From: Porphyromonas sp. oral taxon 275
GTDB lineage: Bacteria; Bacteroidota; Bacteroidia; Bacteroidales; Porphyromonadaceae
Assembly (NCBI RefSeq): GCF_018127745.1
Contig: NZ_CP072333.1
Span: 744,001 to 808,000, forward strand
Direction: 5' to 3'
Length of the DNA: 64,000 nucleotides
Positions 1 to 64,000 of the stretch are shown piece after piece. The notes under the pieces were generated by a model. It was not told the DNA's origin. It saw only the letters and a program-made list of their open reading frames with translations, and searched no databases. A program made the translations under genes and the position numbers. How positions within the stretch are numbered: the first letter of the stretch is position 1; every line of letters starts with the position of its first letter.

Positions 1-834
1 TGTGGCGATCCAGGAGGAGAGGCAGCTGACGAGGACCCCCACGAGGAGGACGCATAGGGCGATGATGCCCAGCTGGAGCGGGCTGCAGAGCTGGAGCAGA
101 GCGTAGCCGAAGAAGTCCTGGCTGAACCATGTGAGCCCCGCGATCAGCCCGAGGGCGATGACGCCCCCGCCCAGCCCGTCGAGCATGGCGCTGCCGATGA
201 AGGGGCGGCGTACGAAGCCTGGGCGCGCGCCGAGGAGCGACAGGGTACGGATGCGCATGCGCTGCGAGTAGATGACGAGCCCCGTAGCAGTGTTGATCTG
301 CAGGAAGCTCACCAGGAGATGGAGGCCGAGGAAGGCCCAGAGGATGTAGCGGATGGTCTGTAGATTGCGCGCAGCGCTGCTCCACTGCGTCTGCTGGTCG
401 CTGTAGCCCTCGGAGCGGCGTAGGATGGGCTCGCGCTTCATCAGCTGCTCGAGGCTGTCGGGATGGGTGTAGGCGGGCTGCAGGTAGACCTTCATCAGGG
501 GCTGCAGCGGGTTATAGCCCAGTAGTTTGGTGGGGTCCTCTCCGAGTAGCGAGGATAGGGAGCGGGCGGCGCTATCGGCAGAGATAAGCTCTACGTGATG
601 CACCCAGGGTGCTTGCTTGAGCTGGATGATGCTGGTCTGAGGGCTGGCTGCCTCCTGCTCGCTGAGCTCTATGGTCAGGCTCATGCGGGACTGGATGGAG
701 GAGCTGAGCCCCTGCTCGAGGGCATAGACGAGGCCGAGGATGCCGAGCATGAAGAGGGTAAAGGTGATGCTGATGAAGCTCAGCAGACGTGCATAGCGCA
801 GCGTCGAGGATTGTTTGGCTTTGGGGGCACCCAT
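1..834 (-). CDS. ftsX: Cell division protein FtsX (3' end cut by window start)
   Basis: Reading the minus strand from the ATG at 834 gives 278 codons open to the window edge. The protein has a short basic N-terminus (MGAPKAKQSS), a first membrane segment (about residues 17-35, FISITFTLFMLGILGLVYAL), a roughly 120-residue periplasmic region, then a membrane segment beginning IRYILWAFLGLHLLVSF and the permease-type motif RMRIRTLSLLGARPGFVRRPF, followed by two further hydrophobic stretches. This is the FtsX layout: the integral partner of the FtsE ATPase, which links division to peptidoglycan hydrolase control. Bacteroidota FtsX is near 290 residues, so only a short C-terminus is missing. A TAnnTTTG box lies about 75 bp upstream. 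No ftsE is next to it. The family call is confident; the exact role in this organism is inferred. Confidence 0.85.
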   Translation of the reverse strand, partial: MGAPKAKQSSTLRYARLLSFISITFTLFMLGILGLVYALEQGLSSSIQSRMSLTIELSEQEAASPQTSIIQLKQAPWVHHVELISADSAARSLSSLLGEDPTKLLGYNPLQPLMKVYLQPAYTHPDSLEQLMKREPILRRSEGYSDQQTQWSSAARNLQTIRYILWAFLGLHLLVSFLQINTATGLVIYSQRMRIRTLSLLGARPGFVRRPFIGSAMLDGLGGGVIALGLIAGLTWFSQDFFGYALLQLCSPLQLGIIALCVLLVGVLVSCLSSWIAT

Positions 835-909
835 CTGTATGGTTTATTCCGAGTTCGCTTACCTTCTAGTTCCTGTCCCTAAGACTCTATAATAGGGGCA
901 ATTTGCGCA

Positions 910-917
910 CAAAGATA
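910..917 (-). promoter_or_regulatory. -7 box upstream of ftsX
   Basis: Minus-strand TATCTTTG, matching the Bacteroidota -7 consensus TAnnTTTG, about 75 bp before the ftsX ATG. No clear -33 TTG was seen at the usual distance. Confidence 0.5.
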
Positions 918-1010
918 GTCATAATTGCTGGTATAGTGCGCGAGGCGCTTGCCCTAGCTGCACACGGAGCTGTGTCACGGCGCGGCGCGTGATGGGATGA
1001 GGAGAAGGAT

Positions 1011-1051
1011 ACAGCCCCCAGCCGAGGTCTAGGCCTTCGGCTGGGGGCTGT
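1011..1051 (-). terminator. Hairpin after ispF
   Basis: Perfect 15-bp inverted repeat (1011-1025 with 1037-1051) around an 11-nt loop, just downstream of the ispF stop on the minus strand. The tract following it in the minus direction is pyrimidine-rich rather than a pure T run, so it may be an imperfect intrinsic terminator. Confidence 0.6.
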
Positions 1052-1072
1052 GCTGTCTGTGGAGGCTGTGTG

Positions 1073-1567
1073 CTAGAGCGCCTCGCGCAGGGCGATCAAG
1101 GCCGTCGCGTAGGCGGCCATCCCTTCGCTGCGCCCGACGAAGCCTAGGCGCTCCGAGGTCGTAGCCTTCAGCGAGATAGCCTCGACCTCAAGGCCCATGA
1201 TGCCCGCCATCACCTGACGCATCTGGGGAATGTGTGGGTTGAGCTTGGGCGCCTCGGCTGCGATCGTCGCGTCGATGTTGCCCAGCTCATAGCCGGCCTC
1301 ACGTACCAGCTGGCATACGCGCTCGAGGAGGATCTTGCTGTCGATGCCCTTGTACTGCATGTCCGAGGGGGGGAAGTGGACGCCGATGTCGCCCAGGGCT
1401 GCGGCGCCAAGGAGCGCATCGCAGACGGCGTGCAGCAGGACGTCCGCGTCGGAGTGGCCCTCTAGCCCGAGTTCGTGGGGGATCTTGATCCCGCCGAGCC
1501 ACAGGTCATAGCCTGGCTCCAGGCGGTGCACATCGTAGCCGAAGCCGGTACGGAATGGTATCTTCAT
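1073..1567 (-). CDS. ispF: 2-C-methyl-D-erythritol 2,4-cyclodiphosphate synthase
   Basis: 164 residues, the normal length for IspF. This cytoplasmic zinc enzyme of the MEP isoprenoid pathway converts CDP-methylerythritol 2-phosphate to the cyclic diphosphate and releases CMP. The metal ligands are visible as D12-x-H14 (YDVH) and H46 in DADVLLHAVCDALLGA; the C-terminal SERLGFVGRSEGMAAYA block is also typical. It lies 34 bp downstream of porV in the same orientation and is followed by a hairpin, so porV-ispF is probably one transcript. ispG of the same pathway is elsewhere in the window (38037-39812). Confidence 0.97.
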   Translation of the reverse strand: MKIPFRTGFGYDVHRLEPGYDLWLGGIKIPHELGLEGHSDADVLLHAVCDALLGAAALGDIGVHFPPSDMQYKGIDSKILLERVCQLVREAGYELGNIDATIAAEAPKLNPHIPQMRQVMAGIMGLEVEAISLKATTSERLGFVGRSEGMAAYATALIALREAL

Positions 1568-1601
1568 CGCTTTACTTGATAGATGGTGTTGCGTGTGGAC
1601 T

Positions 1602-2768
1602 TTACTTGAGGAGCTCGCGCAGCCCTTCGTAGTCGAGGCCTAGGGATAGGCGGAAGGTCTGGTCGAGCGGATTGTGCTTGATCGTGCTGATGAGGTAGGA
1701 GGCGTCTAGGCGGAAGGCCTTGAGGCGCAGTCCTACCCCCGAGGTCAGTGCCTGTAGGTTGCCCTTGGTGGGGTGGAGGTAGCTATAGCCCAGGCGCACA
1801 TAGAAGCGCTGGTCAAAGCTGTATTCTGCCCCGAGCGCCCAGCGCACCTCGTGAAGCTCCTCCTTGAGGCCGTCGGGGGCGTCGCTCAGGCTGCGGAAGA
1901 TCCCCGCGATGGAGGAGGTGTCGTAGTAGCGCTGGCGTGCGGCGGCATCGTCGCCCATGATGGGACTCGGGACGAGCAGCTTGCTAGCCTCGATATGTAG
2001 GGCTAGGCTGTGCACCTGGTCGATCGGGTAGCTGAGTCCCGTGCCTAGGCTGAGCTTGGTGGGGATGAAGGAGCTGGTCAGTCCGTCGTCGAAGCTCATC
2101 TTCGTCCCTATGTTGCTTAGGTTGAAGCCCAGCGTCCAGAGACTCTCGCTCGATCCTATGCGTAGATCCCGCTGCAGGTAGCCCGCGACATCGGCGGCGA
2201 AGGCCGAGCCCGCACGCTGATCCCCGCTGCCGTCGAGGGCAGAGTGCATGTAGCGTAGGGCGACAGCGAGGGAGAAGCTGCGGCTGAGCGCACGCGAATA
2301 GCTTAGGTCAAGGGCGTACTCGTTGGGCCGTACATCCCCGAGGCTATTCCCCTGAGCGTCGTAGCGCACCTGTGTACCGCTGGCGAAGTAGCGTAGGCTC
2401 GCGCCCACGGCCTGCGGTGTCTCGCCGCCTAGGCTGTAGTAGCCGCCTAGCTGCATCAGCGCGATGCCGCTGGTCAGGCGTGAGAGCCAAGGGGTGTAGC
2501 CGAGGCTGAGCCCCGCACGCTCGGGGAGGAAGGCGTACTTGGCAGGATTCCAATGCTGGGCGTAGACGTCAGGCGTCGTCGCCACGCCCTGGTCCCCTAG
2601 GGCGGCACTGCGCGCATCGGGGGCTATCTGTAGCGAGGGCATCGCCGTGAGGATGGGGCGGTAGACCTCGGTCGTCTGCGCTGCGGCTTGCCCAGCCCCG
2701 ACGAGGAGCCCGAGGGCGAGGAGGCTGTGCTGGAGCACGGCCTTATGCTTTGGGATAAGTCTCTTCAT
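1602..2768 (-). CDS. porV: Type IX secretion outer-membrane protein PorV (LptO)
   Basis: About 388 residues from the ATG at 2768 (MKRLIPKHK), which gives a clean signal peptide ending in AAAQ; an upstream ATG at 2786 would add only six residues (MIPTLY). The mature start carries the PorV signature PDARSAALGDQGVATTPDVYAQHWNPAKYAF, followed by repeated amphipathic beta-strands (SLGYTPWLSRL, GGYYSLGGETPQ, SLRYFASGTQVRY) expected of a FadL-like barrel. PorV is the shuttle that collects CTD-bearing cargo from the T9SS translocon and brings it to the PorU sortase. porU is not adjacent in this window. A TAnnTTTG box lies at 2831-2838. The family call rests on remembered similarity to P. gingivalis PG27/LptO and is strong. 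Confidence 0.9.
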   Translation of the reverse strand: MKRLIPKHKAVLQHSLLALGLLVGAGQAAAQTTEVYRPILTAMPSLQIAPDARSAALGDQGVATTPDVYAQHWNPAKYAFLPERAGLSLGYTPWLSRLTSGIALMQLGGYYSLGGETPQAVGASLRYFASGTQVRYDAQGNSLGDVRPNEYALDLSYSRALSRSFSLAVALRYMHSALDGSGDQRAGSAFAADVAGYLQRDLRIGSSESLWTLGFNLSNIGTKMSFDDGLTSSFIPTKLSLGTGLSYPIDQVHSLALHIEASKLLVPSPIMGDDAAARQRYYDTSSIAGIFRSLSDAPDGLKEELHEVRWALGAEYSFDQRFYVRLGYSYLHPTKGNLQALTSGVGLRLKAFRLDASYLISTIKHNPLDQTFRLSLGLDYEGLRELLK

Positions 2769-2830
2769 ATATAATGTAGGGATCACACGTGTCGCGCTGC
2801 GCCCGAAGGCTGGGAGCCCGCTTGACGAGA

Positions 2831-2838
2831 CAAAGATA
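2831..2838 (-). promoter_or_regulatory. -7 box for porV-ispF
   Basis: Minus-strand TATCTTTG about 60 bp upstream of the preferred porV start, compatible with either candidate start codon. Confidence 0.55.
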
Positions 2839-3529
2839 AGCCATTTCCCTAGCCCTAGGCTAGCAGGAGGAGCTTGGGGCTCCGAGACTCCTTATTATAT
2901 ATAGCTGCGCTGGATCGACTATCGGGCGGAGCGCTTGCCTTAGTTTCGTCTCCCTTCGGCTGCTCCAAGACCCGCCTTTACGCTCTCGGGAATGCGGATA
3001 GGGAGGCTATCTGTCTCCGCCGCTTGGCTAAGTCAAAGCGCCCACTATCCAAGCCCTAGAGACGGTGCCCCATAAGTCGCCCCGAGGCCACGGATAGCCG
3101 TCGCCGAGTTGATCCCCTAGCGGAGCTGAGGAAAGTAATATAATATCTAGGGAAAAGTAATATAACTTTTGGCTGAAAGTAATATAACTTCTCCCGAGAA
3201 GTAATATAACATTGCTCGAGAAGTAATATAACTTTGCTCGCCCAGCCTTATCCTAGAGCTCGGGGAGCCTCCCACGCGGCGGGACCGAGGGGCTACTTAT
3301 AGCTCGAGAAGGGGCAAGGTGCAGCGTGCCCCCTGTGCTAGGGAGGGTGGCTAGCAGCGTGGCTAGGGGTCGTCCACTGCGTCGCTTGATTTCCCTCTGT
3401 GCCAAGTATCGCTACTCGCCCAGCCGCTTGAGGGCGCCGTCGGAGTAAGTAGGGGGCGTCATGTTGTGCATTGGGTGCATGCCTATAGTTGCTTGGGGGG
3501 CGTGCTTCAGGTCGAATATGTACCCATAC
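2839..3529. other. Long intergenic region without a supported gene
   Basis: This gap between divergent porV and the small GlsB-like gene holds the AT-rich 22-bp repeat array at 3131-3236 and otherwise GC-rich sequence. A 61-codon open frame at 2874-3059 has no recognisable domain, no promoter and no conserved context, so I do not call it a gene. Confidence 0.6.
3131..3236. repeat. Tandem array of five AT-rich 22-bp repeats
   Basis: The core AGTAATATAA starts at 3134, 3156, 3178, 3200 and 3222, exactly 22 bp apart. Each unit is an 18-bp near-palindrome of the form RAAAGTAATATAACTTTT with AAAAGT/ACTTTT arms, followed by a 4-bp spacer (aggg, ggct, cccg, ctcg). The first unit is the most diverged in its right arm. 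The array stands out as AT-rich inside GC-rich DNA. Its spacing matches the other two repeat families in the window although the sequence differs. Confidence 0.9.
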
Positions 3530-3560
3530 TTGTAGTTTGAATGAATAAGGCTTACCTTTG
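3530..3560 (+). promoter_or_regulatory. Promoter of the GlsB/YeaQ-like gene
   Basis: TTG at 3530-3532, a 20-nt gap, then TACCTTTG at 3553-3560, a good Bacteroidota sigma-ABfr promoter 25 bp before the ATG. It overlaps the upstream in-frame start at 3558, which is why the start at 3585 is preferred. Confidence 0.6.
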
Positions 3561-3584
3561 CTTCATAACTTAATACTAATAACT

Positions 3585-3839
3585 ATGGGTATTATCGCAT
3601 CACTTATCGTTGGAGCCATCGCGGGATGGCTGGGAGGAAAGATTTATAAGGGCAGTGGACTAGGCCTTATCGGGAATATCATCGTTGGTATCCTTGGCGG
3701 TGGCGTGGGGTCTTGGCTCCTGGATCGCCTATTCCACACCTCGCTCGGAGAGGGCTGGTTTGCCTCCATCCTGACGGGCGCTATTGGCGCTATCGTCATT
3801 CTCTTCGTGCTGAATCTAGTGTTTGGAAAGAAGAAGTAA
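3585..3839 (+). CDS. GlsB/YeaQ/YmgE family small stress-associated membrane protein
   Basis: 84 residues from the ATG at 3585 (MGIIASLIVG). It is almost entirely hydrophobic: three membrane segments (IIASLIVGAIAGWLGG, LGLIGNIIVGILGGGVGSWLL, WFASILTGAIGAIVILFVLNLV) with glycine-zipper spacing and a basic KKK tail. This is the transglycosylase-associated/GlsB family, small inner-membrane proteins linked to general stress responses; biochemical function is unknown. The conserved GxIGNIIVGILGG block is clear. It sits alone with its own promoter and a strong terminator. The longer frame starting at 3558 is rejected because it begins inside the -7 box. Confidence 0.88.
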   Translation: MGIIASLIVGAIAGWLGGKIYKGSGLGLIGNIIVGILGGGVGSWLLDRLFHTSLGEGWFASILTGAIGAIVILFVLNLVFGKKK

Positions 3840-3900
3840 GGAAGGGAGACCAGGCATTTTGATGCCTGCTGTCTTATCCCTGACTATCTCTCTGATGAAT

Positions 3901-3937
3901 GGAAAGCCCCAAGACCTCTATGGCCTTGGGGCTTTCC
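3901..3937 (+). terminator. Terminator hairpin after the GlsB-like gene
   Basis: Perfect 13-bp inverted repeat (3901-3913 with 3925-3937) enclosing an 11-nt loop, about 60 bp after the stop codon. The arms end in GGAAAG/CTTTCC. Confidence 0.7.
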
Positions 3938-4238
3938 ATTGTATGCTTGCCGAGGGCTAGTCCCTGCAGGCAGTGCAGTAGTTGGGCTCTCTAGCTGGGC
4001 TCCCAAGGGGGCTCTCGATAGTCCGATTGCTGCGCCTCGTAGAGCCTAGGACGTAGGGAGCTAGCGCTGTGACGCTCGCTGATTGAGCTGTGCCCTTTGA
4101 CGAGGCAGGGTGCTCGCATCCCTTAAGGAACGAAGGTGAGACGAAGTGGGACTAAGCCCGCCCGCTTAGCTGGGCGCAATCTTACCTGCCAGCCCCCTTC
4201 GCTCCAGTACTTTTCCCGTAGGCCTCAGGATAAATGTG
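3938..4238. other. Intergenic region before lysS
   Basis: About 300 bp of GC-rich sequence between the terminator and the lysS promoter. I see no open frame with support, no RNA gene and no repeat array in it. Confidence 0.5.
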
Positions 4239-4246
4239 TATCTTTG
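4239..4246 (+). promoter_or_regulatory. -7 box for the lysS operon
   Basis: TATCTTTG 37 bp upstream of the lysS ATG. The -33 side is only a TTTTCC stretch at a somewhat long distance, so only the -7 element is claimed. Confidence 0.55.
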
Positions 4247-4282
4247 CCTTTGTTAATAGGACAAAGGAATTAAAGCCATATA

Positions 4283-6025
4283 ATGAACATCAATATCTTA
4301 GAGCTGAGCGAGCAGGAGAGCTTCCGCCGTCGTAGTCTGGAGGAGCTTCGCGCCCTTGGCATTAACCCTTATCCCGCAGAGGAGTACGAAGTGACAGGAC
4401 ATGCCCGAGAGATCCTCGATAGCTTCGAGGACGAGGCACCCCGCCGCCAGGTGCGTGTGGCAGGACGTGTCATGGGGCGTCGTATCATGGGGAAGGCCTC
4501 CTTCCTCGAGCTGCAGGATGCTACGGGGCGCATACAGATCTACATCACGCGCGACGAGCTCTGCCCTGGAGAGGACAAGGCGCTCTACAATAGCGTGGTG
4601 AAGAAGCTGATGGATATTGGTGACTTCATCGGGGTGGAGGGCGAAGTCTTCCGCACCCAGATGGGGGAGATCTCCGTCCACGCCCACAGCCTGACCTTCC
4701 TGGCGAAGGCACTGCGCCCACTGCCCGTGGTCAAGGAGAAGGACGGCCAGACCTTCGATAGCTTCACGGACCCTGAGCTGCGCTTCCGCCAGCGCTACGT
4801 CGACCTCGTGGTCAATAGCGGGGTGAAGGACATCTTCCTCAAGCGTACGAAGACCTTCACGGCGATGCGCCAGTTCTTCAATGATCGCGGCTACATCGAG
4901 GTAGATACGCCCGTGCTGCAGCCTATCCCTGGTGGAGCAGCGGCGCGCCCCTTCATCACGCATCACAATGCGCTGGACATCCCCCTCTATCTGCGTATCG
5001 CCAATGAGCTCTACCTCAAGCGCCTCATCGTCGGTGGCTTCGAGGGCGTCTACGAGTTCAGCCGCAACTTCCGTAACGAGGGGATGGACCGCACGCACAA
5101 CCCCGAGTTCACCGCCATGGAGATCTATGTCTCCTATAAGGACTACAACTGGATGATGGCCTTCACCGAGCAGATGCTGGAGTACATCTGCATGCAGGTG
5201 CTTGGCACGACGAAGGTGAAGGTAGGGGAGCGCGAGATCGACTTCAAGGCTCCCTACAAGCGTATCTCCATGCTCGACGCGATCAAGGAGCATACGGGTA
5301 TCGATATCAGTGCTATGGATGAGGCTGAGCTGCGCGCGACCTGCCAGCAGCTCGGCATCGAGGTGGACGAGACGATGGGCGTAGGCAAGCTGATTGATGA
5401 GATCTTCGGCGAGAAGTGCGAGGGCAGCTACATCCAGCCTACCTTCATCACCGACTACCCCAAGGAGATGTCCCCGCTGACCAAGGAGCATCGCTCCAAT
5501 CCCCACCTCACCGAGCGCTTCGAGCTTATGGTCAATGGCAAGGAGCTGGCCAATGCCTACTCCGAGCTCAACGACCCGATCGACCAGCGCGAGCGCTTCG
5601 AGGAACAGCTCCGCCTCTCGGAGAAGGGCGATGACGAGGCTATGTTCATTGACAATGACTTCCTCCGTGCCCTGGAGTACGGCATGCCTCCGACCAGTGG
5701 CATGGGTATAGGTATGGACCGCCTGGTGATGCTGCTGACGGGTCAGGAGAGCATCCAGGAGGTGCTTCTCTTCCCCCAGATGCGTCCCGAGAAGGTGGCT
5801 CCCCGCGACAAGAAGGAGGTCTTCGCCGCCGCAGGTATCTCCGAGGAATGGGTGCCCGTACTGCACAAGGCTGGCTACCTCACCCTCGAGGCTGTGCAGA
5901 GCGAGGAGAAGCCCGGGCGTCTCCTGCAGCAGCTCATGGATATCAAGAAGAAGTATCAGCTCGACTTAGCACCGCTGACGCTCGAGACCGTCACCGCATG
6001 GACCGAGGGCGGAGCTAAGGCTTAG
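4283..6025 (+). CDS. lysS: Lysyl-tRNA synthetase (class II)
   Basis: 580 residues. It attaches lysine to tRNA-Lys. The N-terminal OB-fold anticodon-binding domain is seen at about 55-150 (VRVAGRVMGRRIMGKASFLELQD). The class II core follows, with motif 2 FRNEGMDRTHNPEFT and motif 3 GMGIGMDRLVMLL, then FPQMRPEK. A C-terminal extension of about 65 residues after the catalytic core (from KEVFAAAGISEEWV) makes it longer than the E. coli enzyme; such extensions are usual in Bacteroidales. The ATG at 4283 follows the -7 box by 37 bp. gpsA starts 11 bp after the stop, so this is the first gene of a six-gene run. Confidence 0.97.
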   Translation: MNINILELSEQESFRRRSLEELRALGINPYPAEEYEVTGHAREILDSFEDEAPRRQVRVAGRVMGRRIMGKASFLELQDATGRIQIYITRDELCPGEDKALYNSVVKKLMDIGDFIGVEGEVFRTQMGEISVHAHSLTFLAKALRPLPVVKEKDGQTFDSFTDPELRFRQRYVDLVVNSGVKDIFLKRTKTFTAMRQFFNDRGYIEVDTPVLQPIPGGAAARPFITHHNALDIPLYLRIANELYLKRLIVGGFEGVYEFSRNFRNEGMDRTHNPEFTAMEIYVSYKDYNWMMAFTEQMLEYICMQVLGTTKVKVGEREIDFKAPYKRISMLDAIKEHTGIDISAMDEAELRATCQQLGIEVDETMGVGKLIDEIFGEKCEGSYIQPTFITDYPKEMSPLTKEHRSNPHLTERFELMVNGKELANAYSELNDPIDQRERFEEQLRLSEKGDDEAMFIDNDFLRALEYGMPPTSGMGIGMDRLVMLLTGQESIQEVLLFPQMRPEKVAPRDKKEVFAAAGISEEWVPVLHKAGYLTLEAVQSEEKPGRLLQQLMDIKKKYQLDLAPLTLETVTAWTEGGAKA

Positions 6026-6036
6026 ATCATAGGCTT

Positions 6037-7065
6037 ATGGCTATAGCAGATCCAGTGCCCAGCTTACCTGGGCGTGTAGGCATACTCGGCGGAGGGAGCT
6101 GGGCTACGGCTCTGGCGAAGATCGTCTTGACGAAGCAGCCCCAGATCAACTGGCTGCTGCGCACCTCGACGCATGTCAAGGAGTTCACGCGCCTCGGGCA
6201 TAACCCGAGCTACTTGACCTCCGTAGCCTTCGACACCTCACGGATTACCTTCTTCACCGACTCGGACGTCAATGACTTCTTCCGAGCCTGTGATACGGTG
6301 ATCCTCGCGACCCCCTCTCCCTACATCCGCTACTACCTCAAGCGGGTACGCAACTCGGTCATCCGCCCCAAGCTCGTCATCAACGCGATCAAGGGCATGG
6401 TCCCTGAGGAGAACATCCTCATCTCGGACTACCTGCAGGAGTACAAGGAGCTGAAGCCCGGGCAGATCGCCGTCATCGCTGGCCCCTGCCACGCTGAGGA
6501 GATCGCCAAGGATAGGATGTCCTACCTCACGGTGGGCTGCTTCGACCTCGGCAAGGCCAAGATGCTGAGCGAGGAGCTCTTCAGTAACGAGTACGTCCAC
6601 TGCGCCGTCAGCCGCGACGTCGTCGGCATCGAGTACGCCGCAGTGCTCAAGAATATCTACGCCATAGCCTCGGGGATCTGCCATGGGATGAACCTCGGGG
6701 ACAACTTCCAGTCCGTCCTCATCTCCAACGCGATCGCCGAGATGAGCCACTTCGTCAATACGGTGCACCTCCTTTCGCGTGACGTCACCGAGTCCGTCTA
6801 CCTCGGTGACCTCTTGGTGACGGCCTACTCGAGCTACAGCCGCAATCGTACCTTCGGCAACATGATCGGTAAGGGCTACAGCGTGCGCGCCGCTCAGATG
6901 GAGATGAACATGGTGGCCGAGGGCTACTACGGAGCCAAGTGTGTCCACGAGATCAACCAGCGCTACCAGGTGACGATGCCCATCTGTAAGGCCGTCTATG
7001 ATATTCTCTACGGCGGCGCTCCCGTTGAGCAGACGATCCGTCAGCTCAGCACCCTCTTCAAGTAG
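6037..7065 (+). CDS. gpsA: NAD(P)-dependent glycerol-3-phosphate dehydrogenase
   Basis: 342 residues, normal length. It reduces dihydroxyacetone phosphate to sn-glycerol 3-phosphate for phospholipid synthesis in the cytoplasm. The N-terminal Rossmann motif GILGGGSWATALAKI (about 15-29) binds the nucleotide. NAIKGM, the IAGPCHAEEIA block and VLKNIYAIASGI, which carries the catalytic lysine, are typical of the family. It lies 11 bp after lysS and about 55 bp before the deacetylase gene, consistent with one operon. Confidence 0.96.
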   Translation: MAIADPVPSLPGRVGILGGGSWATALAKIVLTKQPQINWLLRTSTHVKEFTRLGHNPSYLTSVAFDTSRITFFTDSDVNDFFRACDTVILATPSPYIRYYLKRVRNSVIRPKLVINAIKGMVPEENILISDYLQEYKELKPGQIAVIAGPCHAEEIAKDRMSYLTVGCFDLGKAKMLSEELFSNEYVHCAVSRDVVGIEYAAVLKNIYAIASGICHGMNLGDNFQSVLISNAIAEMSHFVNTVHLLSRDVTESVYLGDLLVTAYSSYSRNRTFGNMIGKGYSVRAAQMEMNMVAEGYYGAKCVHEINQRYQVTMPICKAVYDILYGGAPVEQTIRQLSTLFK

Positions 7066-7121
7066 TCGAGGTGCGGTAGTGCACCCCTCACCCCTTCCTC
7101 TTCCTATCCTTCCCCTTGGTG

Positions 7122-7910
7122 ATGACTAAGCCGCAGCGTATCCTCCTGAGCTTCGACGTCGAGGAGTTCGACGTGCCTCGCGAGCATGGTGTAGACCTCC
7201 CGATGGAGGAGCAGGTGCGTATCTCCACGATCGGGACGCACGCCCTGCTGGACGTGCTGAAGCGCCACGGCGTACGTGCGACGATCTTCTGCACGGCCAA
7301 CTTCGCCCTCCGTGCCCCCGAGGTCTTACAGCGCATCCTAGACGAGGGGCACGAGCTGGCCTCCCATGGCTACTACCACTGGACCTTCGAGCCCAGTGAC
7401 CTGAAGAAGTCTAAGGACGCCCTCGAGCAGCTCTCGGGGCGAGCGGTCCGCGGCTATCGCCAGGCACGTATGATGCCTGTGCCCGAGGCCGAGGTAGCAC
7501 GTGCGGGCTACTGCTACAATAGCTCGCTGCATCCGACCTTCATCCCAGGGCGCTACATGCACCTCACCGCCCCACGCACCTACTTCATGCAAGAGGGTGT
7601 GATGCAGATCCCCGCCTCAGTGACGCCGCTCCTGCGCTTCCCGCTCTTCTGGCTCTCCTGCCACAACCTCCCCTTCTTCCTCTATCGCTGGCTCTGTCGC
7701 CGCACGCTGCGGCACGACGGCTACCTCGTCGTCTATTTCCATCCCTGGGAGTTCTACCAGCTGGACGAGCACCCCGAGCTAAGGCTCCCGCGCATCATCC
7801 GCAATCAGTCGGGGCGCGGGATGATCGACCGCCTGGACCGCTGGATCGCGGGCTTCCTGGCTGAGGGGGCGAGCTTCGTGACCTTCTCTGAGTTCGTCGA
7901 CACACTATAA
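7122..7910 (+). CDS. Polysaccharide deacetylase family protein
   Basis: 262 residues from the ATG at 7122; earlier TTG and GTG codons in frame are less likely starts. It has the NodB-type deacetylase fold of carbohydrate esterase family 4: LLSFDVEEFD near residues 9-17 supplies the catalytic and metal-binding aspartates, and GHELASHGYYHW near 78-88 supplies the two metal-binding histidines. RGYRQARM and YLVVYFHPWEF are the later motifs. This subgroup resembles the deacetylases found with exopolysaccharide or glycan operons. No signal peptide is visible, so it probably acts in the cytoplasm. It is followed by a SIMPL protein and two glycosyltransferases; a role in building a surface glycan is inferred. 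Confidence 0.85.
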   Translation: MTKPQRILLSFDVEEFDVPREHGVDLPMEEQVRISTIGTHALLDVLKRHGVRATIFCTANFALRAPEVLQRILDEGHELASHGYYHWTFEPSDLKKSKDALEQLSGRAVRGYRQARMMPVPEAEVARAGYCYNSSLHPTFIPGRYMHLTAPRTYFMQEGVMQIPASVTPLLRFPLFWLSCHNLPFFLYRWLCRRTLRHDGYLVVYFHPWEFYQLDEHPELRLPRIIRNQSGRGMIDRLDRWIAGFLAEGASFVTFSEFVDTL

Positions 7911-7930
7911 TCCCTACACTACATCATCCT

Positions 7931-8677
7931 ATGCAGATCAATCGTAACCTCATCGCCGCTAGTGCCATCGCCGCTGTGGCACTCGTGGCCTCGGTCTTCC
8001 TCCTGGCGGGGGGCATGAAGGGCTTCCGTAGCCGCAGTGCCAAGACCATCGCTGTGACGGGTAAGGCTGAGCGTACCTTCACCTCGGACCTGATTGTCTG
8101 GACGGCGACCATCAACAGCGAGTCGCTTACCCTTTCGACGGCTTACTCCGAGCTCAAGGAGAGGCAGAAGGCCGTCGCCGACTACCTCAAGTCCAAGCAG
8201 ATCTCTGCCGATGCCATCACCTACAGCAGTGTGGACATCACCAAGCAGCATGATAGCTTCTATGACTCCGAGGGTAGCCGCGTGGTCTCGACCTTCCGTG
8301 GCTACCTGCTGAAGCAGACTGTCACCATCTCCTCCAAGGACATCCACTCCATCGAGGCCGTGTCGCGACAGATCTCTGAGCTCATCAACCAAGGGATAGA
8401 GATCGAGTCTGGTGCTCCCCGCTACTACTATACGAAGCTCAATGAGCTGAAGATCCAGATGCTCAAGGAGGCTGCCGAGGACGCGCGTAACCGAGCTAAG
8501 GTCGTAGCCGAGGGCGGCGACAGCCAGCTCGGGAGCCTAGAGCGCTCCTCTATGGGCGTCTTCCAGATCGTCGGTGAGAACAGCGACGAGGACTTCAGCT
8601 GGGGAGGCTCCTTCAATACCAGCTCGAAGGTCAAGACCGCTAGCATCACCGTCAGCTCTACCTACGCGATCAAGTAG
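7931..8677 (+). CDS. SIMPL (DUF541) domain protein
   Basis: 248 residues. One N-terminal membrane segment (about 8-27, LIAASAIAAVALVASVFLLAGG) anchors a periplasmic domain that starts TIAVTGKAERTFTSDLIVWTATI, the typical opening of the SIMPL/DUF541 family, and contains YSSVDITKQ and the KVVAEGGDSQLGSLERSSMGVF block. Molecular function is unknown for most members; in other bacteria the family is tied to outer-membrane or signalling roles. It begins 20 bp after the deacetylase and its TAG stop overlaps the GTG start of the next gene by one base (TAGTG), suggesting translational coupling. Confidence 0.85.
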   Translation: MQINRNLIAASAIAAVALVASVFLLAGGMKGFRSRSAKTIAVTGKAERTFTSDLIVWTATINSESLTLSTAYSELKERQKAVADYLKSKQISADAITYSSVDITKQHDSFYDSEGSRVVSTFRGYLLKQTVTISSKDIHSIEAVSRQISELINQGIEIESGAPRYYYTKLNELKIQMLKEAAEDARNRAKVVAEGGDSQLGSLERSSMGVFQIVGENSDEDFSWGGSFNTSSKVKTASITVSSTYAIK

Positions 8678-9657
8678 TGAATAGACCCATCGTACCCAAG
8701 CTCGTGATCGTCTCCCCGTGCTACAACGAGGAGGCGATCCTTGCTTATTCTGCCGAGCGCCTCACGAGCCTCCTGCAGCAGCTCCTCCAGCGGGGCAAGA
8801 TAGCGCCCGAGAGCTATATCCTCTACGTCAATGACGGCAGCCGAGACCGCACCTGGGAGCTCATCGAGGAGCTGCACCAGCGCTATGCGGAGGTCAGCGG
8901 CCTTTGCCTAGCGGGTAACGTAGGCCATCAATCCGCCATCATGGCGGGGATGATGGAGGTCGTGGAGGAGGCGGATGCCGTCATCACGATCGATGCCGAC
9001 CTGCAGGACGATCTCGGAGCCATCGAGACGATGATCGACCGCTACAGGGAGGGCTACGACATCGTCTACGGCGTGAAGAAGACCCGCGAGGCCGATCCCT
9101 GGCTGAAGCGTACGACCGCGCTCTCCTTCTACCGCCTGCAGAGTGCGATGGGGATACGAGCGGTGTACAACCATGCGGACTTCCGCCTGCTGAGCCAGGC
9201 TGCGCTGCGTGCTCTGGCTAGCTACCCCGAGCGCAACCTCTACCTGCGCGGGCTCATCGCGCAGCTGGGCTTCCCCGCCACAGAAGTCGATGACCACATC
9301 AGCGCGCGCGTGGCAGGCAGCTCGAAGTACACGGTGCGCAAGATGCTCATCCTTGCCATCGATGGCATCACCTCCTTCACGACGCGCCCCATCAGCTGGA
9401 TCATCGCTATGGGCTTCCTGAGCCTGCTGATCAGCGTAGCTATGGCAGTGTACGTGCTGGTCTCCTATGTCGAGCACCGCTCCGTGCCAGGCTGGGCCTC
9501 ACTCATGCTCTCGCTGTGGTTCATCGGGAGCATGCTCCTCTTCTCCCTCGGGGTCGTAGGGCAGTACATCGGCAAGATCTATATGGAGGTGAAGGCACGC
9601 CCTCGCTATCACATCGCCAAGCAGCTCAAGCATCATGACCGACCTACAGAGCACTAA
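8677..9657 (+). CDS. DPM1/GtrB-like family 2 glycosyltransferase
   Basis: 326 residues starting with GTG at 8677. The GT-A domain shows VSPCYNEEA (12-20), NDGSRDRT (52-59) and the metal-binding DADLQDD (106-112). Two C-terminal membrane segments follow (about 240-262, ISWIIAMGFLSLLISVAMAV, and 278-300, LMLSLWFIGSMLLFSLGVVG), ending in GQYIGKIYMEVKARP. This arrangement is that of enzymes which load a sugar onto polyprenyl phosphate on the inner leaflet (GtrB/DPMS type). The next gene encodes a membrane glycosyltransferase that could use such a lipid-linked sugar. The coupled start and the 23-bp overlap downstream argue that the three act together. The sugar is unknown. Confidence 0.88.
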   Translation: MNRPIVPKLVIVSPCYNEEAILAYSAERLTSLLQQLLQRGKIAPESYILYVNDGSRDRTWELIEELHQRYAEVSGLCLAGNVGHQSAIMAGMMEVVEEADAVITIDADLQDDLGAIETMIDRYREGYDIVYGVKKTREADPWLKRTTALSFYRLQSAMGIRAVYNHADFRLLSQAALRALASYPERNLYLRGLIAQLGFPATEVDDHISARVAGSSKYTVRKMLILAIDGITSFTTRPISWIIAMGFLSLLISVAMAVYVLVSYVEHRSVPGWASLMLSLWFIGSMLLFSLGVVGQYIGKIYMEVKARPRYHIAKQLKHHDRPTEH

Positions 9658-10849
9658 GCCTAGCACCCTGCAGCGCCTGGAGCGCCTGCTGGCCCAACCC
9701 TTCCTCCGCAGCCCACGTACCCTCCTCGGGCTGTGGACGCTGCTCGCGCTGGTGGCTGGCCTGACGAAGATGTCGCCTGCGCGGCACAACAACTTCCTCA
9801 TCTTCCGAGGCGTCTTCGACCACCTCACGCAGCAGCTCTCGCTCTATGCCGAGTACCCGCAGGAGTACTTCGACCACAACCACTACGGCCCCTTCTTCTC
9901 TCTCGTCATCGCTCCCTTTGCCGTCGTGCCCGATGTGCTGGGGCTGCTGCTCTGGCTCGTCGCGCTCTCGCTAGGGCTTTACTGGGCGGTGCGCTATCTA
10001 CCGCTGGCGGAGGGCAAGCAGGCCTTCGTCTACTGGTTCTGTGCCCACGAGCTGCTCACCGCGCTGCAGATGCAGCAGTTCAACATCGCCATCGCGGCCA
10101 TCCTCGTGGGCTCCTTCGCCGCCATCGAGCGCAGGCAAGAGTGGCTCGCAGCGCTGCTCATCGTGGTGGGCACCTTTGTCAAGCTCTACGGGATCGTAGG
10201 GCTGGCGCTCTTCTTCTTCGTACAGCGCAAGCCGCGCTTCATCCTTTGGCTCGCCCTCTGGTCGGTGGTCTGCCTCGTCAGCCCCATGCTCCTCAGTTCG
10301 CCCGACTACGTGCTGGGGCAGTATCAGGAGTGGGCGGGGCGCCTAGCGACGAAGAACGGGGAGAACCTCTTCTCTCTCATGCAGAACGTCTCTCTGCTGG
10401 GCATGGTACGCAAGCTGACGGGCATCGCCAGCTACTCCGACCTCTGGCTGATCCTGCCTGGACTCGTTGTCTTCGGCCTGCCCTACCTACGTGTCGGGCA
10501 GTATCGACACCTCGCCTTCCGCTACGGCATCCTCTCCTCGGCGCTCCTCTTCCTCGTGCTCTTCAGTACGGGGAGCGAGTCCAGTACCTACATCATTCCC
10601 TTCGTGGGGATCGTGCTGTGGTACACCACTGCCCCCTGGCAGCGCGGACGCTGGGAGCAGCTGCTGATGCTTTTGGTCTTTGTCTTCAGTAGCCTCTCGC
10701 CCTCGGATCTCTTCCCGCGCGCGCTGCGCACCGAGCTGATCCAGCCCTACGCCCTCAAGGCGCTCTTCCCGACCATCGTCTGGCTGCAGCTCAGCTGGGA
10801 GCTCTGCACGCGTGACTACAGCGCAGCTCCCGAGGGGAAGGATATCTAG
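9635..10849 (+). CDS. Multi-spanning membrane glycosyltransferase, GT87/DUF2029-like
   Basis: 404 residues with roughly ten hydrophobic segments. After a short cytoplasmic N-terminus comes a periplasmic loop with NNFLIFRGVFDHL and YPQEYFDHNHYGPFFSL, which contains the acidic/aromatic residues expected near the active site of GT-C enzymes. Family GT87/DUF2029 members transfer sugars from polyprenyl phosphate donors outside the inner membrane. It overlaps the GtrB-like gene by 23 bp and is the last gene before a strong bidirectional terminator. Acceptor and sugar cannot be told from the sequence. I am fairly sure of the GT-C class, less so of the exact family. Confidence 0.75.
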   Translation: MTDLQSTKPSTLQRLERLLAQPFLRSPRTLLGLWTLLALVAGLTKMSPARHNNFLIFRGVFDHLTQQLSLYAEYPQEYFDHNHYGPFFSLVIAPFAVVPDVLGLLLWLVALSLGLYWAVRYLPLAEGKQAFVYWFCAHELLTALQMQQFNIAIAAILVGSFAAIERRQEWLAALLIVVGTFVKLYGIVGLALFFFVQRKPRFILWLALWSVVCLVSPMLLSSPDYVLGQYQEWAGRLATKNGENLFSLMQNVSLLGMVRKLTGIASYSDLWLILPGLVVFGLPYLRVGQYRHLAFRYGILSSALLFLVLFSTGSESSTYIIPFVGIVLWYTTAPWQRGRWEQLLMLLVFVFSSLSPSDLFPRALRTELIQPYALKALFPTIVWLQLSWELCTRDYSAAPEGKDI

Positions 10850-10930
10850 GGCTTGAGCAGCCTCAGCTCCTCGCAGCTAGCACTTCGTCACTCCTCGGAG
10901 CCTCCTCGACCCTAGCCTAACTATACGATC

Positions 10931-10982
10931 AAAGGCAGCGCCCAGCTCAGTCCCTCATGGGGCTAAGCTGGGCGTTGCCTTT
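10931..10982. terminator. Bidirectional terminator between convergent operons
   Basis: 17-bp inverted repeat (10931-10947 with 10966-10982) with a single mismatch and AAAGG/CCTTT ends, placed between the plus-strand glycosyltransferase gene and the minus-strand porT stop. It can serve both directions. Confidence 0.8.
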
Positions 10983-11001
10983 GCTGTTTGCTTCTGCTTA
11001 C

Positions 11002-11715
11002 TTACTCGATGCTGAGGCTGAAGAGGAGCATCCGTGCTCGTGCGTGTGCTATGGCCTCGGTGTAGTAGCGCCGGCGGTCTCCTTCCAGCTCAGGGCGATC
11101 ACGCAGGAGCGCATCTCCTAGACCGTAATGGAGGCTAAGCTGGGGCGAGAGCTTGAAGCGACTGAAATAGAGGTCACAGCCCAGCCCCGAGCTCCATCCG
11201 TAGCTGAGCGGGCGAAGGCGCAGAAGGTCGCTCTGCCGTCCCCCGAGCTCGATGTCCGTGTAGAGCCCCGTGAGGAGGAAGGGGCGGATATTGCCTCGCC
11301 GCAGTCCCCACTTCAGCTCCAGTGGGAGTTGTAGGGAGGAGCTCCGCGCCTCTGTGCGTAGCAGCTCGCTGAGACCATCGGTATAGCTGACGGAGACGCT
11401 CCCTAGGTGCAGCGTCGGCACGAGACGCAGCTCCAGCCCGGGCGAGAGCGTCAGTCCGCCGATGACCCCGATGCTGAAGCCTGGCTGATAGTCGGGACTC
11501 TGCGGGATGAGTACCCGTCCCTCGTGATCGCTCAGCCCCGAGGGGCGCAGCTGTAGATCCCTGCTGTGCAGCCCTATCCTCAGCCCGAGATAATACCTGC
11601 GTAGGTCGAGGTAGGGTTGATGCTGGACGTGGCGCGTGAGCTCCTGCGCTGAGAGGGCGCCAGCCCTGATGAGGGGCAGTGCCGCGAGGCAGCCGAGGAG
11701 CAGAGAGCGGAGCAC
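11002..11715 (-). CDS. porT: Type IX secretion protein PorT (outer-membrane beta-barrel)
   Basis: 237 residues with a signal peptide (MLRSLLLGCLAALPLIRAGALSAQ) and a predicted small barrel. Features expected of PorT are RRYYLGLRIGLHSRDLQLRPSG near the mature N-terminus, GFSIGVIGGLTLSPGLELRLVPTLHLG, LQLPLELKWGLRRGNIRPFLLTG, and YGWSSGLGCDLYFSRFKLSPQLSLHYGLGDAL. PorT was the first P. gingivalis protein shown to be needed for gingipain export through T9SS. The gene lies 17 bp downstream of an ECF sigma factor gene, so the two are probably cotranscribed. The alternative is a generic outer-membrane beta-barrel (PF13568) protein, but the length and pattern fit PorT. Confidence 0.8.
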   Translation of the reverse strand: MLRSLLLGCLAALPLIRAGALSAQELTRHVQHQPYLDLRRYYLGLRIGLHSRDLQLRPSGLSDHEGRVLIPQSPDYQPGFSIGVIGGLTLSPGLELRLVPTLHLGSVSVSYTDGLSELLRTEARSSSLQLPLELKWGLRRGNIRPFLLTGLYTDIELGGRQSDLLRLRPLSYGWSSGLGCDLYFSRFKLSPQLSLHYGLGDALLRDRPELEGDRRRYYTEAIAHARARMLLFSLSIE

Positions 11716-11732
11716 GGGGGTGGGGGAGCGGC

Positions 11733-12317
11733 TTAGGCCTGGATATGGCGGCGCAGATGTGCTAGTGCATAGCGCATGCGCCCCAGGGCGGTGTTGATAC
11801 TGACGTTGGTCTTCTCGGCGATCTCCTTGAAGCTCAGTTCCTCCCAGTAGCGTAGGCGGATGACCTCGCGCTGCTCGGGGGATAGCTTCGCCAGCCCCCT
11901 AGAGAGCTCGCTGATATGCTCGTGACGGATCAGCTGCTCCTCCGCCGACAGCTCGTCCGAGGAGAGCTGTAGCGTGAAGAGTGCTTCGTCGGCACTCTGC
12001 GTATCCTCGATCATCTGCTCCTGTCCGCGCGTCTTGAGGCGGCGGTAGTGGTCGATGATGAGGTTATGGGCGATGCGGGAGATCCAGCTCTTGAACTTCC
12101 CCTCAGCCGAATAGCGCCCCTGACGGATGGTTGTCATGACCTTGATGAAGGTATCCTGGAAGATATCTTCGGCTAGGTCCTCGTCCTGCACCGAGTAGCG
12201 GATGTAGGTGTGGACGTAGGAGTCGTATCGGTGGAGTAGTTCGTTGAACGCCTCGTTGCATCCTGTAGCGTAGAGCTGTACCAGCTGGTCGTCGCTCTGA
12301 CTTGCATATCTTCTCAT
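11733..12317 (-). CDS. ECF-type RNA polymerase sigma factor
   Basis: 194 residues. Region 2 covers about 20-90 with the core-binding and -10 recognition block DEDLAEDIFQDTFIKVMTTI and FKSWISRIAHNLIIDHYRR. Region 4 covers about 130-190 with LSPEQREVIRLRYWEELSFKEIAEKTNVSINTALGRMRYALAHLR, the -35 recognition helix-turn-helix. No anti-sigma factor gene is adjacent; instead porT follows at 17 bp. Direct control of secretion genes is possible but not shown by the sequence. P. gingivalis has an ECF factor (SigP) known to act on T9SS genes; whether this is its counterpart I cannot tell. Confidence 0.93.
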   Translation of the reverse strand: MRRYASQSDDQLVQLYATGCNEAFNELLHRYDSYVHTYIRYSVQDEDLAEDIFQDTFIKVMTTIRQGRYSAEGKFKSWISRIAHNLIIDHYRRLKTRGQEQMIEDTQSADEALFTLQLSSDELSAEEQLIRHEHISELSRGLAKLSPEQREVIRLRYWEELSFKEIAEKTNVSINTALGRMRYALAHLRRHIQA

Positions 12318-12667
12318 TGTCGTCTGGGTATTTGTCCCAGCCCTCTTGCACCGCGGGGCGCACTAGAGCCGGGGTGAGTCCGACTTACTTACTTGTTTTA
12401 GATATGTACAGTTGCTTCTATAGGCAGTTCCTTCTTGTTACTGGGGTAAGACTTATATCGTGTAGTTGTGACCCTACACTTAGCACAAATTAAAGCATAT
12501 ATTTCGACTTTTCAAAATCTAAGGCCGCCTTTGCCCTTTTGGGGCAGTGCCTGCAGCGCGGCTGTTGAGGCTATATGCTCGCGTGCGGCTACTCCCAGAG
12601 CTCGCCTCCCACGCGCGAACGCACCGTATACAATGGAGAAGTCTTCCCTGCCTTGTCTCTGCCCTTG
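12318..12667. other. Intergenic region upstream of the sigma factor gene
   Basis: This part of the 680-bp gap between the ECF sigma gene and fabI is less GC-rich near 12390-12530 and probably holds the minus-strand sigma promoter, though no perfect TAnnTTTG was found. Short open frames on both strands lack any domain signature. Confidence 0.4.
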
Positions 12668-12751
12668 CTGACTGATATCCCTCAAGCAGCTGACTGATAC
12701 CCATCAGCGTGCTGACTGGCGTCCCTCAGGGAGCTGACTGATATCCCTCAG
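12668..12751. repeat. 84-bp four-unit palindromic element (copy A)
   Basis: Four 18-bp units start at 12668, 12690, 12712 and 12734. Unit 4 is CTGACTGATATCCCTCAG; units 2 and 3 have diverged cores (GATACC, GGCGTC). The spacers are gcag, cgtg and ggag. A possible partial fifth unit (CTGAGG) is in phase at 12756. The fabI -7 box is about 200 bp downstream. Confidence 0.92.
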
Positions 12752-12948
12752 CGGCCTGAGGAGTAGGCGGGTGCTTCTTGGGGCCTTGGGCACATGGCTT
12801 TAGCCTGCCTTTCTCTTTGTCCTTAGCCTAGGGAGTTCCTGTACTGGAGGCCGAGAGGGAGGAGCTCCCTCCCTTGGTTTAGGCTACTCGGCCAGGTAAT
12901 AGCGGAGTGCATCCGAAGCCTTGTCCTAGCGGGCTTGCACATTTTTTG

Positions 12949-12956
12949 TATCTTTG
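12949..12956 (+). promoter_or_regulatory. -7 box for fabI
   Basis: TATCTTTG 46 bp upstream of the fabI ATG. It lies just before the longer in-frame start at 12954, which overlaps the box and is therefore unlikely to be used. Confidence 0.6.
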
Positions 12957-13001
12957 TGCTATAGTCATTACGATCATTCAATAACAAAATACAAGCTACT
13001 T

Positions 13002-13835
13002 ATGAGCTACAATCTGCTAGCAGGTAAGAAGGGGATCATCTTCGGTGCCCTCAACGAACAGTCCATTGCATGGCGCGTCGCAGAGCGTGCCGTAGAGGAG
13101 GGTGCTGAGATCATCCTGACCAATACCGCTGTAGCCGTCCGCATGGGACAGCTCAACGAACTGGGTGAGAAGCTCGGCGCTAAGGTCGTCCCCGCAGACG
13201 CTACCAAGGAGGAAGAACTCGAGGTCGTCTTCCAGGAGGCGATCAAGTCCTTCGGCAAGGTCGACTTCGTCCTGCACTCCATCGGCATGAGCCCCAATGT
13301 ACGTAAGGGCCGCTCCTACGATGACCTCGACTACAAGATGCTCCAGACGACCTTCGACATCTCGGCCGTCTCCTTCCACAAGATGCTCCAGGTGGCGAAG
13401 AAGCTGGACGCCATCGCCGAGGGGGGCTCGGTCGTCGCACTGACCTACGTAGCGGCACAGCGTACCTTCGTAGGCTATGGCGATATGGCCGATGCCAAGA
13501 GCCTGCTCGAGTCCATCGCTCGTAGCTTCGGCTACATCTATGGCCGTGAGAAGGGCGTGCGTATCAATACCGTCTCTCAGTCGCCTACGGTCACGACTGC
13601 AGGTAGTGGGGTCAAGGGCATGAGCGACCTCCTGGACTTCGCTCAGGACCTCTCGCCCCTGGGCAATGCCGACGCCAACGACTGCGCTGACTACTGCATC
13701 ACGCTCTTCAGCGACCTGACGCGCAAGGTCACGATGCAGAACCTCTTCAACGACGGGGGCTTCAGCTCCATGGGGATGAGCCTCGATGCCATCGAGGTCT
13801 TCGCTGAGGGTCGTGCCGCTCGTCAGGCTAAGTAA
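13002..13835 (+). CDS. fabI: Enoyl-[acyl-carrier-protein] reductase (NADH)
   Basis: 277 residues from the ATG at 13002 (MSYNLLAGKK). FabI catalyses the last reduction of each fatty-acid elongation cycle. It is an atypical short-chain dehydrogenase: GIIFGALNEQSIAW (11-24) is the FabI-type nucleotide motif, LHSIGMSP follows, and the catalytic Y159 and K166 are spaced Y-x6-K (YGDMADAK). NTVSQSPTVTTAG near 189-201 matches the substrate loop. It is the usual target of triclosan-type inhibitors. It has its own promoter and a terminator; copy A of the 84-bp repeat is upstream. Confidence 0.97.
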   Translation: MSYNLLAGKKGIIFGALNEQSIAWRVAERAVEEGAEIILTNTAVAVRMGQLNELGEKLGAKVVPADATKEEELEVVFQEAIKSFGKVDFVLHSIGMSPNVRKGRSYDDLDYKMLQTTFDISAVSFHKMLQVAKKLDAIAEGGSVVALTYVAAQRTFVGYGDMADAKSLLESIARSFGYIYGREKGVRINTVSQSPTVTTAGSGVKGMSDLLDFAQDLSPLGNADANDCADYCITLFSDLTRKVTMQNLFNDGGFSSMGMSLDAIEVFAEGRAARQAK

Positions 13836-13850
13836 ATAGGCTACACGCTT

Positions 13851-13891
13851 AGCGCCTCCGCCGGTCTCACGCGTAGACTGACGGAGGCGCT
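13851..13891 (+). terminator. Terminator after fabI
   Basis: Ten-bp perfect stem (13851-13860 with 13882-13891) of sequence AGCGCCTCCG, followed by a short T-rich stretch, 15 bp after the fabI stop and before lptB. Confidence 0.65.
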
Positions 13892-13913
13892 TTGCCTTAT
13901 CCATGCTCGCTAT

Positions 13914-14660
13914 ATGATACTACGTACAGAGAACCTCGTCAAGCGCTACCGCACACGTACCGTGGTCAATCACGTGTCCATCCAAGTAGGGCAAGGGGAG
14001 ATCGTCGGGCTCCTCGGTCCCAATGGGGCGGGTAAGACGACGACCTTCTACATGACCGTGGGGCTCGTCGTGCCCAACGAGGGGCGCATCTTCCTCGACG
14101 ATGAGGACATCACGAAGTATCCCGTCTATCAGCGTGCCCGCGCAGGCATCGGCTACCTAGCGCAGGAGGCCTCGGTCTACCGCCGTATGTCGGTGGAGGA
14201 CAATATCCTCTCGGTACTGGAGTTCACCGACCGCACGAAGGCCGAGCAGCAGGCGCGTCTGGAGGAGCTCATCGCGGAGTTTCGCCTAGAGAAGGTACGC
14301 ACTAACCAAGGTAACCGCCTCTCTGGGGGCGAGCGCCGCCGTGCTGAGATCGCGCGCTGCCTGGCCATTGACCCTAAGTTCATCATGCTGGACGAGCCCT
14401 TCGCTGGGGTAGACCCTATCGCGGTGCAGGACATCCAGAGCATCGTGGCGCAGCTCAAGCATAAGAACATCGGCATCCTCATCACCGACCACAACGTCTA
14501 CGAGACGCTGAGCATCACCGATAGGGCCTACCTCCTCTTCGAGGGTAAGGTGCTCTACGAGGGTACGGCCGAGCAGCTGGCGGAGAACGAAGTCGTCCGC
14601 GAGAAGTACCTCGGTAAGGACTTCCAGCTCCGTCGTCGTACCTTCGACGTCAAGCCCTAG
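13914..14660 (+). CDS. lptB: LPS export ABC transporter ATP-binding protein LptB
   Basis: 248 residues, one ABC domain. Walker A is GPNGAGKT at 35-42, the signature is [13 protein letters not shown], and Walker B with its glutamate is [23 protein letters not shown] supplies the switch histidine. The LptB-type Q-loop region [19 protein letters not shown] is diagnostic. LptB powers extraction of LPS from the inner membrane together with LptF and LptG, which are not in this window. The gene is flanked by the fabI terminator and, 100 bp downstream, by a strong inverted-repeat terminator at 14759. Confidence 0.96.
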
Positions 14661-14758
14661 CGCGGACACCCCGCCTCGGGGAGCCTTCCTCCCCCGCTCC
14701 TCCGAGCAGCACCGAGCCCTAGGTGCAAGTGCCTCCCGAGCACTCCTAAGGGCATAAG

Positions 14759-14820
14759 AAAAGTGGCTAATCTTTCTGCAGAAAGATTAGCCACTTTTTG
14801 TCAAAAGATTAGCCACTTTT
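14759..14820. repeat. Three-unit 22-bp repeat that also forms a bidirectional terminator
   Basis: The word AAAGATTAGCCACTTT occurs at 14782 and 14804, and its reverse complement AAAGTGGCTAATCTTT at 14760: three units at exact 22-bp steps. The first two form a 17-bp perfect stem with a CTGCAG loop, flanked by T runs on both strands, between the convergent lptB and transglutaminase genes. It is an obvious intrinsic terminator for both. The 18+4 spacing is the same as in the other repeat families of this window. Confidence 0.88.
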
Positions 14821-14867
14821 CGTCGAAGGCTAAGCGAGCGCGTGCGGCAAGCCTTCGGTGGGGGCGC

Positions 14868-17549
14868 TTAGTCCTTGGTGCAACCACCGCGCTCGCAGGC
14901 GGAGCTGGCCTGGGTCAGGCGCGTGAGCGTCTCCCTCAGCTGGCGTCCCAGGCCGATCGTATAGCCCTGCGAGACGAAGACCACGCGGTCGAAGGTGTCG
15001 GCCACGACGATGATGGGGTAGAGGCCTGCGCGTAGCTTGAAGCGCTCGGTCAGCTGCTTGGCCAGACCCTCCGTATCGAGGCCGAAGAAGGTCTGCTGCG
15101 GTAGACCTGCGCGGTCCTCGGGACGGTAGCCTGCCGCTGCGGTGCTGTCGGGGAATAGGAGGGCGATGGGACGGCCGAGCTGCTCCAGCGCGGGGGCCTC
15201 GCCGATGAGATCGCGGAGGGCGTGCTTGGTCGGCTCGCTGCCCGCATCCATGAGGCAGAGGACGTAGTAGCCGCGACCCGTGCTGCTCAGCAGGCTTCGC
15301 TCCTCACCCGCGGGGCTTAGCTTCTTATCCTCGCCAAGGCTGAGGGGACGGTAGCGGCTCTCGGAGCTGAAGTTGCCCAGCACAGCGATGGCGGTGCTGT
15401 CGCGGCGCATCACGAGGCTGTCGCTATGCTCCTGTCCTGCCTTGATGTCGAGGCTACGCAGCTGGGCCAGTACGCTGCCGTCCGCTAGGCGCGAGCCCGA
15501 GACGAGGAGGTACTGCCCCGCGTCGAGCTTGGTGCCGCGCTTGAAGGTAGGACGCCAGGCGCTGCCTTGCTCCAGTCCGTTGGCATCCTCGTCGTAGCTC
15601 AGTAGGTGCAGACGCCCCGAGCGGTCGAAGCGGCTCAAGGTGAAGTGGTAGTAGTACTTTGGGTTGTCTAGGATGCCGTTGTCCTGGTAGGCCAGGCGAA
15701 GTGTCCCCTGCGGGCTGACCGAGCTAGCTGCGGCAGCCTCCTCGAGGGCGAAGTCCTGCCACTGACCCTCGTGGTAGTACTGCGCCTTCCCCGTGACGGG
15801 CTCGAGGCGCGCCGCCCAGCCGCAGCTGCGCAGGAGCGAGAGGCAGAGCAGCGTCCGCGAATGGCTGTCAGCGCGGCGACTACGCCATACCTGCAGCGGC
15901 TCGGTGGGGTAGCCGAGCGGGTTGAAGTCCTTGTCCAGCGCGATCTCCTTGCGACACCAAGCGACGATCGCCTCGGGGCTGCGGTCGAACTGCTGCCTGA
16001 GCTCGCTCGGGAGCGCCTGCCGTAGCGCCGCCTTGTAGGGCGTCAGCGCCTCGTGAGCAAAGCGTGGGTTGTAGACATAGCGCATGCAGAGGGCGCTGTC
16101 AGCCGCGATGCTGGGCTGGGGCTGGCTATGCTGGAGGTGGTCACGCAGCACGGCTAAGGGCACGTCACGCAGGTCCTTGGCCGAGAGCACGTAGAGCAGG
16201 GCGCGGGCCTTAGCCTTGTCTGTTGACTCCTCGACGAACTGCCTCAGGACGCCCACATTGGCTCGGGCATCGAGGCCGAAGACCTGCTCGGCGCGTAGGC
16301 TGTCCAGGTAGCGGGTGCGTAGGCTGTCCTCCCAGGCGAAGCGCTGAGTATTGCGCTGGCGTGCCTCGGCGCTGACCTCGGGATAGCGTGCCGCCTCGCT
16401 CGGAGGCGTCAGCTTGAGGTCGAGCTGTAGCCGTTCGCCTGCCTGATGATCGAGCACGAGGCGCACGGCCTTATCCTGACCGAAGCGTATCTGCTTCAGC
16501 CCATAGACATAGCTCGAGCCCTTAGGCTGGCTGGCGTAGGCGATGAGGTCGCCCTGACCCGAGGTGAAGCGCGTGCGTCCCTGGGCGTCACAGCGCTGGC
16601 GCGCCACGGTGTAGAGCTCGCCGTAGTTGTACAGCTTGAACTCCACCTCGGCGTGCGGTACAGGTCGGCCCTTCGTATCCCGTACCTCCACGAGGCAGGT
16701 CGCCGCATGGGCGTAGCCCTCGATGACGTTGATCTCGGTGTAGGTCGGCGTGCGGCTGATGACGGGCTCGGGCCCATCGTAGTGCCCGAAGGCCTTGGTA
16801 TGGACGAGTATCGCGCGGGACACGGGGGCATTGAACCACGCTAGGTCCAGCACGGGCTCAGGCTCGCAAGCGCCGAGGAAGTGCCAGCGGCCATCGACCC
16901 AAGCCTCGACCCAAGCATGGTTGTCATCCGTATGCGCCCAGCGTGGCGTATAGACCTGGCGGGCAGGGATGCCTATGGTGCGCAGGGCGGCCACCAAGAG
17001 CGTCGATTCCTCTCCACAGCGTCCCGTCGCCGAGGCAAGGGTACAGAGCGGCGAGGAGGTGCGCGCGTCGCTGGGGTTGTAGGTCACGTGCTCGTGGCAC
17101 CAGTGGTTGACCTCAAGGATGGCCTCACGGAGGCTGAGCCTGCGCACACGATCTCGTAGCTCGGTGTAGCGAGCGGTGCGGAAGTCGTCGAGCGCCTCAT
17201 TATTGACGCGCAGGGGCAGGACGAAGTGCCGCCACTCGCGCTCGGGGATCGCCTTGCCCCAAGGCAGCTCCTGGCGTGCCCGCAAGGTCGTGCGGACGTT
17301 GGCCAGATAGTACTCCCCGCTGCGGTTCAGTAGGTCACTGGAGGGCATATAGGCGTAGAGGAACTCTAGGGCGGAGCGCTCAGCGGGCTGGAGTTGCTGC
17401 TGGAAGATATCGAAGAAGCCGCCTCGGGGGAAGCTGCGCTGCTTCAGGGCGAAGTCCTGCTGCAGCTGCGTCGTGCGCGCCTTCGGCGTCTGGGCACCTA
17501 GTGTGAGCGGCAGGCTGAGGAGCCCGAGGCTAAGGAGAAGAGCTTTCAT
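14868..17549 (-). CDS. Large secreted transglutaminase-fold protein
   Basis: 893 residues from the ATG at 17549 (MKALLLSLGLLSLPLTLGAQ), which gives a signal peptide; the longer frame to 17699 would overlap cutC and is rejected. A transglutaminase-like core lies at about 140-235: GRCGEESTLLVAALRTIGIPARQVY carries the catalytic C178 and DDNHAWVEAWVDGRWHFLG the H211; the third residue is less obvious (E229 region, CEPEP). A beta-sandwich-like segment follows (TCLVEVRDTKGRPVPHAEVEF, about 300-370), then a long region of unknown fold and a thioredoxin-like-looking end. Such proteins are common in Bacteroidales and probably act as peptidases or binding proteins in the periplasm. It is the last gene of the fucosidase-cutC run. 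Confidence 0.75.
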   Translation of the reverse strand: MKALLLSLGLLSLPLTLGAQTPKARTTQLQQDFALKQRSFPRGGFFDIFQQQLQPAERSALEFLYAYMPSSDLLNRSGEYYLANVRTTLRARQELPWGKAIPEREWRHFVLPLRVNNEALDDFRTARYTELRDRVRRLSLREAILEVNHWCHEHVTYNPSDARTSSPLCTLASATGRCGEESTLLVAALRTIGIPARQVYTPRWAHTDDNHAWVEAWVDGRWHFLGACEPEPVLDLAWFNAPVSRAILVHTKAFGHYDGPEPVISRTPTYTEINVIEGYAHAATCLVEVRDTKGRPVPHAEVEFKLYNYGELYTVARQRCDAQGRTRFTSGQGDLIAYASQPKGSSYVYGLKQIRFGQDKAVRLVLDHQAGERLQLDLKLTPPSEAARYPEVSAEARQRNTQRFAWEDSLRTRYLDSLRAEQVFGLDARANVGVLRQFVEESTDKAKARALLYVLSAKDLRDVPLAVLRDHLQHSQPQPSIAADSALCMRYVYNPRFAHEALTPYKAALRQALPSELRQQFDRSPEAIVAWCRKEIALDKDFNPLGYPTEPLQVWRSRRADSHSRTLLCLSLLRSCGWAARLEPVTGKAQYYHEGQWQDFALEEAAAASSVSPQGTLRLAYQDNGILDNPKYYYHFTLSRFDRSGRLHLLSYDEDANGLEQGSAWRPTFKRGTKLDAGQYLLVSGSRLADGSVLAQLRSLDIKAGQEHSDSLVMRRDSTAIAVLGNFSSESRYRPLSLGEDKKLSPAGEERSLLSSTGRGYYVLCLMDAGSEPTKHALRDLIGEAPALEQLGRPIALLFPDSTAAAGYRPEDRAGLPQQTFFGLDTEGLAKQLTERFKLRAGLYPIIVVADTFDRVVFVSQGYTIGLGRQLRETLTRLTQASSACERGGCTKD

Positions 17550-17571
17550 AGTGTAGGGATGAGGGATGATC

Positions 17572-18321
17572 TTAGGGAAGCTGCTCGAGTGCCAGGTGGG
17601 CAGCGCGTATCTTGCTCGGGTCGGTGAGGAGCTGGGCGTATTCGTCCACGCCGTTTCCACCACCCATGCTGACCCGAGGGTTGCGGTAGCGCATGGCACT
17701 GGCTACGGGGCTACGCGCAGAGAGGTGCAGCTCGTGGGCCCCTGTCTCTAGGGCTACCTGCTGGATGTTCTCGGGCGTGATGCCGCCGCCTGGCATGATG
17801 CGGATGCGCCCAGCGGAGCGCTCCACGAGCTGACGCAGCAGCGGCGCACCCTCGAGGGCTGTAGGGGCTGCCCCCGAGCTGAGGACCCGCTGACAGCCGA
17901 GGGCGATGATGTCCTCCAGCGCCTCGAGCGGGTCACGGCACATATCGATGGCGCGGTGGAAGGTTACGGGGCATCCCTCGGTAGCCGCGATGAGGCGCTC
18001 CATCAGCGGGCAGTCAATGTCCCCCTCGGGGGTCAAGGCCCCCAGGACGAAGCCGTCCACGCCGAGGGCTAGATACTGGCGGATGTCCTCCAGCATCAGC
18101 TCCTCTTCCAGTGGGCTGTAGAGGAAGTCGCCCGAGCGTGGGCGTACTAGCACGTGTAGCTTGATGTCGATGAGACGGCGTGCCAGCTTGACCTCGCCGT
18201 AGGAGGGGCTCAGGCCACCTTCGCTGAGGGCAGCGCAGAGCTCTACACGCTGAGCGCCGCCCTCCTGGGCGCGCAGGGCGCTGAGGGCGCTGCCCGCGCA
18301 GTTCTCGATCAAGTACTTCAT
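17572..18321 (-). CDS. cutC: CutC family protein
   Basis: 249 residues, a TIM-barrel protein. Family motifs are visible: IENCAGSALSA at the N-terminus, GGAQRVELCAALSEGGLSPSYG, LHVLVRPRSGDFLYS, VTFHRAIDM, RVLSSGAAPTALEG and RIRIMPGGGITPENI. CutC was first tied to copper tolerance in E. coli but its enzymatic role is unsettled. Its ATG overlaps the fucosidase stop by one base, so the two are translationally coupled. The coupling to a glycosidase hints at a role in sugar metabolism here; that is inference only. Confidence 0.93.
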   Translation of the reverse strand: MKYLIENCAGSALSALRAQEGGAQRVELCAALSEGGLSPSYGEVKLARRLIDIKLHVLVRPRSGDFLYSPLEEELMLEDIRQYLALGVDGFVLGALTPEGDIDCPLMERLIAATEGCPVTFHRAIDMCRDPLEALEDIIALGCQRVLSSGAAPTALEGAPLLRQLVERSAGRIRIMPGGGITPENIQQVALETGAHELHLSARSPVASAMRYRNPRVSMGGGNGVDEYAQLLTDPSKIRAAHLALEQLP

Positions 18322-19652
18322 CAGCGTAGCTCTACCTGGACGATGTAGTCGACGGCGTTGGCCGTGGAGGGTGCCTGGTCGAAGCTCAGGGTCAACCCGT
18401 CCCTGGACTGCTGGTAGCGTATGGGGCGCTGCGTGTCGTAGCTGAGGACGCGCTTGACGGGCGTGGTGAGGGGGAGCGAGAGCAGGCGGCTACTCCAGTC
18501 GAGGATGTGCAGGTAGAGGGTCTTGCCTCGCTGCGTCGTCACGCCCCACTCTTGCGGGGGGAGCAGCCCAGCGCGCACGCCTCGGACGGTCGCTCCGTAG
18601 CGCTGCATCCAGGCTCCGATCTTACTCAGGCGGTCGAGGGCAAGTGCAGGCAGGGCACCCGAGGGCTCGGGGCCGATGTTCAGCAGGAGGTTGGCGTCAC
18701 GGCCTGCAGTGGATACGAGCAGGCGGATGAGCGTCGTGTCGCTCTTGTAGTTCTGGTCGGCGATCTTGTAGCCCCACATCCCGTTCATCGTCTGGCAGGT
18801 CTCCAGGGGGAGCTTGCTGATGGCTTGGCCCGAGAGCCCTGCGGTATTGGCTCCAGGGACATCGCGCTCGAACATCTGGAAGTCCTCCCCTGCGTGCGGC
18901 GTGCCGTGGTGGTTGTTCCCGATGAGGCAGCTTGGCTTGAGCTGATGGATGAGACTGTATAGAGCGGGGAAGCCCCAATCGAAGCTGGGGTTCTGATCAT
19001 GGTCCCACTCGCCGTCCAGCCAGATCGCGTCGGCATCGTAGTCACGGACGAGCTCGGTGAGCTGTGCCTTCATGAAGGCATCGTAGCTCGACCACTGGCC
19101 GTGCTTGGTGCGTCCCGTACCTCGACCCGTGCGGCCGAGGGGGTAGTAGTCCTCACGGCTCCAATCGAGTAGGGAGTAGTAGATATGGAAGCCCAGTCCA
19201 TGGCGGCGGCAGGCATCGTGCAGCTCGCGTAGTACATCGCGGCGGAAGGGCGTGGCGCGTACCATATTATAGTCACTCTGCTTCGTGTCCCAGAGGGAGA
19301 AGCTGTCGTGATGACGTGAGGTGATGGTCAGGTAGCCTGCACCCGAGGCCTTGATCGCCTTTACCCAAGCATCGGCGTCGAAGCGGCTGGGGTAGAAGCC
19401 CGCTGCTGCCTTGGCATACTCGGCGTGATTGATATTCGCAACGGTCATGTACCACTCGCCCTGCGCAAAGGTGCTGTAGAGCCCCCAGTGGAGGAAGATG
19501 CCGAAGCCGTGGTCACGGAAGGCTTTGCGTGCCTCTAGATTACTTTGGCTGGGCTGGTAGTTGCTTTGGGCATGGCCGAGGAAAGAGACGCCGAGCGCTG
19601 CTGCCAGGAGTAGGCTGCGTGCCTTGCGGCCTCGAGGTGTAGACTTACTCAT
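18321..19652 (-). CDS. Secreted alpha-L-fucosidase (GH29)
   Basis: 443 residues with a signal peptide (about 1-29, RSLLLAAALGVSFLGHAQS). GH29 hallmarks: FGIFLHWGLYS with HWG at 55-57, the paired histidines H114-H115 in TSRHHDSF, and the nucleophile D213 in DAIWLDGEWD. It removes alpha-linked L-fucose from host or bacterial glycans; the short single-domain form suggests a periplasmic exo-enzyme. A C-terminal small beta domain follows the barrel. It heads a minus-strand run with cutC and the transglutaminase-like gene, with a TACCTTTG box upstream. No T9SS C-terminal domain was recognised. Confidence 0.92.
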   Translation of the reverse strand: MSKSTPRGRKARSLLLAAALGVSFLGHAQSNYQPSQSNLEARKAFRDHGFGIFLHWGLYSTFAQGEWYMTVANINHAEYAKAAAGFYPSRFDADAWVKAIKASGAGYLTITSRHHDSFSLWDTKQSDYNMVRATPFRRDVLRELHDACRRHGLGFHIYYSLLDWSREDYYPLGRTGRGTGRTKHGQWSSYDAFMKAQLTELVRDYDADAIWLDGEWDHDQNPSFDWGFPALYSLIHQLKPSCLIGNNHHGTPHAGEDFQMFERDVPGANTAGLSGQAISKLPLETCQTMNGMWGYKIADQNYKSDTTLIRLLVSTAGRDANLLLNIGPEPSGALPALALDRLSKIGAWMQRYGATVRGVRAGLLPPQEWGVTTQRGKTLYLHILDWSSRLLSLPLTTPVKRVLSYDTQRPIRYQQSRDGLTLSFDQAPSTANAVDYIVQVELR

Positions 19653-19678
19653 GATGTACTAAGATGTTTGATGGTATC

Positions 19679-19686
19679 CAAAGGTA
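19679..19686 (-). promoter_or_regulatory. -7 box for the fucosidase operon
   Basis: Minus-strand TACCTTTG about 27 bp upstream of the fucosidase ATG. Confidence 0.55.
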
Positions 19687-19836
19687 CTTAATCTTGGCGA
19701 GAGCTCGCCTAAGCTCCAGTACCGACGCGTCAGCAGACTAAGTGCCATATGCCTAGCTTGTCGCTGGGCGCTCACGTATGGTCGTATAGCGTGGCGCTCA
19801 CTTAATCCTCAGAGAGCAGTTGTCAGATGGAGCTAA

Positions 19837-20112
19837 GCCCCTATAGGGGCAATCCCTCTAGAGCCCAGGGTGCGTAGCCCTGTAAGGGCGACCAAACCCT
19901 GGGTAGCCTTCATCAATAAGGATAGAGCCCTACAGGGGCGACCCACAAAGTGGTCGTAGCGTTGTAGCTGTACGGCTCTGATCTCGCTTTGCTCCGTTTG
20001 GATGGTCGCCCCTGTAGGGCTCTCCATGTATGGGGCTCTTTCTCCCAGGGTTCCGTCAGGCTTACAGCCTTCCCTCACCCTGGGCTTTGGACGGGTCGCC
20101 CCGCAGGGGCTT
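19837..20112. repeat. Cluster of REP-like inverted repeats
   Basis: The region contains the 14-bp palindrome GCCCCTATAGGGGC (19837-19850), AGCCCTGTAAGGGCGACC near 19876, AGCCCTACAGGGGCGACC near 19926, its reverse complement near 20004, and a GGGTCGCCCC version near 20094. Two cassettes are bounded by CCCAGGGT/ACCCTGGG (19864-19903 and 20044-20084). The look is that of Bacteroidota REP-type elements; no RAYT transposase is nearby. It lies between the fucosidase promoter and rho. Confidence 0.75.
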
Positions 20113-20177
20113 GCGCAGCCGCTGGTAGCCTATGGGCATGCGGGACTACAGCCAGCTGAGTTCCTTGTCCGAGCGCT

Positions 20178-20261
20178 CTGGGGGATAGCCCTCATAGAGC
20201 TGACTGATACCCCTTAGCCTCCTGACTGGCGGCACTTAGCCTCCTGACTGATATCCCTCAG
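20178..20261. repeat. 84-bp four-unit palindromic element (copy B)
   Basis: Units start at 20178, 20200, 20222 and 20244, with spacers agag, cctc, cctc. Unit 4 is the exact CTGACTGATATCCCTCAG; units 1-3 have cores GATAGC, GATACC and GGCGGC. The element is flanked by GAGCGCT on the left and AGCGCTC on the right. A CTGA in phase at 20156 may be the relic of another unit. Confidence 0.9.
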
Positions 20262-20367
20262 AAGAGCGCTCCCTTATCCCCCGCATTGCTTAGCCTCCGA
20301 GCGGGGAAGACGCTCGGGGGGACTTAGCCTCCGTAGCACGAGGGCATGGAGGAGGCGGAGCAAAAGA

Positions 20368-20408
20368 AAGCAGGGCGGTATACGCTCGCTGCGTATACCG
20401 CCCTGCTT
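20368..20408 (-). terminator. Intrinsic terminator after rho
   Basis: Perfect 18-bp stem (20368-20385 with 20391-20408), 5-nt loop, and a T-rich tail in the minus direction, 26 bp after the rho stop. One of the strongest hairpins in the window. Confidence 0.88.
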
Positions 20409-20433
20409 GGTAGGGGGAAGAGGCTTCGGAGGC

Positions 20434-22332
20434 CTAGCTATTGGCTTCGGCGAAGAACTCCTCGTTGTTCTTGGTGCGGAGCATGAGCCCCTTGACACGC
20501 TCGAGGGCCTCGATGGGGTTCATCTCGGAGAGTACCTTGCGCACGCCCCACATGAGGGTGCCGGTCTTGTCGCCCAGCAGGAGGTCGTCGCGGCGCGTGC
20601 TGCTGGCCACCAGGTCGATGGCGGGGAAGATACGCTTGTTCGCCAGGCGACGGTCGAGCTGCAGCTCCATGTTACCCGTCCCCTTGAACTCCTCGAAGAT
20701 GACGTCATCCATCTTGGAGCCCGTCTCCTGCAGCGCTGTGGCGAGGATGGTGAGGCTACCGCCACCGCGGATGTTGCGCGCAGCACCGAAGAAGCGCTTA
20801 GGCTTCTGCAGCGCATTGGCATCGACCCCACCGGAGAGTACCTTACCCGAGGCAGGCTGTACCGTATTGTAGGCACGTGCCAGGCGGGTGATGGAGTCAA
20901 GGAGGATGACGACATCCTGACCACTCTCGACCATGCGCTTAGCCTTGTTGAGGACGATCTCGGCGATCTTGACGTGGCGCTCGGCAGGCTCGTCGAAGGT
21001 CGAGGCTATGACCTCAGCATTGACGCTCGTGGCCATATCGGTGACCTCCTCGGGACGCTCGTCGATGAGCAGGATGATCATGTAGACCTCGGGGTGATTG
21101 GCAGCGATGGCGTTGGCGATATTCTTCAGCAGCATCGTCTTACCCGTCTTGGGCTGCGCTACGATGAGGCCGCGCTGTCCCTTACCGATGGGGGCGAAGA
21201 GGTCGACGATACGCATAGCCGTCTTGTCCTGGACTGCGGGGCTATTGCCTGCGGCGAGGTTGAACTTCTCCTCGGGGAAGATCGGTGTCAGGTGGTCGAA
21301 GGGTACGCGGTCGCGCATCTCGGCGGGCGTACGGCCGTTGACACGGGTGATCTTGTCGAAGGGGAAGTACTTGTCCCCCTCCTGAGGAGGACGGATGAAG
21401 CCTTCGACGAGGTCACCAGGACGGAGGCTCCACTGCTTGACCTGGGCGGCCGAGAGGTATATATCGTCGGGTGAGGGCAGGTAGTTGTAGTCTGCCGAGC
21501 GTAGGAAGCCGTAGCCGTCGGGGAGAATCTCGAGGACGCCGCTGCACTCGAGGATACCCTCGAAGTTGAACTCGGGCTGCTGCACGGGCTGCGTGCGAGG
21601 CGCATTAGAGCGCTGTGCAGGGCCTGCGTTGTTGCTTGCCTTGGGCTCGGGACGCTGGGGCTTGGCGGGGGTGTTGAAGGCTGGGAGCACCTGGTCGAGT
21701 ACGGACTTGCTGTCCTTGTGGCGGAAGACCATCTGCGCGGGGCTAGGGCTGGCCGCTGCCTCGGTCTCGCTCGTGCTGGGCTCCTTAGGGCTCTCTGTCT
21801 GCTCGCTGGGCTCAGCGCTCGCGGCTACCGCACGCTGGCTGCGCTGGCCGCGGCTTCGGCTCTGGCTAGACTTAGGGGCTGGCTGCGCGCTGCTGGCTCC
21901 CTCGGGCTGAGGGGCTGCGACGCTCTCGGGAGTAGCTTCCTCCTCGGAGGCCTTAGCTACGGCCTCAAGGGCCTGGTTGCGCTCCTGCTCGGCACGGGCG
22001 GCGAGCTCAGCCTTGGTGGGGCGTCCGCGCTTGCGCTGCTTGGGTGCGCTCTCTTCTTCGGGGGATTGAGCTTCAACAGTAGGGGCTACGGCTGTGCTCT
22101 CGGCTTGTTCTTTGGGCATTGGATTCTTAGATTTGGTTCGGCTCTTGGGGCGCTCGGAGCTGCGCTTGACCGTCTGGGTCTCCGCGATGGAGGTAGCCTG
22201 CTGGTCGAGGATGCCGTAGATGAGCGCTTGCTTATCGGCGTAGTCCCCGAGCTTCATGCTCAGCTCTTCGGCGATGCTATTGAGCTCCTCTTGGCTTTTG
22301 GCCAGTAGCTCAGTGATGTTGTATCGTTGCAT
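20434..22332 (-). CDS. rho: Transcription termination factor Rho with a large N-terminal insert
   Basis: 632 residues against about 420 in E. coli. Residues 1-48 form the Rho N-terminal helical domain ([20 protein letters not shown]). Residues about 50-255 are a low-complexity Ala/Ser/Glu/Pro/Lys-rich insert containing an AT-hook-like [10 protein letters not shown] at 101-110. The cold-shock-like RNA-binding domain follows ([30 protein letters not shown], about 265-294), then the ATPase core with Walker A QPKTGKTM near 393-400 and [13 protein letters not shown]. Rho is a hexameric RNA helicase that ends transcription. Inserts at this place are known in Bacteroidota and Actinobacteria. A strong hairpin follows the gene. 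Confidence 0.97.
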
Positions 22333-22517
22333 ATGTGTGAATATAACGTCGGTGCTTGGTGACGAGACTGACGCTAGAGGGACAAGCCGCCTGTCAGATA
22401 GGCGCTGCCACGGGCTCTAGGATCCCTAGCCCAAGGCCTCCCATAGCTCTCTGGAGACGATAGTTGAGGATGTATAAGCGGGAGGGGAAAGGGGGGGAGG
22501 GATGCGTATCCGTCGAG

Positions 22518-22591
22518 TGATTGGGCTGGGATTCGAACCCAGGACCGATAGCTTAGAAGGCTATTGCTCTATCCAGCTGAGCTACCCAACC
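22518..22591 (-). tRNA. tRNA-Arg (anticodon TCT)
   Basis: Minus-strand cloverleaf of 74 nt. The acceptor stem is GGTTGGG paired with CCCAATC, the D arm is AGCTCAGCTGGATAGAGC, the anticodon stem ATAGC/GCTAT encloses CTTCTAA, giving anticodon TCT, and the T arm contains GGTTCGAATCC. CCA is not encoded. Confidence 0.95.
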
Positions 22592-22677
22592 ATCATATCT
22601 CTCACTGCGCTGTATAGTAGAACTGAGGACACAAGGAGAGGTGGGGACGGGAGGAGCGGTGCCTCCCAATTGCACGG

Positions 22678-22685
22678 CAAAGGTA
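22678..22685 (-). promoter_or_regulatory. -7 box for tRNA-Arg
   Basis: Minus-strand TACCTTTG about 87 bp upstream of the tRNA-Arg 5' end, in a region with no other gene. Confidence 0.45.
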
Positions 22686-22806
22686 TCAATAATTGAGGAC
22701 TTTGGCAAATGCTCGCCCAGGAGCGGGCCTGAGGACTAGCTGAGGCAAAGAGCCCCGAGTGCCACAGGGCGCTCGGGGCTCATCCTTAATCAGGCTCGTG
22801 CTGCTG

Positions 22807-22890
22807 TACCCAGAGCCGGGCTCGAACCGGCACAGCCTAATTGGCTAAGGGAGTTTAAGTCCCTCGTGTCTACCATTTCACCATCTGGGC
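22807..22890 (-). tRNA. tRNA-Leu (anticodon TAA)
   Basis: Minus-strand class II tRNA of 84 nt with a long variable arm. Acceptor GCCCAGA pairs with TCTGGGT; the anticodon stem AGGGA/TCCCT encloses CTTAAAC, giving anticodon TAA; the T arm reads CCGGTTCGAGCCCGG. CCA is not encoded. Confidence 0.95.
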
Positions 22891-22900
22891 ATCGCTGGCG

Positions 22901-22931
22901 CAAAGGTAGCCCAATTCTGCCGTATACACAA
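22901..22931 (-). promoter_or_regulatory. Promoter of tRNA-Leu
   Basis: Minus strand: TTG at 22931-22929, a 20-nt gap, then TACCTTTG at 22908-22901, ten bases before the tRNA. A good Bacteroidota promoter. Confidence 0.65.
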
Positions 22932-23051
22932 TAGCGGGAGCGAGGGAGGCTTGGCGTGAGGGCTAAGACTTCCTTTGACTTCCACCCCTCCTCGGTAGTC
23001 AAGCTCAGGGCAGCTAGGCCTCGGCAGATCGTGCCTATAGAGGGAGGGCTC

Positions 23052-23135
23052 GTGAGGGATATCGGTCAGCGTGCTGAGGAACGTCAGTCAGCCTCGTGAG
23101 GGATACCAGTCAGCCAGCTGAGGGGTATCAGTCCT
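23052..23135. repeat. 84-bp four-unit palindromic element (copy C)
   Basis: Units start at 23052, 23074, 23096 and 23118 with spacers cgtg, cctc and ccag. Unit 1 is GTGAGGGATATCGGTCAG; inner cores are AACGTC and GATACC; unit 4 has GGTATC. The ten bases before it (GGGAGGGCTC, 23042-23051) are the same as before copy G. It lies about 120 bp upstream of the tRNA-Leu promoter. The rest of the gap up to cydB shows nothing else. Confidence 0.9.
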
Positions 23136-23279
23136 GGAGCTTAGACTAAGCAGGGGCTTCGCTTCGCCTTTCTACGTATTGCGGTGAGGAGGGCTTTGTG
23201 CTGGGCAATAGACAGCACTGGGAACGTACGCGGAGGCGTGGGGAAAAACTGTGCTGATTGGGGGGGCGCCTTAAATGCG

Positions 23280-23323
23280 GGAGCGGCTGCAAGGATCTAG
23301 CATCTAGATCTTGCAGCCGCTCC
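23280..23323 (-). terminator. Hairpin after cydB
   Basis: Long inverted repeat of about 19-20 bp with a one-base bulge and a 3-4-nt loop, 32 bp after the cydB stop on the minus strand. Confidence 0.75.
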
Positions 23324-23354
23324 GCTTATAGAGGGCTAGGGCTGAGGTAGCCGA

Positions 23355-24539
23355 CTAGTAGTTGTGCCCGTGGGGATCCTCCATCTCCTTACGCGTGATC
23401 TTGTGTAGATCCAGAGCGCGCCAAGCGTAGATGATGTACGCCAGTACGAAGGGGATGAGCAGCGAGACGAAGCTCATCGTCTTGAGCGTGAAGGGGCTCG
23501 AGGAGCTGTTGCGGATGTTCAGCGAGTTGTTGATGATCTCGGGCATCTCAGGGCTGTAGGCAGGGTAGTAGGAGGTGTTGTTCCAGCCTGCGATGAGGAA
23601 GAGCGCCAGTGCGGTCAGTACCACACCGATGCCTTCGTACCAGATCCCCTTGCGGAAGCCCTCCTTGAGGAGGGTCAGTAGGATACCAGCCAGCACGAGG
23701 ACCACCCCGAGGAGAAAGATCGCCAAGACGGCAGGCATCTCGACGAGATTGAGCCAGTACTTGTAGTCCACGAGGAAGGTGACGTCGGGGTTCGCTGGAT
23801 CATAGGCGAAGCCCTGCTTGGTCAGCAGGAAGAAGAGGTAGCCGAGGAAGAGCAGCAGGAAGGCAGCGGCATTCCAGGCCAGCGCAGCGCGTGAGCGGCG
23901 GTAGATGGTCTCGTCATCGATGTTATTGATGAAGAAGAGCAGTGCCGTGGTGCGTGAGAGGAAGAAGATCGCCAGGCCGAAGATGACGTTCCACACGTTG
24001 AGCACCGCCTCCAGACCATGCAGTTGTAGCCCCTTATAGGGGAGCCACTCCGAGATCACCTGGCTGGCGCCCGAGAGGTCAGCGATAGCCTCCTTGTTCA
24101 CCTGGAAGGTAGATCCGGTGAAGAAGGTTGACACCGCAGCTCCGAGGAGGATAGGTGCCAGGAGCCCATTGATGAAGAGGAAGGTCTGGTAGGTGCGGCT
24201 CCCGAGGACGTTCCCATTCTTATTCTGATACTCATAGGACACGGCCTGGATGATGAAACAGAAGAGAATGAGCATCCACACCCAGTAGGCACCGCCGAAG
24301 CTGGTGGAGTAGAAGAGGGGGAAGGAGGCGAAGAAGCCACCGCCGAAGACCACCAGTGTGGTGAAGGTGAATTCCCACTTGCGCCCTACGGAGTTCACCA
24401 GGAGCTTGCGCTCGAGCTGCTCCTTGCCGAGGCTGAAGAAGAGGGACTGGCCTCCCTGGACGAAGAGGAGGAAGACGAGGAGTGCCCCGAGGACCGAGAT
24501 CAGGAGCCACCAGTAGGATTGGAAGAATGCGTAATCCAT
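23355..24539 (-). CDS. cydB: Cytochrome bd oxidase subunit II
   Basis: 394 residues with about nine membrane segments. The first, WWLLISVLGALLVFLLFVQGGQSLFFSLG, carries the family's N-terminal helix pattern, and RKWEFTFTTLVVFGGGFFASFPLFYST is the next conserved block. CydB pairs with CydA to form the quinol-oxidising, oxygen-reducing bd complex in the inner membrane. It lies 29 bp downstream of cydA. The order DUF4492-cydA-cydB is usual in Bacteroidales. No small CydX-like frame was recognised after cydB. Confidence 0.95.
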   Translation of the reverse strand: MDYAFFQSYWWLLISVLGALLVFLLFVQGGQSLFFSLGKEQLERKLLVNSVGRKWEFTFTTLVVFGGGFFASFPLFYSTSFGGAYWVWMLILFCFIIQAVSYEYQNKNGNVLGSRTYQTFLFINGLLAPILLGAAVSTFFTGSTFQVNKEAIADLSGASQVISEWLPYKGLQLHGLEAVLNVWNVIFGLAIFFLSRTTALLFFINNIDDETIYRRSRAALAWNAAAFLLLFLGYLFFLLTKQGFAYDPANPDVTFLVDYKYWLNLVEMPAVLAIFLLGVVLVLAGILLTLLKEGFRKGIWYEGIGVVLTALALFLIAGWNNTSYYPAYSPEMPEIINNSLNIRNSSSSPFTLKTMSFVSLLIPFVLAYIIYAWRALDLHKITRKEMEDPHGHNY

Positions 24540-24568
24540 TGTATGCTGTGTTGCTAGAGGATTCGACT

Positions 24569-26149
24569 TTAGTGCTGCTCGGGGCCCGACTTGATGGCCT
24601 TGCGCATGATGTTCACCTCAGCCACGAGCATGATGGTGAAGAGCAGGGCGAAGAGCGTGAAGGTGATGATCACGGAGCTTGCCTCGATCTTGGAGATAGC
24701 TGCCTGCACGGGTAGGAGGTTCTGGATGGTCCAGGGCTGACGTCCTACCTCCGCTACGACCCAGCCTGCCTCAGTAGCGATCCAGGCCATGGGGGTCAGG
24801 ATCAGGCTTATCCATAGCAGCCAGCGGGTGGACTGGAGCTTATCGTTGCGCTTGTAGGCGTACCAGGTCAGCAGTAGGTAGAGCAGTAGGAAGGCGCCGC
24901 CCAGACCGACCATAGCACGGAAGGAGTAGTAGGTCAGAGGTACATTGGGCACCGTCTCGTACTTGCTGTCGAAGTAGCCGTAGCCGTAGTAGGGGAAGTG
25001 CTCCTCGAGGATCTGACGCTGGGCCTGAGCCGCTACGCTGTCGCCCGCCTTGCGCGCCGCACGGAAGGCGTTGAGCGCGTCGATAGCCTGGCGGCCGCGC
25101 TGCATCTTCTCCTCTGCCGAGAGGGCTACCGTGCCATCGGGGAGGTGATAGCCGCCCTCGAGGATGTTGTTGATACCAGGTACGTAGTGCGTCCCATTGT
25201 TCGCGACCATGAAGGAGAGGAGGCGGGGCGCCTCGATGCTAAAGAGGTGCGAGGGCTCAGCGTCGTCGGGACGCTGCTTGGAGGGGTTGAGGACGCCGAT
25301 GATACCAAGGCCTACGCCTTCACCATCAGCGGTGTGGCCGTCTGCGGTGCTCTTGCCCGTGTCGTAGATGGCCTCCATGGCGGCGAGCTTCATTGGCTGA
25401 TTCTTCGCTACGTCTACGGCAGAGAGGTGTCCCGTCTCAGCTGAGAGGATAGCTGCCAGCAGGCCAAAGGGAGCGATGATCTTGAGGTTGCGACGAGCGA
25501 AGTCCGTGTGGTGGCCACGCAGCAGATAGAGGGCGCATATCCCAAGGGCAAAGAAGCTCCCCAGTGTCCACGAGGTCGTGACGGTGTGGAGGAACTTGAT
25601 GACTGCCGTCGGTGACAGAGCTACGGCCCAGAAGTCGTGCATCTCGTTGCGCATCGTCTCGGGGTTGAAGATCATCCCCTGGGGGTTCTGCATCCAGGCA
25701 TTGGCTATGAGGATCCATACGGCCGAGATGGTCGCACCGACGATGGTGAGCCAGGAGGAGGCCAGGTGGAAGCCCTTGCTGACCTTGCCCCAGCCGAAGA
25801 ACATCACGGCGATGAAGGTCGACTCCATGAAGAAGGCCAAGATGCCCTCGATGGCGAGAGGCGCGCCGAAGATGTCTCCGACGAACCAGCTATAGTTGGA
25901 CCAGTTCGTCCCGAACTGGAACTCAAGGATAATCCCCGTGGCGACGCCGATAGCGAAGTTGATCCCGAAGAGCTTCTGCCAGAACTGTGCTGACTTCTTC
26001 CAGAAGGGGTCACCGGTACGGTAGTACTGGGTCTCAGCCAGGGACATGATGACCCCCAGCCCGAGCGTCAGCGGCACGAACAGCCAGTGGTACATAGCTG
26101 TCAGAGCAAACTGCGCACGTGACCATGCGAGTAATGATGTTACATCCAT
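24569..26149 (-). CDS. cydA: Cytochrome bd oxidase subunit I
   Basis: 526 residues. H21 in MYHWLFVPLTLG matches the proximal haem ligand position of CydA; FQFGTNWSNYSWFVGDIFGAPLAIEGILAFFMES is the long conserved block of helices III-IV; WVVAEVGRQPW contains the GRQPW motif near the C-terminus. The enzyme reduces oxygen to water using menaquinol without pumping protons, a usual high-affinity oxidase of anaerobes that meet low oxygen. It sits between the DUF4492 gene and cydB. Confidence 0.97.
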   Translation of the reverse strand: MDVTSLLAWSRAQFALTAMYHWLFVPLTLGLGVIMSLAETQYYRTGDPFWKKSAQFWQKLFGINFAIGVATGIILEFQFGTNWSNYSWFVGDIFGAPLAIEGILAFFMESTFIAVMFFGWGKVSKGFHLASSWLTIVGATISAVWILIANAWMQNPQGMIFNPETMRNEMHDFWAVALSPTAVIKFLHTVTTSWTLGSFFALGICALYLLRGHHTDFARRNLKIIAPFGLLAAILSAETGHLSAVDVAKNQPMKLAAMEAIYDTGKSTADGHTADGEGVGLGIIGVLNPSKQRPDDAEPSHLFSIEAPRLLSFMVANNGTHYVPGINNILEGGYHLPDGTVALSAEEKMQRGRQAIDALNAFRAARKAGDSVAAQAQRQILEEHFPYYGYGYFDSKYETVPNVPLTYYSFRAMVGLGGAFLLLYLLLTWYAYKRNDKLQSTRWLLWISLILTPMAWIATEAGWVVAEVGRQPWTIQNLLPVQAAISKIEASSVIITFTLFALLFTIMLVAEVNIMRKAIKSGPEQH

Positions 26150-26215
26150 TGTAAATAGTGATTAGCGTATTGGGTTGGTTCTATTCCTTTGATATGGGCG
26201 CTGGAGGCAGCCTGT

Positions 26216-26473
26216 CTAGTGGCTAGGGAGGCTGTCCACAGCACGGCGCTGGATCAGTTCGTCCCCGACGACCTCGGACTTCTCTACGTGGCGCTCGGAG
26301 GCCTGCTGCTTGAGGAAGTTGGGGAAGAAGAAGGCGCGCAGCACGGCGAACATAATGAAAAGCTTGATGGCGATGATGAGCCAGAGCTTCTTGCTCGTCG
26401 GTGTGAGGCCGCGGAAGCCATCACGGTAGAGCCGGAAGGCGCGGACGAAAAAGTTTGCTTGGTCGCTACTCAT
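26216..26473 (-). CDS. DUF4492 small membrane protein
   Basis: 85 residues: an amphipathic N-terminus (FFVRAFRLYRDGFRGLTPTSKKLW), one membrane segment (LWLIIAIKLFIMFAVLRAFFF) and a polar tail. This matches DUF4492, a small protein regularly encoded just before cydAB in Bacteroidota and Campylobacterota; a role in assembly or stability of the bd oxidase is likely but unproven. It is the first gene of the operon, 66 bp before cydA, with a good promoter upstream. Confidence 0.85.
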   Translation of the reverse strand: MSSDQANFFVRAFRLYRDGFRGLTPTSKKLWLIIAIKLFIMFAVLRAFFFPNFLKQQASERHVEKSEVVGDELIQRRAVDSLPSH

Positions 26474-26526
26474 TGAGTTATAGGTTTGCTAATAGGAGGG
26501 CTCTACAGGCGGTCTCCCGTCTAGGA

Positions 26527-26558
26527 CAAAGATATGTAAAGGTGTCTGTCTGCACAAA
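26527..26558 (-). promoter_or_regulatory. Promoter of the DUF4492-cydAB operon
   Basis: Minus strand: TTTG at 26558-26555, a 20-nt gap, then TATCTTTG at 26534-26527, about 54 bp before the DUF4492 ATG. This is the best-formed Bacteroidota promoter in the window. Confidence 0.7.
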
Positions 26559-26586
26559 TTGCCGCCGTGCAAGGATGTCCGTCGGC

Positions 26587-27570
26587 TTAGTCCTCGAAGT
26601 TGGCGCGCAGGCCGCGCATCGTACGCTGTAGGCCGCTGAGACCAGCGCGCTTGACGGCTGTGCCTGCGAAGAGGGCGAGGTACTCCTCCTCACTCAGCTG
26701 GTCGAGCTGCTCTGCGGTGAGCGCTAGGAGCGCCTCGCGGGGAGCATAGTCGGCGACCGTCGTGGGACGGGCAAAGCGATTCCAGGGGCAGCACTGCTGG
26801 CAGGCATCGCAGCCATAGACGCGGCGGCCGATACGCTCCCTGAGCTCGGGCGGGATCTCGGCCTTGGACTCGATCGTGAGGTAGCTGATACAGCGACGGG
26901 CGTCGATCTTGCCGGGGTGGGTGATGGCCTCGGTGGGGCAGCTCTGGAGGCAGCGGGTGCAGCGCCCGCAGAGGGACTGCATCGGGCTGTCGGGAGGCAG
27001 GTCGATCGAGACCAACAGCTCGCCGAGGAAGAAGTAGCTGCCTGCGCGGGGGATGATCAAGAGGCTGTTCTTGCCTCGCCAGCCGAAACCTGCGCGCTCC
27101 GCCCAGTAGCGCTCCATGATGGGCGCCGAGTCGGAGAAGGCACGCCCCTCGACCTCGAGCCCTAGCCCCTCACGCATGTAGTGGAGCAGCTGGTCGAGGC
27201 GCTTCTTGACGACCTTGTGGTAGTCGCGGCCGTAGGCGTAGTAGGCGAATTGGGGTGCCTCGGGATCCTGCTTGCGCTCGGGGTAATAGTTCATGGCGAC
27301 CATGATCAGCGAGCGTGTCCCAGGCAGGAGGAGGCGCGGGTCGGCCCGCAGCTCTCGGTTGCGCTGCAGGTACTCCATGGTGCCGTGGTGCCCCTCGTCG
27401 ATCCACTGGTCGTAGCCCGCTAGGATCTCCTCGGGGACGGCCTCGGCTAGGGCGATGCCACAGGCTGCGAAGCCCAGGCGCCGAGCCTCCTGCTTGATCG
27501 CGTCGGCCAGCGCTTGGGCTGAGGGGAGTTGCCTATCCTCGCTGTATGCTGATGGAGGCGAGTCGGGCAC
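26587..27570 (-). CDS. queG: Epoxyqueuosine reductase
   Basis: 327 residues starting with GTG at 27570. QueG performs the last step of queuosine synthesis in tRNA, using cobalamin and two 4Fe-4S clusters. The cluster motifs are CGRCTRCLQSCPTEAI and CDACQQCCPWNRF. The N-terminal part has the typical AMNYYPE and YGRDYHKVVKKRL blocks. The start overlaps the TAG stop of the preceding SPOR-type gene by one base, so translation is probably coupled. Confidence 0.96.
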   Translation of the reverse strand: MPDSPPSAYSEDRQLPSAQALADAIKQEARRLGFAACGIALAEAVPEEILAGYDQWIDEGHHGTMEYLQRNRELRADPRLLLPGTRSLIMVAMNYYPERKQDPEAPQFAYYAYGRDYHKVVKKRLDQLLHYMREGLGLEVEGRAFSDSAPIMERYWAERAGFGWRGKNSLLIIPRAGSYFFLGELLVSIDLPPDSPMQSLCGRCTRCLQSCPTEAITHPGKIDARRCISYLTIESKAEIPPELRERIGRRVYGCDACQQCCPWNRFARPTTVADYAPREALLALTAEQLDQLSEEEYLALFAGTAVKRAGLSGLQRTMRGLRANFED

Positions 27571-28559
27571 TACTTGTTATGGAAGACCCAGGAGGAGCTG
27601 TAGGCACGGTGTGCCTTCACCAGCCTATTGAGGTAGTTGTAGGCTGCCGCTGCGTCGTCGAAGGAAGCCGCGGCCAGGCGGAGCGTCGAGCTGTGGCGTG
27701 AGCGCAGGGCGACGATGGCCTCAGGCTCCTCGATCTGGTGGCGCGCCTCCTCGTAGTAGCTCAGTAGACGCTCCTCGCCGCGCTCGGTAGCGATGATCAC
27801 GTAGTAGCGTCCGTCGCCCGAGCTACCCCAGCGGAGACCCCTGTCAGCGGGTGCGGCGGGTGCCTCCTCTTTGGGTTGCGTCGCGAGGCTGCTGTGTCCC
27901 CAGAGGCTCTGTGCCGCCTCGGGCGTCGGGGTGAAGCCTGCCTGGAAGTATTGCTCCGTCACGGGGCTCTGCTGCCAGGGGATGAGGCTCAGGATGAGGA
28001 TGATGATGGAGGCGGCATAGGCCGCGACGCGCTTGGGGATGCGTAGCTGTATGTAGTCGCGGCTGGGACGCTCGGTCTGGGGCGCCTCGTGTGCCTTGGG
28101 CAGGGGCTCGGAGCTCCCTGCAGCTGTCTCCTGCTGGAGGAGGGGGAGGGAGAGCGGACTAAGCCCGTAGGCGATACCCTGTAGGAGCTTGGAGCTGCTG
28201 TAGGGGACGAAGTTGATCTTGCCCGCTCCCGTCAGCTCGAGTGTGCCGAGTAGGGGCAGCTGATACTGCCCACGCTGTATGAGGATGTGCCGCAGCTGCT
28301 TGACCTCCTCCTCGAGGATGAGGCGCGCGCGGCGCAGCGAGATCCCCAGGAGGAGCGCATAGCGTGCCTCCAGCAGCCCATCACTGTGCTGCAGCTCCTG
28401 GCTGAAGTGGAGCTCGGCGCTCGGCGGATAGGCGAGATGCTGCTCGTGCTGGTAGCTGGCGGGGAGTGCTTCGCGGATGAAGCCCCCGAGCTGCGGCACT
28501 ACGACATAGCTATGCCGAAGGAGGAGGTAGGATATTTGCTCTGCTAAGCGATTGTTCAT
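27570..28559 (-). CDS. HU-CCDC81 and SPOR domain protein
   Basis: 329 residues. The N-terminal ~140 residues (ISYLLLRHSYVVVPQLGGFI ... LEEEVKQLRHILIQRGQYQLPLLGTL) are the two HU-like CCDC81 domains of Bacteroidota proteins. A single membrane segment at about 178-197 (YAASIIILILSLIP) follows a cytoplasmic linker, and the C-terminus (YYVIIATERGEERLLSYYEEAR ... YNYLNRLVKAHR) is a SPOR domain, which binds denuded peptidoglycan at division sites. So the protein is expected to span the inner membrane with a DNA/HU-like part inside and a wall-binding part outside. It is coupled to queG. Confidence 0.88.
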   Translation of the reverse strand: MNNRLAEQISYLLLRHSYVVVPQLGGFIREALPASYQHEQHLAYPPSAELHFSQELQHSDGLLEARYALLLGISLRRARLILEEEVKQLRHILIQRGQYQLPLLGTLELTGAGKINFVPYSSSKLLQGIAYGLSPLSLPLLQQETAAGSSEPLPKAHEAPQTERPSRDYIQLRIPKRVAAYAASIIILILSLIPWQQSPVTEQYFQAGFTPTPEAAQSLWGHSSLATQPKEEAPAAPADRGLRWGSSGDGRYYVIIATERGEERLLSYYEEARHQIEEPEAIVALRSRHSSTLRLAAASFDDAAAAYNYLNRLVKAHRAYSSSWVFHNK

Positions 28560-28600
28560 AGATCGGAGACCCTAGCGCTCATAGTAGGCCTAGGATAGTG

Positions 28601-28608
28601 CAAAGATA
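28601..28608 (-). promoter_or_regulatory. -7 box for the SPOR/queG pair
   Basis: Minus-strand TATCTTTG about 42 bp upstream of the ATG at 28559. Confidence 0.55.
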
Positions 28609-28712
28609 CGGCTTTTCTCGCTCTAGCCTCGCGCTAGCGGAGCAGCCCGCGCCTAGCTTAGCTCTTCGTCCCCTTTGTCTCCTGGGCTGGTCTCCCTTAG
28701 GAGAGGGAGCGT

Positions 28713-28796
28713 TCTAGGGATATCCCTCAGCCCGCTGAGGGATATCAGTCACGGCGCTGAGGGGTGTCAGTCAGCCTCGTGATGGATATCAGTCAG
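28713..28796. repeat. 84-bp four-unit palindromic element (copy D)
   Basis: Units start at 28713, 28735, 28757 and 28779 with spacers cccg, ggcg, cctc. Cores are GATATC, GATATC, GGTGTC, GATATC. The left flank GGGAGCGTTC resembles that of copies C and G. It lies in the 500-bp divergent gap before uvrA, about 200 bp upstream of the uvrA -7 box; nothing else was recognised in the gap. Confidence 0.9.
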
Positions 28797-28997
28797 CGCG
28801 CTCACCCCTGAGGGGGAGCGGGTACGAAGGGCTTAGGCGAGACCTCCTCGAGGGTGTGAGGGGCCTTTGGCTTAGGCCGAGCTGTGGTGAGGCTTCGCTC
28901 GTGGGGAGATGCCTTGTCGGGCCTCGTCCTACGGCGAGGCGTGTGGGATGTGCGGGGGGAAGTAGCTTGGGGGCAGCGAGCTACGACGCTTTTTACT

Positions 28998-29005
28998 TAT
29001 ATTTG
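28998..29005 (+). promoter_or_regulatory. -7 box for uvrA
   Basis: TATATTTG 60 bp upstream of the uvrA ATG. Confidence 0.5.
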
Positions 29006-29065
29006 TATCTATAGCAGTCCTTGAGCTAAGGGGCTGCCTTGCTTTATTTGATATATCAGCTGTAG

Positions 29066-31900
29066 ATGCAGGACTTAGAGATACGGGGAGCGCGCGTGCA
29101 CAACCTCAAGAACATAGATGCCCATATTCCCCGCTATTCGCTCACGGTATTCACCGGGCTGAGCGGTAGTGGCAAGTCGTCCCTCGCCTTCGATACGATC
29201 TATGCCGAGGGCCAGCGCCGGTACATAGAGACCTTTAGCTCCTATGCCCGCGGCTTCCTCGGGGGCGGTATGGAGCGCCCCGACGTGGAGCAGATCGATG
29301 GCCTCGGGCCCGTGATCTCCATCGAGCAGAAGACGACGAACCGCAACCCGCGCTCCACGGTCGGCACCGTGACGGAGATCTACGACTTCTTCCGTCTGCT
29401 CTACGCGCGTGCTGGTGAGGCACGCTCCTACCTCACGGGGCGCCCCATGGTGCGCTATACCGAGGAGCAGATCCTAGAGCTGCTCTTGGAGCGCTACGAG
29501 GGCAAGCGGGTACTCCTCTTGGCGCCCGTGGTCAAGCAGCGTAAGGGGCACTACAAGGAGCTCTTCGAGCAGCTGCGCAAGAAGAGCTACCTCACCGTGC
29601 GTGTCGACGGCGAGCTGCGTGAGCTGACCTACGGGATGAAGCTCGACCGCTACAAGATCCATAGTGTAGAGGTGCAGACGGATAAGCTGACCATCTCGGC
29701 CAAGAATAAGGACCGCCTGCTGGCTAGCCTGAGGCTGACGCTGCGCGAGGGGGATGGCGTGATGATGGTGCAGGAGCTCGAGCACAATACCATAGCCTAC
29801 TACAGCCGTCATCTGATGGATCCCGAGACGGGGCTATCCTACAGCGAACCCGCGCCGCACAACTTCTCCTTTAATTCGCCCAACGGAGCTTGCCCTCGCT
29901 GCAAGGGGATGGGGGAGATCCGCGTCATAGACCCTGCCAGCATCATCCCCGACCCAAGCAAGAGTATCTATCAGGGAGGGATCATCCCGCTAGGTAAATA
30001 CAAGCGCAACCTAGTCTTTGCCCAGATCGAGGCGCTGTGCGAGCGCTACGAGCTTAGCCTCAAGACGCCGATCAAGAGCCTCCCCGAGGATCTACTCACC
30101 GAGATCCTAGAGGGGAGTTCGGAGCCCATCACCCTCGCCGACGAGCGTATGCCCGAGCTCAAGGGCATCCCCCTGAGCTACGATGGTCTCGGCGCCTACC
30201 TGATGAGTCAAGTCGAGGAGGTCGAGAGCAGTCGTGAGAGCGAGCGCTGGATGAGCCAGTTCACCAAGGGCGAGGTCTGCCCCGAGTGCCACGGTGGGCG
30301 ACTGAATCAAGAGGCTCTACATTATTATATAGGGGACAAGAACCTCGGCGAGGTAGGGATGATGGAGCTGACACAGCTCACGGCCTGGATCGACGAGGTA
30401 GTGAAGGAGCTCTCGGAGTCCCAGCGACAGATCGCCACCGAGGTGCTCAAGGAGATACGCACGCGCCTCTCCTTCCTCCTAGATGTCGGGCTGGGCTACC
30501 TCTCGATGAACCGCGTGTCCTCCACCCTCTCGGGCGGTGAGAGCCAGCGCATACGTCTGGCGACGCAGATAGGGACGCAGCTCGTCGAGGTGCTCTACAT
30601 CCTCGACGAGCCCAGCATCGGCCTGCACCAGCGGGACAACCTACGCCTCATCCACTCCCTGCAGAAGCTGCGCGACCTCGGCAATACCGTCATCGTCGTC
30701 GAGCACGATAAGGATATGATGCTCGAGGCCGACCATATCATCGACATGGGACCCCGTGCGGGACGCCTCGGCGGTGAGGTCGTCTTCATGGGCAGCCCTG
30801 CTGACATGATGAAGACCGAGACCCTCACAGCTCGTTATCTGCGGGGTGAGGAGGAGGTAGACGTCGAGCAGCACAAGCCGATCAGCTCTGAGAAGCTGCT
30901 CCTCAAGGGCGCACGCGGGAACAACCTCAAGGGTATCGACGTCAGCTTCCCCCTCGGTAACCTCATCTGCGTGGCTGGGGTCTCGGGTAGCGGCAAGAGT
31001 ACGCTCATCAACGACACCCTATACCCCATCCTCAGCCAGAGGCTCTACGGATCGCTGCAGGAGCCCCTTGCCTATGATTCCATAGAGGGGCTGGAGCTCG
31101 TCGACAAGGTCGTGGCGGTGGATCAGGCGCCGATCGGACGCACGCCGCGCAGTAATCCCGCCACCTATACGGGCGTCTTCACCGACATCCGCAACCTCTT
31201 CGTAGGGCTTCCCGAGAGTAAGATGCGCGGTTACAAGCCTGGGCGCTTCTCCTTCAACGTCTCGGGTGGGCGCTGCGAGACCTGCTCGGGGAACGGCTAC
31301 AAGACCATAGCGATGAACTTCCTCCCTGACGTCTATGCCCCCTGTGAGGTCTGCCACGGACGCCGCTACAATAGGGAGACGCTCGAGGTACGCTTCAAGG
31401 GGAAGTCCATCGCCGACGTCCTGGATATGACGATCAATGCCGCCGTTGAGTTCTTCGCCCACGTGCCTCCCATCCTCAAGAAGCTACAGGTGCTGCAGGA
31501 GGTAGGCCTAGGCTATATCAAGCTAGGGCAGTCCTCCACGACCCTCTCGGGTGGGGAGAGCCAGCGCATCAAGCTCGCCTCCGAGCTCTCCAAGCGCGAT
31601 ACGGGGCGCACGGTCTACATACTCGATGAGCCGACCACTGGCCTGCACTTCGAGGACATCCGCGTCCTGCTCGGCATCCTGCGCCGCCTGGTGGATCGAG
31701 GAAATACGGTCATCGTCATCGAGCACAACCTCGATGTGCTGAGGAGTGCGGACTACATCATCGAGATCGGCCTCGACGGGGGGCGGAGTGGGGGAGAACT
31801 CGTCTTTGCAGGGAGTCCCGAGGAGCTCATCAAGCGCAAGGATAGCCCCACCGCGCCCTACCTCAAGGAGGAGATGAAGGGATCCAAGAAGGCTAAGTAG
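29066..31900 (+). CDS. uvrA: Excinuclease ABC subunit A
   Basis: 944 residues, the standard UvrA length. Two ABC ATPase halves: the first Walker A is GLSGSGKSS at 31-39 and the second GVSGSGKST; both signatures appear as LSGGESQRI. Zinc modules are visible in CPRCKGMGEI ... CPECHGGRL and in CETCSGNGYKT ... CEVCHGRRYN. UvrA scans DNA for bulky lesions and loads UvrB in nucleotide excision repair. The SWIM gene follows 29 bp later on the same strand. Confidence 0.97.
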   Translation: MQDLEIRGARVHNLKNIDAHIPRYSLTVFTGLSGSGKSSLAFDTIYAEGQRRYIETFSSYARGFLGGGMERPDVEQIDGLGPVISIEQKTTNRNPRSTVGTVTEIYDFFRLLYARAGEARSYLTGRPMVRYTEEQILELLLERYEGKRVLLLAPVVKQRKGHYKELFEQLRKKSYLTVRVDGELRELTYGMKLDRYKIHSVEVQTDKLTISAKNKDRLLASLRLTLREGDGVMMVQELEHNTIAYYSRHLMDPETGLSYSEPAPHNFSFNSPNGACPRCKGMGEIRVIDPASIIPDPSKSIYQGGIIPLGKYKRNLVFAQIEALCERYELSLKTPIKSLPEDLLTEILEGSSEPITLADERMPELKGIPLSYDGLGAYLMSQVEEVESSRESERWMSQFTKGEVCPECHGGRLNQEALHYYIGDKNLGEVGMMELTQLTAWIDEVVKELSESQRQIATEVLKEIRTRLSFLLDVGLGYLSMNRVSSTLSGGESQRIRLATQIGTQLVEVLYILDEPSIGLHQRDNLRLIHSLQKLRDLGNTVIVVEHDKDMMLEADHIIDMGPRAGRLGGEVVFMGSPADMMKTETLTARYLRGEEEVDVEQHKPISSEKLLLKGARGNNLKGIDVSFPLGNLICVAGVSGSGKSTLINDTLYPILSQRLYGSLQEPLAYDSIEGLELVDKVVAVDQAPIGRTPRSNPATYTGVFTDIRNLFVGLPESKMRGYKPGRFSFNVSGGRCETCSGNGYKTIAMNFLPDVYAPCEVCHGRRYNRETLEVRFKGKSIADVLDMTINAAVEFFAHVPPILKKLQVLQEVGLGYIKLGQSSTTLSGGESQRIKLASELSKRDTGRTVYILDEPTTGLHFEDIRVLLGILRRLVDRGNTVIVIEHNLDVLRSADYIIEIGLDGGRSGGELVFAGSPEELIKRKDSPTAPYLKEEMKGSKKAK

Positions 31901-31929
31901 GACTACACCATACAAGAAGAACACAGCTT

Positions 31930-33354
31930 ATGAAACTAGGGAATCGCCTCTCCAACAAGATCTGCCCCGATGATATGACCATCGAGGAGTGGCAGGTAGC
32001 CCTACGCCGCGAGACGGCGCAGATGAGCAACTTCAAGGTCGAGCACCTGGATCGTAACCGCATCTGGGGCGACTACCTGGTCTCCGGAGTGACGGGTCGC
32101 TACAAGGTCGCCTTCCGTGGCGTGCAGAGCGACCGCAACTTCTGCTCCTGCCTAGACTTCCGTACCAACGGGCTGGGGACCTGCAAGCACCTCGAGGCCG
32201 TAGCGCTCTACCTGCAGGATCACGTGCCGGGCTACCCCTGGGCAGGGCTAAGCTACGCTGCCGAATACACCTCGATCTTCGTTAGCTACAAGGGGGGGCG
32301 TAGCATCCGTGTACGTATAGGGTCGTCCCATCGAGCGGAGTTCGAGCAGCTCTTCGCGGAGTACTTCGACCGTACGGGGGTACTACCGAGGACGGCCTAC
32401 TACCAGCTGGATGAGATCTGTCGTAGGGCTCGGGAGATCTCACCCTCCTTCCGCTGCTACGACGACGTCCAGGACTTCGCGCGTGAGGTCGTGCACTACG
32501 ATCAGTGGCAGGTGGAGCTGGACTCAGCCTATCCCGATAAGGCGATCCCCTGGGACAAGCAGGAGCTGAGCAGCCGCTACGCCCCGCTCGAGCAGCTCCT
32601 CTATGCCCTCTGCTTTCAGAGTCATGGCTTCCTGGTAGGAGACCACCACGCCTTCTACATGCACCTGGTGGCGCGCCTCGTCGAGGAGATCTATCAGGGA
32701 GAGGAGCACAAGGAGCGGGGCTACATCGTCGTCGCGACAGAGGACGAGATGATGTCCTGGCAGTCCGTCATGATGCAGTACAGCGAGTACATCACGCTGC
32801 CCGTGCAGGTGACGACCCAGGAGCACTTCATCCAGCAGCAGGAGGCGCAGCTGGGGCAGCGGGCGACCTTCGTCTACATCCACGAGGCCGACTGCCTCAA
32901 GGAGTGGAAGAACCCCCTATCCCTAGCGGTAAAGAAGCTCGAAATACGGCACCTCTACCTCCACGTCGAGAACCTACAGCACTATACGCCCGTACAGCTG
33001 TCCTCCATCCTGCAGCACATCAATCCCTTCCTCATCGGGCCCTTCTACAAGTTTATCCATACCTACCGTCCCTACTTCCCCTTGGTGGAGCAGGAGGAGC
33101 GCTTGCCCGAGGAGATACGCCCCTTCACCTTCTTCACCACGCGCCTCTTCGTGTCGGCCCCCCAGCTCCCGACCGCGGGCGATAGGCCTGCGCCTGCTAG
33201 CCTGAGCCCCGCACCCCAGCCGCAGACCCCTGAGGCTAAGGTGAGCCACTTCCTTCGAGGGCTGAGCCAGCTGCTCGAGGATCCGCGTGCGACCGAACTG
33301 CTACGTGCCCGCTTAGGGCAGCTCCTGGCTGACGAGAGCCCCGTGCAGCACTAG
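31930..33354 (+). CDS. SWIM zinc-finger protein with a degenerate SNF2-like half
   Basis: 474 residues. A SWIM motif is clear: C72-x-C74 ... C85-x-H87 in FCSCLDFRTNGLGTCKHLEA. Downstream, residues 215-385 align by eye with the first RecA lobe of Bacteroidota SWIM/SNF2 helicases: LLYALCFQSHGFLVGDHHAF stands where the helicase has its GxxxGDDMGLGKT Walker A, YIHEADCLKEWKNPLSLAVKKL where DEAQ-IKN-S-A-KKL stands, and INPFLIGPFYKFIHTY where FxDPFLLGPxxKF is found. The key lysine, the DEAx acidic pair and the whole second lobe are missing. So it is either a decayed helicase that persists or a repurposed ATPase-dead protein. The reading frame is intact. It follows uvrA closely. Confidence 0.7.
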   Translation: MKLGNRLSNKICPDDMTIEEWQVALRRETAQMSNFKVEHLDRNRIWGDYLVSGVTGRYKVAFRGVQSDRNFCSCLDFRTNGLGTCKHLEAVALYLQDHVPGYPWAGLSYAAEYTSIFVSYKGGRSIRVRIGSSHRAEFEQLFAEYFDRTGVLPRTAYYQLDEICRRAREISPSFRCYDDVQDFAREVVHYDQWQVELDSAYPDKAIPWDKQELSSRYAPLEQLLYALCFQSHGFLVGDHHAFYMHLVARLVEEIYQGEEHKERGYIVVATEDEMMSWQSVMMQYSEYITLPVQVTTQEHFIQQQEAQLGQRATFVYIHEADCLKEWKNPLSLAVKKLEIRHLYLHVENLQHYTPVQLSSILQHINPFLIGPFYKFIHTYRPYFPLVEQEERLPEEIRPFTFFTTRLFVSAPQLPTAGDRPAPASLSPAPQPQTPEAKVSHFLRGLSQLLEDPRATELLRARLGQLLADESPVQH

Positions 33355-33444
33355 GACGAAGTACTTGGAAAGCTACCCTTCTGCTACGCCTCCGCGTAAG
33401 GGGCCTAAGGATACGGAGCGAGGCAATCGCCTGCAGCCCGTGCA

Positions 33445-33528
33445 TTGAGGGATATCCTTCAGCCTCCTGAGGGACGCCCCTCACGCGGCTGACTGACGGC
33501 ACTCAGCTCCCTGACTGATATCCCTCAG
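33445..33528. repeat. 84-bp four-unit palindromic element (copy E)
   Basis: Units start at 33445, 33467, 33489 and 33511 with spacers cctc, gcgg, ctcc. Outer cores are GATATC; inner cores are GACGCC and GACGGC. Unit 4 is the exact CTGACTGATATCCCTCAG. It lies about 140 bp upstream of the -7 box of the pseudouridine synthase gene. Confidence 0.92.
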
Positions 33529-33669
33529 GAGGCCTCCCCCTTGTCCTTTAGATCCGCCATGCTTCCTTCGCCCCTCCCGTCTTCCCTAAAGGGGGCTAAA
33601 AGTCGCTAGGGAAGGGCCTGGTCAGACAGCTTGGTCGGGGTAGATGAGTGAGATACGCCAAAATCTTAG

Positions 33670-33677
33670 TATCTTTG
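33670..33677 (+). promoter_or_regulatory. -7 box for the pseudouridine synthase-asnS operon
   Basis: TATCTTTG about 183 bp upstream of the start codon, giving an unusually long leader of roughly 175 nt. The leader holds a GGCATC/GATGCC inverted pair (33688-33741) and a short frame with a strong Shine-Dalgarno. Confidence 0.5.
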
Positions 33678-33736
33678 TGCCAATAAAGGCATCACTCCGT
33701 ACTTGGACCACCCTCCACCCTTAGGAGGAAGTAGCG

Positions 33737-33868
33737 ATGCCACGACCAACGCATATATATGACCTACCGTCCCGAGCGGACTATATCCTTACATTGACCG
33801 AAGGGGAGCCGAGAGGCTGTCCTCCAGATCATCTTAAAACAAGCTTAACAACACCTAAACATGGCTGA
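33737..33868 (+). CDS. Possible 43-codon leader ORF
   Basis: An ATG at 33737 is preceded by AGGAGG (33723-33728) at 8-nt spacing, the best Shine-Dalgarno seen in the window, where genes usually lack one. The frame runs 43 codons (MPRPTHIYDLPSRADYILTL...) and its TGA at 33866-33868 overlaps the pseudouridine synthase start at 33861. That layout would allow translational coupling or control. The peptide resembles nothing I know, and the frame could be chance. Confidence 0.3.
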   Translation: MPRPTHIYDLPSRADYILTLTEGEPRGCPPDHLKTSLTTPKHG

Positions 33869-35060
33869 AGACAAAGAGAAGCTATCTCGTCCTGATCAGC
33901 AGCGTACCCCATCGGCCAAGCCCCGAGTACGCACCCGTCGTATCCCTACCGCCTCGACCGATGGCCTGCAGGCCAGCTCGCATGGGACGACACCCTCACG
34001 CCGTCGCCGTGTGTACATCGCTTCGGACGACCTAGGCCACGACACGCCACGACCAGCACACACGCCTCGCCCTTCCTACCCCTCGAATCGCGGCTTCGAC
34101 GATGCACAGCAGCGTGCTGGCGAGCAGCGCTCGCGCTACGACGAGCGCTACCAGGCCGAGCGTACCAGTGGCAACTACAGCTACAACTATAATCGCAGTG
34201 AGCGCCCCCAGCGCCCTGGCCCTCATGCCGCAGGCCCACGTCCAGGCGGCAAGAAGAAGGTCAAGAATGCCCCTAAGGGTAAGAAGCAGCGCCCCTTCAC
34301 CCCGCCCGCACCCATCAAGTATGCCGAGGCTGTAGACCCCGCACAGGATCTGCGCCTCAATAAGTTCCTCGCCAACGCCGGAGTCTGTTCGCGTCGTGAG
34401 GCTGACCAGCTCATCCTCGCAGGGGAGATCACGGTCAACGGGCAGGTCGTCACCGAGCTGGGCTCGCGTGTCACACGCCTAGACGATGTCCGCTACAAGG
34501 GCGAGCCAGTATCTACGCAGAGCAAGGTCTACATCCTCCTCAACAAGCCTAAGAACTGCGTCACCACCTCCGACGACCCCGAGTGCCGCCAGACGGTCAT
34601 GGACCTAGTCAAGGGCGCTTGTGAGGAGCGTATCTATCCCGTAGGCCGCCTCGACCGTAATACGACGGGGGTCATCCTGATCACCAATGACGGCGATCTC
34701 TCCTCCAAGCTGACGCACCCCTCCTTCATGAAGAAGAAGATCTACCACGTCTGGCTCGACAAGCCCGTATCCATCGAGGACATGCAGCGTATCGCTGAGG
34801 GCATCGAGCTCGAGGATGGCGAGATCCACGCAGACGCCTTGAGCTACGTCAAGGAGGATGATCTCAGCCAGGTCGGGATAGAGATCCACTCCGGTCGCAA
34901 CCGTATCGTGCGTCGTATCTTCGAGCATCTGGGCTACCACGTGCATAAGTTGGACCGCGTCTACTTCGCTGGTCTGACGAAGAAGAACCTCCCACGTGGA
35001 CGCTGGCGCTACCTTACTGAGCAGGAGGTCAACAACCTGCGTATGGGCGCTTTCGAATAG
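33861..35060 (+). CDS. RsuA/RluB-family pseudouridine synthase
   Basis: 399 residues. Residues 1-150 are a disordered basic extension rich in Arg, Pro, Ser, Gly and Lys, with KKKVKNAPKGKKQR near 133-146, probably RNA-binding. The S4 domain follows (LRLNKFLANAGVCSRREADQLILAGEITVNGQVV, about 163-196), then the catalytic domain with GRLDRNTTGVILITNDGDL carrying the essential aspartate. Members isomerise uridine in 23S rRNA (RluB/RluE) or 16S rRNA (RsuA); which target applies here is not decidable by eye, though the S4 arrangement is closest to RluB. asnS follows 24 bp later. Confidence 0.92.
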   Translation: MAEDKEKLSRPDQQRTPSAKPRVRTRRIPTASTDGLQASSHGTTPSRRRRVYIASDDLGHDTPRPAHTPRPSYPSNRGFDDAQQRAGEQRSRYDERYQAERTSGNYSYNYNRSERPQRPGPHAAGPRPGGKKKVKNAPKGKKQRPFTPPAPIKYAEAVDPAQDLRLNKFLANAGVCSRREADQLILAGEITVNGQVVTELGSRVTRLDDVRYKGEPVSTQSKVYILLNKPKNCVTTSDDPECRQTVMDLVKGACEERIYPVGRLDRNTTGVILITNDGDLSSKLTHPSFMKKKIYHVWLDKPVSIEDMQRIAEGIELEDGEIHADALSYVKEDDLSQVGIEIHSGRNRIVRRIFEHLGYHVHKLDRVYFAGLTKKNLPRGRWRYLTEQEVNNLRMGAFE

Positions 35061-35084
35061 CAATCTACATACCTCATATACATA

Positions 35085-36482
35085 ATGAAACGTACTAAAA
35101 TCATCGATCTACTGCGCGGCGAGCTCGTCGGGCAGCAAGTCCTCGTCAAGGGCTGGGTGCGTACGCGCCGTGGTAACAAGGCCGTTAGCTTCGTTGCCCT
35201 CAATGACGGATCGATCATCCATAACCTGCAGATCGTCCTAGATCTAGCCAAGTTCTCCCCCGAGGAGCTGACGCTGATCACCACGGGTGCCAGCCTCAGT
35301 GTCGTCGGTACGCTTGTCGCCTCACAGGGGCAGGGGCAGACGGTAGAGCTCCAGGCGGAGCGCGTCGAGGTGCTCGGTGCAGCCGACCCCACGACCTACC
35401 CACTGCAGAAGAAGGGGCATAGCCTCGAGTTTCTCCGAGAGATCGCGCACCTGCGTCCGCGTACCAATACCTTCGGGGCGATCTACCGTATGCGCCACCA
35501 CATGGCTATGGCCATCCATAGCTTCTTCCATGAACGTGGCTTCTTCTACGTCCACACGCCGCTCATCACCGCCAGTGATGCCGAGGGGGCTGGGCAGATG
35601 TTCCAGGTCACGACGCTGGACCTAGAGAACCTCCCTCGCACTGAGGAGGGCGCTGTAGACTATAAGGAGGACTTCTTCGCACGTCCTACCTCGCTCACCG
35701 TCTCGGGCCAGCTCGAGGGGGAGATGGCGGCTATGGCGCTCGGGGCGATCTATACCTTCGGCCCTACCTTCCGCGCTGAGAACTCCAATACGCCCCGTCA
35801 CCTGGCGGAGTTCTGGATGATTGAGCCCGAGGTCGCCTTCCTCGAGATCGAGGAGAATATGGACCTAGCGGAGGACTTCATCAAGTACTGTGTACAGTGG
35901 GCTCTGGATCACTGCATGGAGGACCTCACCTTCCTCTCCGAGCACTACGACAAGGAGCTTATCGAGCGTCTACGCTTCGTCCTAGCACAGCCCTTCAAGC
36001 GCATGACCTACACCGAGGGTATAGAGATCCTCGAGGCAGCAGTAGCCGCTGGACACAAGTTCGAGTTCCCCATCTACTGGGGCGCAGATATGGCCAGCGA
36101 ACATGAGCGCTACCTCGTCGAGGAGCACTTCCAGCGTCCCGTCATCGTCACCGACTACCCCAAGGAGATCAAGAGCTTCTACATGAAGCTCAACGAGGAT
36201 GGCAAGACGGTGCGCGGTATGGACGTACTCTTCCCCAAGATCGGGGAGATCATCGGCGGATCGGAGCGTGAGGCCGACTACGACAAGCTGCTCCAGCGTG
36301 CTCAGGAGGTCGGTGTGCCCGAGAAGGACATCTGGTGGTACCTCGACTCTCGCCGCTATGGCACGGCACCTCACTCGGGCTTTGGGCTAGGCTTCGAGCG
36401 TCTGCTGCTCTTCGTCACGGGTATGGCCAATATCCGCGACGTCATCCCCTTCCCACGTACCCCACGTAGCGCAGAGTTCTAG
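35085..36482 (+). CDS. asnS: Asparaginyl-tRNA synthetase
   Basis: 465 residues, class IIb. The OB-fold anticodon domain is at about 15-115 ([24 protein letters not shown]). Motif 2 is [21 protein letters not shown] and motif 3 [15 protein letters not shown], followed by DVIPFPRTP typical of Asn[22 protein letters not shown] is the AsnRS-type block after motif 1. It shares the operon of the pseudouridine synthase and is followed by a clear intrinsic terminator. Confidence 0.97.
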
Positions 36483-36524
36483 TGACTCGGGGCCTTCGTC
36501 GAGAAGCCCCTAATATATAAGGAA

Positions 36525-36565
36525 CGTGCGGTAAAGCCTCGGAGCTTTGCCGCACGCTCTTTTTA
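36525..36565 (+). terminator. Intrinsic terminator after asnS
   Basis: 13-bp stem (36525-36537 with 36544-36556, one G-U) with a 6-nt loop, followed by CTCTTTTTAT. It lies 43 bp after the stop codon. Confidence 0.9.
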
Positions 36566-36704
36566 TCCCCCTTGATGGCGGAGTCTGTGGGGTGGGGAAG
36601 GGGCTCGGGTCGAATTAGCTTAGCCTCCTCCCCGCCTTTTGCCATTGGATGAGGCGAAGGGACGCACGGACGCTCGTCTAGCTCTCGGATAGGGGGAAGG
36701 CCTT

Positions 36705-36788
36705 CCAAGGGATATCAGTCAGAGAGCTGAGTGCCGTCAGTCAGCCACGTGAGGGACGTCCGTCACGCGGCTGAGGGATATCCCTCGC
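36705..36788. repeat. 84-bp four-unit palindromic element (copy F)
   Basis: Units start at 36705, 36727, 36749 and 36771 with spacers agag, ccac, gcgg. Outer cores are GATATC, inner cores GCCGTC and GACGTC. It stands in the 580-bp gap between asnS and gcvH, about 215 bp upstream of the gcvH -7 box. Nothing else was recognised in the remaining gap. Confidence 0.92.
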
Positions 36789-37003
36789 GGAACTAGCAGC
36801 AGGCAGTTGCTTCGCTTGGCTTTCTTGCTCGTTGCCTTGAGGCGTGGGGCTAAGGAGGCTAGCTTTAGGGCTTCGTCGAGGGGATTGTTTAGTCCGCTTG
36901 AAGGGGGAGACTGCGGGGAGGAGAGTCGATGCTATTGGGGCAAGGATGGGGTGTGGCTAGGGGGATAGGGGCGCTCCCTTTTCCTTAGTTGCGAGATGTT
37001 GCT

Positions 37004-37011
37004 TATATTTG
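37004..37011 (+). promoter_or_regulatory. -7 box for gcvH-purE
   Basis: TATATTTG 58 bp upstream of the gcvH ATG. Confidence 0.5.
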
Positions 37012-37069
37012 CTCTATAAAGAGCATGTAAGCAGATCACATTCACCTAACTTATAACCCCATTACGAAC

Positions 37070-37450
37070 ATGAACATTCCTCAAGAACTACGCTACACCA
37101 AGGAGCACGAATGGGCTCGCCTCGAGGGCGATGTCGTCTATGTCGGGATCACGGACTACGCTCAGGGCGAGCTCGGTGAGATAGTCTTCGTCGATGTAGA
37201 CACGGAGGGCGATAGCCTAGAGGCCGAGGAAGTCTTTGGCTCGATCGAAGCCGTGAAGACCGTCTCCGACCTCATGCTGCCCATCGAGGGAGAGATCCTT
37301 GAGCTCAATCCCGAGCTAGAGGAGTCCCCCGAGCTCGTCAATAGCGACCCCTATGGCAAGGGTTGGATCGTCAAGGTCAAGCCTGCCAATGCAGAGGACC
37401 TCGACGGCCTGCTCTCGGCTGATGACTACAAGGCTCTGATCGCAGGATGA
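37070..37450 (+). CDS. gcvH: Glycine cleavage system H protein
   Basis: 126 residues. The lipoyl-carrier fold is plain: [34 protein letters not shown], then the lipoylation site K63 in [17 protein letters not shown] protein shuttles the aminomethyl group between the P, T and L proteins of the glycine cleavage complex. The P, T and L genes are not in this window. Its TGA stop overlaps the purE ATG by four bases (ATGA), so the two are coupled. Confidence 0.96.
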
Positions 37451-37959
37451 GCCTAAAGCCTCAGGTCAGCATCATCATGGGGAGCACCTCGGATCTCCCC
37501 GTCATGGAGAAGGCTGCAGCACGCCTGGATGCCCTCGGCGTACCCTTCGAGATCCTTGCCCTCTCGGCACACCGCACGCCTCGCGAGGTAGAGGCTTTTG
37601 CCTCCAGTGCCCATGAGCGTGGGATCAAGGTGATCATCGGTGCCGCTGGCATGGCGGCGCACCTCTGTGGAGTCATCGCCTCGATGACCTCGGTACCCGT
37701 CATCGGCGTGCCCATCAAGGCCAGCCTCGAGGGCGTCGATGCACTCTACTCCATCGTGCAGATGCCTCCAGGGATCCCCGTGGCTACTGTCGGGATCAAC
37801 GCCGCAGAGAATGCCGCACTCCTGGCCGTGCAGATGATGGCTACGGGTGACCCCGAGCTCTACCAGCGCCTTGAGGAATACAAGGCTTCACTCAAGGATA
37901 AGGTCGTCAAGGCCAACGCCGAGCTCGCCGAGCTCAAGTACCGCTATAAGACGAACTAA
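37447..37959 (+). CDS. purE: N5-carboxyaminoimidazole ribonucleotide mutase
   Basis: 170 residues. PurE rearranges N5-CAIR to CAIR in purine synthesis. [13 protein letters not shown] near 12-24 is the phosphate-binding loop, LALSAHRTP holds the catalytic histidine, and [14 protein letters not shown] and [12 protein letters not shown] are the later family blocks. It overlaps gcvH by four bases and is followed by a hairpin before ispG. Confidence 0.96.
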
Positions 37960-37977
37960 TCCTCCCAGCACGCTGTT

Positions 37978-38020
37978 GTAAACCCAGGTGCAGCTCATCG
38001 TGTGCTGCGCTTGGGTTTAC
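37978..38020 (+). terminator. Hairpin between purE and ispG
   Basis: Stem of about 17 bp with two adjacent mismatched or G-U positions (37978-37994 with 38004-38020). No long T tract follows, so it could be a terminator or an attenuating structure; ispG starts 17 bp later. Confidence 0.55.
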
Positions 38021-38036
38021 TACGTTCACAAGCAAT

Positions 38037-39812
38037 ATGACAGACCAACATAGCTCCTCGCTCCTCTCCGAGCCTTGCCACTACGCCCGCCGTCGATCGG
38101 TAGCCGTATCTATAGGTACGACGCCGCTGGGGGCAGACTATCCCGTACGTGTCCAGTCTATGGCCACGACCTCTACCCTAGATACGGAGGCCTCCGTAGC
38201 TCAGGCCAAGCGCATCATCGGCGCGGGCGCAGAGTACCTGCGCTATACGGCGCAGGACAAGCGCGTCGCCCTGAGCCTAGGCCCCATCCACGCTGCACTG
38301 CGTGCCGAAGGGATCACGACGCCGCTCGTGGCGGACATCCACTTCAACCCCACAGCGGCCGACACCGCACTGGAGTACGTAGAGAAGGTACGTGTCAACC
38401 CGGGGAACTATGTTGATACGAAGGGCGTGAAGGAATGGACTGAGGAGATCTTCGCCTCTATGCACGCCCGTGTCGAGGAGCGCTTCGGGGTCTTTGTCGA
38501 TCGTGCCAAGGAGCTTGGCCGTGCGATACGTATCGGGGTCAATCACGGTTCACTCTCCGAGCGTATGGTCATGCTCTACGGGGACACGCCCGAGGGGATG
38601 GTGCAGAGCTGCCTCGAGTACCTCGATGTCTGCCGTGCTCATGACTTCCACGACATCGTCATCTCGATGAAGAGCTCCAATACGCTCGTCATGACGGCTG
38701 CCGTGCGTCTCCTGGTGCAGCGCCTCGATGAGCTGGGCTATCCCGCCTATCCGCTGCACCTCGGGGTGACGGAGGCAGGTGAGGGCGAGGACGGTCGTAT
38801 CAAGAGCGCCGTGGGTATAGGCTCGCTCCTGGCCGACGGTATCGGCGATACGATACGCGTATCCCTCAGTGAGGAGCCCGAGTGCGAGATCCCCGTGGCG
38901 CGCGCGCTGGTCGACTACATCAGCGCCCGTGCCGAGCTTCCCGCGCCTTCCTATAGCTTGTCTTGGGCTGAGTACCGCACCTTGGCTCGTGATGCCCGCC
39001 GTGAGTCCCGAGCCATAGGGCGCCTTGTCGGTGGGGCTAATCTCCCCATTGTCCTCTCGGAGCAGGGGGCTGAGGCCTTCGCCGAGCAGCGCCCCGATGT
39101 GTTGCGCTCTGGCGAGCGGCTCTTGCTCCCCGGCGGTACGCCCATCGTGGGGGTACGTGTCTACGAGCTCGAGGCGGGGACTGAGCTCGATGCGACGCTC
39201 CTCGAACAGATTCAGCAGGATGTAGAGGCGCTTGTCCTACTACGCAGCACGGGAGCCAATCCCGTCGCTGAGTGGCGCTGGGGCTTCGCTCAGCTACGCC
39301 GAGCAGGCGTCGAGGCGCCCATTATCCTATGTCGTCACTATGACGTGGCCGAGCTGGACGCCTTCAGACTCTATGCCGCCGCCGACTGTGGGAGCATCCT
39401 CCTTGATGGCTGGGCCAATGGTCTCTGCCTCTCCGCCGACGGGATTGCCCCCGATGAGCTCGTCAAGACGCAGCTCAGCATCCTGCAGGCGACGCGCCTC
39501 AGGATGAGCAAGACGGAGTTTATCAGTTGCCCTGGCTGCGGCCGGACGCTCTACAACCTACAAAATACCATCGCTGAGATCAAGGCTGCGACCTCGCACC
39601 TCAAGGGGCTCAAGATCGGCATCATGGGCTGTATCGTCAATGGTCCAGGGGAGATGGCGGACGCGGACTACGGCTATGTCGGTGCCGCCCCTGGCAAGAT
39701 CGACCTATACAAGGGGCAGGAGTGCATCCAGAAGGGGGTCCCACAGGCGCAGGCCGTGGAGCACCTCATCAAGCTCATCAAGGACGGCGGGGACTGGAAG
39801 GACCCCGAATAA
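38037..39812 (+). CDS. ispG: 4-hydroxy-3-methylbut-2-enyl diphosphate synthase, long form
   Basis: 591 residues; the three-domain form seen in Bacteroidota, Chlamydiae and plants, against about 370 in E. coli. The TIM barrel is at the N-terminus (VRVQSMATTSTLDTEASVAQAKRI, LVADIHFNPTAA, KVRVNPGNYVDTKG, IRIGVNHGSLSERM). The inserted domain spans about 310-480. The C-terminal Fe-S domain contains SCPGCGRTLYNLQNTI and GIMGCIVNGPGE, supplying the cluster ligands. It makes HMBPP in the MEP pathway. dut follows 12 bp later. Confidence 0.96.
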   Translation: MTDQHSSSLLSEPCHYARRRSVAVSIGTTPLGADYPVRVQSMATTSTLDTEASVAQAKRIIGAGAEYLRYTAQDKRVALSLGPIHAALRAEGITTPLVADIHFNPTAADTALEYVEKVRVNPGNYVDTKGVKEWTEEIFASMHARVEERFGVFVDRAKELGRAIRIGVNHGSLSERMVMLYGDTPEGMVQSCLEYLDVCRAHDFHDIVISMKSSNTLVMTAAVRLLVQRLDELGYPAYPLHLGVTEAGEGEDGRIKSAVGIGSLLADGIGDTIRVSLSEEPECEIPVARALVDYISARAELPAPSYSLSWAEYRTLARDARRESRAIGRLVGGANLPIVLSEQGAEAFAEQRPDVLRSGERLLLPGGTPIVGVRVYELEAGTELDATLLEQIQQDVEALVLLRSTGANPVAEWRWGFAQLRRAGVEAPIILCRHYDVAELDAFRLYAAADCGSILLDGWANGLCLSADGIAPDELVKTQLSILQATRLRMSKTEFISCPGCGRTLYNLQNTIAEIKAATSHLKGLKIGIMGCIVNGPGEMADADYGYVGAAPGKIDLYKGQECIQKGVPQAQAVEHLIKLIKDGGDWKDPE

Positions 39813-39824
39813 AGCGCTACAGAT

Positions 39825-40262
39825 ATGCTAGAGGTCAAGATAGTCAACCGCTCGCGCCATGCTCTACCCGCCTACGCTACGGCAGGGGCAGCAGGGATGG
39901 ATCTTAGGGCACAGCTAGAGGCTCCCATCACCTTGGCTCCGCTCGGGCGTGTGCTCGTACCGACAGGCCTATTCATCGAATTGCCCCAGGGCTACGAGGC
40001 GCAGGTGCGTCCCCGTAGTGGGCTGGCGATCAAGCACGGGCTTACCGTCCTGAATAGCCCAGGGACGATAGACGCCGACTACCGCGGCGAGATCAAGGTT
40101 GCGCTGGTCAACCTCTCTGCCGAGCCCTTCGAGATACAGGACGGGGAGCGCATTGCACAGCTCGTCGTCGCCCGACACGAGCAGGTCGCATGGCAGCCCG
40201 TCGAGGAGCTCGGGGAGACCGAGCGCGGCGCAGGCGGATTCGGGCATACGGGGCGGGGGTAA
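39825..40262 (+). CDS. dut: dUTP diphosphatase
   Basis: 145 residues, trimeric dUTPase family. The motifs appear in order: AGMDLRAQL (motif 1), [11 protein letters not shown] (motif 2), [13 protein letters not shown] (motif 3), GERIAQLVV (motif 4) and [12 protein letters not shown] (motif 5). It hydrolyses dUTP to dUMP and keeps uracil out of DNA. It follows ispG by 12 bp; tamB begins 134 bp later. Confidence 0.96.
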
Positions 40263-40317
40263 TGCTTCGTTACTCATCTAGAGGCTAGGGAAAGGCCTAG
40301 CTCTGGTCTTAGCTTAT

Positions 40318-40350
40318 CCTTAGCCTAGCTGAGGAGCGGCTAGGCTAAGG
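40318..40350. terminator. Hairpin between dut and tamB
   Basis: Perfect 12-bp stem (40318-40329 with 40339-40350) and 9-nt loop, 56 bp after the dut stop. No T tract follows on either strand, so termination is possible but not certain. Confidence 0.45.
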
Positions 40351-40396
40351 CAGGACGTTCGTGTCATACATATATATAGAGTAGGATAGGGCAGGC

Positions 40397-43300
40397 ATGC
40401 GCTACTGGCAAGTAAATAAGCACGTGCTGCGAGTGCTGAGAGTGGTCGTGAGGATCGCGCTCGGGCTCTTCCTATGCCTCTATGTACTCCCCTTATTACT
40501 CTTCCGCATCCCTGCGGTACAGCGTAATGTCGCTAGTCGGGTGAGCAAGGAGCTGACGAAGCTCTTCGACGCGCCCGTAAGCCTAGAGCGCGTCGACCTC
40601 CTGCGCTGGACGGATCTCGAGCTGCACCAGGTGCTGGTGCGCGATAGCCTCAATCGGCCTATGCTCACGGCTAGCCGACTCGTGGGGGGCATCAGTCTCC
40701 TAGATCTCATCACAGACCAAGAGGTACGGATCACCTCGGCTCGCCTCTTCTCGGCGCACCTATTGCTGGTACGGGATCCCCGTACGGGGCGACTGAATAT
40801 CCAGCATGTGATCGATCACCTAGCACGCCCCAAGAAGGACAGCTCCTCGATCCCCGTCGACATCAATAGCATCATCATCCGCGACATGCGCTTGACGCTC
40901 GAGGAGGAGGGACGGCAGCGCCTTCGCCTGGATCGTATCTCGACGCGCATCCGACGCCTACGCTTCGCTCCGCAGTATGTGGGAGGGGCGCTCGATGAGC
41001 TCTCCTTTACCTCGAGCCTCGGCCTTGAGGTCACTGACCTTACGGGGCAGGTCGAGCTACGCCAGCAGCAACTCACGCTGCTGAACCTACAGCTGGCCTT
41101 ACCCAAGAGCCAGGGCTCTATCCCCCTCCTTCAGCTCGACCTTACTAAGCGTGGACTGCCTATACTACAGGCCCTGCGCTTAGGGCGCTCCAGCCTGTCC
41201 CTCACGGACCTCGCCTTCTTCGCTCCCGCTTGGCGTGGCCGCAGCGAGGCGCTACAGCTCTCAGCCAGCTATCAGCAGGAGCCCCATGGGCGTGGTGTAG
41301 GGCAGCTCAGCGCAGAGCTAGCTGGACAGCTGGCCTTGGAGCAGAGCTTCCAGCTCTCGTGGGATGTGGAGGCGCACCTCCAGCAGCTGACGCTCAAGAC
41401 CCCGACGCTGCAGCTCCGTAGCTCACTCCTCCCACTCATACTCCCCCTCCTTGGGCAGCAGGCCCTCCCCGAAGAGCTCATCACGCGTCTCGGCAAGCTT
41501 CGCTATCAGGGTGAGCTAAGCTATACCCCCTCACAGGAGCTCAAGGGGACGGGGCAGCTGGCCTCAGACCAAGGCCGCCTAGAGTATGAGCTCGCGGCGG
41601 TACTAAGCGGGCAGCAGCTGGAGCGCGTCACGGGCTTCGTCCGTACCGAGCAGTTTGACCTCGGCGCACTTCTTGGCCCTAAGACGGGGCTCGGGGCGCT
41701 GGCGGGGCAGGTGACGCTGGATGCTAAGCACGAAGGGCAAGGGCTAGAGGGCTGGAGCCTCAATGCCCTCGCGACGCTGCGCGACCTGGACTTCCGTGGC
41801 TATCGGTATCAGGGCCTGCAGCTAAGCCTCCAGCCACAGCAGGGGCAGCGCCATCTCGTAGATCTAAAGCTGGATGATCCCAATGCCGATCTGCACCTCG
41901 AGGGCTCGGCGCGCCTCAGCACTGAGGGGCTGCGTGACCTAGAGGCGCGCCTAGATCTCCAGCACGTGCGGGCTGACCAGCTGCACCTCCTCCCGAATCT
42001 TCATGAGGACCTAAGCCTGCAGGCCTCCCTCTCCCTAGACCGCATCGACCTAGATCGTATGCAGGGGCATATAGCCCTAGAGGGGCTCCAGCTCCAGGGG
42101 GGCTCGGGCCTCAAGCAGCTGGATGAGCTGCGCCTACGCCTGCATGGTAGCCCCGAACGTGGCCGCCTACTGCGCTTGACTTCCCCTTATCTCTCGGTGG
42201 AACTGACGGGGAACTATACCCTTGCCACCCTGATCCCCGACGCGCAGCAGACGCTGAGCCACCACCTCCCCTCCCTCTTCCCGCCCAATCCTCTGTGGGC
42301 TCGCCGAGCTGCCCAGGCAAGCTATGAGCTGCGCCTGGAGCTCAAGCAGATCCCTGAGGTATGGGCCGAATACCTGCGCCTCCCCCTTGGCCTAGATCAG
42401 GGGGCACACCTCTGGGCGACACTCGAGGGCGATGCGCGGCGCATCCAGTGCCACGCCAGCTTCCCGCAGCTGCGCTTGGGGGCGAATCAGCTGCGCTCGG
42501 CTAAGCTCGACTTCGATGGGGAGACGCTGGAGCTAAGCTCCGATCTAAGGCTTGCTAAGGGTGCCCTACTCAAGGGGCTCCTTCTTCGCAGCCAGCTCAG
42601 TCAGGATAGTATCTACACCCAGCTCAACCTCGGGGAGGATGACAAGGGCGTCTCGAATGGGACGCTGGGACTGGCGGCACGCTTCCTCCGTACCCCCGAG
42701 CGTCACCTCGGGATACAGCTGGGGTTAGACTCCTCGCGCCTTCGTATTCATAGCGAGGCCTGGCGTATCGCACCAGCTACGCTGCGCTGGCAGCCAGGCT
42801 TACTCTCAGTCGATGGACTTGACCTCTCGAGTGCGGACCGCCGCGTCAGCGTCTCGGGACGCCTCAGCGAGCACGCAGGGGACCGCCTCTCGGTAGCCCT
42901 GCAGCGGATCAACCTACTCTATATCCTCGAGTCGATCGGGGTAGGCTTCAACATGCTGGATGCCGACCTCACGGGTACGGGCACAGCTAGCCTGCGTGCA
43001 GGCGTCGTCTCGGCCTCGGCTGATGTCTCGAGTGCCTCCTTCCACGTCAAGGGCGTGGATGTCGGCGCGCTCCGAGCAGCGCTGCACTTCAATAGCTCCG
43101 AGGGCCTCATCCATCTCGACGGTGAGGTGCAGCAGCCTGAGGGCGGCCACTCGGCTGTCGCGGGCTATATCCGTCCTGTGGGTGGAGCGGGCATTGACCT
43201 ACGCTTCGATGCCGAGCGCCTGCGCACGGACTTCATCGCTAAGTTCATGGATACGCTCTTCGACGAAGTCCGAGGACGGGCCACGGGCAAGATGCGCCTT

Positions 43301-44839
43301 TTCGGTCGCTTTGAGGAAGGGGTGACGGTCGAGGGCCTTGCCGACGTGACGGAGGGAAGCATCGGGGTGCGCCTGCTCGGCACGCGCTACCTTTTCGAGG
43401 GGCCCCTACGCTTTACTCCCGAGAGCATCCTCTTTGATAAGATCCCCGTCCGAGACGACGAGGGACATACCGGGCGCCTAGATGGCAGCATACGCCACCG
43501 CTTCTTTGACCACTTCGACCTCGACCTGCACGCCGATGGGCTGGACCGTATGAAGGTGCTGCAGACGCAGAGCAAGCAGAGCCTACCCTTCTTCGGGACG
43601 GCCTATGGCTCTGGGCGGGCTACGCTGAGGGGCAAGCTTCCCCGCCTGCAGCTGGGCGTCGAGATGACGGCGCAGCAGGGGACGGATGTGACGCTGGACT
43701 TCAATCAGACGGATGTGCGCAAGGAGGATCGCCTCTTTACCTTCAAGCCGCTGCGTCCCCGCTCCGAGCGGGATAGCCTCCTGTATCTGCCCCTGCCCCC
43801 GCCCGAGGAGGCTCAGGGGACGGAGCTCAATATGCAGATGAGCCTACGTGTGACGCCTGCCGCGCAGCTGACGCTTCGCTTAGGCTCGGGCGAGATCCCT
43901 AATGAGGTGAAGGCGCGCTGTGAAGGGGCCTTGACGATCGACGTCCCCCATATCGGTTCGCCCAAGACCTACGGCTCGCTGCGCCTTGTCGAGGGCTCCT
44001 ATGTCTTCAACTTCGAGCAGCTCACCCGCCGCCGCTTCACCCTGCGCGAGGGCGGTTCGTTGGACTTTCGTGGCGATCCTATGGCTGCGGAGATCGACCT
44101 CAAGGCCAGCTACAGCCTCACGGCGAGCATCTCTGATCTAGATGCCACGCTGGCTGCAGAGGCTAGGCGCAATACCGTCCCGGTGAACTGTATCCTACAG
44201 CTGGGTGGTGTGATCACGCAGCCCAGTATCAACCTCGGACTGGAGCTGCCAGGTGCTGAGCCCGAGATCGAGCGCCGCCTGCAGTCGCTGATCAATACCC
44301 GCGATGAGCGCAATCGACAGGTGCTCTACCTGATGACGCTCGGGAAGTTCTACACGCCTGAGACACGTCAGACGACCACGACCTCGGTGTCTGATGGCTG
44401 GGCCTCGCTAGCCTCCTCGACGATCTCGGAGCAGCTGACCAACCTCCTGGGCAACCTGTCGAAGGACATCCAGTTCGGTACCAACATCCGCACGAGCAAT
44501 ACCGCCTTCGAGGATACGGACGTCGAGCTACAGTTCTCGGGGAGCTGGTTCAATAACCGCCTCTCCATCAATGGTAATGTGGGCTACCATAACAATCCCT
44601 TCCTCCAAGGGAAGTACATCGGGGAGTTCGACCTCGAGTATAAGCTCAACCCCGAGGGGACCCTCCGCTTGAAGGGATACAACCACTACAACAATATGTA
44701 CCAGTACCTCCGTCAGTCACTGACGACGCAGGGAATAGGCGTCATGTTCCAGCGGCGCTTTGACTCCTTCTCCGAGCTACTGTCGCGTAAGCAAGCGAAA
44801 AAGCGTACATTTGTGCCAAAGCAACAACCATCACATTAA
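40397..44839 (+). CDS. tamB: Translocation and assembly module protein TamB (DUF490)
   Basis: 1480 residues. One N-terminal membrane anchor (about 14-38, VVVRIALGLFLCLYVLPLLLF) precedes an AsmA-like start (SRVSKELTKLFDAPVSLERVDLLRW) and a very long repetitive beta-rich region expected to form the hydrophobic groove of bridge-like lipid-transfer proteins. The C-terminal DUF490 domain is clear: PKTYGSLRLVEGSYVFNFE, LREGGSLDFRGDPMAAEIDLKASYSL, QVLYLMTLGKFY and QRRFDSFSELL at the end. TamB-type proteins link inner and outer membranes and are thought to move phospholipids or help insert outer-membrane proteins. The mdh promoter lies inside its last codons. Confidence 0.92.
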   Translation: MRYWQVNKHVLRVLRVVVRIALGLFLCLYVLPLLLFRIPAVQRNVASRVSKELTKLFDAPVSLERVDLLRWTDLELHQVLVRDSLNRPMLTASRLVGGISLLDLITDQEVRITSARLFSAHLLLVRDPRTGRLNIQHVIDHLARPKKDSSSIPVDINSIIIRDMRLTLEEEGRQRLRLDRISTRIRRLRFAPQYVGGALDELSFTSSLGLEVTDLTGQVELRQQQLTLLNLQLALPKSQGSIPLLQLDLTKRGLPILQALRLGRSSLSLTDLAFFAPAWRGRSEALQLSASYQQEPHGRGVGQLSAELAGQLALEQSFQLSWDVEAHLQQLTLKTPTLQLRSSLLPLILPLLGQQALPEELITRLGKLRYQGELSYTPSQELKGTGQLASDQGRLEYELAAVLSGQQLERVTGFVRTEQFDLGALLGPKTGLGALAGQVTLDAKHEGQGLEGWSLNALATLRDLDFRGYRYQGLQLSLQPQQGQRHLVDLKLDDPNADLHLEGSARLSTEGLRDLEARLDLQHVRADQLHLLPNLHEDLSLQASLSLDRIDLDRMQGHIALEGLQLQGGSGLKQLDELRLRLHGSPERGRLLRLTSPYLSVELTGNYTLATLIPDAQQTLSHHLPSLFPPNPLWARRAAQASYELRLELKQIPEVWAEYLRLPLGLDQGAHLWATLEGDARRIQCHASFPQLRLGANQLRSAKLDFDGETLELSSDLRLAKGALLKGLLLRSQLSQDSIYTQLNLGEDDKGVSNGTLGLAARFLRTPERHLGIQLGLDSSRLRIHSEAWRIAPATLRWQPGLLSVDGLDLSSADRRVSVSGRLSEHAGDRLSVALQRINLLYILESIGVGFNMLDADLTGTGTASLRAGVVSASADVSSASFHVKGVDVGALRAALHFNSSEGLIHLDGEVQQPEGGHSAVAGYIRPVGGAGIDLRFDAERLRTDFIAKFMDTLFDEVRGRATGKMRLFGRFEEGVTVEGLADVTEGSIGVRLLGTRYLFEGPLRFTPESILFDKIPVRDDEGHTGRLDGSIRHRFFDHFDLDLHADGLDRMKVLQTQSKQSLPFFGTAYGSGRATLRGKLPRLQLGVEMTAQQGTDVTLDFNQTDVRKEDRLFTFKPLRPRSERDSLLYLPLPPPEEAQGTELNMQMSLRVTPAAQLTLRLGSGEIPNEVKARCEGALTIDVPHIGSPKTYGSLRLVEGSYVFNFEQLTRRRFTLREGGSLDFRGDPMAAEIDLKASYSLTASISDLDATLAAEARRNTVPVNCILQLGGVITQPSINLGLELPGAEPEIERRLQSLINTRDERNRQVLYLMTLGKFYTPETRQTTTTSVSDGWASLASSTISEQLTNLLGNLSKDIQFGTNIRTSNTAFEDTDVELQFSGSWFNNRLSINGNVGYHNNPFLQGKYIGEFDLEYKLNPEGTLRLKGYNHYNNMYQYLRQSLTTQGIGVMFQRRFDSFSELLSRKQAKKRTFVPKQQPSH
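44806..44813 (+). promoter_or_regulatory. -7 box for mdh inside the 3' end of tamB
   Basis: TACATTTG 38 bp upstream of the mdh ATG, lying in the last tamB codons. It suggests independent transcription of mdh. Confidence 0.5.
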
Positions 44840-44850
44840 GTGCAAATATT

Positions 44851-45852
44851 ATGAGCTACCTAACACAAGACAAGCTTACCATCGTAGGCGCTGCTGGTAT
44901 GATCGGGTCAAACATGGCACAGACTGCTGCCATGATGGCTCTGACGCCTAACATCTGTCTCTATGACCCCTTCCCCACGGGACTCGAGGGTGTCGCGGAG
45001 GAAATCCGCCACTGTGGCTTCGAGGGGCTGAACCTTACCTTTACCTCTGATATCAAGGAGGCTCTCACCGGGGCTAAGTACGTAGTATCCTCGGGTGGCG
45101 CTCCTCGTAAGGACGGCATGACCCGCGAGGATCTGCTCAAGGGCAACGCTGAGATCGCAGCCCAGCTGGGTAAGGATATCAAGGCTTACTGCCCCGATGT
45201 CCGCCACGTAGTCATTATCTTCAACCCCGCTGACATCACGGGGCTCGTCACTCTGATCCACTCCGGGCTACGTCCCGAGCAGGTCACGACCCTCGCTGCT
45301 CTCGACTCTACGCGTCTGCAGAGCGAGCTCGCCAAGCACTTCGGCGTAGCACAGAGCGAAGTCGTAGGGGCTCGTACCTACGGTGGCCACGGTGAGGCTA
45401 TGGCTGTCTTCTCGAGCGGTGCTACCGTCGCTGGCAAGCCGCTCTCCTCGCTCATCGGTACCGAGGCGCTGTCCGAGGCTACCTGGGCTGAGATCAAGGA
45501 ACGCGTCACGAAGGGCGGTGCCAACATCATCAAGCTCCGTGGTCGCTCCTCCTTCCAGAGCCCTGCCTATGTCTCTATCGAGATGATCCGCGCTGCTATG
45601 GGTGGTGCTCCCTTCCGTTGGCCCGCTGGCTGCTATGTCAATATCGACGGTATGGACCATGTCGTCATGGGCATGGAGACGGTGCTCGACAAGGATGGTG
45701 TACACTACAGCCACGAGCTCAAGGGGAGCGAAGCCGAGAAGGCTGCACTCAAGAAGAGCTACGAGCATCTGGTGAAGATGCGCGACGAGGTCATCGGCAT
45801 GGGCGTCATCCCTGCTGTGGCTGATTGGAGCAAGGTTAACCCCAATCTCTAG
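44851..45852 (+). CDS. mdh: Malate dehydrogenase
   Basis: 333 residues. The Rossmann motif is TIVGAAGMIGSNMAQ at the N-terminus. SSGGAPRKDGMTREDLLKGNAEI matches the substrate-binding arginine loop of the LDH/MDH family, FNPADITGL follows, and GARTYGGHGEAMAVF contains the catalytic histidine. It interconverts malate and oxaloacetate with NAD, in the reductive branch that leads to fumarate and succinate in Bacteroidales. A terminator follows. Confidence 0.95.
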   Translation: MSYLTQDKLTIVGAAGMIGSNMAQTAAMMALTPNICLYDPFPTGLEGVAEEIRHCGFEGLNLTFTSDIKEALTGAKYVVSSGGAPRKDGMTREDLLKGNAEIAAQLGKDIKAYCPDVRHVVIIFNPADITGLVTLIHSGLRPEQVTTLAALDSTRLQSELAKHFGVAQSEVVGARTYGGHGEAMAVFSSGATVAGKPLSSLIGTEALSEATWAEIKERVTKGGANIIKLRGRSSFQSPAYVSIEMIRAAMGGAPFRWPAGCYVNIDGMDHVVMGMETVLDKDGVHYSHELKGSEAEKAALKKSYEHLVKMRDEVIGMGVIPAVADWSKVNPNL

Positions 45853-45887
45853 GCCGCGCAAGGACGATTCCCGTCCACGACGCTTTG

Positions 45888-45934
45888 AGCCCCCTATCCT
45901 CCAGTTGCCTTAGGGCGCTGCAGGGTAGGGGGCT
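45888..45934 (+). terminator. Terminator after mdh
   Basis: 13-bp stem (45888-45900 with 45922-45934, one G-U) followed by a short T stretch, 36 bp after the mdh stop. Confidence 0.75.
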
Positions 45935-46142
45935 TTGCTATGTCTACTCTTGGACAAGGTCAGCCGCTTGGGACGGTTTACAGCGGCTTTCCCTCTTGTG
46001 CGCTCGCTACGAGGCTGTAGAGGAAGTCGGCGCAGTAGCCTTGGAAGTTGCATAAGGTGAAGCGGCCAAGACTGCTGCGCTTTGGCTTGGAGTGATGCTG
46101 AAGTCCTTGCTGCAGCGCGATGCGAGTAGTGGGGGAGGGCTC

Positions 46143-46226
46143 GTGAAGGATATCAGTCAGGAGGCTGAGGGCCGTCAGTGGCGAGCGTGAGGGATAGGCA
46201 TTAGCAGCCTGAGGGATATCCCTCAT
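46143..46226. repeat. 84-bp four-unit palindromic element (copy G)
   Basis: Units start at 46143, 46165, 46187 and 46209, spacers gagg, gagc, cagc. Outer cores are GATATC; inner cores GCCGTC and GATAGG. Unit 4 is nearly the perfect palindrome CTGAGGGATATCCCTCAT. Flanked by GGCTC on the left and GAGCC on the right. Left flank GGGAGGGCTC is the same as in copy C. The next -7 box is 75 bp downstream. Nothing else was seen in the gap after mdh. Confidence 0.92.
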
Positions 46227-46300
46227 AGAGCCTAGTGGCGGGCTGTCGGCGTGCTACGGCTTTTTCTGAACCCCGCTGAGGAGGCTTGGCCTAAGAGCTG

Positions 46301-46308
46301 TATCTTTG
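46301..46308 (+). promoter_or_regulatory. -7 box for the unknown gene at 46342
   Basis: TATCTTTG 34 bp before the ATG at 46342. It overlaps the longer in-frame start at 46306, which is therefore rejected. Confidence 0.55.
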
Positions 46309-46341
46309 CAGCACGAAAGATTACAGATAAGTACAGACGAT

Positions 46342-46923
46342 ATGGATATACAGGAATACCAGTCAGAGTATCGGGCTAAGGTGCTGCAGCAGCTGACGGA
46401 CTACGCTCGGGAGAAGGGATATGGCAGTGTTCGCCTCCTAGAGACCGATGACCTAGACGAGATCGCCCCAGTCTTGCTTCGGGCTTATTTCGCTGACTCC
46501 GTACCCGACTTTGCCCAGTATCCTGCGGTCTCACTAGGCTGGAGCTGCTTCGTCGGCGTCGCGCTCGCGGTCCTATGGGACAGCGACTGGGAGAAGTATG
46601 GGGCGGCTCCGGAGCAGCTCTACCCGATGATACGCGATGCGCGTGGCTGGGATGAGCTGGATGAGTACGTCCTGGAGGAGGTGCTGGGGTGGCAGCTGGA
46701 TAGTGAGGAGGCGAAGGCGCTGACGAACTTCTTCAAAAGCGCTGTAGAGCTCTGCTATACGACGCTGCGCCATGAGCGTATCGAGCCCGGGACGCCTGCG
46801 GCCTTCCAGCTCTATGGGGCCACGGTCTTCGCCCTCTATAAGCTCGGAGTCTCCGCCGGGCTGAAGATCCTAGGCTATAAGCTGGAGGCGGTGCAGCCTC
46901 AGTCTATGGGGCTGCCGAACTAA
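46342..46923 (+). CDS. Conserved-looking protein of unknown function
   Basis: 193 residues from the ATG at 46342 (MDIQEYQSEYRAKV). I do not recognise the family. It is acidic, mostly helical in appearance and lacks a signal peptide or clear membrane segments; SLGWSCFVGVALAVLW (about 68-83) is hydrophobic but short and flanked by acidic residues. Tryptophans and tyrosines are frequent (WDSDWEKYG, GWDELDEYV, LGWQL). Codon use and GC match the neighbours, and it has a promoter, so it is probably a real gene. It stands alone between copy G of the 84-bp repeat and tRNA-Gly. Confidence 0.75.
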   Translation: MDIQEYQSEYRAKVLQQLTDYAREKGYGSVRLLETDDLDEIAPVLLRAYFADSVPDFAQYPAVSLGWSCFVGVALAVLWDSDWEKYGAAPEQLYPMIRDARGWDELDEYVLEEVLGWQLDSEEAKALTNFFKSAVELCYTTLRHERIEPGTPAAFQLYGATVFALYKLGVSAGLKILGYKLEAVQPQSMGLPN

Positions 46924-47012
46924 GGTGTAGCTGGGCGCGGGCTCTGTGTGGACTCGCCGAGCAGGCGGCATAGGGTCGAAGCCGATGCTGTAGAACCACT
47001 TTGCTAGGCTAC

Positions 47013-47043
47013 TTGCAGCGAATAGATATTCTTATTACCTTTG
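47013..47043 (+). promoter_or_regulatory. Promoter of tRNA-Gly
   Basis: TTG at 47013-47015, a 20-nt gap, then TACCTTTG at 47036-47043, 30 bp before the tRNA. Confidence 0.65.
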
Positions 47044-47073
47044 CACCAGCAAGCCCTAAGGGGTATCAAGATC

Positions 47074-47146
47074 GCGGTAGTAGCTCAGTTGGTAGAGCAT
47101 CAGCTTCCCAAGCTGAGGGTCACGAGTTCGAGCCTCGCCTACCGCT
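47074..47146 (+). tRNA. tRNA-Gly (anticodon CCC)
   Basis: 73-nt cloverleaf. Acceptor GCGGTAG pairs with CTACCGC, with discriminator T as expected for tRNA-Gly. D arm AGCTCAGTTGGTAGAGC, anticodon stem TCAGC/GCTGA around TTCCCAA, T arm CGAGTTCGAGCCTCG. CCA is not encoded. Confidence 0.95.
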
Positions 47147-47152
47147 CTGATG

Positions 47153-47187
47153 GAGGGGTACCTTTCTCATGAGAGGTATCCCTCTTT
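47153..47187 (+). terminator. Terminator after tRNA-Gly
   Basis: 11-bp stem (47153-47163 with 47174-47184, one G-U) followed by TTT, seven bases after the tRNA. It overlaps the upstream in-frame start of the MarC gene at 47169 and supports the later start. Confidence 0.65.
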
Positions 47188-47219
47188 GCTGTCACTACAC
47201 AAGTACAGATTACACGCCT

Positions 47220-47906
47220 ATGCTCGGTTTACCTCTACTGGCTGCAGCTAGCGAAGGCATCTTTGCTAAGCTGGTACACGAACTAAGCCTCTTCGATCTT
47301 GACCAGCTCTACAAGAGCTTCCTTACGCTCTTCGTCACGATAGATATCATCGGGGCTATCCCCATCATCCTCTCACTGAAGTCCAAGGGCAAGGTGTATA
47401 ATGCCACGCAGGTCGGTGCCTACTCGGGACTCATTCTGCTGGTCTTCCTCTTCGTCGGGGAGCGCCTCTTGCAGTCCTTCGGAGCCGATATCTCGACCTT
47501 CGGCGTGGCGGGGGGGATCGTCCTCTTCGTGATGGCCGTGGAGATGATCTTCGGGCTCGAGATCTTCAAGAGTGAGGAGGATGACAATGGCAACTCCACC
47601 TTCGTGCCGCTGGTCTTTCCCCTCTTTGCAGGCGCTGCCTCCTTCACCACGCTCCTCACGCTGCGCTCGGATGGGATGGCGATGATCAACCTCGCGCTGA
47701 GCATCGTCGTCAATATGATCCTCGTCTACCTCGTCCTCCGCTACGTCTCTATCCTAGACCGTCTGCTCGGGGCCAACGGGGTGTACATCCTGCGCAAATT
47801 CTTTGGGGTCGTGCTCCTGGCTATATCGGTGAAGTTCATCACCAAGAACCTCATAGACGTCATCGCCATGGTGCAGCACGGTGTGGCTGCGCTGGGCGCT
47901 CAGTAG
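47220..47906 (+). CDS. MarC family inner-membrane protein
   Basis: 228 residues from the ATG at 47220 (MLGLPLLAAASEG); the frame could start at 47169 but that codon is inside a terminator hairpin. Six membrane segments are seen, with the MarC/UPF0056 blocks TLFVTIDIIGAIPIILSL near the N-terminus, GVAGGIVLFVMAVEMIFG, and FVPLVFPLFAGAASFTTLLTL. The family's transport role is unknown; the old link with multiple antibiotic resistance in E. coli was not upheld. nadE follows 25 bp later. Confidence 0.9.
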   Translation: MLGLPLLAAASEGIFAKLVHELSLFDLDQLYKSFLTLFVTIDIIGAIPIILSLKSKGKVYNATQVGAYSGLILLVFLFVGERLLQSFGADISTFGVAGGIVLFVMAVEMIFGLEIFKSEEDDNGNSTFVPLVFPLFAGAASFTTLLTLRSDGMAMINLALSIVVNMILVYLVLRYVSILDRLLGANGVYILRKFFGVVLLAISVKFITKNLIDVIAMVQHGVAALGAQ

Positions 47907-47931
47907 CTGATACTACGTATACATTATATAT

Positions 47932-49875
47932 ATGAAGCATGGATTCATCAAGGTAGCAGCGGCGGTACCCTTCGTCCGCGTCGCTGACTGCCAGTACAAC
48001 ATAGAGCATATCGAGGCGCAGGTGCGCCAGGCTGACGCTCAGGGAGTAGAGATCATGACCTTCCCCGAGCTCTGCATCACGGGCTACACCTGTGGGGACC
48101 TCTTCCTCAAGCCCTTCTTGATCCGCCAGGCGCAGGAGTCGCTCCTCGAGCTGGCGCATCGTACGGCGGATACCGAGGTGCTCTTCATCGTCGGGATGCC
48201 TATACTCATCGAGTCGCAGCTCTTCAATGCGGCCGTCGCCCTACAGGGGGGGCGCATCCTCGGCGCCATACCCAAGACCTACCTGCCGAACTATCGCGAG
48301 TTCCAGGAGGCACGCTGGTTCTCGCCTGCCAAGGACCTGCAGCTAGCGACCATACAGATAGGGGAGCAGCAGGTGCCCATAGGCTATAATGTCCTCTTCC
48401 GCTCGGGTGGGGTGGCCATCGGCATCGAGATCTGCGAGGATATGTGGACGCCCTACACCCCTGGGACGCGCCTCACGCTCTACGGCGCACAGATCATCTT
48501 CAACCTCTCGGCGAGCAATGAACTGGTGGGGAAGAACACCTATCTACGTAGCCTCATCAGCGGCCTCTCCTCGCAGAACCTCTGTGGCTATGTCTACGCC
48601 TCCTGCGGCTATGGCGAGAGCAGCACCGACACCGTGCTCACGGGCAAGGCCTTCATCGCCGAGGTCGGTAAGCTGCTGGTGGAGATGCCCCGCTTCGTCT
48701 ACGAGGAGCGCATGATCATCAGTGATATCGATATCAGCCGCATTGACTACGACCGCATGAGTAGCAATAGCTTCAACGCCTCGGTGGCAGACCATACGGA
48801 GCGCGGGCTGCTGACGGAGATCCCCTTCCGTCTGCGCAGCGAGGAGGCCTCGCACGACATCGACCGCACGATCGATCAGAACCCCTTCTATCCAGATAAT
48901 GGGACGCGTGATGAGCGTGCCGAGGAGACCTTTGACATCCAGGTCAGCGCCCTCGTGCAGCGCCTGCGTCACATGGGTGCCGAGCATGCCGTCCTGGGCA
49001 TCTCGGGCGGACTAGACTCTACGCTGGCGCTGCTCGTGACGGTGGGCGCCTTTGACTTCCTAGGCCTCGATCGCAAGGGCATCATCGGCGTGACTATGCC
49101 TGGCCTCGGCACGAGTAGCCACACCAAGGGCAATGCCCTGCGTCTGATGGAGCTGCTGGGGATCACGCAGCGCACCATCGACATCAAGGATGCCTGCCTG
49201 CGTCACTTCGAGGCCATCGGTCACGACCCTGCTGTGCAGGACGTCGTCTATGAGAATGCCCAGGCGCGCGAGCGTACGCAGATCCTGATGGATCTGGCCA
49301 ATGCCTACAACGCACCCGTGATCGGGACGGGCGACCTCTCGGAGCTCGCCCTCGGCTGGTGCACCTACAACGGCGATCACATGTCTATGTACGCGGTCAA
49401 TGCCGGCCTGCCGAAGACGGGGGTACAGCTCGTCGTGGCCTATCTGGGGCGCTCGGAGCGCTTCGGCCACGAGCTGCGTGAGGTGCTGCGCTCCATCGTC
49501 GAGACGCCCATCTCTCCCGAGCTGAAGCCCGTGGATGCCTCAGGCGCGATCCAGCAGAAGACCGAGGACGTCGTCGGCCCCTACGAGCTGCACGACTTCT
49601 TCCTCTATAACTTCCTTGGCTTCGGCTACGAGCCGAGCAAGATCTACTACCTGGCTTGCCTCGCCTTCAAGGATAAGTACGACGAGGAGTCCATCTATCG
49701 CTGGCTACGTACTTTCTACTACCGCTTCTTCACGCAGCAGTACAAGCGCACCTGTATGCCCGATGGACCTAAGGTCAGCCGCGTGAGTCTCTCGCCTCGT
49801 GGCGACTGGCGTGTCCCCAGCGATGTAGCCCCTACGGCCTGGCTGCGCGAGCTTGATTCGCTGCGCCCTAGCTAA
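47932..49875 (+). CDS. nadE: Glutamine-dependent NAD+ synthetase
   Basis: 647 residues, the two-domain form. The N-terminal nitrilase-type glutaminase shows its triad blocks: FPELCITGYTCGDLF (Glu), KTYLPNYREF (Lys) and IGIEICEDMWTP (Cys). The C-terminal synthetase has the P-loop GISGGLDSTLALLV and GTGDLSELALGWCTYNGDHMSMY. It amidates nicotinic acid adenine dinucleotide using ammonia channelled from glutamine. It lies 25 bp after the MarC gene and is probably cotranscribed. Confidence 0.96.
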   Translation: MKHGFIKVAAAVPFVRVADCQYNIEHIEAQVRQADAQGVEIMTFPELCITGYTCGDLFLKPFLIRQAQESLLELAHRTADTEVLFIVGMPILIESQLFNAAVALQGGRILGAIPKTYLPNYREFQEARWFSPAKDLQLATIQIGEQQVPIGYNVLFRSGGVAIGIEICEDMWTPYTPGTRLTLYGAQIIFNLSASNELVGKNTYLRSLISGLSSQNLCGYVYASCGYGESSTDTVLTGKAFIAEVGKLLVEMPRFVYEERMIISDIDISRIDYDRMSSNSFNASVADHTERGLLTEIPFRLRSEEASHDIDRTIDQNPFYPDNGTRDERAEETFDIQVSALVQRLRHMGAEHAVLGISGGLDSTLALLVTVGAFDFLGLDRKGIIGVTMPGLGTSSHTKGNALRLMELLGITQRTIDIKDACLRHFEAIGHDPAVQDVVYENAQARERTQILMDLANAYNAPVIGTGDLSELALGWCTYNGDHMSMYAVNAGLPKTGVQLVVAYLGRSERFGHELREVLRSIVETPISPELKPVDASGAIQQKTEDVVGPYELHDFFLYNFLGFGYEPSKIYYLACLAFKDKYDEESIYRWLRTFYYRFFTQQYKRTCMPDGPKVSRVSLSPRGDWRVPSDVAPTAWLRELDSLRPS

Positions 49876-49913
49876 TCTTTGGCAGGGCTTGGTGGTATAT
49901 CCTGTTTTTTTTG

Positions 49914-49921
49914 TACGTTTG
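49914..49921 (+). promoter_or_regulatory. -7 box for the NlpE-like lipoprotein gene
   Basis: TACGTTTG 68 bp before the ATG, preceded by a run of eight T. A TTG at 49889 is 22 nt upstream, slightly long. Confidence 0.5.
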
Positions 49922-49988
49922 CACCAGCAACGGGCTACAGAGTGGCTGAATCACGAAGGACCCGTATAGGAATTAACTTAAAGGAATT

Positions 49989-50438
49989 ATGAAGAAAGTA
50001 TTTGTTTCTTTTGCAGTTCTTGCTATGGCCCTCGCATCTTGCGGCCAGAGCAATCAGGAGGCTAACCAGGCAGACAGCCTAGCCCAGGACTCCGTGACGG
50101 CTACCGTAGCAGAGGCAGCTCCCCAGGGTGAAGCACACCTCGGTACCTACGTAGGTACGATCCCTGGTGGGGACGGCTCTGTCAAGACCACCATCACGCT
50201 CAACGCTGATGGCACCTACAGCTCTCGCGAAGAGTTCTCCAAGGCTGGTCAGGAGCCCATCGAGGAGAACGGCACCTACACGCTGGGTGCTGACGGCCTC
50301 GTGACGCTGATCACTCCCTCCTCTGGGAACGAGCGCTACTTCAAGGTAGCAGAGGGTACCCTCACGCTCCTCGATCAGGCTACGAAGCAGGCTCCTACGG
50401 GCGAACTCGCTGCTCAGTACGTCCTGACGAAGCAGTAA
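49989..50438 (+). CDS. NlpE-like lipoprotein
   Basis: 149 residues. Signal peptide with lipobox ALASC, acylated C18; a Ser/Gln/Glu-rich linker to about residue 50, then a small beta-rich domain GTYVGTIPGGDGSVKTTITLNADGTYSSREEF ... ENGTYTLGADGLVTL ... YFKVAEGTLTLLDQ. This repeats the GxYxGxLPxADC-type start of the NlpE N-terminal domain, but the cysteine pair found in E. coli NlpE is absent. Expected in the outer membrane; function unknown, possibly envelope stress sensing. The gene is isolated, with its own promoter and two consecutive strong terminators. Confidence 0.8.
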   Translation: MKKVFVSFAVLAMALASCGQSNQEANQADSLAQDSVTATVAEAAPQGEAHLGTYVGTIPGGDGSVKTTITLNADGTYSSREEFSKAGQEPIEENGTYTLGADGLVTLITPSSGNERYFKVAEGTLTLLDQATKQAPTGELAAQYVLTKQ

Positions 50439-50471
50439 GAGACGCGCATAGCCTAAGCTAAGCACACAGGC

Positions 50472-50516
50472 GACAGCCGCAGGGAACGGAGCTAAGTTCC
50501 CTGCGGCTGTCTCGTT
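50472..50516 (+). terminator. First terminator after the NlpE-like gene
   Basis: Perfect 16-bp stem (50472-50487 with 50496-50511), 8-nt loop, followed by CGTTTT. Confidence 0.9.
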
Positions 50517-50530
50517 TTACTTCGCTACGG

Positions 50531-50576
50531 CAGCCCCCAGCAAGGCCTATGAGCTTTGCTGGGGGCTGTTGTTTTA
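50531..50576 (+). terminator. Second terminator after the NlpE-like gene
   Basis: Perfect 13-bp stem (50531-50543 with 50556-50568) followed by TTGTTTTA, only 15 bp after the first terminator. Confidence 0.85.
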
Positions 50577-50623
50577 TTCGCTTGGAGCCTTTCGGCCGAG
50601 TTCGTGACCTTGCGACAGAGGGG

Positions 50624-50707
50624 GTAAGAGGTACCACTCAGGCTGGGGAAGGGTATCAGTCAGAGGGCCGAAGGATATCCCTCACGAGGCTGACTGATAG
50701 CCCTCAG
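50624..50707. repeat. 84-bp four-unit palindromic element (copy H)
   Basis: Units start at 50624, 50646, 50668 and 50690, spacers gctg, aggg, gagg. This is the most diverged copy: cores GGTACC, GGTATC, GATATC and GATAGC, but the phase is unbroken. It stands 113 bp upstream of the -7 box of the ricT-like gene. Confidence 0.82.
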
Positions 50708-50819
50708 CGCCGTGCGACTTATCGCTTAGCGCTCTGATGCCTAGGCTGAGGGCGTCTACCCCTTGAGTCTGCTCGTTTCTTCCCCATAAGGTAGGTCGTG
50801 GCTATAGCCTCAAATTCCG

Positions 50820-50827
50820 TATCTTTG
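50820..50827 (+). promoter_or_regulatory. -7 box for the ricT-gldH operon
   Basis: TATCTTTG about 179 bp before the ATG at 51006, implying a leader of about 170 nt. A ten-codon frame (MPYYSRILLM) starts at 50832, right at the predicted transcript start; no clear structure was recognised in the rest. Confidence 0.5.
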
Positions 50828-51005
50828 TACAATGCCGTATTACTCCCGCATCTTGCTGATGTAGGAGGCTCAGAGGTCGCTAAGTGCGGCGCTCTACGGC
50901 ACCTTCGGTAGGCGAGGGGCGTGTGGGGGATAGCTTCCTCAGCGCTTCGCCGAAATATCATATACGGTCTGTGTAGTGACGCAGACCCCCCTAGTAAGAT
51001 ACACT

Positions 51006-52292
51006 ATGGACTATAAGACCACACGGGCTAACGTCGGCTGCTGTGCTATGACCGCTGGTGGGTGTGAGGGCTGTAGTAAGGCTCAGATGAGCTCTTACGA
51101 CTGGCTCAGTGACATCCCCGAGGCCTTGCGCAGCTCCGATCTCGTAGAGGTACAATTCAAGAATACCCGCAAGGGCTACTACATAAATAAGGAGCAGCTC
51201 GATCTCTCCAAGGGCGACCTCGTCGCCGTCGAGTCCACGACAGGGCACGATATAGGCTATGTGACCCTCCTGGGGAAGATGGCAGAGCTGTCGATGAAGT
51301 CGCATCGCTACCGCCCCGATAAGGGAGAGTTCCTCCAGGTCTATCGTCTAGCGCGCCCCAACGATATAGAGCGCTGGGAGGAGGCCAAGCGTAGGGAAGA
51401 GCCCACGATGATCCAGTCGCGCCAGATCGCTGCTGGCCTTGGCCTCGACATGAAGATCGGGGACGTGGAGTATCAGGGGGACGGGAATAAGGCTATCTTC
51501 TACTACATCGCTGATGGACGTGTAGACTTCCGCCAGCTGATCCGTGTGCTGGCCGACACCTTCCACGTGCGCATCGAGATGAAGCAGATCGGGGCACGCC
51601 AGGAGGCTGGCCGCATCGGGGGGATAGGCCCCTGTGGGCGCGAGCTCTGCTGTGCGTCCTGGATGTCGGGCTTCTCCTCGGTCAGCACCAATGCCGCACG
51701 CGTGCAGGACGTCACGATGAACCCGCAGAAGCTGACCGGCATGTGCGGCAAGATCAAGTGCTGCATGAACTTCGAGGTCAATGCCTATGCCGAGGCGCAG
51801 CGCTCCCTACCTGACAAGGAGATCGTGCTCGAGACTGCGGCGGGGAGCTACTACCACTTCAAGACCGACCACTTCCAGCGCCAGATCACCTACAGCACCT
51901 CGCGCCATGCCCCTGTACACCTGGTGACGATCTCCTCGGAGCGCGCCTTTGAGGTGATTGCCCTCAATAAGGAAGGGCAGCAGCCCGAGAGCCTAGAGGA
52001 GCTTGCGCCTAAGGGGCGCAGGGAGCGCAACCATGATATCCTCGCCGACAACAGCCTGACGCGCTTTGACAAGGCAGGCCGCGGTGGACGAGCTGGTACT
52101 CGTCCGCGTCGTCACGACGCAGCCCCCAGCGGGCGCCGTCAGGAGCGTCCGGAGCAGGGCGAGCAGCGGGCGGATCGTAGTCAGGTACGCCAGTTCCGTG
52201 GGCCTCGAGGAGCGCAGCAGGGGAGTCCTTCCCCGCGAGGAGCTGCCGAGCGTCCCGCCCGTGAGGGGGCCAAGGCAGAGGAGCGCCACTAG
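51006..52292 (+). CDS. PSP1/RicT-like (YaaT) regulatory iron-sulfur protein
   Basis: 428 residues from the ATG at 51006; a GTG at 50976 in frame is less likely. Cysteines cluster at C12, C13, C20, C23 (NVGCCAMTAGGCEGC). The PSP1 C-terminal domain spans about 60-300: VEVQFKNTRKGYYIN, RVDFRQLIRVLADTFHVRIEMKQIG, GPCGRELCCASWM and MCGKIKCCMNFE. In Bacillus the RicT/YaaT protein is part of the RicAFT complex that supports RNA processing and binds Fe-S clusters. The last 80 residues are a disordered Arg/Gly/Gln/Glu tail. gldH follows 20 bp later, an order common in Bacteroidota. Confidence 0.88.
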   Translation: MDYKTTRANVGCCAMTAGGCEGCSKAQMSSYDWLSDIPEALRSSDLVEVQFKNTRKGYYINKEQLDLSKGDLVAVESTTGHDIGYVTLLGKMAELSMKSHRYRPDKGEFLQVYRLARPNDIERWEEAKRREEPTMIQSRQIAAGLGLDMKIGDVEYQGDGNKAIFYYIADGRVDFRQLIRVLADTFHVRIEMKQIGARQEAGRIGGIGPCGRELCCASWMSGFSSVSTNAARVQDVTMNPQKLTGMCGKIKCCMNFEVNAYAEAQRSLPDKEIVLETAAGSYYHFKTDHFQRQITYSTSRHAPVHLVTISSERAFEVIALNKEGQQPESLEELAPKGRRERNHDILADNSLTRFDKAGRGGRAGTRPRRHDAAPSGRRQERPEQGEQRADRSQVRQFRGPRGAQQGSPSPRGAAERPAREGAKAEERH

Positions 52293-52312
52293 GCGACCAA
52301 GCTCGACACGCG

Positions 52313-52804
52313 ATGCAGCTATTCTCTTGGCTTCGTCCCCTCATCTTGCCCGTACTCCTCGGCGTGCTGGTTGCTGGCTGTAGCCCACTGCCCAAGGAGT
52401 ACTACTGCTACTATGTGCCCAAGCAAGGCCTGTGGGGGGAGCGGATGTGCATCCTCTATCCGCTGCTGGTCACGCAGTCGGAGCGACAGCATCATGCAGA
52501 GCTACTGCTGCGCCTAGATAGCCGTATGAGGCAGTCCGATCATCGCCTGATATTGGAGCTGCAGCGCGGGGGGCGTACGCTCACCAGCGATACACTGCGC
52601 CTGAGCGTAGCTGACCCTCGGGGCGAGTGGTCCCAGGCTGGAGTACATTATCATGAGTATAGGCTCCCTTTGGCACGGGCTTTGCAGATTAAGGCGACAG
52701 GGCTCTATCAGCTGCGCCTACGCCACCTAGACGGGCACCCGATAGCGGGTGTCGCTGGTGTCGGGATTTATGTGCGGCCTAGGGTAGAGCCTCGGGCTAA
52801 CTAA
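52313..52804 (+). CDS. gldH: Gliding-motility lipoprotein GldH
   Basis: 163 residues. Signal peptide with lipobox VLVAGC, acylated C23. The mature part follows the GldH pattern: YYCYYVPKQGLWGERMCILYPL near the start, then RLILELQRGGRTLTSDTLRLSVADPRGEW and a C-terminal GLYQLRLRHLDGHPIAGVAGVGIYV. GldH is required for gliding and type IX secretion in Flavobacterium; in non-gliding Porphyromonas it is retained with the secretion gene set. The adjacent PSP1 gene supports the call. Confidence 0.85.
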   Translation: MQLFSWLRPLILPVLLGVLVAGCSPLPKEYYCYYVPKQGLWGERMCILYPLLVTQSERQHHAELLLRLDSRMRQSDHRLILELQRGGRTLTSDTLRLSVADPRGEWSQAGVHYHEYRLPLARALQIKATGLYQLRLRHLDGHPIAGVAGVGIYVRPRVEPRAN

Positions 52805-52894
52805 TTTGAGTGTAGAGGATTGAGTGCCTCTACAGCTGGCAGAGGGCGCTGCGGTGTGCCTATCCCATCTCTCTGCTAGCATGGATATGAATGT

Positions 52895-55360
52895 ATGAGT
52901 AAGAAGAAAAAGAATACTGACGAAGTGGCAGGCGCTGAAGAGCAGCGCCCCTTCCTCGCGATACCTGTACTGGCTAACTATGAGGAGCAGGAGGGCTTCG
53001 CCCCCGAGGCGAGCGAGCTCCCAGAGGAGCTCCCCATCATCGCTCTGCGCAATATGGCGGTCTTCCCAGGCACGCTAGCGCCGATCCTGATCGGGCGCAA
53101 GAAGTCTATGCAGGTCATCCGCAAGGCTGAGCGCGAGCAGCTCCTCATCGGGGTGCTGGCACAGCGCGACGCACTTGTGGAGAACCCCAAGGAGGCTGAT
53201 CTCTACCCCCTAGGGACGCTCGTCGAGGTGACGCAGATCATAGAGCTTCCCTCGGGAGAGTTCTCTGCTATCCTGCGTGGACGCCAGCGCTTCGTCCTTG
53301 ACGAACTGAAGACGACGACCCCTTACCTCAAGGGAAGCTATCATACCCTCCCCGATACAGCTCGGGAGCTGGAGGCGAGTCAGGACTTCGACGTACTGGT
53401 CGGTATGCTCCACGAGCGCCTCATCACGCTGCTGGAGCGCCTTACCCCTGGCGCGCCCAAGGGCTTCATGGATACGATCCGAGGCATACGCAATCGCGCT
53501 TACCTCGTGAACCTCGCCTCCTCAGTCGTGGACGTGCCGATTGAGGTACGTCAGGAGCTGCTCAATGCCGAGGACCTGGGTGCGCGGGCGATGCTTGTCC
53601 TGCCGCTCATCCAGCGTCAGATCAGGGAGGCCGAGCTGCGTGACGAGATCCTGGCCAAGACCAAGCTGGAGATGGATCAGCAGCAGCGTGAGTACTTCCT
53701 CCAGCAACAGATGCGTGCCATCCAGAGCGAGCTCGGGCACGAGGACTCTGCCGAGGACGAGATCGAGGAGCTACGCGCCAAGGGAAAGAAGAAGAAATGG
53801 AGCAAGGCAGTCGCGGAGACTTTCGCCAAGGAGCTACGCAAGGCCAAGCAGCTCAACCCACAGAGCCCCGACTACTCCGTCCAGATGCAGTACCTGCGCA
53901 CGATCGTAGATCTGCCCTGGGGCATCTATAGCAAGGATCACTTCGACCTCAAGAAGGCAGCCGAGCTCCTCGACCGCGAGCACTATGGTCTGGAGCGCGT
54001 CAAGGAACGTATCCTAGAGCATCTAGCGGTACTGAAGCTCAAGGGGGATATGAAGTCCCCCATCATCTGCCTCTACGGCCCTCCAGGGGTAGGGAAGACC
54101 TCGCTGGGGCGTAGCATCGCCGAGAGCCTCGGGCGTAAGTACGTCCGCATCTCCCTCGGGGGTGTCCATGATGAGGCCGAGATACGAGGCCACCGCCGTA
54201 CCTACATCGGTGCTATGAGTGGGCGTATCATCCAGAGCCTGCAGAAGGCAGGGACCTCCAATCCCGTCTTCGTCCTCGACGAGATCGACAAGCTCTCCAG
54301 CGACTACAAGGGTGATCCCGCATCGGCACTCCTAGAGGTCCTGGATCCGGAGCAGAATACGACCTTCCACGACAACTATCTAGATATAGACTACGACCTC
54401 TCGAAGGTGCTCTTCATCGCTACGGCCAACGATGTCTCCAGCATCCCTCAGGCACTCCGTGACCGTATGGAGCTCATCGAGGTCTCGGGCTACATCGCTG
54501 AGGAGAAGCTGCAGATCGCTCAGCAGCACCTCCTGCCCCGTGAGGCTAAGTCTCATGGTCTGGCGGAGCGCATCCCTCCCTTCAGCCGCGAGGCACTGGA
54601 GCTGATCATCGAGGAGTACACCCGCGAGAGTGGGGTGCGTGGTCTCACGAAGCGTATCGCCGCTGTGCTACGTAAGCTCGCCTGGGCGCTAGCCTCAGAG
54701 GAGGGCCTCCCCGAGGAGGTGACGCCCGAGCTGGTGCGTCAGTACCTTGGCAAGACCGTATATTCGCGCGACAAGTATCAGGGCAATGAGCTCCCAGGCG
54801 TGGTCGTTGGCCTTGCTTGGACGAGTGTCGGAGGGGAGATCCTCTTCATCGAGAGCAGTCTACAGGCGGGGCAGAATGGCCGTCTGATCCTTACGGGGAG
54901 CCTCGGTGATGTCATGAAGGAGTCTGCGACGATCGCCCTCAGCTACGTCCGTGCCCACGCCGAGGAGCTGGGCATAGACCTCGAGCAGCTCAAGGACAAG
55001 GAGCTCCACATCCATGTACCCGAGGGCGCCATCCCCAAGGATGGCCCCAGCGCAGGGATCACGATGGTGACCTCTATTGTCTCGGCACTCACACGCCGCA
55101 AGGTGCGCCCACGTCTAGCGATGACGGGCGAGATCACCCTGCGCGGCAAGGTGCTGCCCGTCGGTGGCATCAAGGAGAAGATCCTCGCTGCTAAGCGATC
55201 GGGTATTCAGGACATCATCCTCTGCCGCGAGAATGAGCGTGACATCGAGGAGATCAACGAGCGCTACCTAGAGGGCCTTAGCTTCCACTACGTGGACGAG
55301 ATAGGTCAAGTGCTTGACTATGCTCTCCTTGAGGAGCGCGCAGACGAAGTAAATAAGTAA
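52895..55360 (+). CDS. lon: ATP-dependent protease La
   Basis: 821 residues. The Lon N-terminal substrate domain is at about 45-240 ([23 protein letters not shown]). The AAA+ module has Walker [10 protein letters not shown], Walker [12 protein letters not shown] and sensor [25 protein letters not shown]. The protease domain has the catalytic serine in [11 protein letters not shown] and lysine in [14 protein letters not shown]. Lon degrades misfolded and regulatory proteins in the cytoplasm. It heads a tight run DUF1599, DoxX, tpiA, SPOR, folE, with only 10 bp to the next gene. Confidence 0.97.
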
Positions 55361-55370
55361 CTTTGCAGCG

Positions 55371-55922
55371 ATGAACCCTAGCCAACTAAACACGGAGGAG
55401 GCCTGTCGGCAGATCTTGCAGATCTGTCGCAGGCTCTTTGTGCAGAAGCTCCACGACTACGGAGCCTCGTGGCGTATCCTTCGTCCAGAGTCCCTCACAG
55501 ATCAGATCTACATCAAGGCAGAGCGCATCCGTAGCCTGCAGACCAAGGGCTATGCCCAGGTCAATGAAGGGATAGATGTCGAGCTCATCGCGATCGTGAA
55601 CTATGGCCTCATCGGGATGATACAGCTCCAGCTCGGGGCTGTATCCTCTCCCGATATCTCGCCTGAGGTAGCCCTAGAGCTCTATGATCGCTTCGCTGAG
55701 GATACGCTGCAGCTGATGCTAGCCAAGAACCATGACTATGGCGAGGCCTGGCGTAATATGCGCATCTCCTCCATGGTCGATATGATCCTCTCCAAGGTCT
55801 ACCGCACTAAGCAGATAGAGGACCTCAAGGGGCAGACACTTGTCTCCGAAGGCATCGACGCCAACTACAAGGACATGGTCAACTACGCGCTCTTCTGCCT
55901 CATCAAGATTGCCGAAGCCTAA
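55371..55922 (+). CDS. DUF1599 protein with an internal duplication
   Basis: 183 residues, cytoplasmic and helical. The two halves repeat: HDYGASWRILRPESL (28-42) matches HDYGEAWRNMRISSM (121-135); NEGIDVELIAIVNYGL (65-80) matches SEGIDANYKDMVNYAL (159-174). This is the DUF1599 family, which I believe is associated with nucleotide-related functions, but no reaction is established from the sequence. It lies between lon and the DoxX gene with gaps of 10 and 3 bp, the usual Bacteroidales order. Confidence 0.88.
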   Translation: MNPSQLNTEEACRQILQICRRLFVQKLHDYGASWRILRPESLTDQIYIKAERIRSLQTKGYAQVNEGIDVELIAIVNYGLIGMIQLQLGAVSSPDISPEVALELYDRFAEDTLQLMLAKNHDYGEAWRNMRISSMVDMILSKVYRTKQIEDLKGQTLVSEGIDANYKDMVNYALFCLIKIAEA

Positions 55923-55925
55923 GCC

Positions 55926-57254
55926 GTGATACATCTACGCCATACGATCGCTGAATGTGCCCGCCTCATCGTAGGGCTGACCTTCGTAGCCTCTGGGCTG
56001 CTGAAGGCAGTGGATCCTGTGGGCACGGCGCTCAAGATCACGGAGTACCTGGCGCCTGTCTTTGCCTTCACTGGGCATGGCTATAGTCTCGCGCTGGGGC
56101 TATCCTTCGTCCTATGCGCAGGGGAGTTCATCCTTGGCGCCTTCCTCCTGGCTGGCTCCTACCGCCGTGTCTGTGCCCGCTTCGCCTTCGTCTTCATGAT
56201 CTTGATGACCTTGGTGACGGGCTACATCCTCATCGCGGATCCCGTCAGTGACTGCGGCTGCTTCGGGGACGCACTGCACTTGACCAACCTTCAGACCTTC
56301 CTGAAGAACCTCGTCCTCCTGCCGCTGAGCTACCTCGTCCTACGGGACGCCTCAGCGCTAAGGCACCTTTTCAGCCTTCGGGAGCGCTGGGTCCCGACCC
56401 TCCTCGCGCTTGGGGGAATCATCTTCTTCCTCGTCGAGAACTACCGTCACCTGCCGCTCTTCGACTTTAGGCCCTATACGGTGGGGCTCAAGCTCGATGA
56501 GGCCATCATCGCCGAGGAGGAGCAGTTCCAGCGTGCGGCACTGCAGAGCACGAGCTATATCTACGAGAAGGCAGGGGAGCAGCGCAGCTTCTCTCCCGAG
56601 GCCTTGCCTGATAGCAGCTGGGCCTTCGTCCGAGTGCAGGATAGCCTGGCGCTGGAGGCCTTCAAGCCCAAGTACGACTTCGCTCCCGTCGATAGCCTAG
56701 GTTATCCTATGGCTGAGGATCTACTGAGCGATTCCAGCGTCACGCTCCTACTGCTGGCGCCTAGCTGGGATGCGGCGAATCAGAGTGTCATCGACGAGGT
56801 GGGTGAGCTCGCTACGCAGGCGGCTGCCTTGTGCTACCGCTTCTACGGCCTCACGGCTTCGGGGGCAGAGGAGATCGCCCGCTGGCGCTACCAGACGGGT
56901 GCGACCTACCCGATGCTGCAGATGGACCCCACGCCCATACGTACGATGATACGTGCCTATCCAGGCCTCCTTGTACTGCGCGGTGGTCAGATCATTGACA
57001 AGCGGGCCTACTCTGACTTCCCCAAGGTGGAGGAGGTCACCACCTACCTCAAGGAGCTCGGCGATCCCAAGCGTCCGCTCCCCACACCCAGCTACGTCCG
57101 CACCTATCCGCTCCTCCTCTGGGCACTTCTCCTGGTGCTGGCCTTCCTACGCTTCTGGGCCAGGAAGCTCCACCTTACCCTCTACCTCAAGAGACGTATA
57201 CATTATTCACATATAAAGGAAATAGACAATGAGAAAGAACATCGTCGCCGGTAA
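55926..57254 (+). CDS. DoxX-like membrane protein of the BT_3928 family
   Basis: 442 residues from a GTG at 55926. The N-terminal ~145 residues are a DoxX-like four-helix unit ([88 protein letters not shown]). A fifth membrane segment ([18 protein letters not shown]) leads to a soluble region of about 200 residues, probably periplasmic, and a last membrane helix ([18 protein letters not shown]). The DCGCFGD motif is that of DoxX/MauE-type redox-linked proteins. Its end overlaps tpiA by 26 bp. Function unknown. Confidence 0.85.
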
Positions 57255-57990
57255 CTGGAAGATGAACAAGACCCTTCAGGAGGGTACGGCCTTCATCGCT
57301 GAGCTCAAGCAGACGCTGGCAGGCAAGAGCCTGGGCTGTGACGTCGTCATCGGCGCTCCCTTCATCCACCTGGCTACCATCGCTGAGCAGGCTAAGGGCA
57401 GCGCAATCGGCATCGCTGCTGAGAACTGCGCTGACAAGGCTGAAGGCGCTTACACAGGTGAGGTATCGGCTGCTATGGTAGCCTCGACGGGCGCTCGCTA
57501 CGTCATCCTCGGCCACTCGGAGCGTCGTGCCTACTACGGTGAGAACGATGCTATCCTGAGCGAGAAGCTCGCCCTGGCGCTAGCCAATGGCCTGACTCCC
57601 ATCTTCTGCATCGGGGAGGTCAAGGAAGAGCGTGAGGCTGGCAAGCACTTTGAGGTCGTAGCACAGCAGCTCGAGGGCACGGTCTTCGGGCTTTCTGCCG
57701 AAGACTTCTCCAAGGTCGTCCTGGCCTACGAGCCTGTATGGGCCATCGGTACGGGTCTGACCGCTAGCTCGGCTCAGGCACAGGAGGTACACGCCCACGT
57801 GCGTCAGCTCATCGCTAGCAAGTATAGCGCTCAGATCGCTGAGGACTGCACGATCCTCTACGGCGGTAGCTGCAACGCTAGCAACGCCAAGGAACTCTTC
57901 GGCCAGCCCGACATCGACGGCGGTCTGATCGGTGGTGCTTCGCTCTCGGTAGAGAAGTTCCTCCCCATCATTGAGGCCTTCAACAAGTAG
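57229..57990 (+). CDS. tpiA: Triosephosphate isomerase
   Basis: 253 residues. All catalytic blocks are present: GNWKMNKT (Lys), [11 protein letters not shown] (His) and [11 protein letters not shown] (Glu), plus the phosphate-gripping YGGSCNASN and GGLIGGASL. It interconverts dihydroxyacetone phosphate and glyceraldehyde 3-phosphate. The start overlaps the end of the DoxX gene, so translation is probably coupled. Confidence 0.98.
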
Positions 57991-58076
57991 ACCTTATCTT
58001 CCCGACCACTTCCTCCGCTGACGGCGCCTAGCCTCAGTTGGGGAAGTGGCTTCATTCATTTAGCTGCACGCGATTC

Positions 58077-58604
58077 ATGCTAAGACGATATCGACTGACC
58101 CTCGGCTTGCTCCTCTGCGCCCTTGTGTCGGGTAGCCTCGCCGCTCAGACGCTGCCCGAGAAGAGCCGCCCGCGCAATATCTTTGAGGCCCTCGAGGAGC
58201 CTTCCTCGGGCGAAGGGCTCATCACCATCATCCAGTCGTCCGAGCTGCGCACACTCGTCGGCTCTGTCGCTGGTGGGCGTACTGCGACGCTGGGACGTGA
58301 TGGTAACTATACCCTGCTCATGGGCTATCGCATCCAGGTCTTCAATAGCAACCTGCCCAATGCCAAGGCTGAGGCTTATAGTCGTGCTGAGCAGCTGAAG
58401 CGCTTAGCCCCCTCGATGAGCAGCTACATCACCTATAAGGCTCCCTTCTGGAAGCTCACGATCGGCAACTTCCTTACCCGAGAGGAGGCCAGCCAGACCC
58501 GCACGAGCCTCGTCCGCACCCTGCCTAGCTGGATGCGCGAGTCCTACGTGGTGCGCGATAAGGTGCGTATCCTTAACTACACAGATCCCAATGTCAGCCA
58601 ATAA
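58077..58604 (+). CDS. SPOR domain periplasmic protein
   Basis: 175 residues from the ATG at 58077 ([24 protein letters not shown]), which yields a signal peptide; a TTG start at 58038 is rejected. The C-terminal half ([31 protein letters not shown] ... [27 protein letters not shown]) is a SPOR domain, which binds glycan strands of septal peptidoglycan. It overlaps folE by 14 bp in the conserved tpiA-SPOR-folE order. Confidence 0.88.
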
Positions 58605-59190
58605 GTATATCCCCACCATGAGCGATCAAGAGCGTGATGAGGCGCTGCGTCATCACTACACGCAGATCCTCCAGTTGCTGGGCGAGGATCCCGAGCGAGA
58701 AGGTCTCGTCAAGACCCCCGAACGGGTGAGCAAGGCGATGCGCTTCCTGACGCAGGGTATGGCGCAGTCCCCTGAAGAGATCCTTCGCTCGGCGATGTTC
58801 AAGGAGGACTATCGCCAGATGGTCATCGTCAAGGACATTGACTTCTATTCCCTCTGTGAGCACCACATGCTCCCCTTCTTTGGTAAGGTGCATATCGGCT
58901 ATATTCCGAATGGCTACATCACGGGGCTGAGCAAGCTGCCACGTGTCGTGGACGTCTTCGCTCGCCGCCTGCAGGTGCAGGAGCGCCTCACGATGCAGAT
59001 CAAGGACTGCATCCAGTCGGCGCTCAATCCCCTTGGGGTCATCGTCGTCATCGAGGCGCAGCACATGTGCATGCAGATGCGTGGGGTGGAGAAGCAGAAC
59101 TCTTACACCACGACCAGCGACTTTACGGGGGCCTTCCGCGAGGCCAAGACGCGCGAGGAGTTCATGCAGCTCATCACGCACGGCAAGTAG
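58591..59190 (+). CDS. folE: GTP cyclohydrolase I
   Basis: 199 residues. The zinc ligands C89 and H92 in [20 protein letters not shown] and C160 in [11 protein letters not shown] are present, as is [23 protein letters not shown]. It opens GTP to dihydroneopterin triphosphate, the first step of folate synthesis. A start at 58618 ([10 protein letters not shown]) is also possible; the earlier ATG overlaps the SPOR gene. A very strong terminator follows. Confidence 0.96.
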
Positions 59191-59212
59191 CCTCCTTCGC
59201 TTAGCTGAATAG

Positions 59213-59259
59213 TAAAGCGCGAGGTCAGCAGCCACTCAGGCTGCTGACCTCGCGCTTTA
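59213..59259 (+). terminator. Terminator ending the lon-folE operon
   Basis: 19-bp perfect stem (59213-59231 with 59241-59259) with a 9-nt loop and T-rich end, 23 bp after the folE stop. Confidence 0.92.
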
Positions 59260-59492
59260 TTCATGTCTTGCTCTCTCCTTGGTCTTAATGTTCGTCTGAT
59301 ATAGCTTGTCGTCCATACGAAAGCCTAGTAGGCGACCTTAACTATCTGCATTAAGTAGAGCTGCAAGGGAGGGTAGAGCCAGTTCCTTAGCCTACCAAAG
59401 GCCAACCCGCATACTGCTTGCGTGGTCTCGTCGAGACCGTATCCGTAGAGGGGGGAGGCAATGACGTGAGGGGATAGCCTAAGCGGAGCTCC

Positions 59493-59576
59493 GTGAGGGA
59501 TATCCCTCAGCCTCGTGACTGCTACCCCTGAGCTTCGTGACTGACGTCTCTCAGCGGGCTGACTGATATCCCTCGG
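59493..59576. repeat. 84-bp four-unit palindromic element (copy I)
   Basis: Units start at 59493, 59515, 59537 and 59559, spacers cctc, cttc, cggg. Unit 1 is the near-perfect GTGAGGGATATCCCTCAG; inner cores GCTACC and GACGTC; unit 4 GATATC. It is the only copy in a convergent gap, 12 bp from the stop of the LolE-like gene. The rest of the 400-bp gap shows a small palindrome GGTCTCGTCGAGACC near 59423 and no gene. Confidence 0.92.
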
Positions 59577-59587
59577 GAGGGCTTCTC

Positions 59588-60838
59588 CTAGTCTATCCGC
59601 ATGCTCTCGGCGGGACGTATGCGACCTACCAGCCGTGTCGGGATAAGGATCATCGCAAGGATCAGTACGAGCGTGCCGAGGTTGATGCCCAGCCACAGCA
59701 GTAGGTCTAGCTGTATGGGTACGGCATCGGTGAAGTAGTTGGCTGGGTTGAGACGGATGATGCGGTAGTGCTGCTGCAGAAGACAGAGGCTAAGGGCGAG
59801 GAGATTGCCCCAAAAGAGCCCCTTGACGATGATACGCCCCGAGAGGAGCAGAAGGCTGAGGCGCAGCGTGCTATCTTTGCTGCCGAGCGCCTTGAGGATA
59901 CCGATCTGACGGCTCTTATCAAGTACAAGGATGACAAGCCCCGTGATCATGGAGAAGCCGCCGACGAGTAGCATCAGCGCCAGCAGGGCATAGACATTGG
60001 TGTCGAGGACGGCAAGCCAGCTGAAGAGCTCGGGCTGGAGCTCTTGCCCGAGGTTGAGCCCGTAGCGCTCGCCACCGATGAGCTCGGGGCGCTGCTCTAG
60101 TTCACGCACGAGACGATCGAGGACTTTGGGAGCTTCGTCTGGCTGCTCTAGCATGATCAGCAGACGGCTATAGCTATGCTCATCCCACTTGCGCAGACGC
60201 TGTAGCGTCACTAGGGGGCAGAGGGCAGGCGAGAGCTCGAGCCCCGCCGACTCGTAGATGCCGACGAGCTGGAAGGCCCGCACACGCATCTTCTCCCCCA
60301 TGAAGTAGATACGTACCTTGTCGCCGAGCTTGTAGCCGAGGCTACTGGCTAGATGTGAGGGGAGGGCGATCTCGGGCTGCTCCGAGCCCTGGGGCTTCGG
60401 CAGGCGTCCTTGGCGGAGCTGCTCGTCGAAGTAAGAGCTGTGGAAGCTGCTATCGACCCCATAGAGCGAGATACCGTCGAAGCTCTCCTCGGTCTTGATA
60501 AGCCCGGCCTCCTGGATCAAGGGCATGACCGAGCGCACGCCAGGGCTATGGCGCAGGTACTGGAGGAAGGGATCGGAGATGTAGAGCGGGCTGTTGCTGT
60601 CGCGCCAGCTAGCGCCGTAGCCCGAGAGACTGATGTGCCCCGTCTGGCTGAAGGCAAAGGAGCGCACCTGTCCGCGGAAGCCGAGGATGATGCTCACGGC
60701 TAGCAGCATCACCGCCAGCGAGAGGGTAATGCTGAGTGTCGTCAAGCTCAGCGTACGGGCGAAGCCCGACTCCCCACCGCGCGAGCTGCGGGCAAGACCT
60801 CGGGCGAGGAAGATACTGGGATGCTGGAGCAGTCGCAT
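59588..60838 (-). CDS. LolE/FtsX-like ABC transporter permease
   Basis: 416 residues in the MacB/LolCE layout: a first membrane segment (about 28-52, SLTTLSITLSLAVMLLAVSIILGF), a large periplasmic domain of about 215 residues (ending near VLDRLVRELEQRPEL), then three membrane segments (NVYALLALMLLVGGFSMITGLVILVL; IIVKGLFWGNLLALSLCLL; LLLWLGINLGTLVLILAMIL). RQIGILKALGSKDSTLR is the cytoplasmic loop typical of lipoprotein-releasing permeases. Bacteroidota often use a single LolE-like protein with LolD for lipoprotein export; the ATPase is not next to it. It ends an apparent four-gene run starting with the GH20 gene. Confidence 0.85.
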   Translation of the reverse strand: MRLLQHPSIFLARGLARSSRGGESGFARTLSLTTLSITLSLAVMLLAVSIILGFRGQVRSFAFSQTGHISLSGYGASWRDSNSPLYISDPFLQYLRHSPGVRSVMPLIQEAGLIKTEESFDGISLYGVDSSFHSSYFDEQLRQGRLPKPQGSEQPEIALPSHLASSLGYKLGDKVRIYFMGEKMRVRAFQLVGIYESAGLELSPALCPLVTLQRLRKWDEHSYSRLLIMLEQPDEAPKVLDRLVRELEQRPELIGGERYGLNLGQELQPELFSWLAVLDTNVYALLALMLLVGGFSMITGLVILVLDKSRQIGILKALGSKDSTLRLSLLLLSGRIIVKGLFWGNLLALSLCLLQQHYRIIRLNPANYFTDAVPIQLDLLLWLGINLGTLVLILAMILIPTRLVGRIRPAESMRID

Positions 60839-60841
60839 GGC

Positions 60842-62008
60842 CTAGTCTTCACTCTTAGCCTGCTTGGGCTGCTTCGCTCGCTTGCTCTTGCGCCCCCGCA
60901 GGGCATCCGCCTCAGCGATGTAGGCTTCGTCCTGCAGCACGTAGCGCATATAGAGATTGTAGCCGAACATCGTCGCGGGCAGGGCGATCAGCATGCCGAA
61001 GAAGCCGAAGAGTGAGCCCCACACAGTGAGCACCAGTAGGATCAGCGAGGGGCGCATGCCCATCGAATGCCCCATGATACGCGGGACGATGAACATATCC
61101 TGTAGGATCTGCACCAGCAGCAGTACGCCGAAGCCCAGCAGCAGGCAGATGAAGGCGTTCTCCCCCGTCTGTGCCGCCATCAGCAGGCAGGTCAGTCCGA
61201 GCGGGATGACACCTAGCGCCTGCATGTAGGGGATGAAGTTGAGGAGCCCGATGAATATGCCCATCGCTATGGCCAGCGGGAGCCCAATGATGTTGAAGCC
61301 TATGGAGAGCAGCACCCCGACGCTTAGCGCTACGAGCGCTTGGCCACGGAAGTAGCTATTCATGTAGTAGTCTAGATCCTTGAAGATGCTGTAGGCTGTG
61401 GGGCGGACGCTCTGGGGGAAGAGACTGACAAGCCCACGGGCAAGGCCCTCGAAGTCCAGTAGGATGAAGATGAAGTACATGAGGCCCACGAGGAAGACGA
61501 AGCCCCAGGAGAAGACTGAGAGCGTCCCTGAGATGATGCTCCCAGCTTGGTCGATGATGATCTTCGTATTCTCAATGATCTGCTGGAAGGAGACGCCGCG
61601 CGAGAGGCGGCCGAAGTTGAAGCTCCCTTCCAAGTAGCGTCGCATCTCGGGCGGGAGTATCCGCTTGAGGATGTCCTGTCCACCGTTGTAGGACGAGATG
61701 GAGCTGAGGGTCTTCTCTACCTCCTCGCGCACCGAGGGGACGATATAGATGAGGCCTAGCCAGATCAGTCCGCCCAGCAGCACGAAGGTCAGTAGCACGG
61801 CTAGCCCGCGATAGCGCAGCCGTAGCCGATACTGGAAGAAGCGTACTATGGGCATCATCACATAGGCAAAGATCCCCGCTACGAGGAAGGGCAGGATGAC
61901 GCTCCAGATGGCGCTCAGGGTCCAGATGAGTAATACAAGGAGCACGAAGAGGAGGAGCATCCTCACCGTGCGATCGAGTGTGAAGGGTCTTGAGAGGTAC
62001 TGCTTCAT
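60842..62008 (-). CDS. AI-2E family (PerM/YdiK-like) transporter
   Basis: 388 residues with about eight membrane segments. The opening MLLLFVLLVLLIWTLSAIWSVILPFLVAGIFAYVMMPIVRFF is typical, and the conserved C-terminal block LPLAIAMGIFIGLLNFIPYMQALGVIPLGLTCL followed by IVPRIMGHSMGMRPSLILLVLTVWGSLFGFFGMLIALP marks the AI-2E/UPF0118 family. Members export diverse small molecules or act as Na+/H+ antiporters; AI-2 export is shown only for a few. It lies 3 bp before the LolE-like gene and 14 bp after the sulfatase. Confidence 0.92.
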   Translation of the reverse strand: MKQYLSRPFTLDRTVRMLLLFVLLVLLIWTLSAIWSVILPFLVAGIFAYVMMPIVRFFQYRLRLRYRGLAVLLTFVLLGGLIWLGLIYIVPSVREEVEKTLSSISSYNGGQDILKRILPPEMRRYLEGSFNFGRLSRGVSFQQIIENTKIIIDQAGSIISGTLSVFSWGFVFLVGLMYFIFILLDFEGLARGLVSLFPQSVRPTAYSIFKDLDYYMNSYFRGQALVALSVGVLLSIGFNIIGLPLAIAMGIFIGLLNFIPYMQALGVIPLGLTCLLMAAQTGENAFICLLLGFGVLLLVQILQDMFIVPRIMGHSMGMRPSLILLVLTVWGSLFGFFGMLIALPATMFGYNLYMRYVLQDEAYIAEADALRGRKSKRAKQPKQAKSED

Positions 62009-62022
62009 AGGAGTACGGGGAG

Positions 62023-63453
62023 CTATCTAGGATGGGCCTCGGCGGTGTGCTCGTACTTGAAGGGGAAGGCCTTGGAGGGCGTACGCATGGAGTGCATCTG
62101 CTTGTAGAGCCGCTCGACGCGCTCGGGCTGCTCCTGGCTGAGGTCCTTCGTCTCGCTGGGATCCTCCTTGAGGTTGTAGAGCTCCAGCTTGGGCTGTCCG
62201 CCATCGACCTGGAGGGCAACGAGCTTCCAGGGGCCTTGACGTAGGGCCATCTTGCCCCCATCCTCGTGGAACTCCCAGTAGAGGGGACGCTCTAGGCTAC
62301 GCTTGGTCAAGGGCCGGCCCTTGAGGAAGCTAGCGAAGCTCTGGCCGTCACTGCCTTGTGCAGCTCCACGCTGCCCGATCAGCTCGGCGAAGGTCGGGAG
62401 GAAGTCCCAGAAGGCAAAGGGCGCGTCACTGCGTCGCCCTGCAGCGATCTGCCCCTTCCACGCAATAGCCATGGGGACGCGTATCCCTCCCTCGTAGACA
62501 TCGCGCTTGATGCCGCGGAAGATGCCGTTGCTGTCGAAGTACTCAGGGTTGGCACCGCCCTCACGGTGGGGACCGTTGTCGCTGGTGAAGATGATGATGG
62601 TGTTGTCCTCGATGCCGAGGCGACGGATCAGCGCCGTGACCTCACCCGTGTATCTGTCTAGACGCTCTACCATGGCGGCAAAGGAGGCGTGGGCGTTGGG
62701 GGAGGACTCGTAGTCCCAGGAGGCGCGCTGCTTATACTCGCGAGGCGTCAGCTTCCCCTCGTAGTACTCGTAGACGGCGTCGTGGGGGAGGTTGAGCTCG
62801 GCATGTGGGAGCGTGTAAGTGAGGAGGGCGAAGAAGGGCTTGCCACTGCCTGCCGACTGCTCGATGAAGCGTAGCGCCTCGCGGTGGATGGTGTCTGCTG
62901 AGTAGACGCCCTTGCCTCCATCCTTGTTGGCAGCAAAGTCTACGCGCTCCTTGCCACGCCACAGGTGGTCGGGGTAGTAGGAGTGTGCTAGGCGCTGGCA
63001 GTTGTAGCCGAAGAACTCGTCGAAGCCTCTATCCGTAGCCTCAGCGCCTGAGCCGGGATAGCCTAGCCCCCACTTGCCGAAGATCCCCGTGCGGTAGCCC
63101 GCGCGCTGGAAGAGGCGCCCCAGGGTCATACGGTCGGCCATAGGCGCCTGCCCCTCGGGCTGTATCTCGTGGTTGCCGCGCACCTGGGTGTGCCCCGTGT
63201 GCATACCTGTCATCAGCGAGGCACGGGAGGGCGCACTGACCGAACAACCCGCATAGAAGTCCGTCATCTGTAACCCTCGGTGTGCTAGGTCGTCGATATT
63301 TGGGGTGCGGACGTGGCGCTGTCCATTGAAGCCCACATCACCGTAGCCGAGGTCATCGGCAAGGATGAAGACGACATTGGGCAGAGGACGCTTGATCTGG
63401 GCCGTTAGGCTGGTGGCAGAGGCGAGTACGAGGAGGCTTGCTTTGGGTATCAT
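62023..63453 (-). CDS. Secreted serine-type sulfatase
   Basis: 476 residues with a signal peptide (MIPKASLLVLASATSLTAQ). The sulfatase start NVVFILADDLGYGDVG gives metal ligands D33 and D34. The active-site motif is S73-A-P-S-R77 in SVSAPSRASLMTGMHTGH; here the residue to be converted to formylglycine is serine, so an anaerobic maturase (anSME) is required; none is in this window. IIIFTSDNGPHREGG is the later metal-binding block. Probably desulfates host mucin or glycosaminoglycan sugars; substrate unknown. The GH20 gene lies 16 bp upstream in the same run. Confidence 0.92.
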   Translation of the reverse strand: MIPKASLLVLASATSLTAQIKRPLPNVVFILADDLGYGDVGFNGQRHVRTPNIDDLAHRGLQMTDFYAGCSVSAPSRASLMTGMHTGHTQVRGNHEIQPEGQAPMADRMTLGRLFQRAGYRTGIFGKWGLGYPGSGAEATDRGFDEFFGYNCQRLAHSYYPDHLWRGKERVDFAANKDGGKGVYSADTIHREALRFIEQSAGSGKPFFALLTYTLPHAELNLPHDAVYEYYEGKLTPREYKQRASWDYESSPNAHASFAAMVERLDRYTGEVTALIRRLGIEDNTIIIFTSDNGPHREGGANPEYFDSNGIFRGIKRDVYEGGIRVPMAIAWKGQIAAGRRSDAPFAFWDFLPTFAELIGQRGAAQGSDGQSFASFLKGRPLTKRSLERPLYWEFHEDGGKMALRQGPWKLVALQVDGGQPKLELYNLKEDPSETKDLSQEQPERVERLYKQMHSMRTPSKAFPFKYEHTAEAHPR

Positions 63454-63469
63454 TGAGGTATAGCTTGTA

Positions 63470-64000
63470 CTAGAAGGCTAGATAGCGGACGGGCGCAGCG
63501 CGGCGTCCGTCGGGGGTGAGTAGTGAGGCGGTGAACATCCACTTGACCAGGCGTACCTCACGGGAGGTGAAATGGTCGATGGGGAGCTTGATGCAGATTT
63601 GCGTCCAGCCCTTGGGGAGCTGTAGGGGGATGAGGGGGCGGGCACTGGCATTCTCGTTCTTCAGGGCTAGCTCCTTGTCCTTCTGCTGGTGCTGGTTGGT
63701 CCAGCGAGGGGGGAGGAGCTCACGTCCCCCGACCCAGATGCGGCTGCCTCGCCAGTCCCAGGCACCCTGGGGCGGTGCTAGATCCTGCTCGGAGCGGCTA
63801 TAGTTCTGCGTCTCGAAGAAGAGCCCGACGCGCTGCGCCCGCTCACTGTAGACCCAGGCCGTGGCGTAGACGGTGTGTTGCGGCTGCGGGTCAAGTAGTG
63901 CCCCGGGGCAGATGTCGCCCCAGACGTGACGTAGGTAGATACCTGAGCCCGCTACCTGCTGGCTGGGGTACTGCTTCCCCTCGTAGCTGTAGCTAGGGAG
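63470..64000 (-). CDS. GH20 beta-N-acetylhexosaminidase (5' end cut by window end)
   Basis: The last 176 codons and the TAG stop of a minus-strand gene. The sequence includes AGSGIYLRHVWGDICPG, HTVYATAWVYSERAQRVGLFFETQNYSRSEQDLAPPQGAWDW, GGRELLPPRW and KGWTQICIKLPIDHF, which matches the C-terminal beta-sandwich region seen after the GH20 barrel in Bacteroidales hexosaminidases. The catalytic barrel lies outside the window, so the activity is inferred from the C-terminal pattern. With the sulfatase 16 bp downstream it suggests removal of sulfated N-acetylglucosamine or N-acetylgalactosamine from host glycans. Confidence 0.75.
   Translation of the reverse strand, partial: LPSYSYEGKQYPSQQVAGSGIYLRHVWGDICPGALLDPQPQHTVYATAWVYSERAQRVGLFFETQNYSRSEQDLAPPQGAWDWRGSRIWVGGRELLPPRWTNQHQQKDKELALKNENASARPLIPLQLPKGWTQICIKLPIDHFTSREVRLVKWMFTASLLTPDGRRAAPVRYLAF

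Follow-up and report, generated by a model that had tools for sequence, protein, structure and literature searches.

Four-palindrome arrays between the operons of Porphyromonas sp. oral taxon 275 and their putative recognition by an HU-HIG histone-like protein

The window analysed is a 64-kb stretch of the genome of Porphyromonas sp. oral taxon 275. Nine arrays were confirmed in it, all at the positions given by the initial annotation and each made of four 18-bp units at a 22-bp pitch. The window also holds arrays of the same plan that belong to a second and a third sequence family.

3131..3240, no strand assigned: second array family, five AAAAGTAATATAACTTTT-like units at 22 bp, same plan
12668..12751, plus strand: four-unit array, 84 bp, in a divergent gap, upstream of a FabI-like gene at 13002
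14759..14820, no strand assigned: third array family, three AAAAGATTAGCCACTTTT-like units at 22 bp, same plan
20178..20261, plus strand: four-unit array, 84 bp, adjoining rho (20434-22332, minus strand)
23052..23135, minus strand: four-unit array, 84 bp, with tRNA genes on one side and a cydB-like gene on the other
28713..28796, minus strand: four-unit array, 84 bp, in a divergent gap, upstream of uvrA
33445..33528, plus strand: four-unit array, 84 bp, in a tandem gap, before a pseudouridine synthase gene
36705..36788, minus strand: four-unit array, 84 bp, in a tandem gap, after asnS
46143..46226, minus strand: four-unit array, 84 bp, second unit degenerate (6/14 mismatches)
50624..50707, plus strand: four-unit array, 84 bp, in a tandem gap before a ricT-like gene
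59493..59576, plus strand: four-unit array, 84 bp, in a convergent gap

Searching the window for CTGANNGATATCNNTCAG with up to 3 mismatches gave 32 matches against 3.1 expected, a number reached by 0 of 100 shuffles. Single units can be degenerate, and a weak fifth unit (5/14 mismatches) follows the array at 50624, at positions 50712-50729. The arrays are polar. Among 77 oriented copies, unit 1 mostly carries the GG half-site on both sides (37/77), whereas in units 2, 3 and 4 a CT left half-site with a GG-type right half-site is commonest (34/77, 25/77 and 33/77, respectively). At the centre of unit 3, GATATC is most often replaced by GACGTC (29/77), and only 1 of the 308 units has the CT half-site on both sides. 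At the Rfam gathering score, only three tRNAs were found in the window and the array matched no family; no plasmid matches were found to one element (window positions 12600-12820).

Copy number and spacing were determined in a sample of 864 kb, about 40% of the genome. The sample contained 93 elements, from which about 235 copies are estimated genome-wide, in keeping with the hundreds anticipated by the initial annotation. That annotation had also described every copy as exactly four units with no indel. The description holds for all nine arrays in the window and for most of the sample but not for all of it: 73 of 93 elements extend over four units, 1 over two, and 19 over five to ten, and 253 of 268 unit-to-unit steps measure 22 bp, 14 measure 23 bp, and 1 measures 20 bp. 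The four-unit design is nearly fixed. Some of the longer elements may be two fused elements or include a weak extra unit. Near-exact units number 299 in this species and 0-3 in each of the 25 congeners examined; judged by sequence, the family is confined to this species among the 26 genomes compared.

None of the sampled copies overlaps a called gene. Of the gaps of at least 250 bp in the sample, 86 of 145 hold an array; two arrays in one gap are rare, and double occupancy is below the expectation for random placement. Divergent gaps contain arrays as often as other gap types, and of the arrays scored for orientation, 26 run with and 17 against transcription, which is not a significant preference. 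Density along the sample looked uniform apart from two stretches that lack copies altogether, one being a low-GC island. No trend in density toward ori or ter could be seen by eye within the sample, in which the per-stretch GC skew pointed to no clear origin and the origin was not located. Array positions are not conserved from species to species: presence at orthologous gaps was tested twice without significant conservation, and syntenic large gaps were too few for the comparison, as gene order differs.

When copies in the sample were compared with one another, the units were found to be conserved and the 4-bp spacers and flanks saturated, with spacer identity at composition level and the most similar pair of copies agreeing at 62% of 60 positions in spacers and flanks. 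Units within one array are about as alike as units of different arrays, and homogenization of units within an array was therefore rejected. Left and right half-sites vary independently, with no covariation between arms; hence, each unit is predicted to be a double-stranded site for a symmetric dimer rather than a hairpin.

Arrays of this plan also occur in congeners, where their sequences are different, and they are associated with genes for HU-HIG (PF18291) proteins, a histone-like group that has received little study. Arrays of private sequence lie upstream of 30 of the 50 HU-HIG genes examined, compared with 36 of 480 other genes, and one pairing of array and HU-HIG gene is kept in four species, at a distance of 125-148 bp. 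Of the two additional families in the window, the AAAAGTAATATAACTTTT-like motif also occurs upstream of an HU-HIG gene at genome position 280906, and the AAAAGATTAGCCACTTTT-like motif precedes a trio of near-identical HU-HIG genes (562677, 1225201 and 2091038). A protein-binding array had been one idea in the initial annotation, and at the level of sequence it gains support from the conserved units among saturated spacers, the independent half-sites, and the same-plan arrays linked to HU-HIG genes.

We therefore consider it probable that HU-HIG proteins recognize the arrays as their cognate sites and that one set of such sites has been scaled up across the genome of this species. The 84-bp element would then be a nucleoprotein assembly site with four symmetric double-stranded sites for one protein dimer each, spaced at 22 bp such that the four dimers can line up next to each other between transcription units, always in the same polar order. 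The most likely binder is an HU-HIG histone-like protein, a diversified relative of HU/IHF. Within the genus, an HU-HIG gene tends to be preceded by a private array of this plan, probably for self-regulation, and some paralogues also have dispersed array copies at other places. One such set would have been expanded to about 235 loci in this genome, where the bound array could act as an insulator, regulator, or nucleoid organizer.

Six HU-HIG genes are present in this genome, and C1:1804254-1804772 is the only one without a private array; for this reason its product is inferred to be the best candidate binder of the 84-bp family. The protein scores 54.1 bits against PF18291 (cut-off 26.2), which places it in HU-HIG, and 56 against the NCBIfam HU_rel model, below the cut-off of 68.6. 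Its predicted structure may contain an HU-like core in the model built from a deeper alignment (mean pLDDT 75.6), the first model (mean pLDDT 57.4) being too weak to use; no HU match emerged when solved structures were searched by sequence. The HU/IHF family offers a possible precedent for dispersed repeats bound by a relative of these proteins in the IHF-binding repetitive elements of enterobacteria (RIP), whereas the present arrays consist of three to five palindromes at a two-turn pitch with a distinct sequence for each paralogue. No description of paralogue-specific palindrome arrays was met for HU or IHF, and literature searches, mostly at the level of listings, turned up neither fixed four-unit palindrome arrays nor a link to HU-HIG, a family reportedly reviewed by Burroughs and colleagues.

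The arrays might instead bind a transcription factor or chromosome-organizing protein unrelated to HU-HIG, given that the signature of a dimer on double-stranded DNA names no protein and that about 40% of the genome was read, which leaves room in the remainder for an unrelated factor that regulates itself. We regard this as unlikely in view of the association of private arrays with HU-HIG genes and the pairing conserved in four species. Iteron arrays and parS-like sites likewise present tandem sites at about 22 bp to an initiator or partition protein; the 84-bp family differs in having hundreds of chromosomal copies between operons, which showed no trend toward ori or ter within the sample.

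Rather improbable, in our assessment, is a MITE-like mobile repeat that has proliferated species by species and is neutral apart from that. Its families would be species-specific and its positions would turn over between species, as is the case here, and 5 of 8 five-unit arrays of the congener G004 have the irregular spacing 22,22,23,22 (on either strand), several G004 arrays also having a common flank of about 60 bp. A precedent exists in BrickBuilt, a 23-nt minisatellite of P. gingivalis within a MITE, described in 19 copies with 1 to 22.8 units and with a leader and tail bearing IS5-like terminal repeats (PMC4596501). The same source treats tandem repeats of 22, 23, and 41 nt in P. gingivalis as already known, in a context that holds no palindrome or protein link (PMC4596501). 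The 84-bp family resembles BrickBuilt in being intergenic, in the same genus, and built of tandem units of about 22-23 bp, but it mostly has four units, is estimated at about 235 copies, and has another sequence. When the flanks of 77 copies were profiled (45 bp on each side), no terminal inverted repeats like those of the BrickBuilt leader and tail emerged, only weak, non-inverted words beside the array. Near-identical copies are absent from the sample, units are conserved though their surroundings are saturated, unit number is near-fixed, and double occupancies are fewer than under random placement. The non-autonomous mobile unit suggested initially is thus not supported so far, although position turnover is compatible with past mobility.

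An RNA-level element, such as a terminator, an mRNA-stabilizing hairpin, or a REP-type hairpin mobilized by a RAYT transposase, is very improbable. REP/BIME elements and their associated transposases do provide hundreds of species-specific intergenic palindromes, each unit here is near-palindromic, and this genome encodes one Y1_Tnp (RAYT) protein; the 84-bp family differs, however, in its rigid 22-bp pitch. The hairpin or terminator reading was rejected because the arms do not covary, divergent gaps are equally occupied, and orientation shows no significant preference, and RAYT mobilization is made less likely by the lack of a Y1_Tnp match in three sister species (G004, G014, and G021), whose arrays have other sequences. 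A species-specific DNA uptake or self-recognition signal, to which species-specific sequence and high copy number would be suited, is scarcely credible for polar four-site blocks that are intergenic only, since known uptake signals are single short words present in genes too.

Returning to HU-HIG proteins as binders, a broader and more tentative reading, which may well not hold, is that these proteins and their arrays form orthogonal, diversifying pairs, each paralogue having its own half-site, arrays of three to five dimers, and self-regulation via one array. One such pair in each Porphyromonas species would have multiplied to occupy tens or hundreds of loci, roughly one for every gap between operons, and would serve as a species-specific layer of chromosome organization or insulation; the BrickBuilt minisatellite would be a captured HU-HIG array. 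HU-superfamily histone-like proteins are usually regarded as weakly specific; if this reading is true, they became sequence-specific array binders with fast-changing codes in this genus. It would also explain the 22-23-bp repeats of Porphyromonas, BrickBuilt included, supply a ready-made set of orthogonal DNA-binding pairs, and constitute a natural experiment on the joint change, from species to species, of a global DNA-binding protein and its hundreds of sites. The motif predicted for each paralogue makes the pairs directly testable. The BrickBuilt unit AGAYCATARTATCCTCTCRTRTG (23 nt), searched over 18 bases with at most 1 mismatch, had 0 matches in this genome, and the same search in the congener G025 gave 105 and 113 matches on the two strands; in G025 and G010, this repeat unit forms the array in front of an HU-HIG-type gene.

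All nine elements reported in the initial annotation were recovered as described, each intergenic and 84 bp long, with four 18-bp near-palindromes (CTGA-NN-GATATC-NN-TCAG) at a 22-bp pitch. The genome of Porphyromonas sp. oral taxon 275 is a single contig of 2,180,921 bp, of which the window covers 744001–808000, and the unit pattern with at most one mismatch matched it 299 times (reversed control, 0). The same search gave 0–3 matches in each of 25 congeners, and the pattern matched 0–6 times in each of 35 further genomes of the family or order (control, 0–2), so that the CTGA family is restricted to this species among the genomes searched. A census that covered the window and forty stretches of 20 kb each, 864 kb in all, contained 93 elements, giving a genome-wide estimate of 235 copies (bootstrap 199–271; 229 without the window), in line with the earlier expectation of hundreds. 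The exact four-unit length noted for every copy in the window held for 73 of the 93, but 1 spanned two units and 19 spanned five to ten. Likewise, the fixed pitch without indels held for 253 of 268 steps counted in chains of at least three units, with 14 steps at 23 bp and 1 at 20 bp. The reversed sample gave 18 single units and no chains.

A profile was built from 77 copies that scored well, the direction of each being set by the consensus of the family (39 lay on one strand and 38 on the other). In it, 1–2 bits fell on most positions of the units and little information on the spacers; mean pairwise identity was 0.746 for units and 0.367 for spacers, the latter no higher than the 0.375 expected from column composition. 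The element has a polarity: the commonest form of unit 1 had a GG half-site on each side (37 of 77), that of units 2–4 combined CT on the left with a GG-type right half (34, 25, and 33 of 77, respectively), and the commonest centre of unit 3 was GACGTC (29 of 77). Weak flank words in this profile (left CTT....AGCTC, right CCTCCCCCTTA) were not inverted repeats of each other. No near-identical pairs were found among the compared copies, the most alike being neighbours at 115.8 and 118.7 kb that had 62% of spacer and flank positions in common. Past mobility of the arrays is conceivable.

A hairpin function would need the two arms of a unit to co-vary. No such covariation was seen: the Watson–Crick share between arms was 0.687 against 0.681 under independence, and 33 of 300 permutations were as high. 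At unit positions 4 and 14 in Porphyromonas catoniae, a Watson–Crick pair occurred in 26 of 52 units, C–C or G–G in 24, and other combinations in 2. Such an arm pattern would be expected if a symmetric protein dimer recognized the half-sites separately on double-stranded DNA.

Placement was assessed against 649 genes in the sample from a simple in-house caller. Overlap with a called gene never exceeded 30 bp among the 93 copies, and none of 437 gaps shorter than 200 bp held a copy; 86 of 145 gaps of at least 250 bp did. Mapping to gene starts, suggested with the original description, gave a median distance of 257 bp (187 bp to gene ends), with similar occupancy of tandem, convergent, and divergent gaps (p = 0.40). 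Copies in tandem gaps lay 26 with and 17 against transcription (p = 0.22). Among gaps of 200–2500 bp, with arrays of at least seven units scored as two, 4 held two or more copies versus 17.6–19.3 expected. The CTGA elements are conserved sites of dimer type, arranged rigidly and with a polarity; gaps between transcription units mostly hold a single array, whichever way the units point. Density along the chromosome was even by eye, and two 20-kb stretches lacked a copy. One of these (545001–565000; GC 44%, one HU-HIG gene) is likely a foreign island.

Congeners carry arrays of the same plan built from different palindromes.

Main array families in congeners
G004: unit RACCNNTANNGGTY; 48 arrays of at least three units in 580 kb (reversed control, 2)
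G014: unit CGACCYACNGTRGGTCG; four units in 7 of 9 arrays, mostly at 23 bp
P. catoniae (G021, L039): unit CGASTTAYNRTAASTCG; five units at 23 bp in 9 of 10 arrays

No G004 array lay inside a called gene, 24 of the 48 had five units, and the spacing 22,22,23,22 (either strand) was common to five of the eight five-unit arrays listed. A conserved flank of ~60 bp that includes ACGTACGT-type words recurred at several G004 arrays (C1, about 776400, 799700, 883900, and 5100), which suggests a longer mobile element at these sites. G014 and G021 also carry second array families. Another 12 congeners were surveyed less deeply, and eight of them were judged to have convincing intergenic 21–23-bp arrays (G022, G025, G020, G017, G012, G010, G005, and G007); none were found in G009 or G001 and nothing convincing in G003 or G023. 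Composite intergenic blocks in G020, G017, and G012 (e.g. L160, L163, and L164) consisted of CCACGTGG palindromes with a pitch of ~22 bp surrounding TTCCTCCGAAG repeats with a pitch of 21 bp. Across orthologous gaps of at least 200 bp between oral taxon 275 and G004, G014, or P. catoniae, array presence was uncorrelated both upstream (11 of 26 versus 7 of 21, p = 0.56) and downstream (7 of 15 versus 5 of 13, p = 0.72). Because gene-specific conservation is absent, a general rather than gene-specific role would be favoured for the CTGA arrays.

Same-plan arrays are tied to genes for HU-HIG proteins (PF18291), histone-like relatives of HU/IHF. Searches gave 8, 9, 10, 17, 17, and 3 matches in oral taxon 275, G004, G014, G021, G025, and G020, ordinary HU included, and several genes directly adjoined private arrays, i.e. 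21–24-bp arrays of their own sequence outside the main family. From a first set of 49 of the 64 matches, three ordinary HU-like and one N-masked were dropped; a private array lay upstream of 28 of the remaining 45, and of 36 among 480 control genes standing first in their operons (odds ratio 20, p = 1.5e-17), the windows being unequal (last 450 bp before HU-HIG genes; intergenic part up to 700 bp for controls, with none from G020). Five added loci (array present at G021:C9 and G004:C2, absent at G025:1131314, G020:341907, and G014:C24) brought this to 30 of 50 (p = 6.8e-18), with ten matches left out of the count; both p-values are optimistic because some rows are near-identical gene copies. 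With amplified families included, arrays lay at 33 of 45 HU-HIG versus 159 of 491 other genes. Some private repeats were poor palindromes. Outside the genus, five minus-strand loci scored 33, 28, 28, 25, and 20 and one plus-strand locus 21 (threshold in the comparison within the genus, 29), which is only suggestive of a link.

Units of AAACGTATACGTTT occurred in 5 of 26 genus genomes (oral taxon 275, 3; G004, 7; G014, 7; G013, 20; G023, 7), and a close orthologue (≥79%) of the oral taxon 275 HU-HIG protein adjoining this array in 5 of 26 (oral taxon 275, G004, G013, G023, and G021). Four genomes had both (p = 0.0016), with distances of 125, 148, 126, and 126 bp between the gene match and the nearest exact unit; the exceptions were G014, which has the motif but no such orthologue, and G021, where the reverse holds. 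The HU-HIG orthologues G004:510651 and G021:176223 had similar arrays around CTATATAGCTTT. BrickBuilt, the 23-nt P. gingivalis minisatellite, matched G025 (105 + 113, one count per strand) and G010 (18 + 11), with one stray in G002. It formed an array upstream of a HU-HIG-type gene in G025 (C1 961378–961562, gene 961562) and G010 (C21 11763–12351, gene C21:12043, typed solely by its weak similarity to another HU-HIG protein). The published table places BrickBuilt_14, of 84 nt, beside a DNA-binding protein gene (PMC4596501); this is presumably the same locus as the HU-HIG-adjoining array. The upstream positions in G025 and G010 suggest capture of a HU-HIG array by BrickBuilt.

In oral taxon 275, private arrays were found at 5 of six HU-HIG genes (280906, 1212432, and three near-identical copies). 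The sixth, 1804254–1804772, had none upstream, and by elimination its product is a candidate binder of the CTGA arrays. The protein matched PF18291 (54.1 bits) and in a tree grouped with G004:136015 and G014:27560 (support 92/83), while by identity it was about as close to other paralogues (46–53%). A predicted structure of a 97% identical homologue, P0001 (mean pLDDT 75.6), showed an additional pair of strands at the N-terminus and a tail modelled with low confidence; top structural matches to its core (residues 41–127) were HU/IHF-type chains, one of them 4fmr, a putative DNA-binding protein from Bacteroides, and scores were modest (best Z 5.5, rmsd 5.9, 61 aligned residues). HU-HIG dimers would be predicted to sit on the four sites, and the bound complex would serve to insulate, to anchor the nucleoid, or to regulate.

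Two other array families occur in oral taxon 275.

Further array families in oral taxon 275
Window 3131–3240: second family, unit AAGTWATATWACTT, 22-bp pitch
Window 14759–14820 and C1 48184, 541188, 562493, 586784, 1225017, 1234397, 2090854, and 2096869: third family, unit AAAGATTAGCCACTTT, nine loci

Exact AAGTWATATWACTT units were confined, among the 26 genus genomes, to oral taxon 275 (19), G004 (12), and G014 (2). This family fills 10 of 46 CTGA-free gaps of at least 300 bp in the sample, 7 of the 10 divergent. Three of the nine AAAGATTAGCCACTTT loci precede near-identical HU-HIG genes, one of them in a low-GC stretch. Nested inverted repeats with arms of 20–27 nt (window 19846–20102) adjoin the second CTGA array in the gap 19652–20434.
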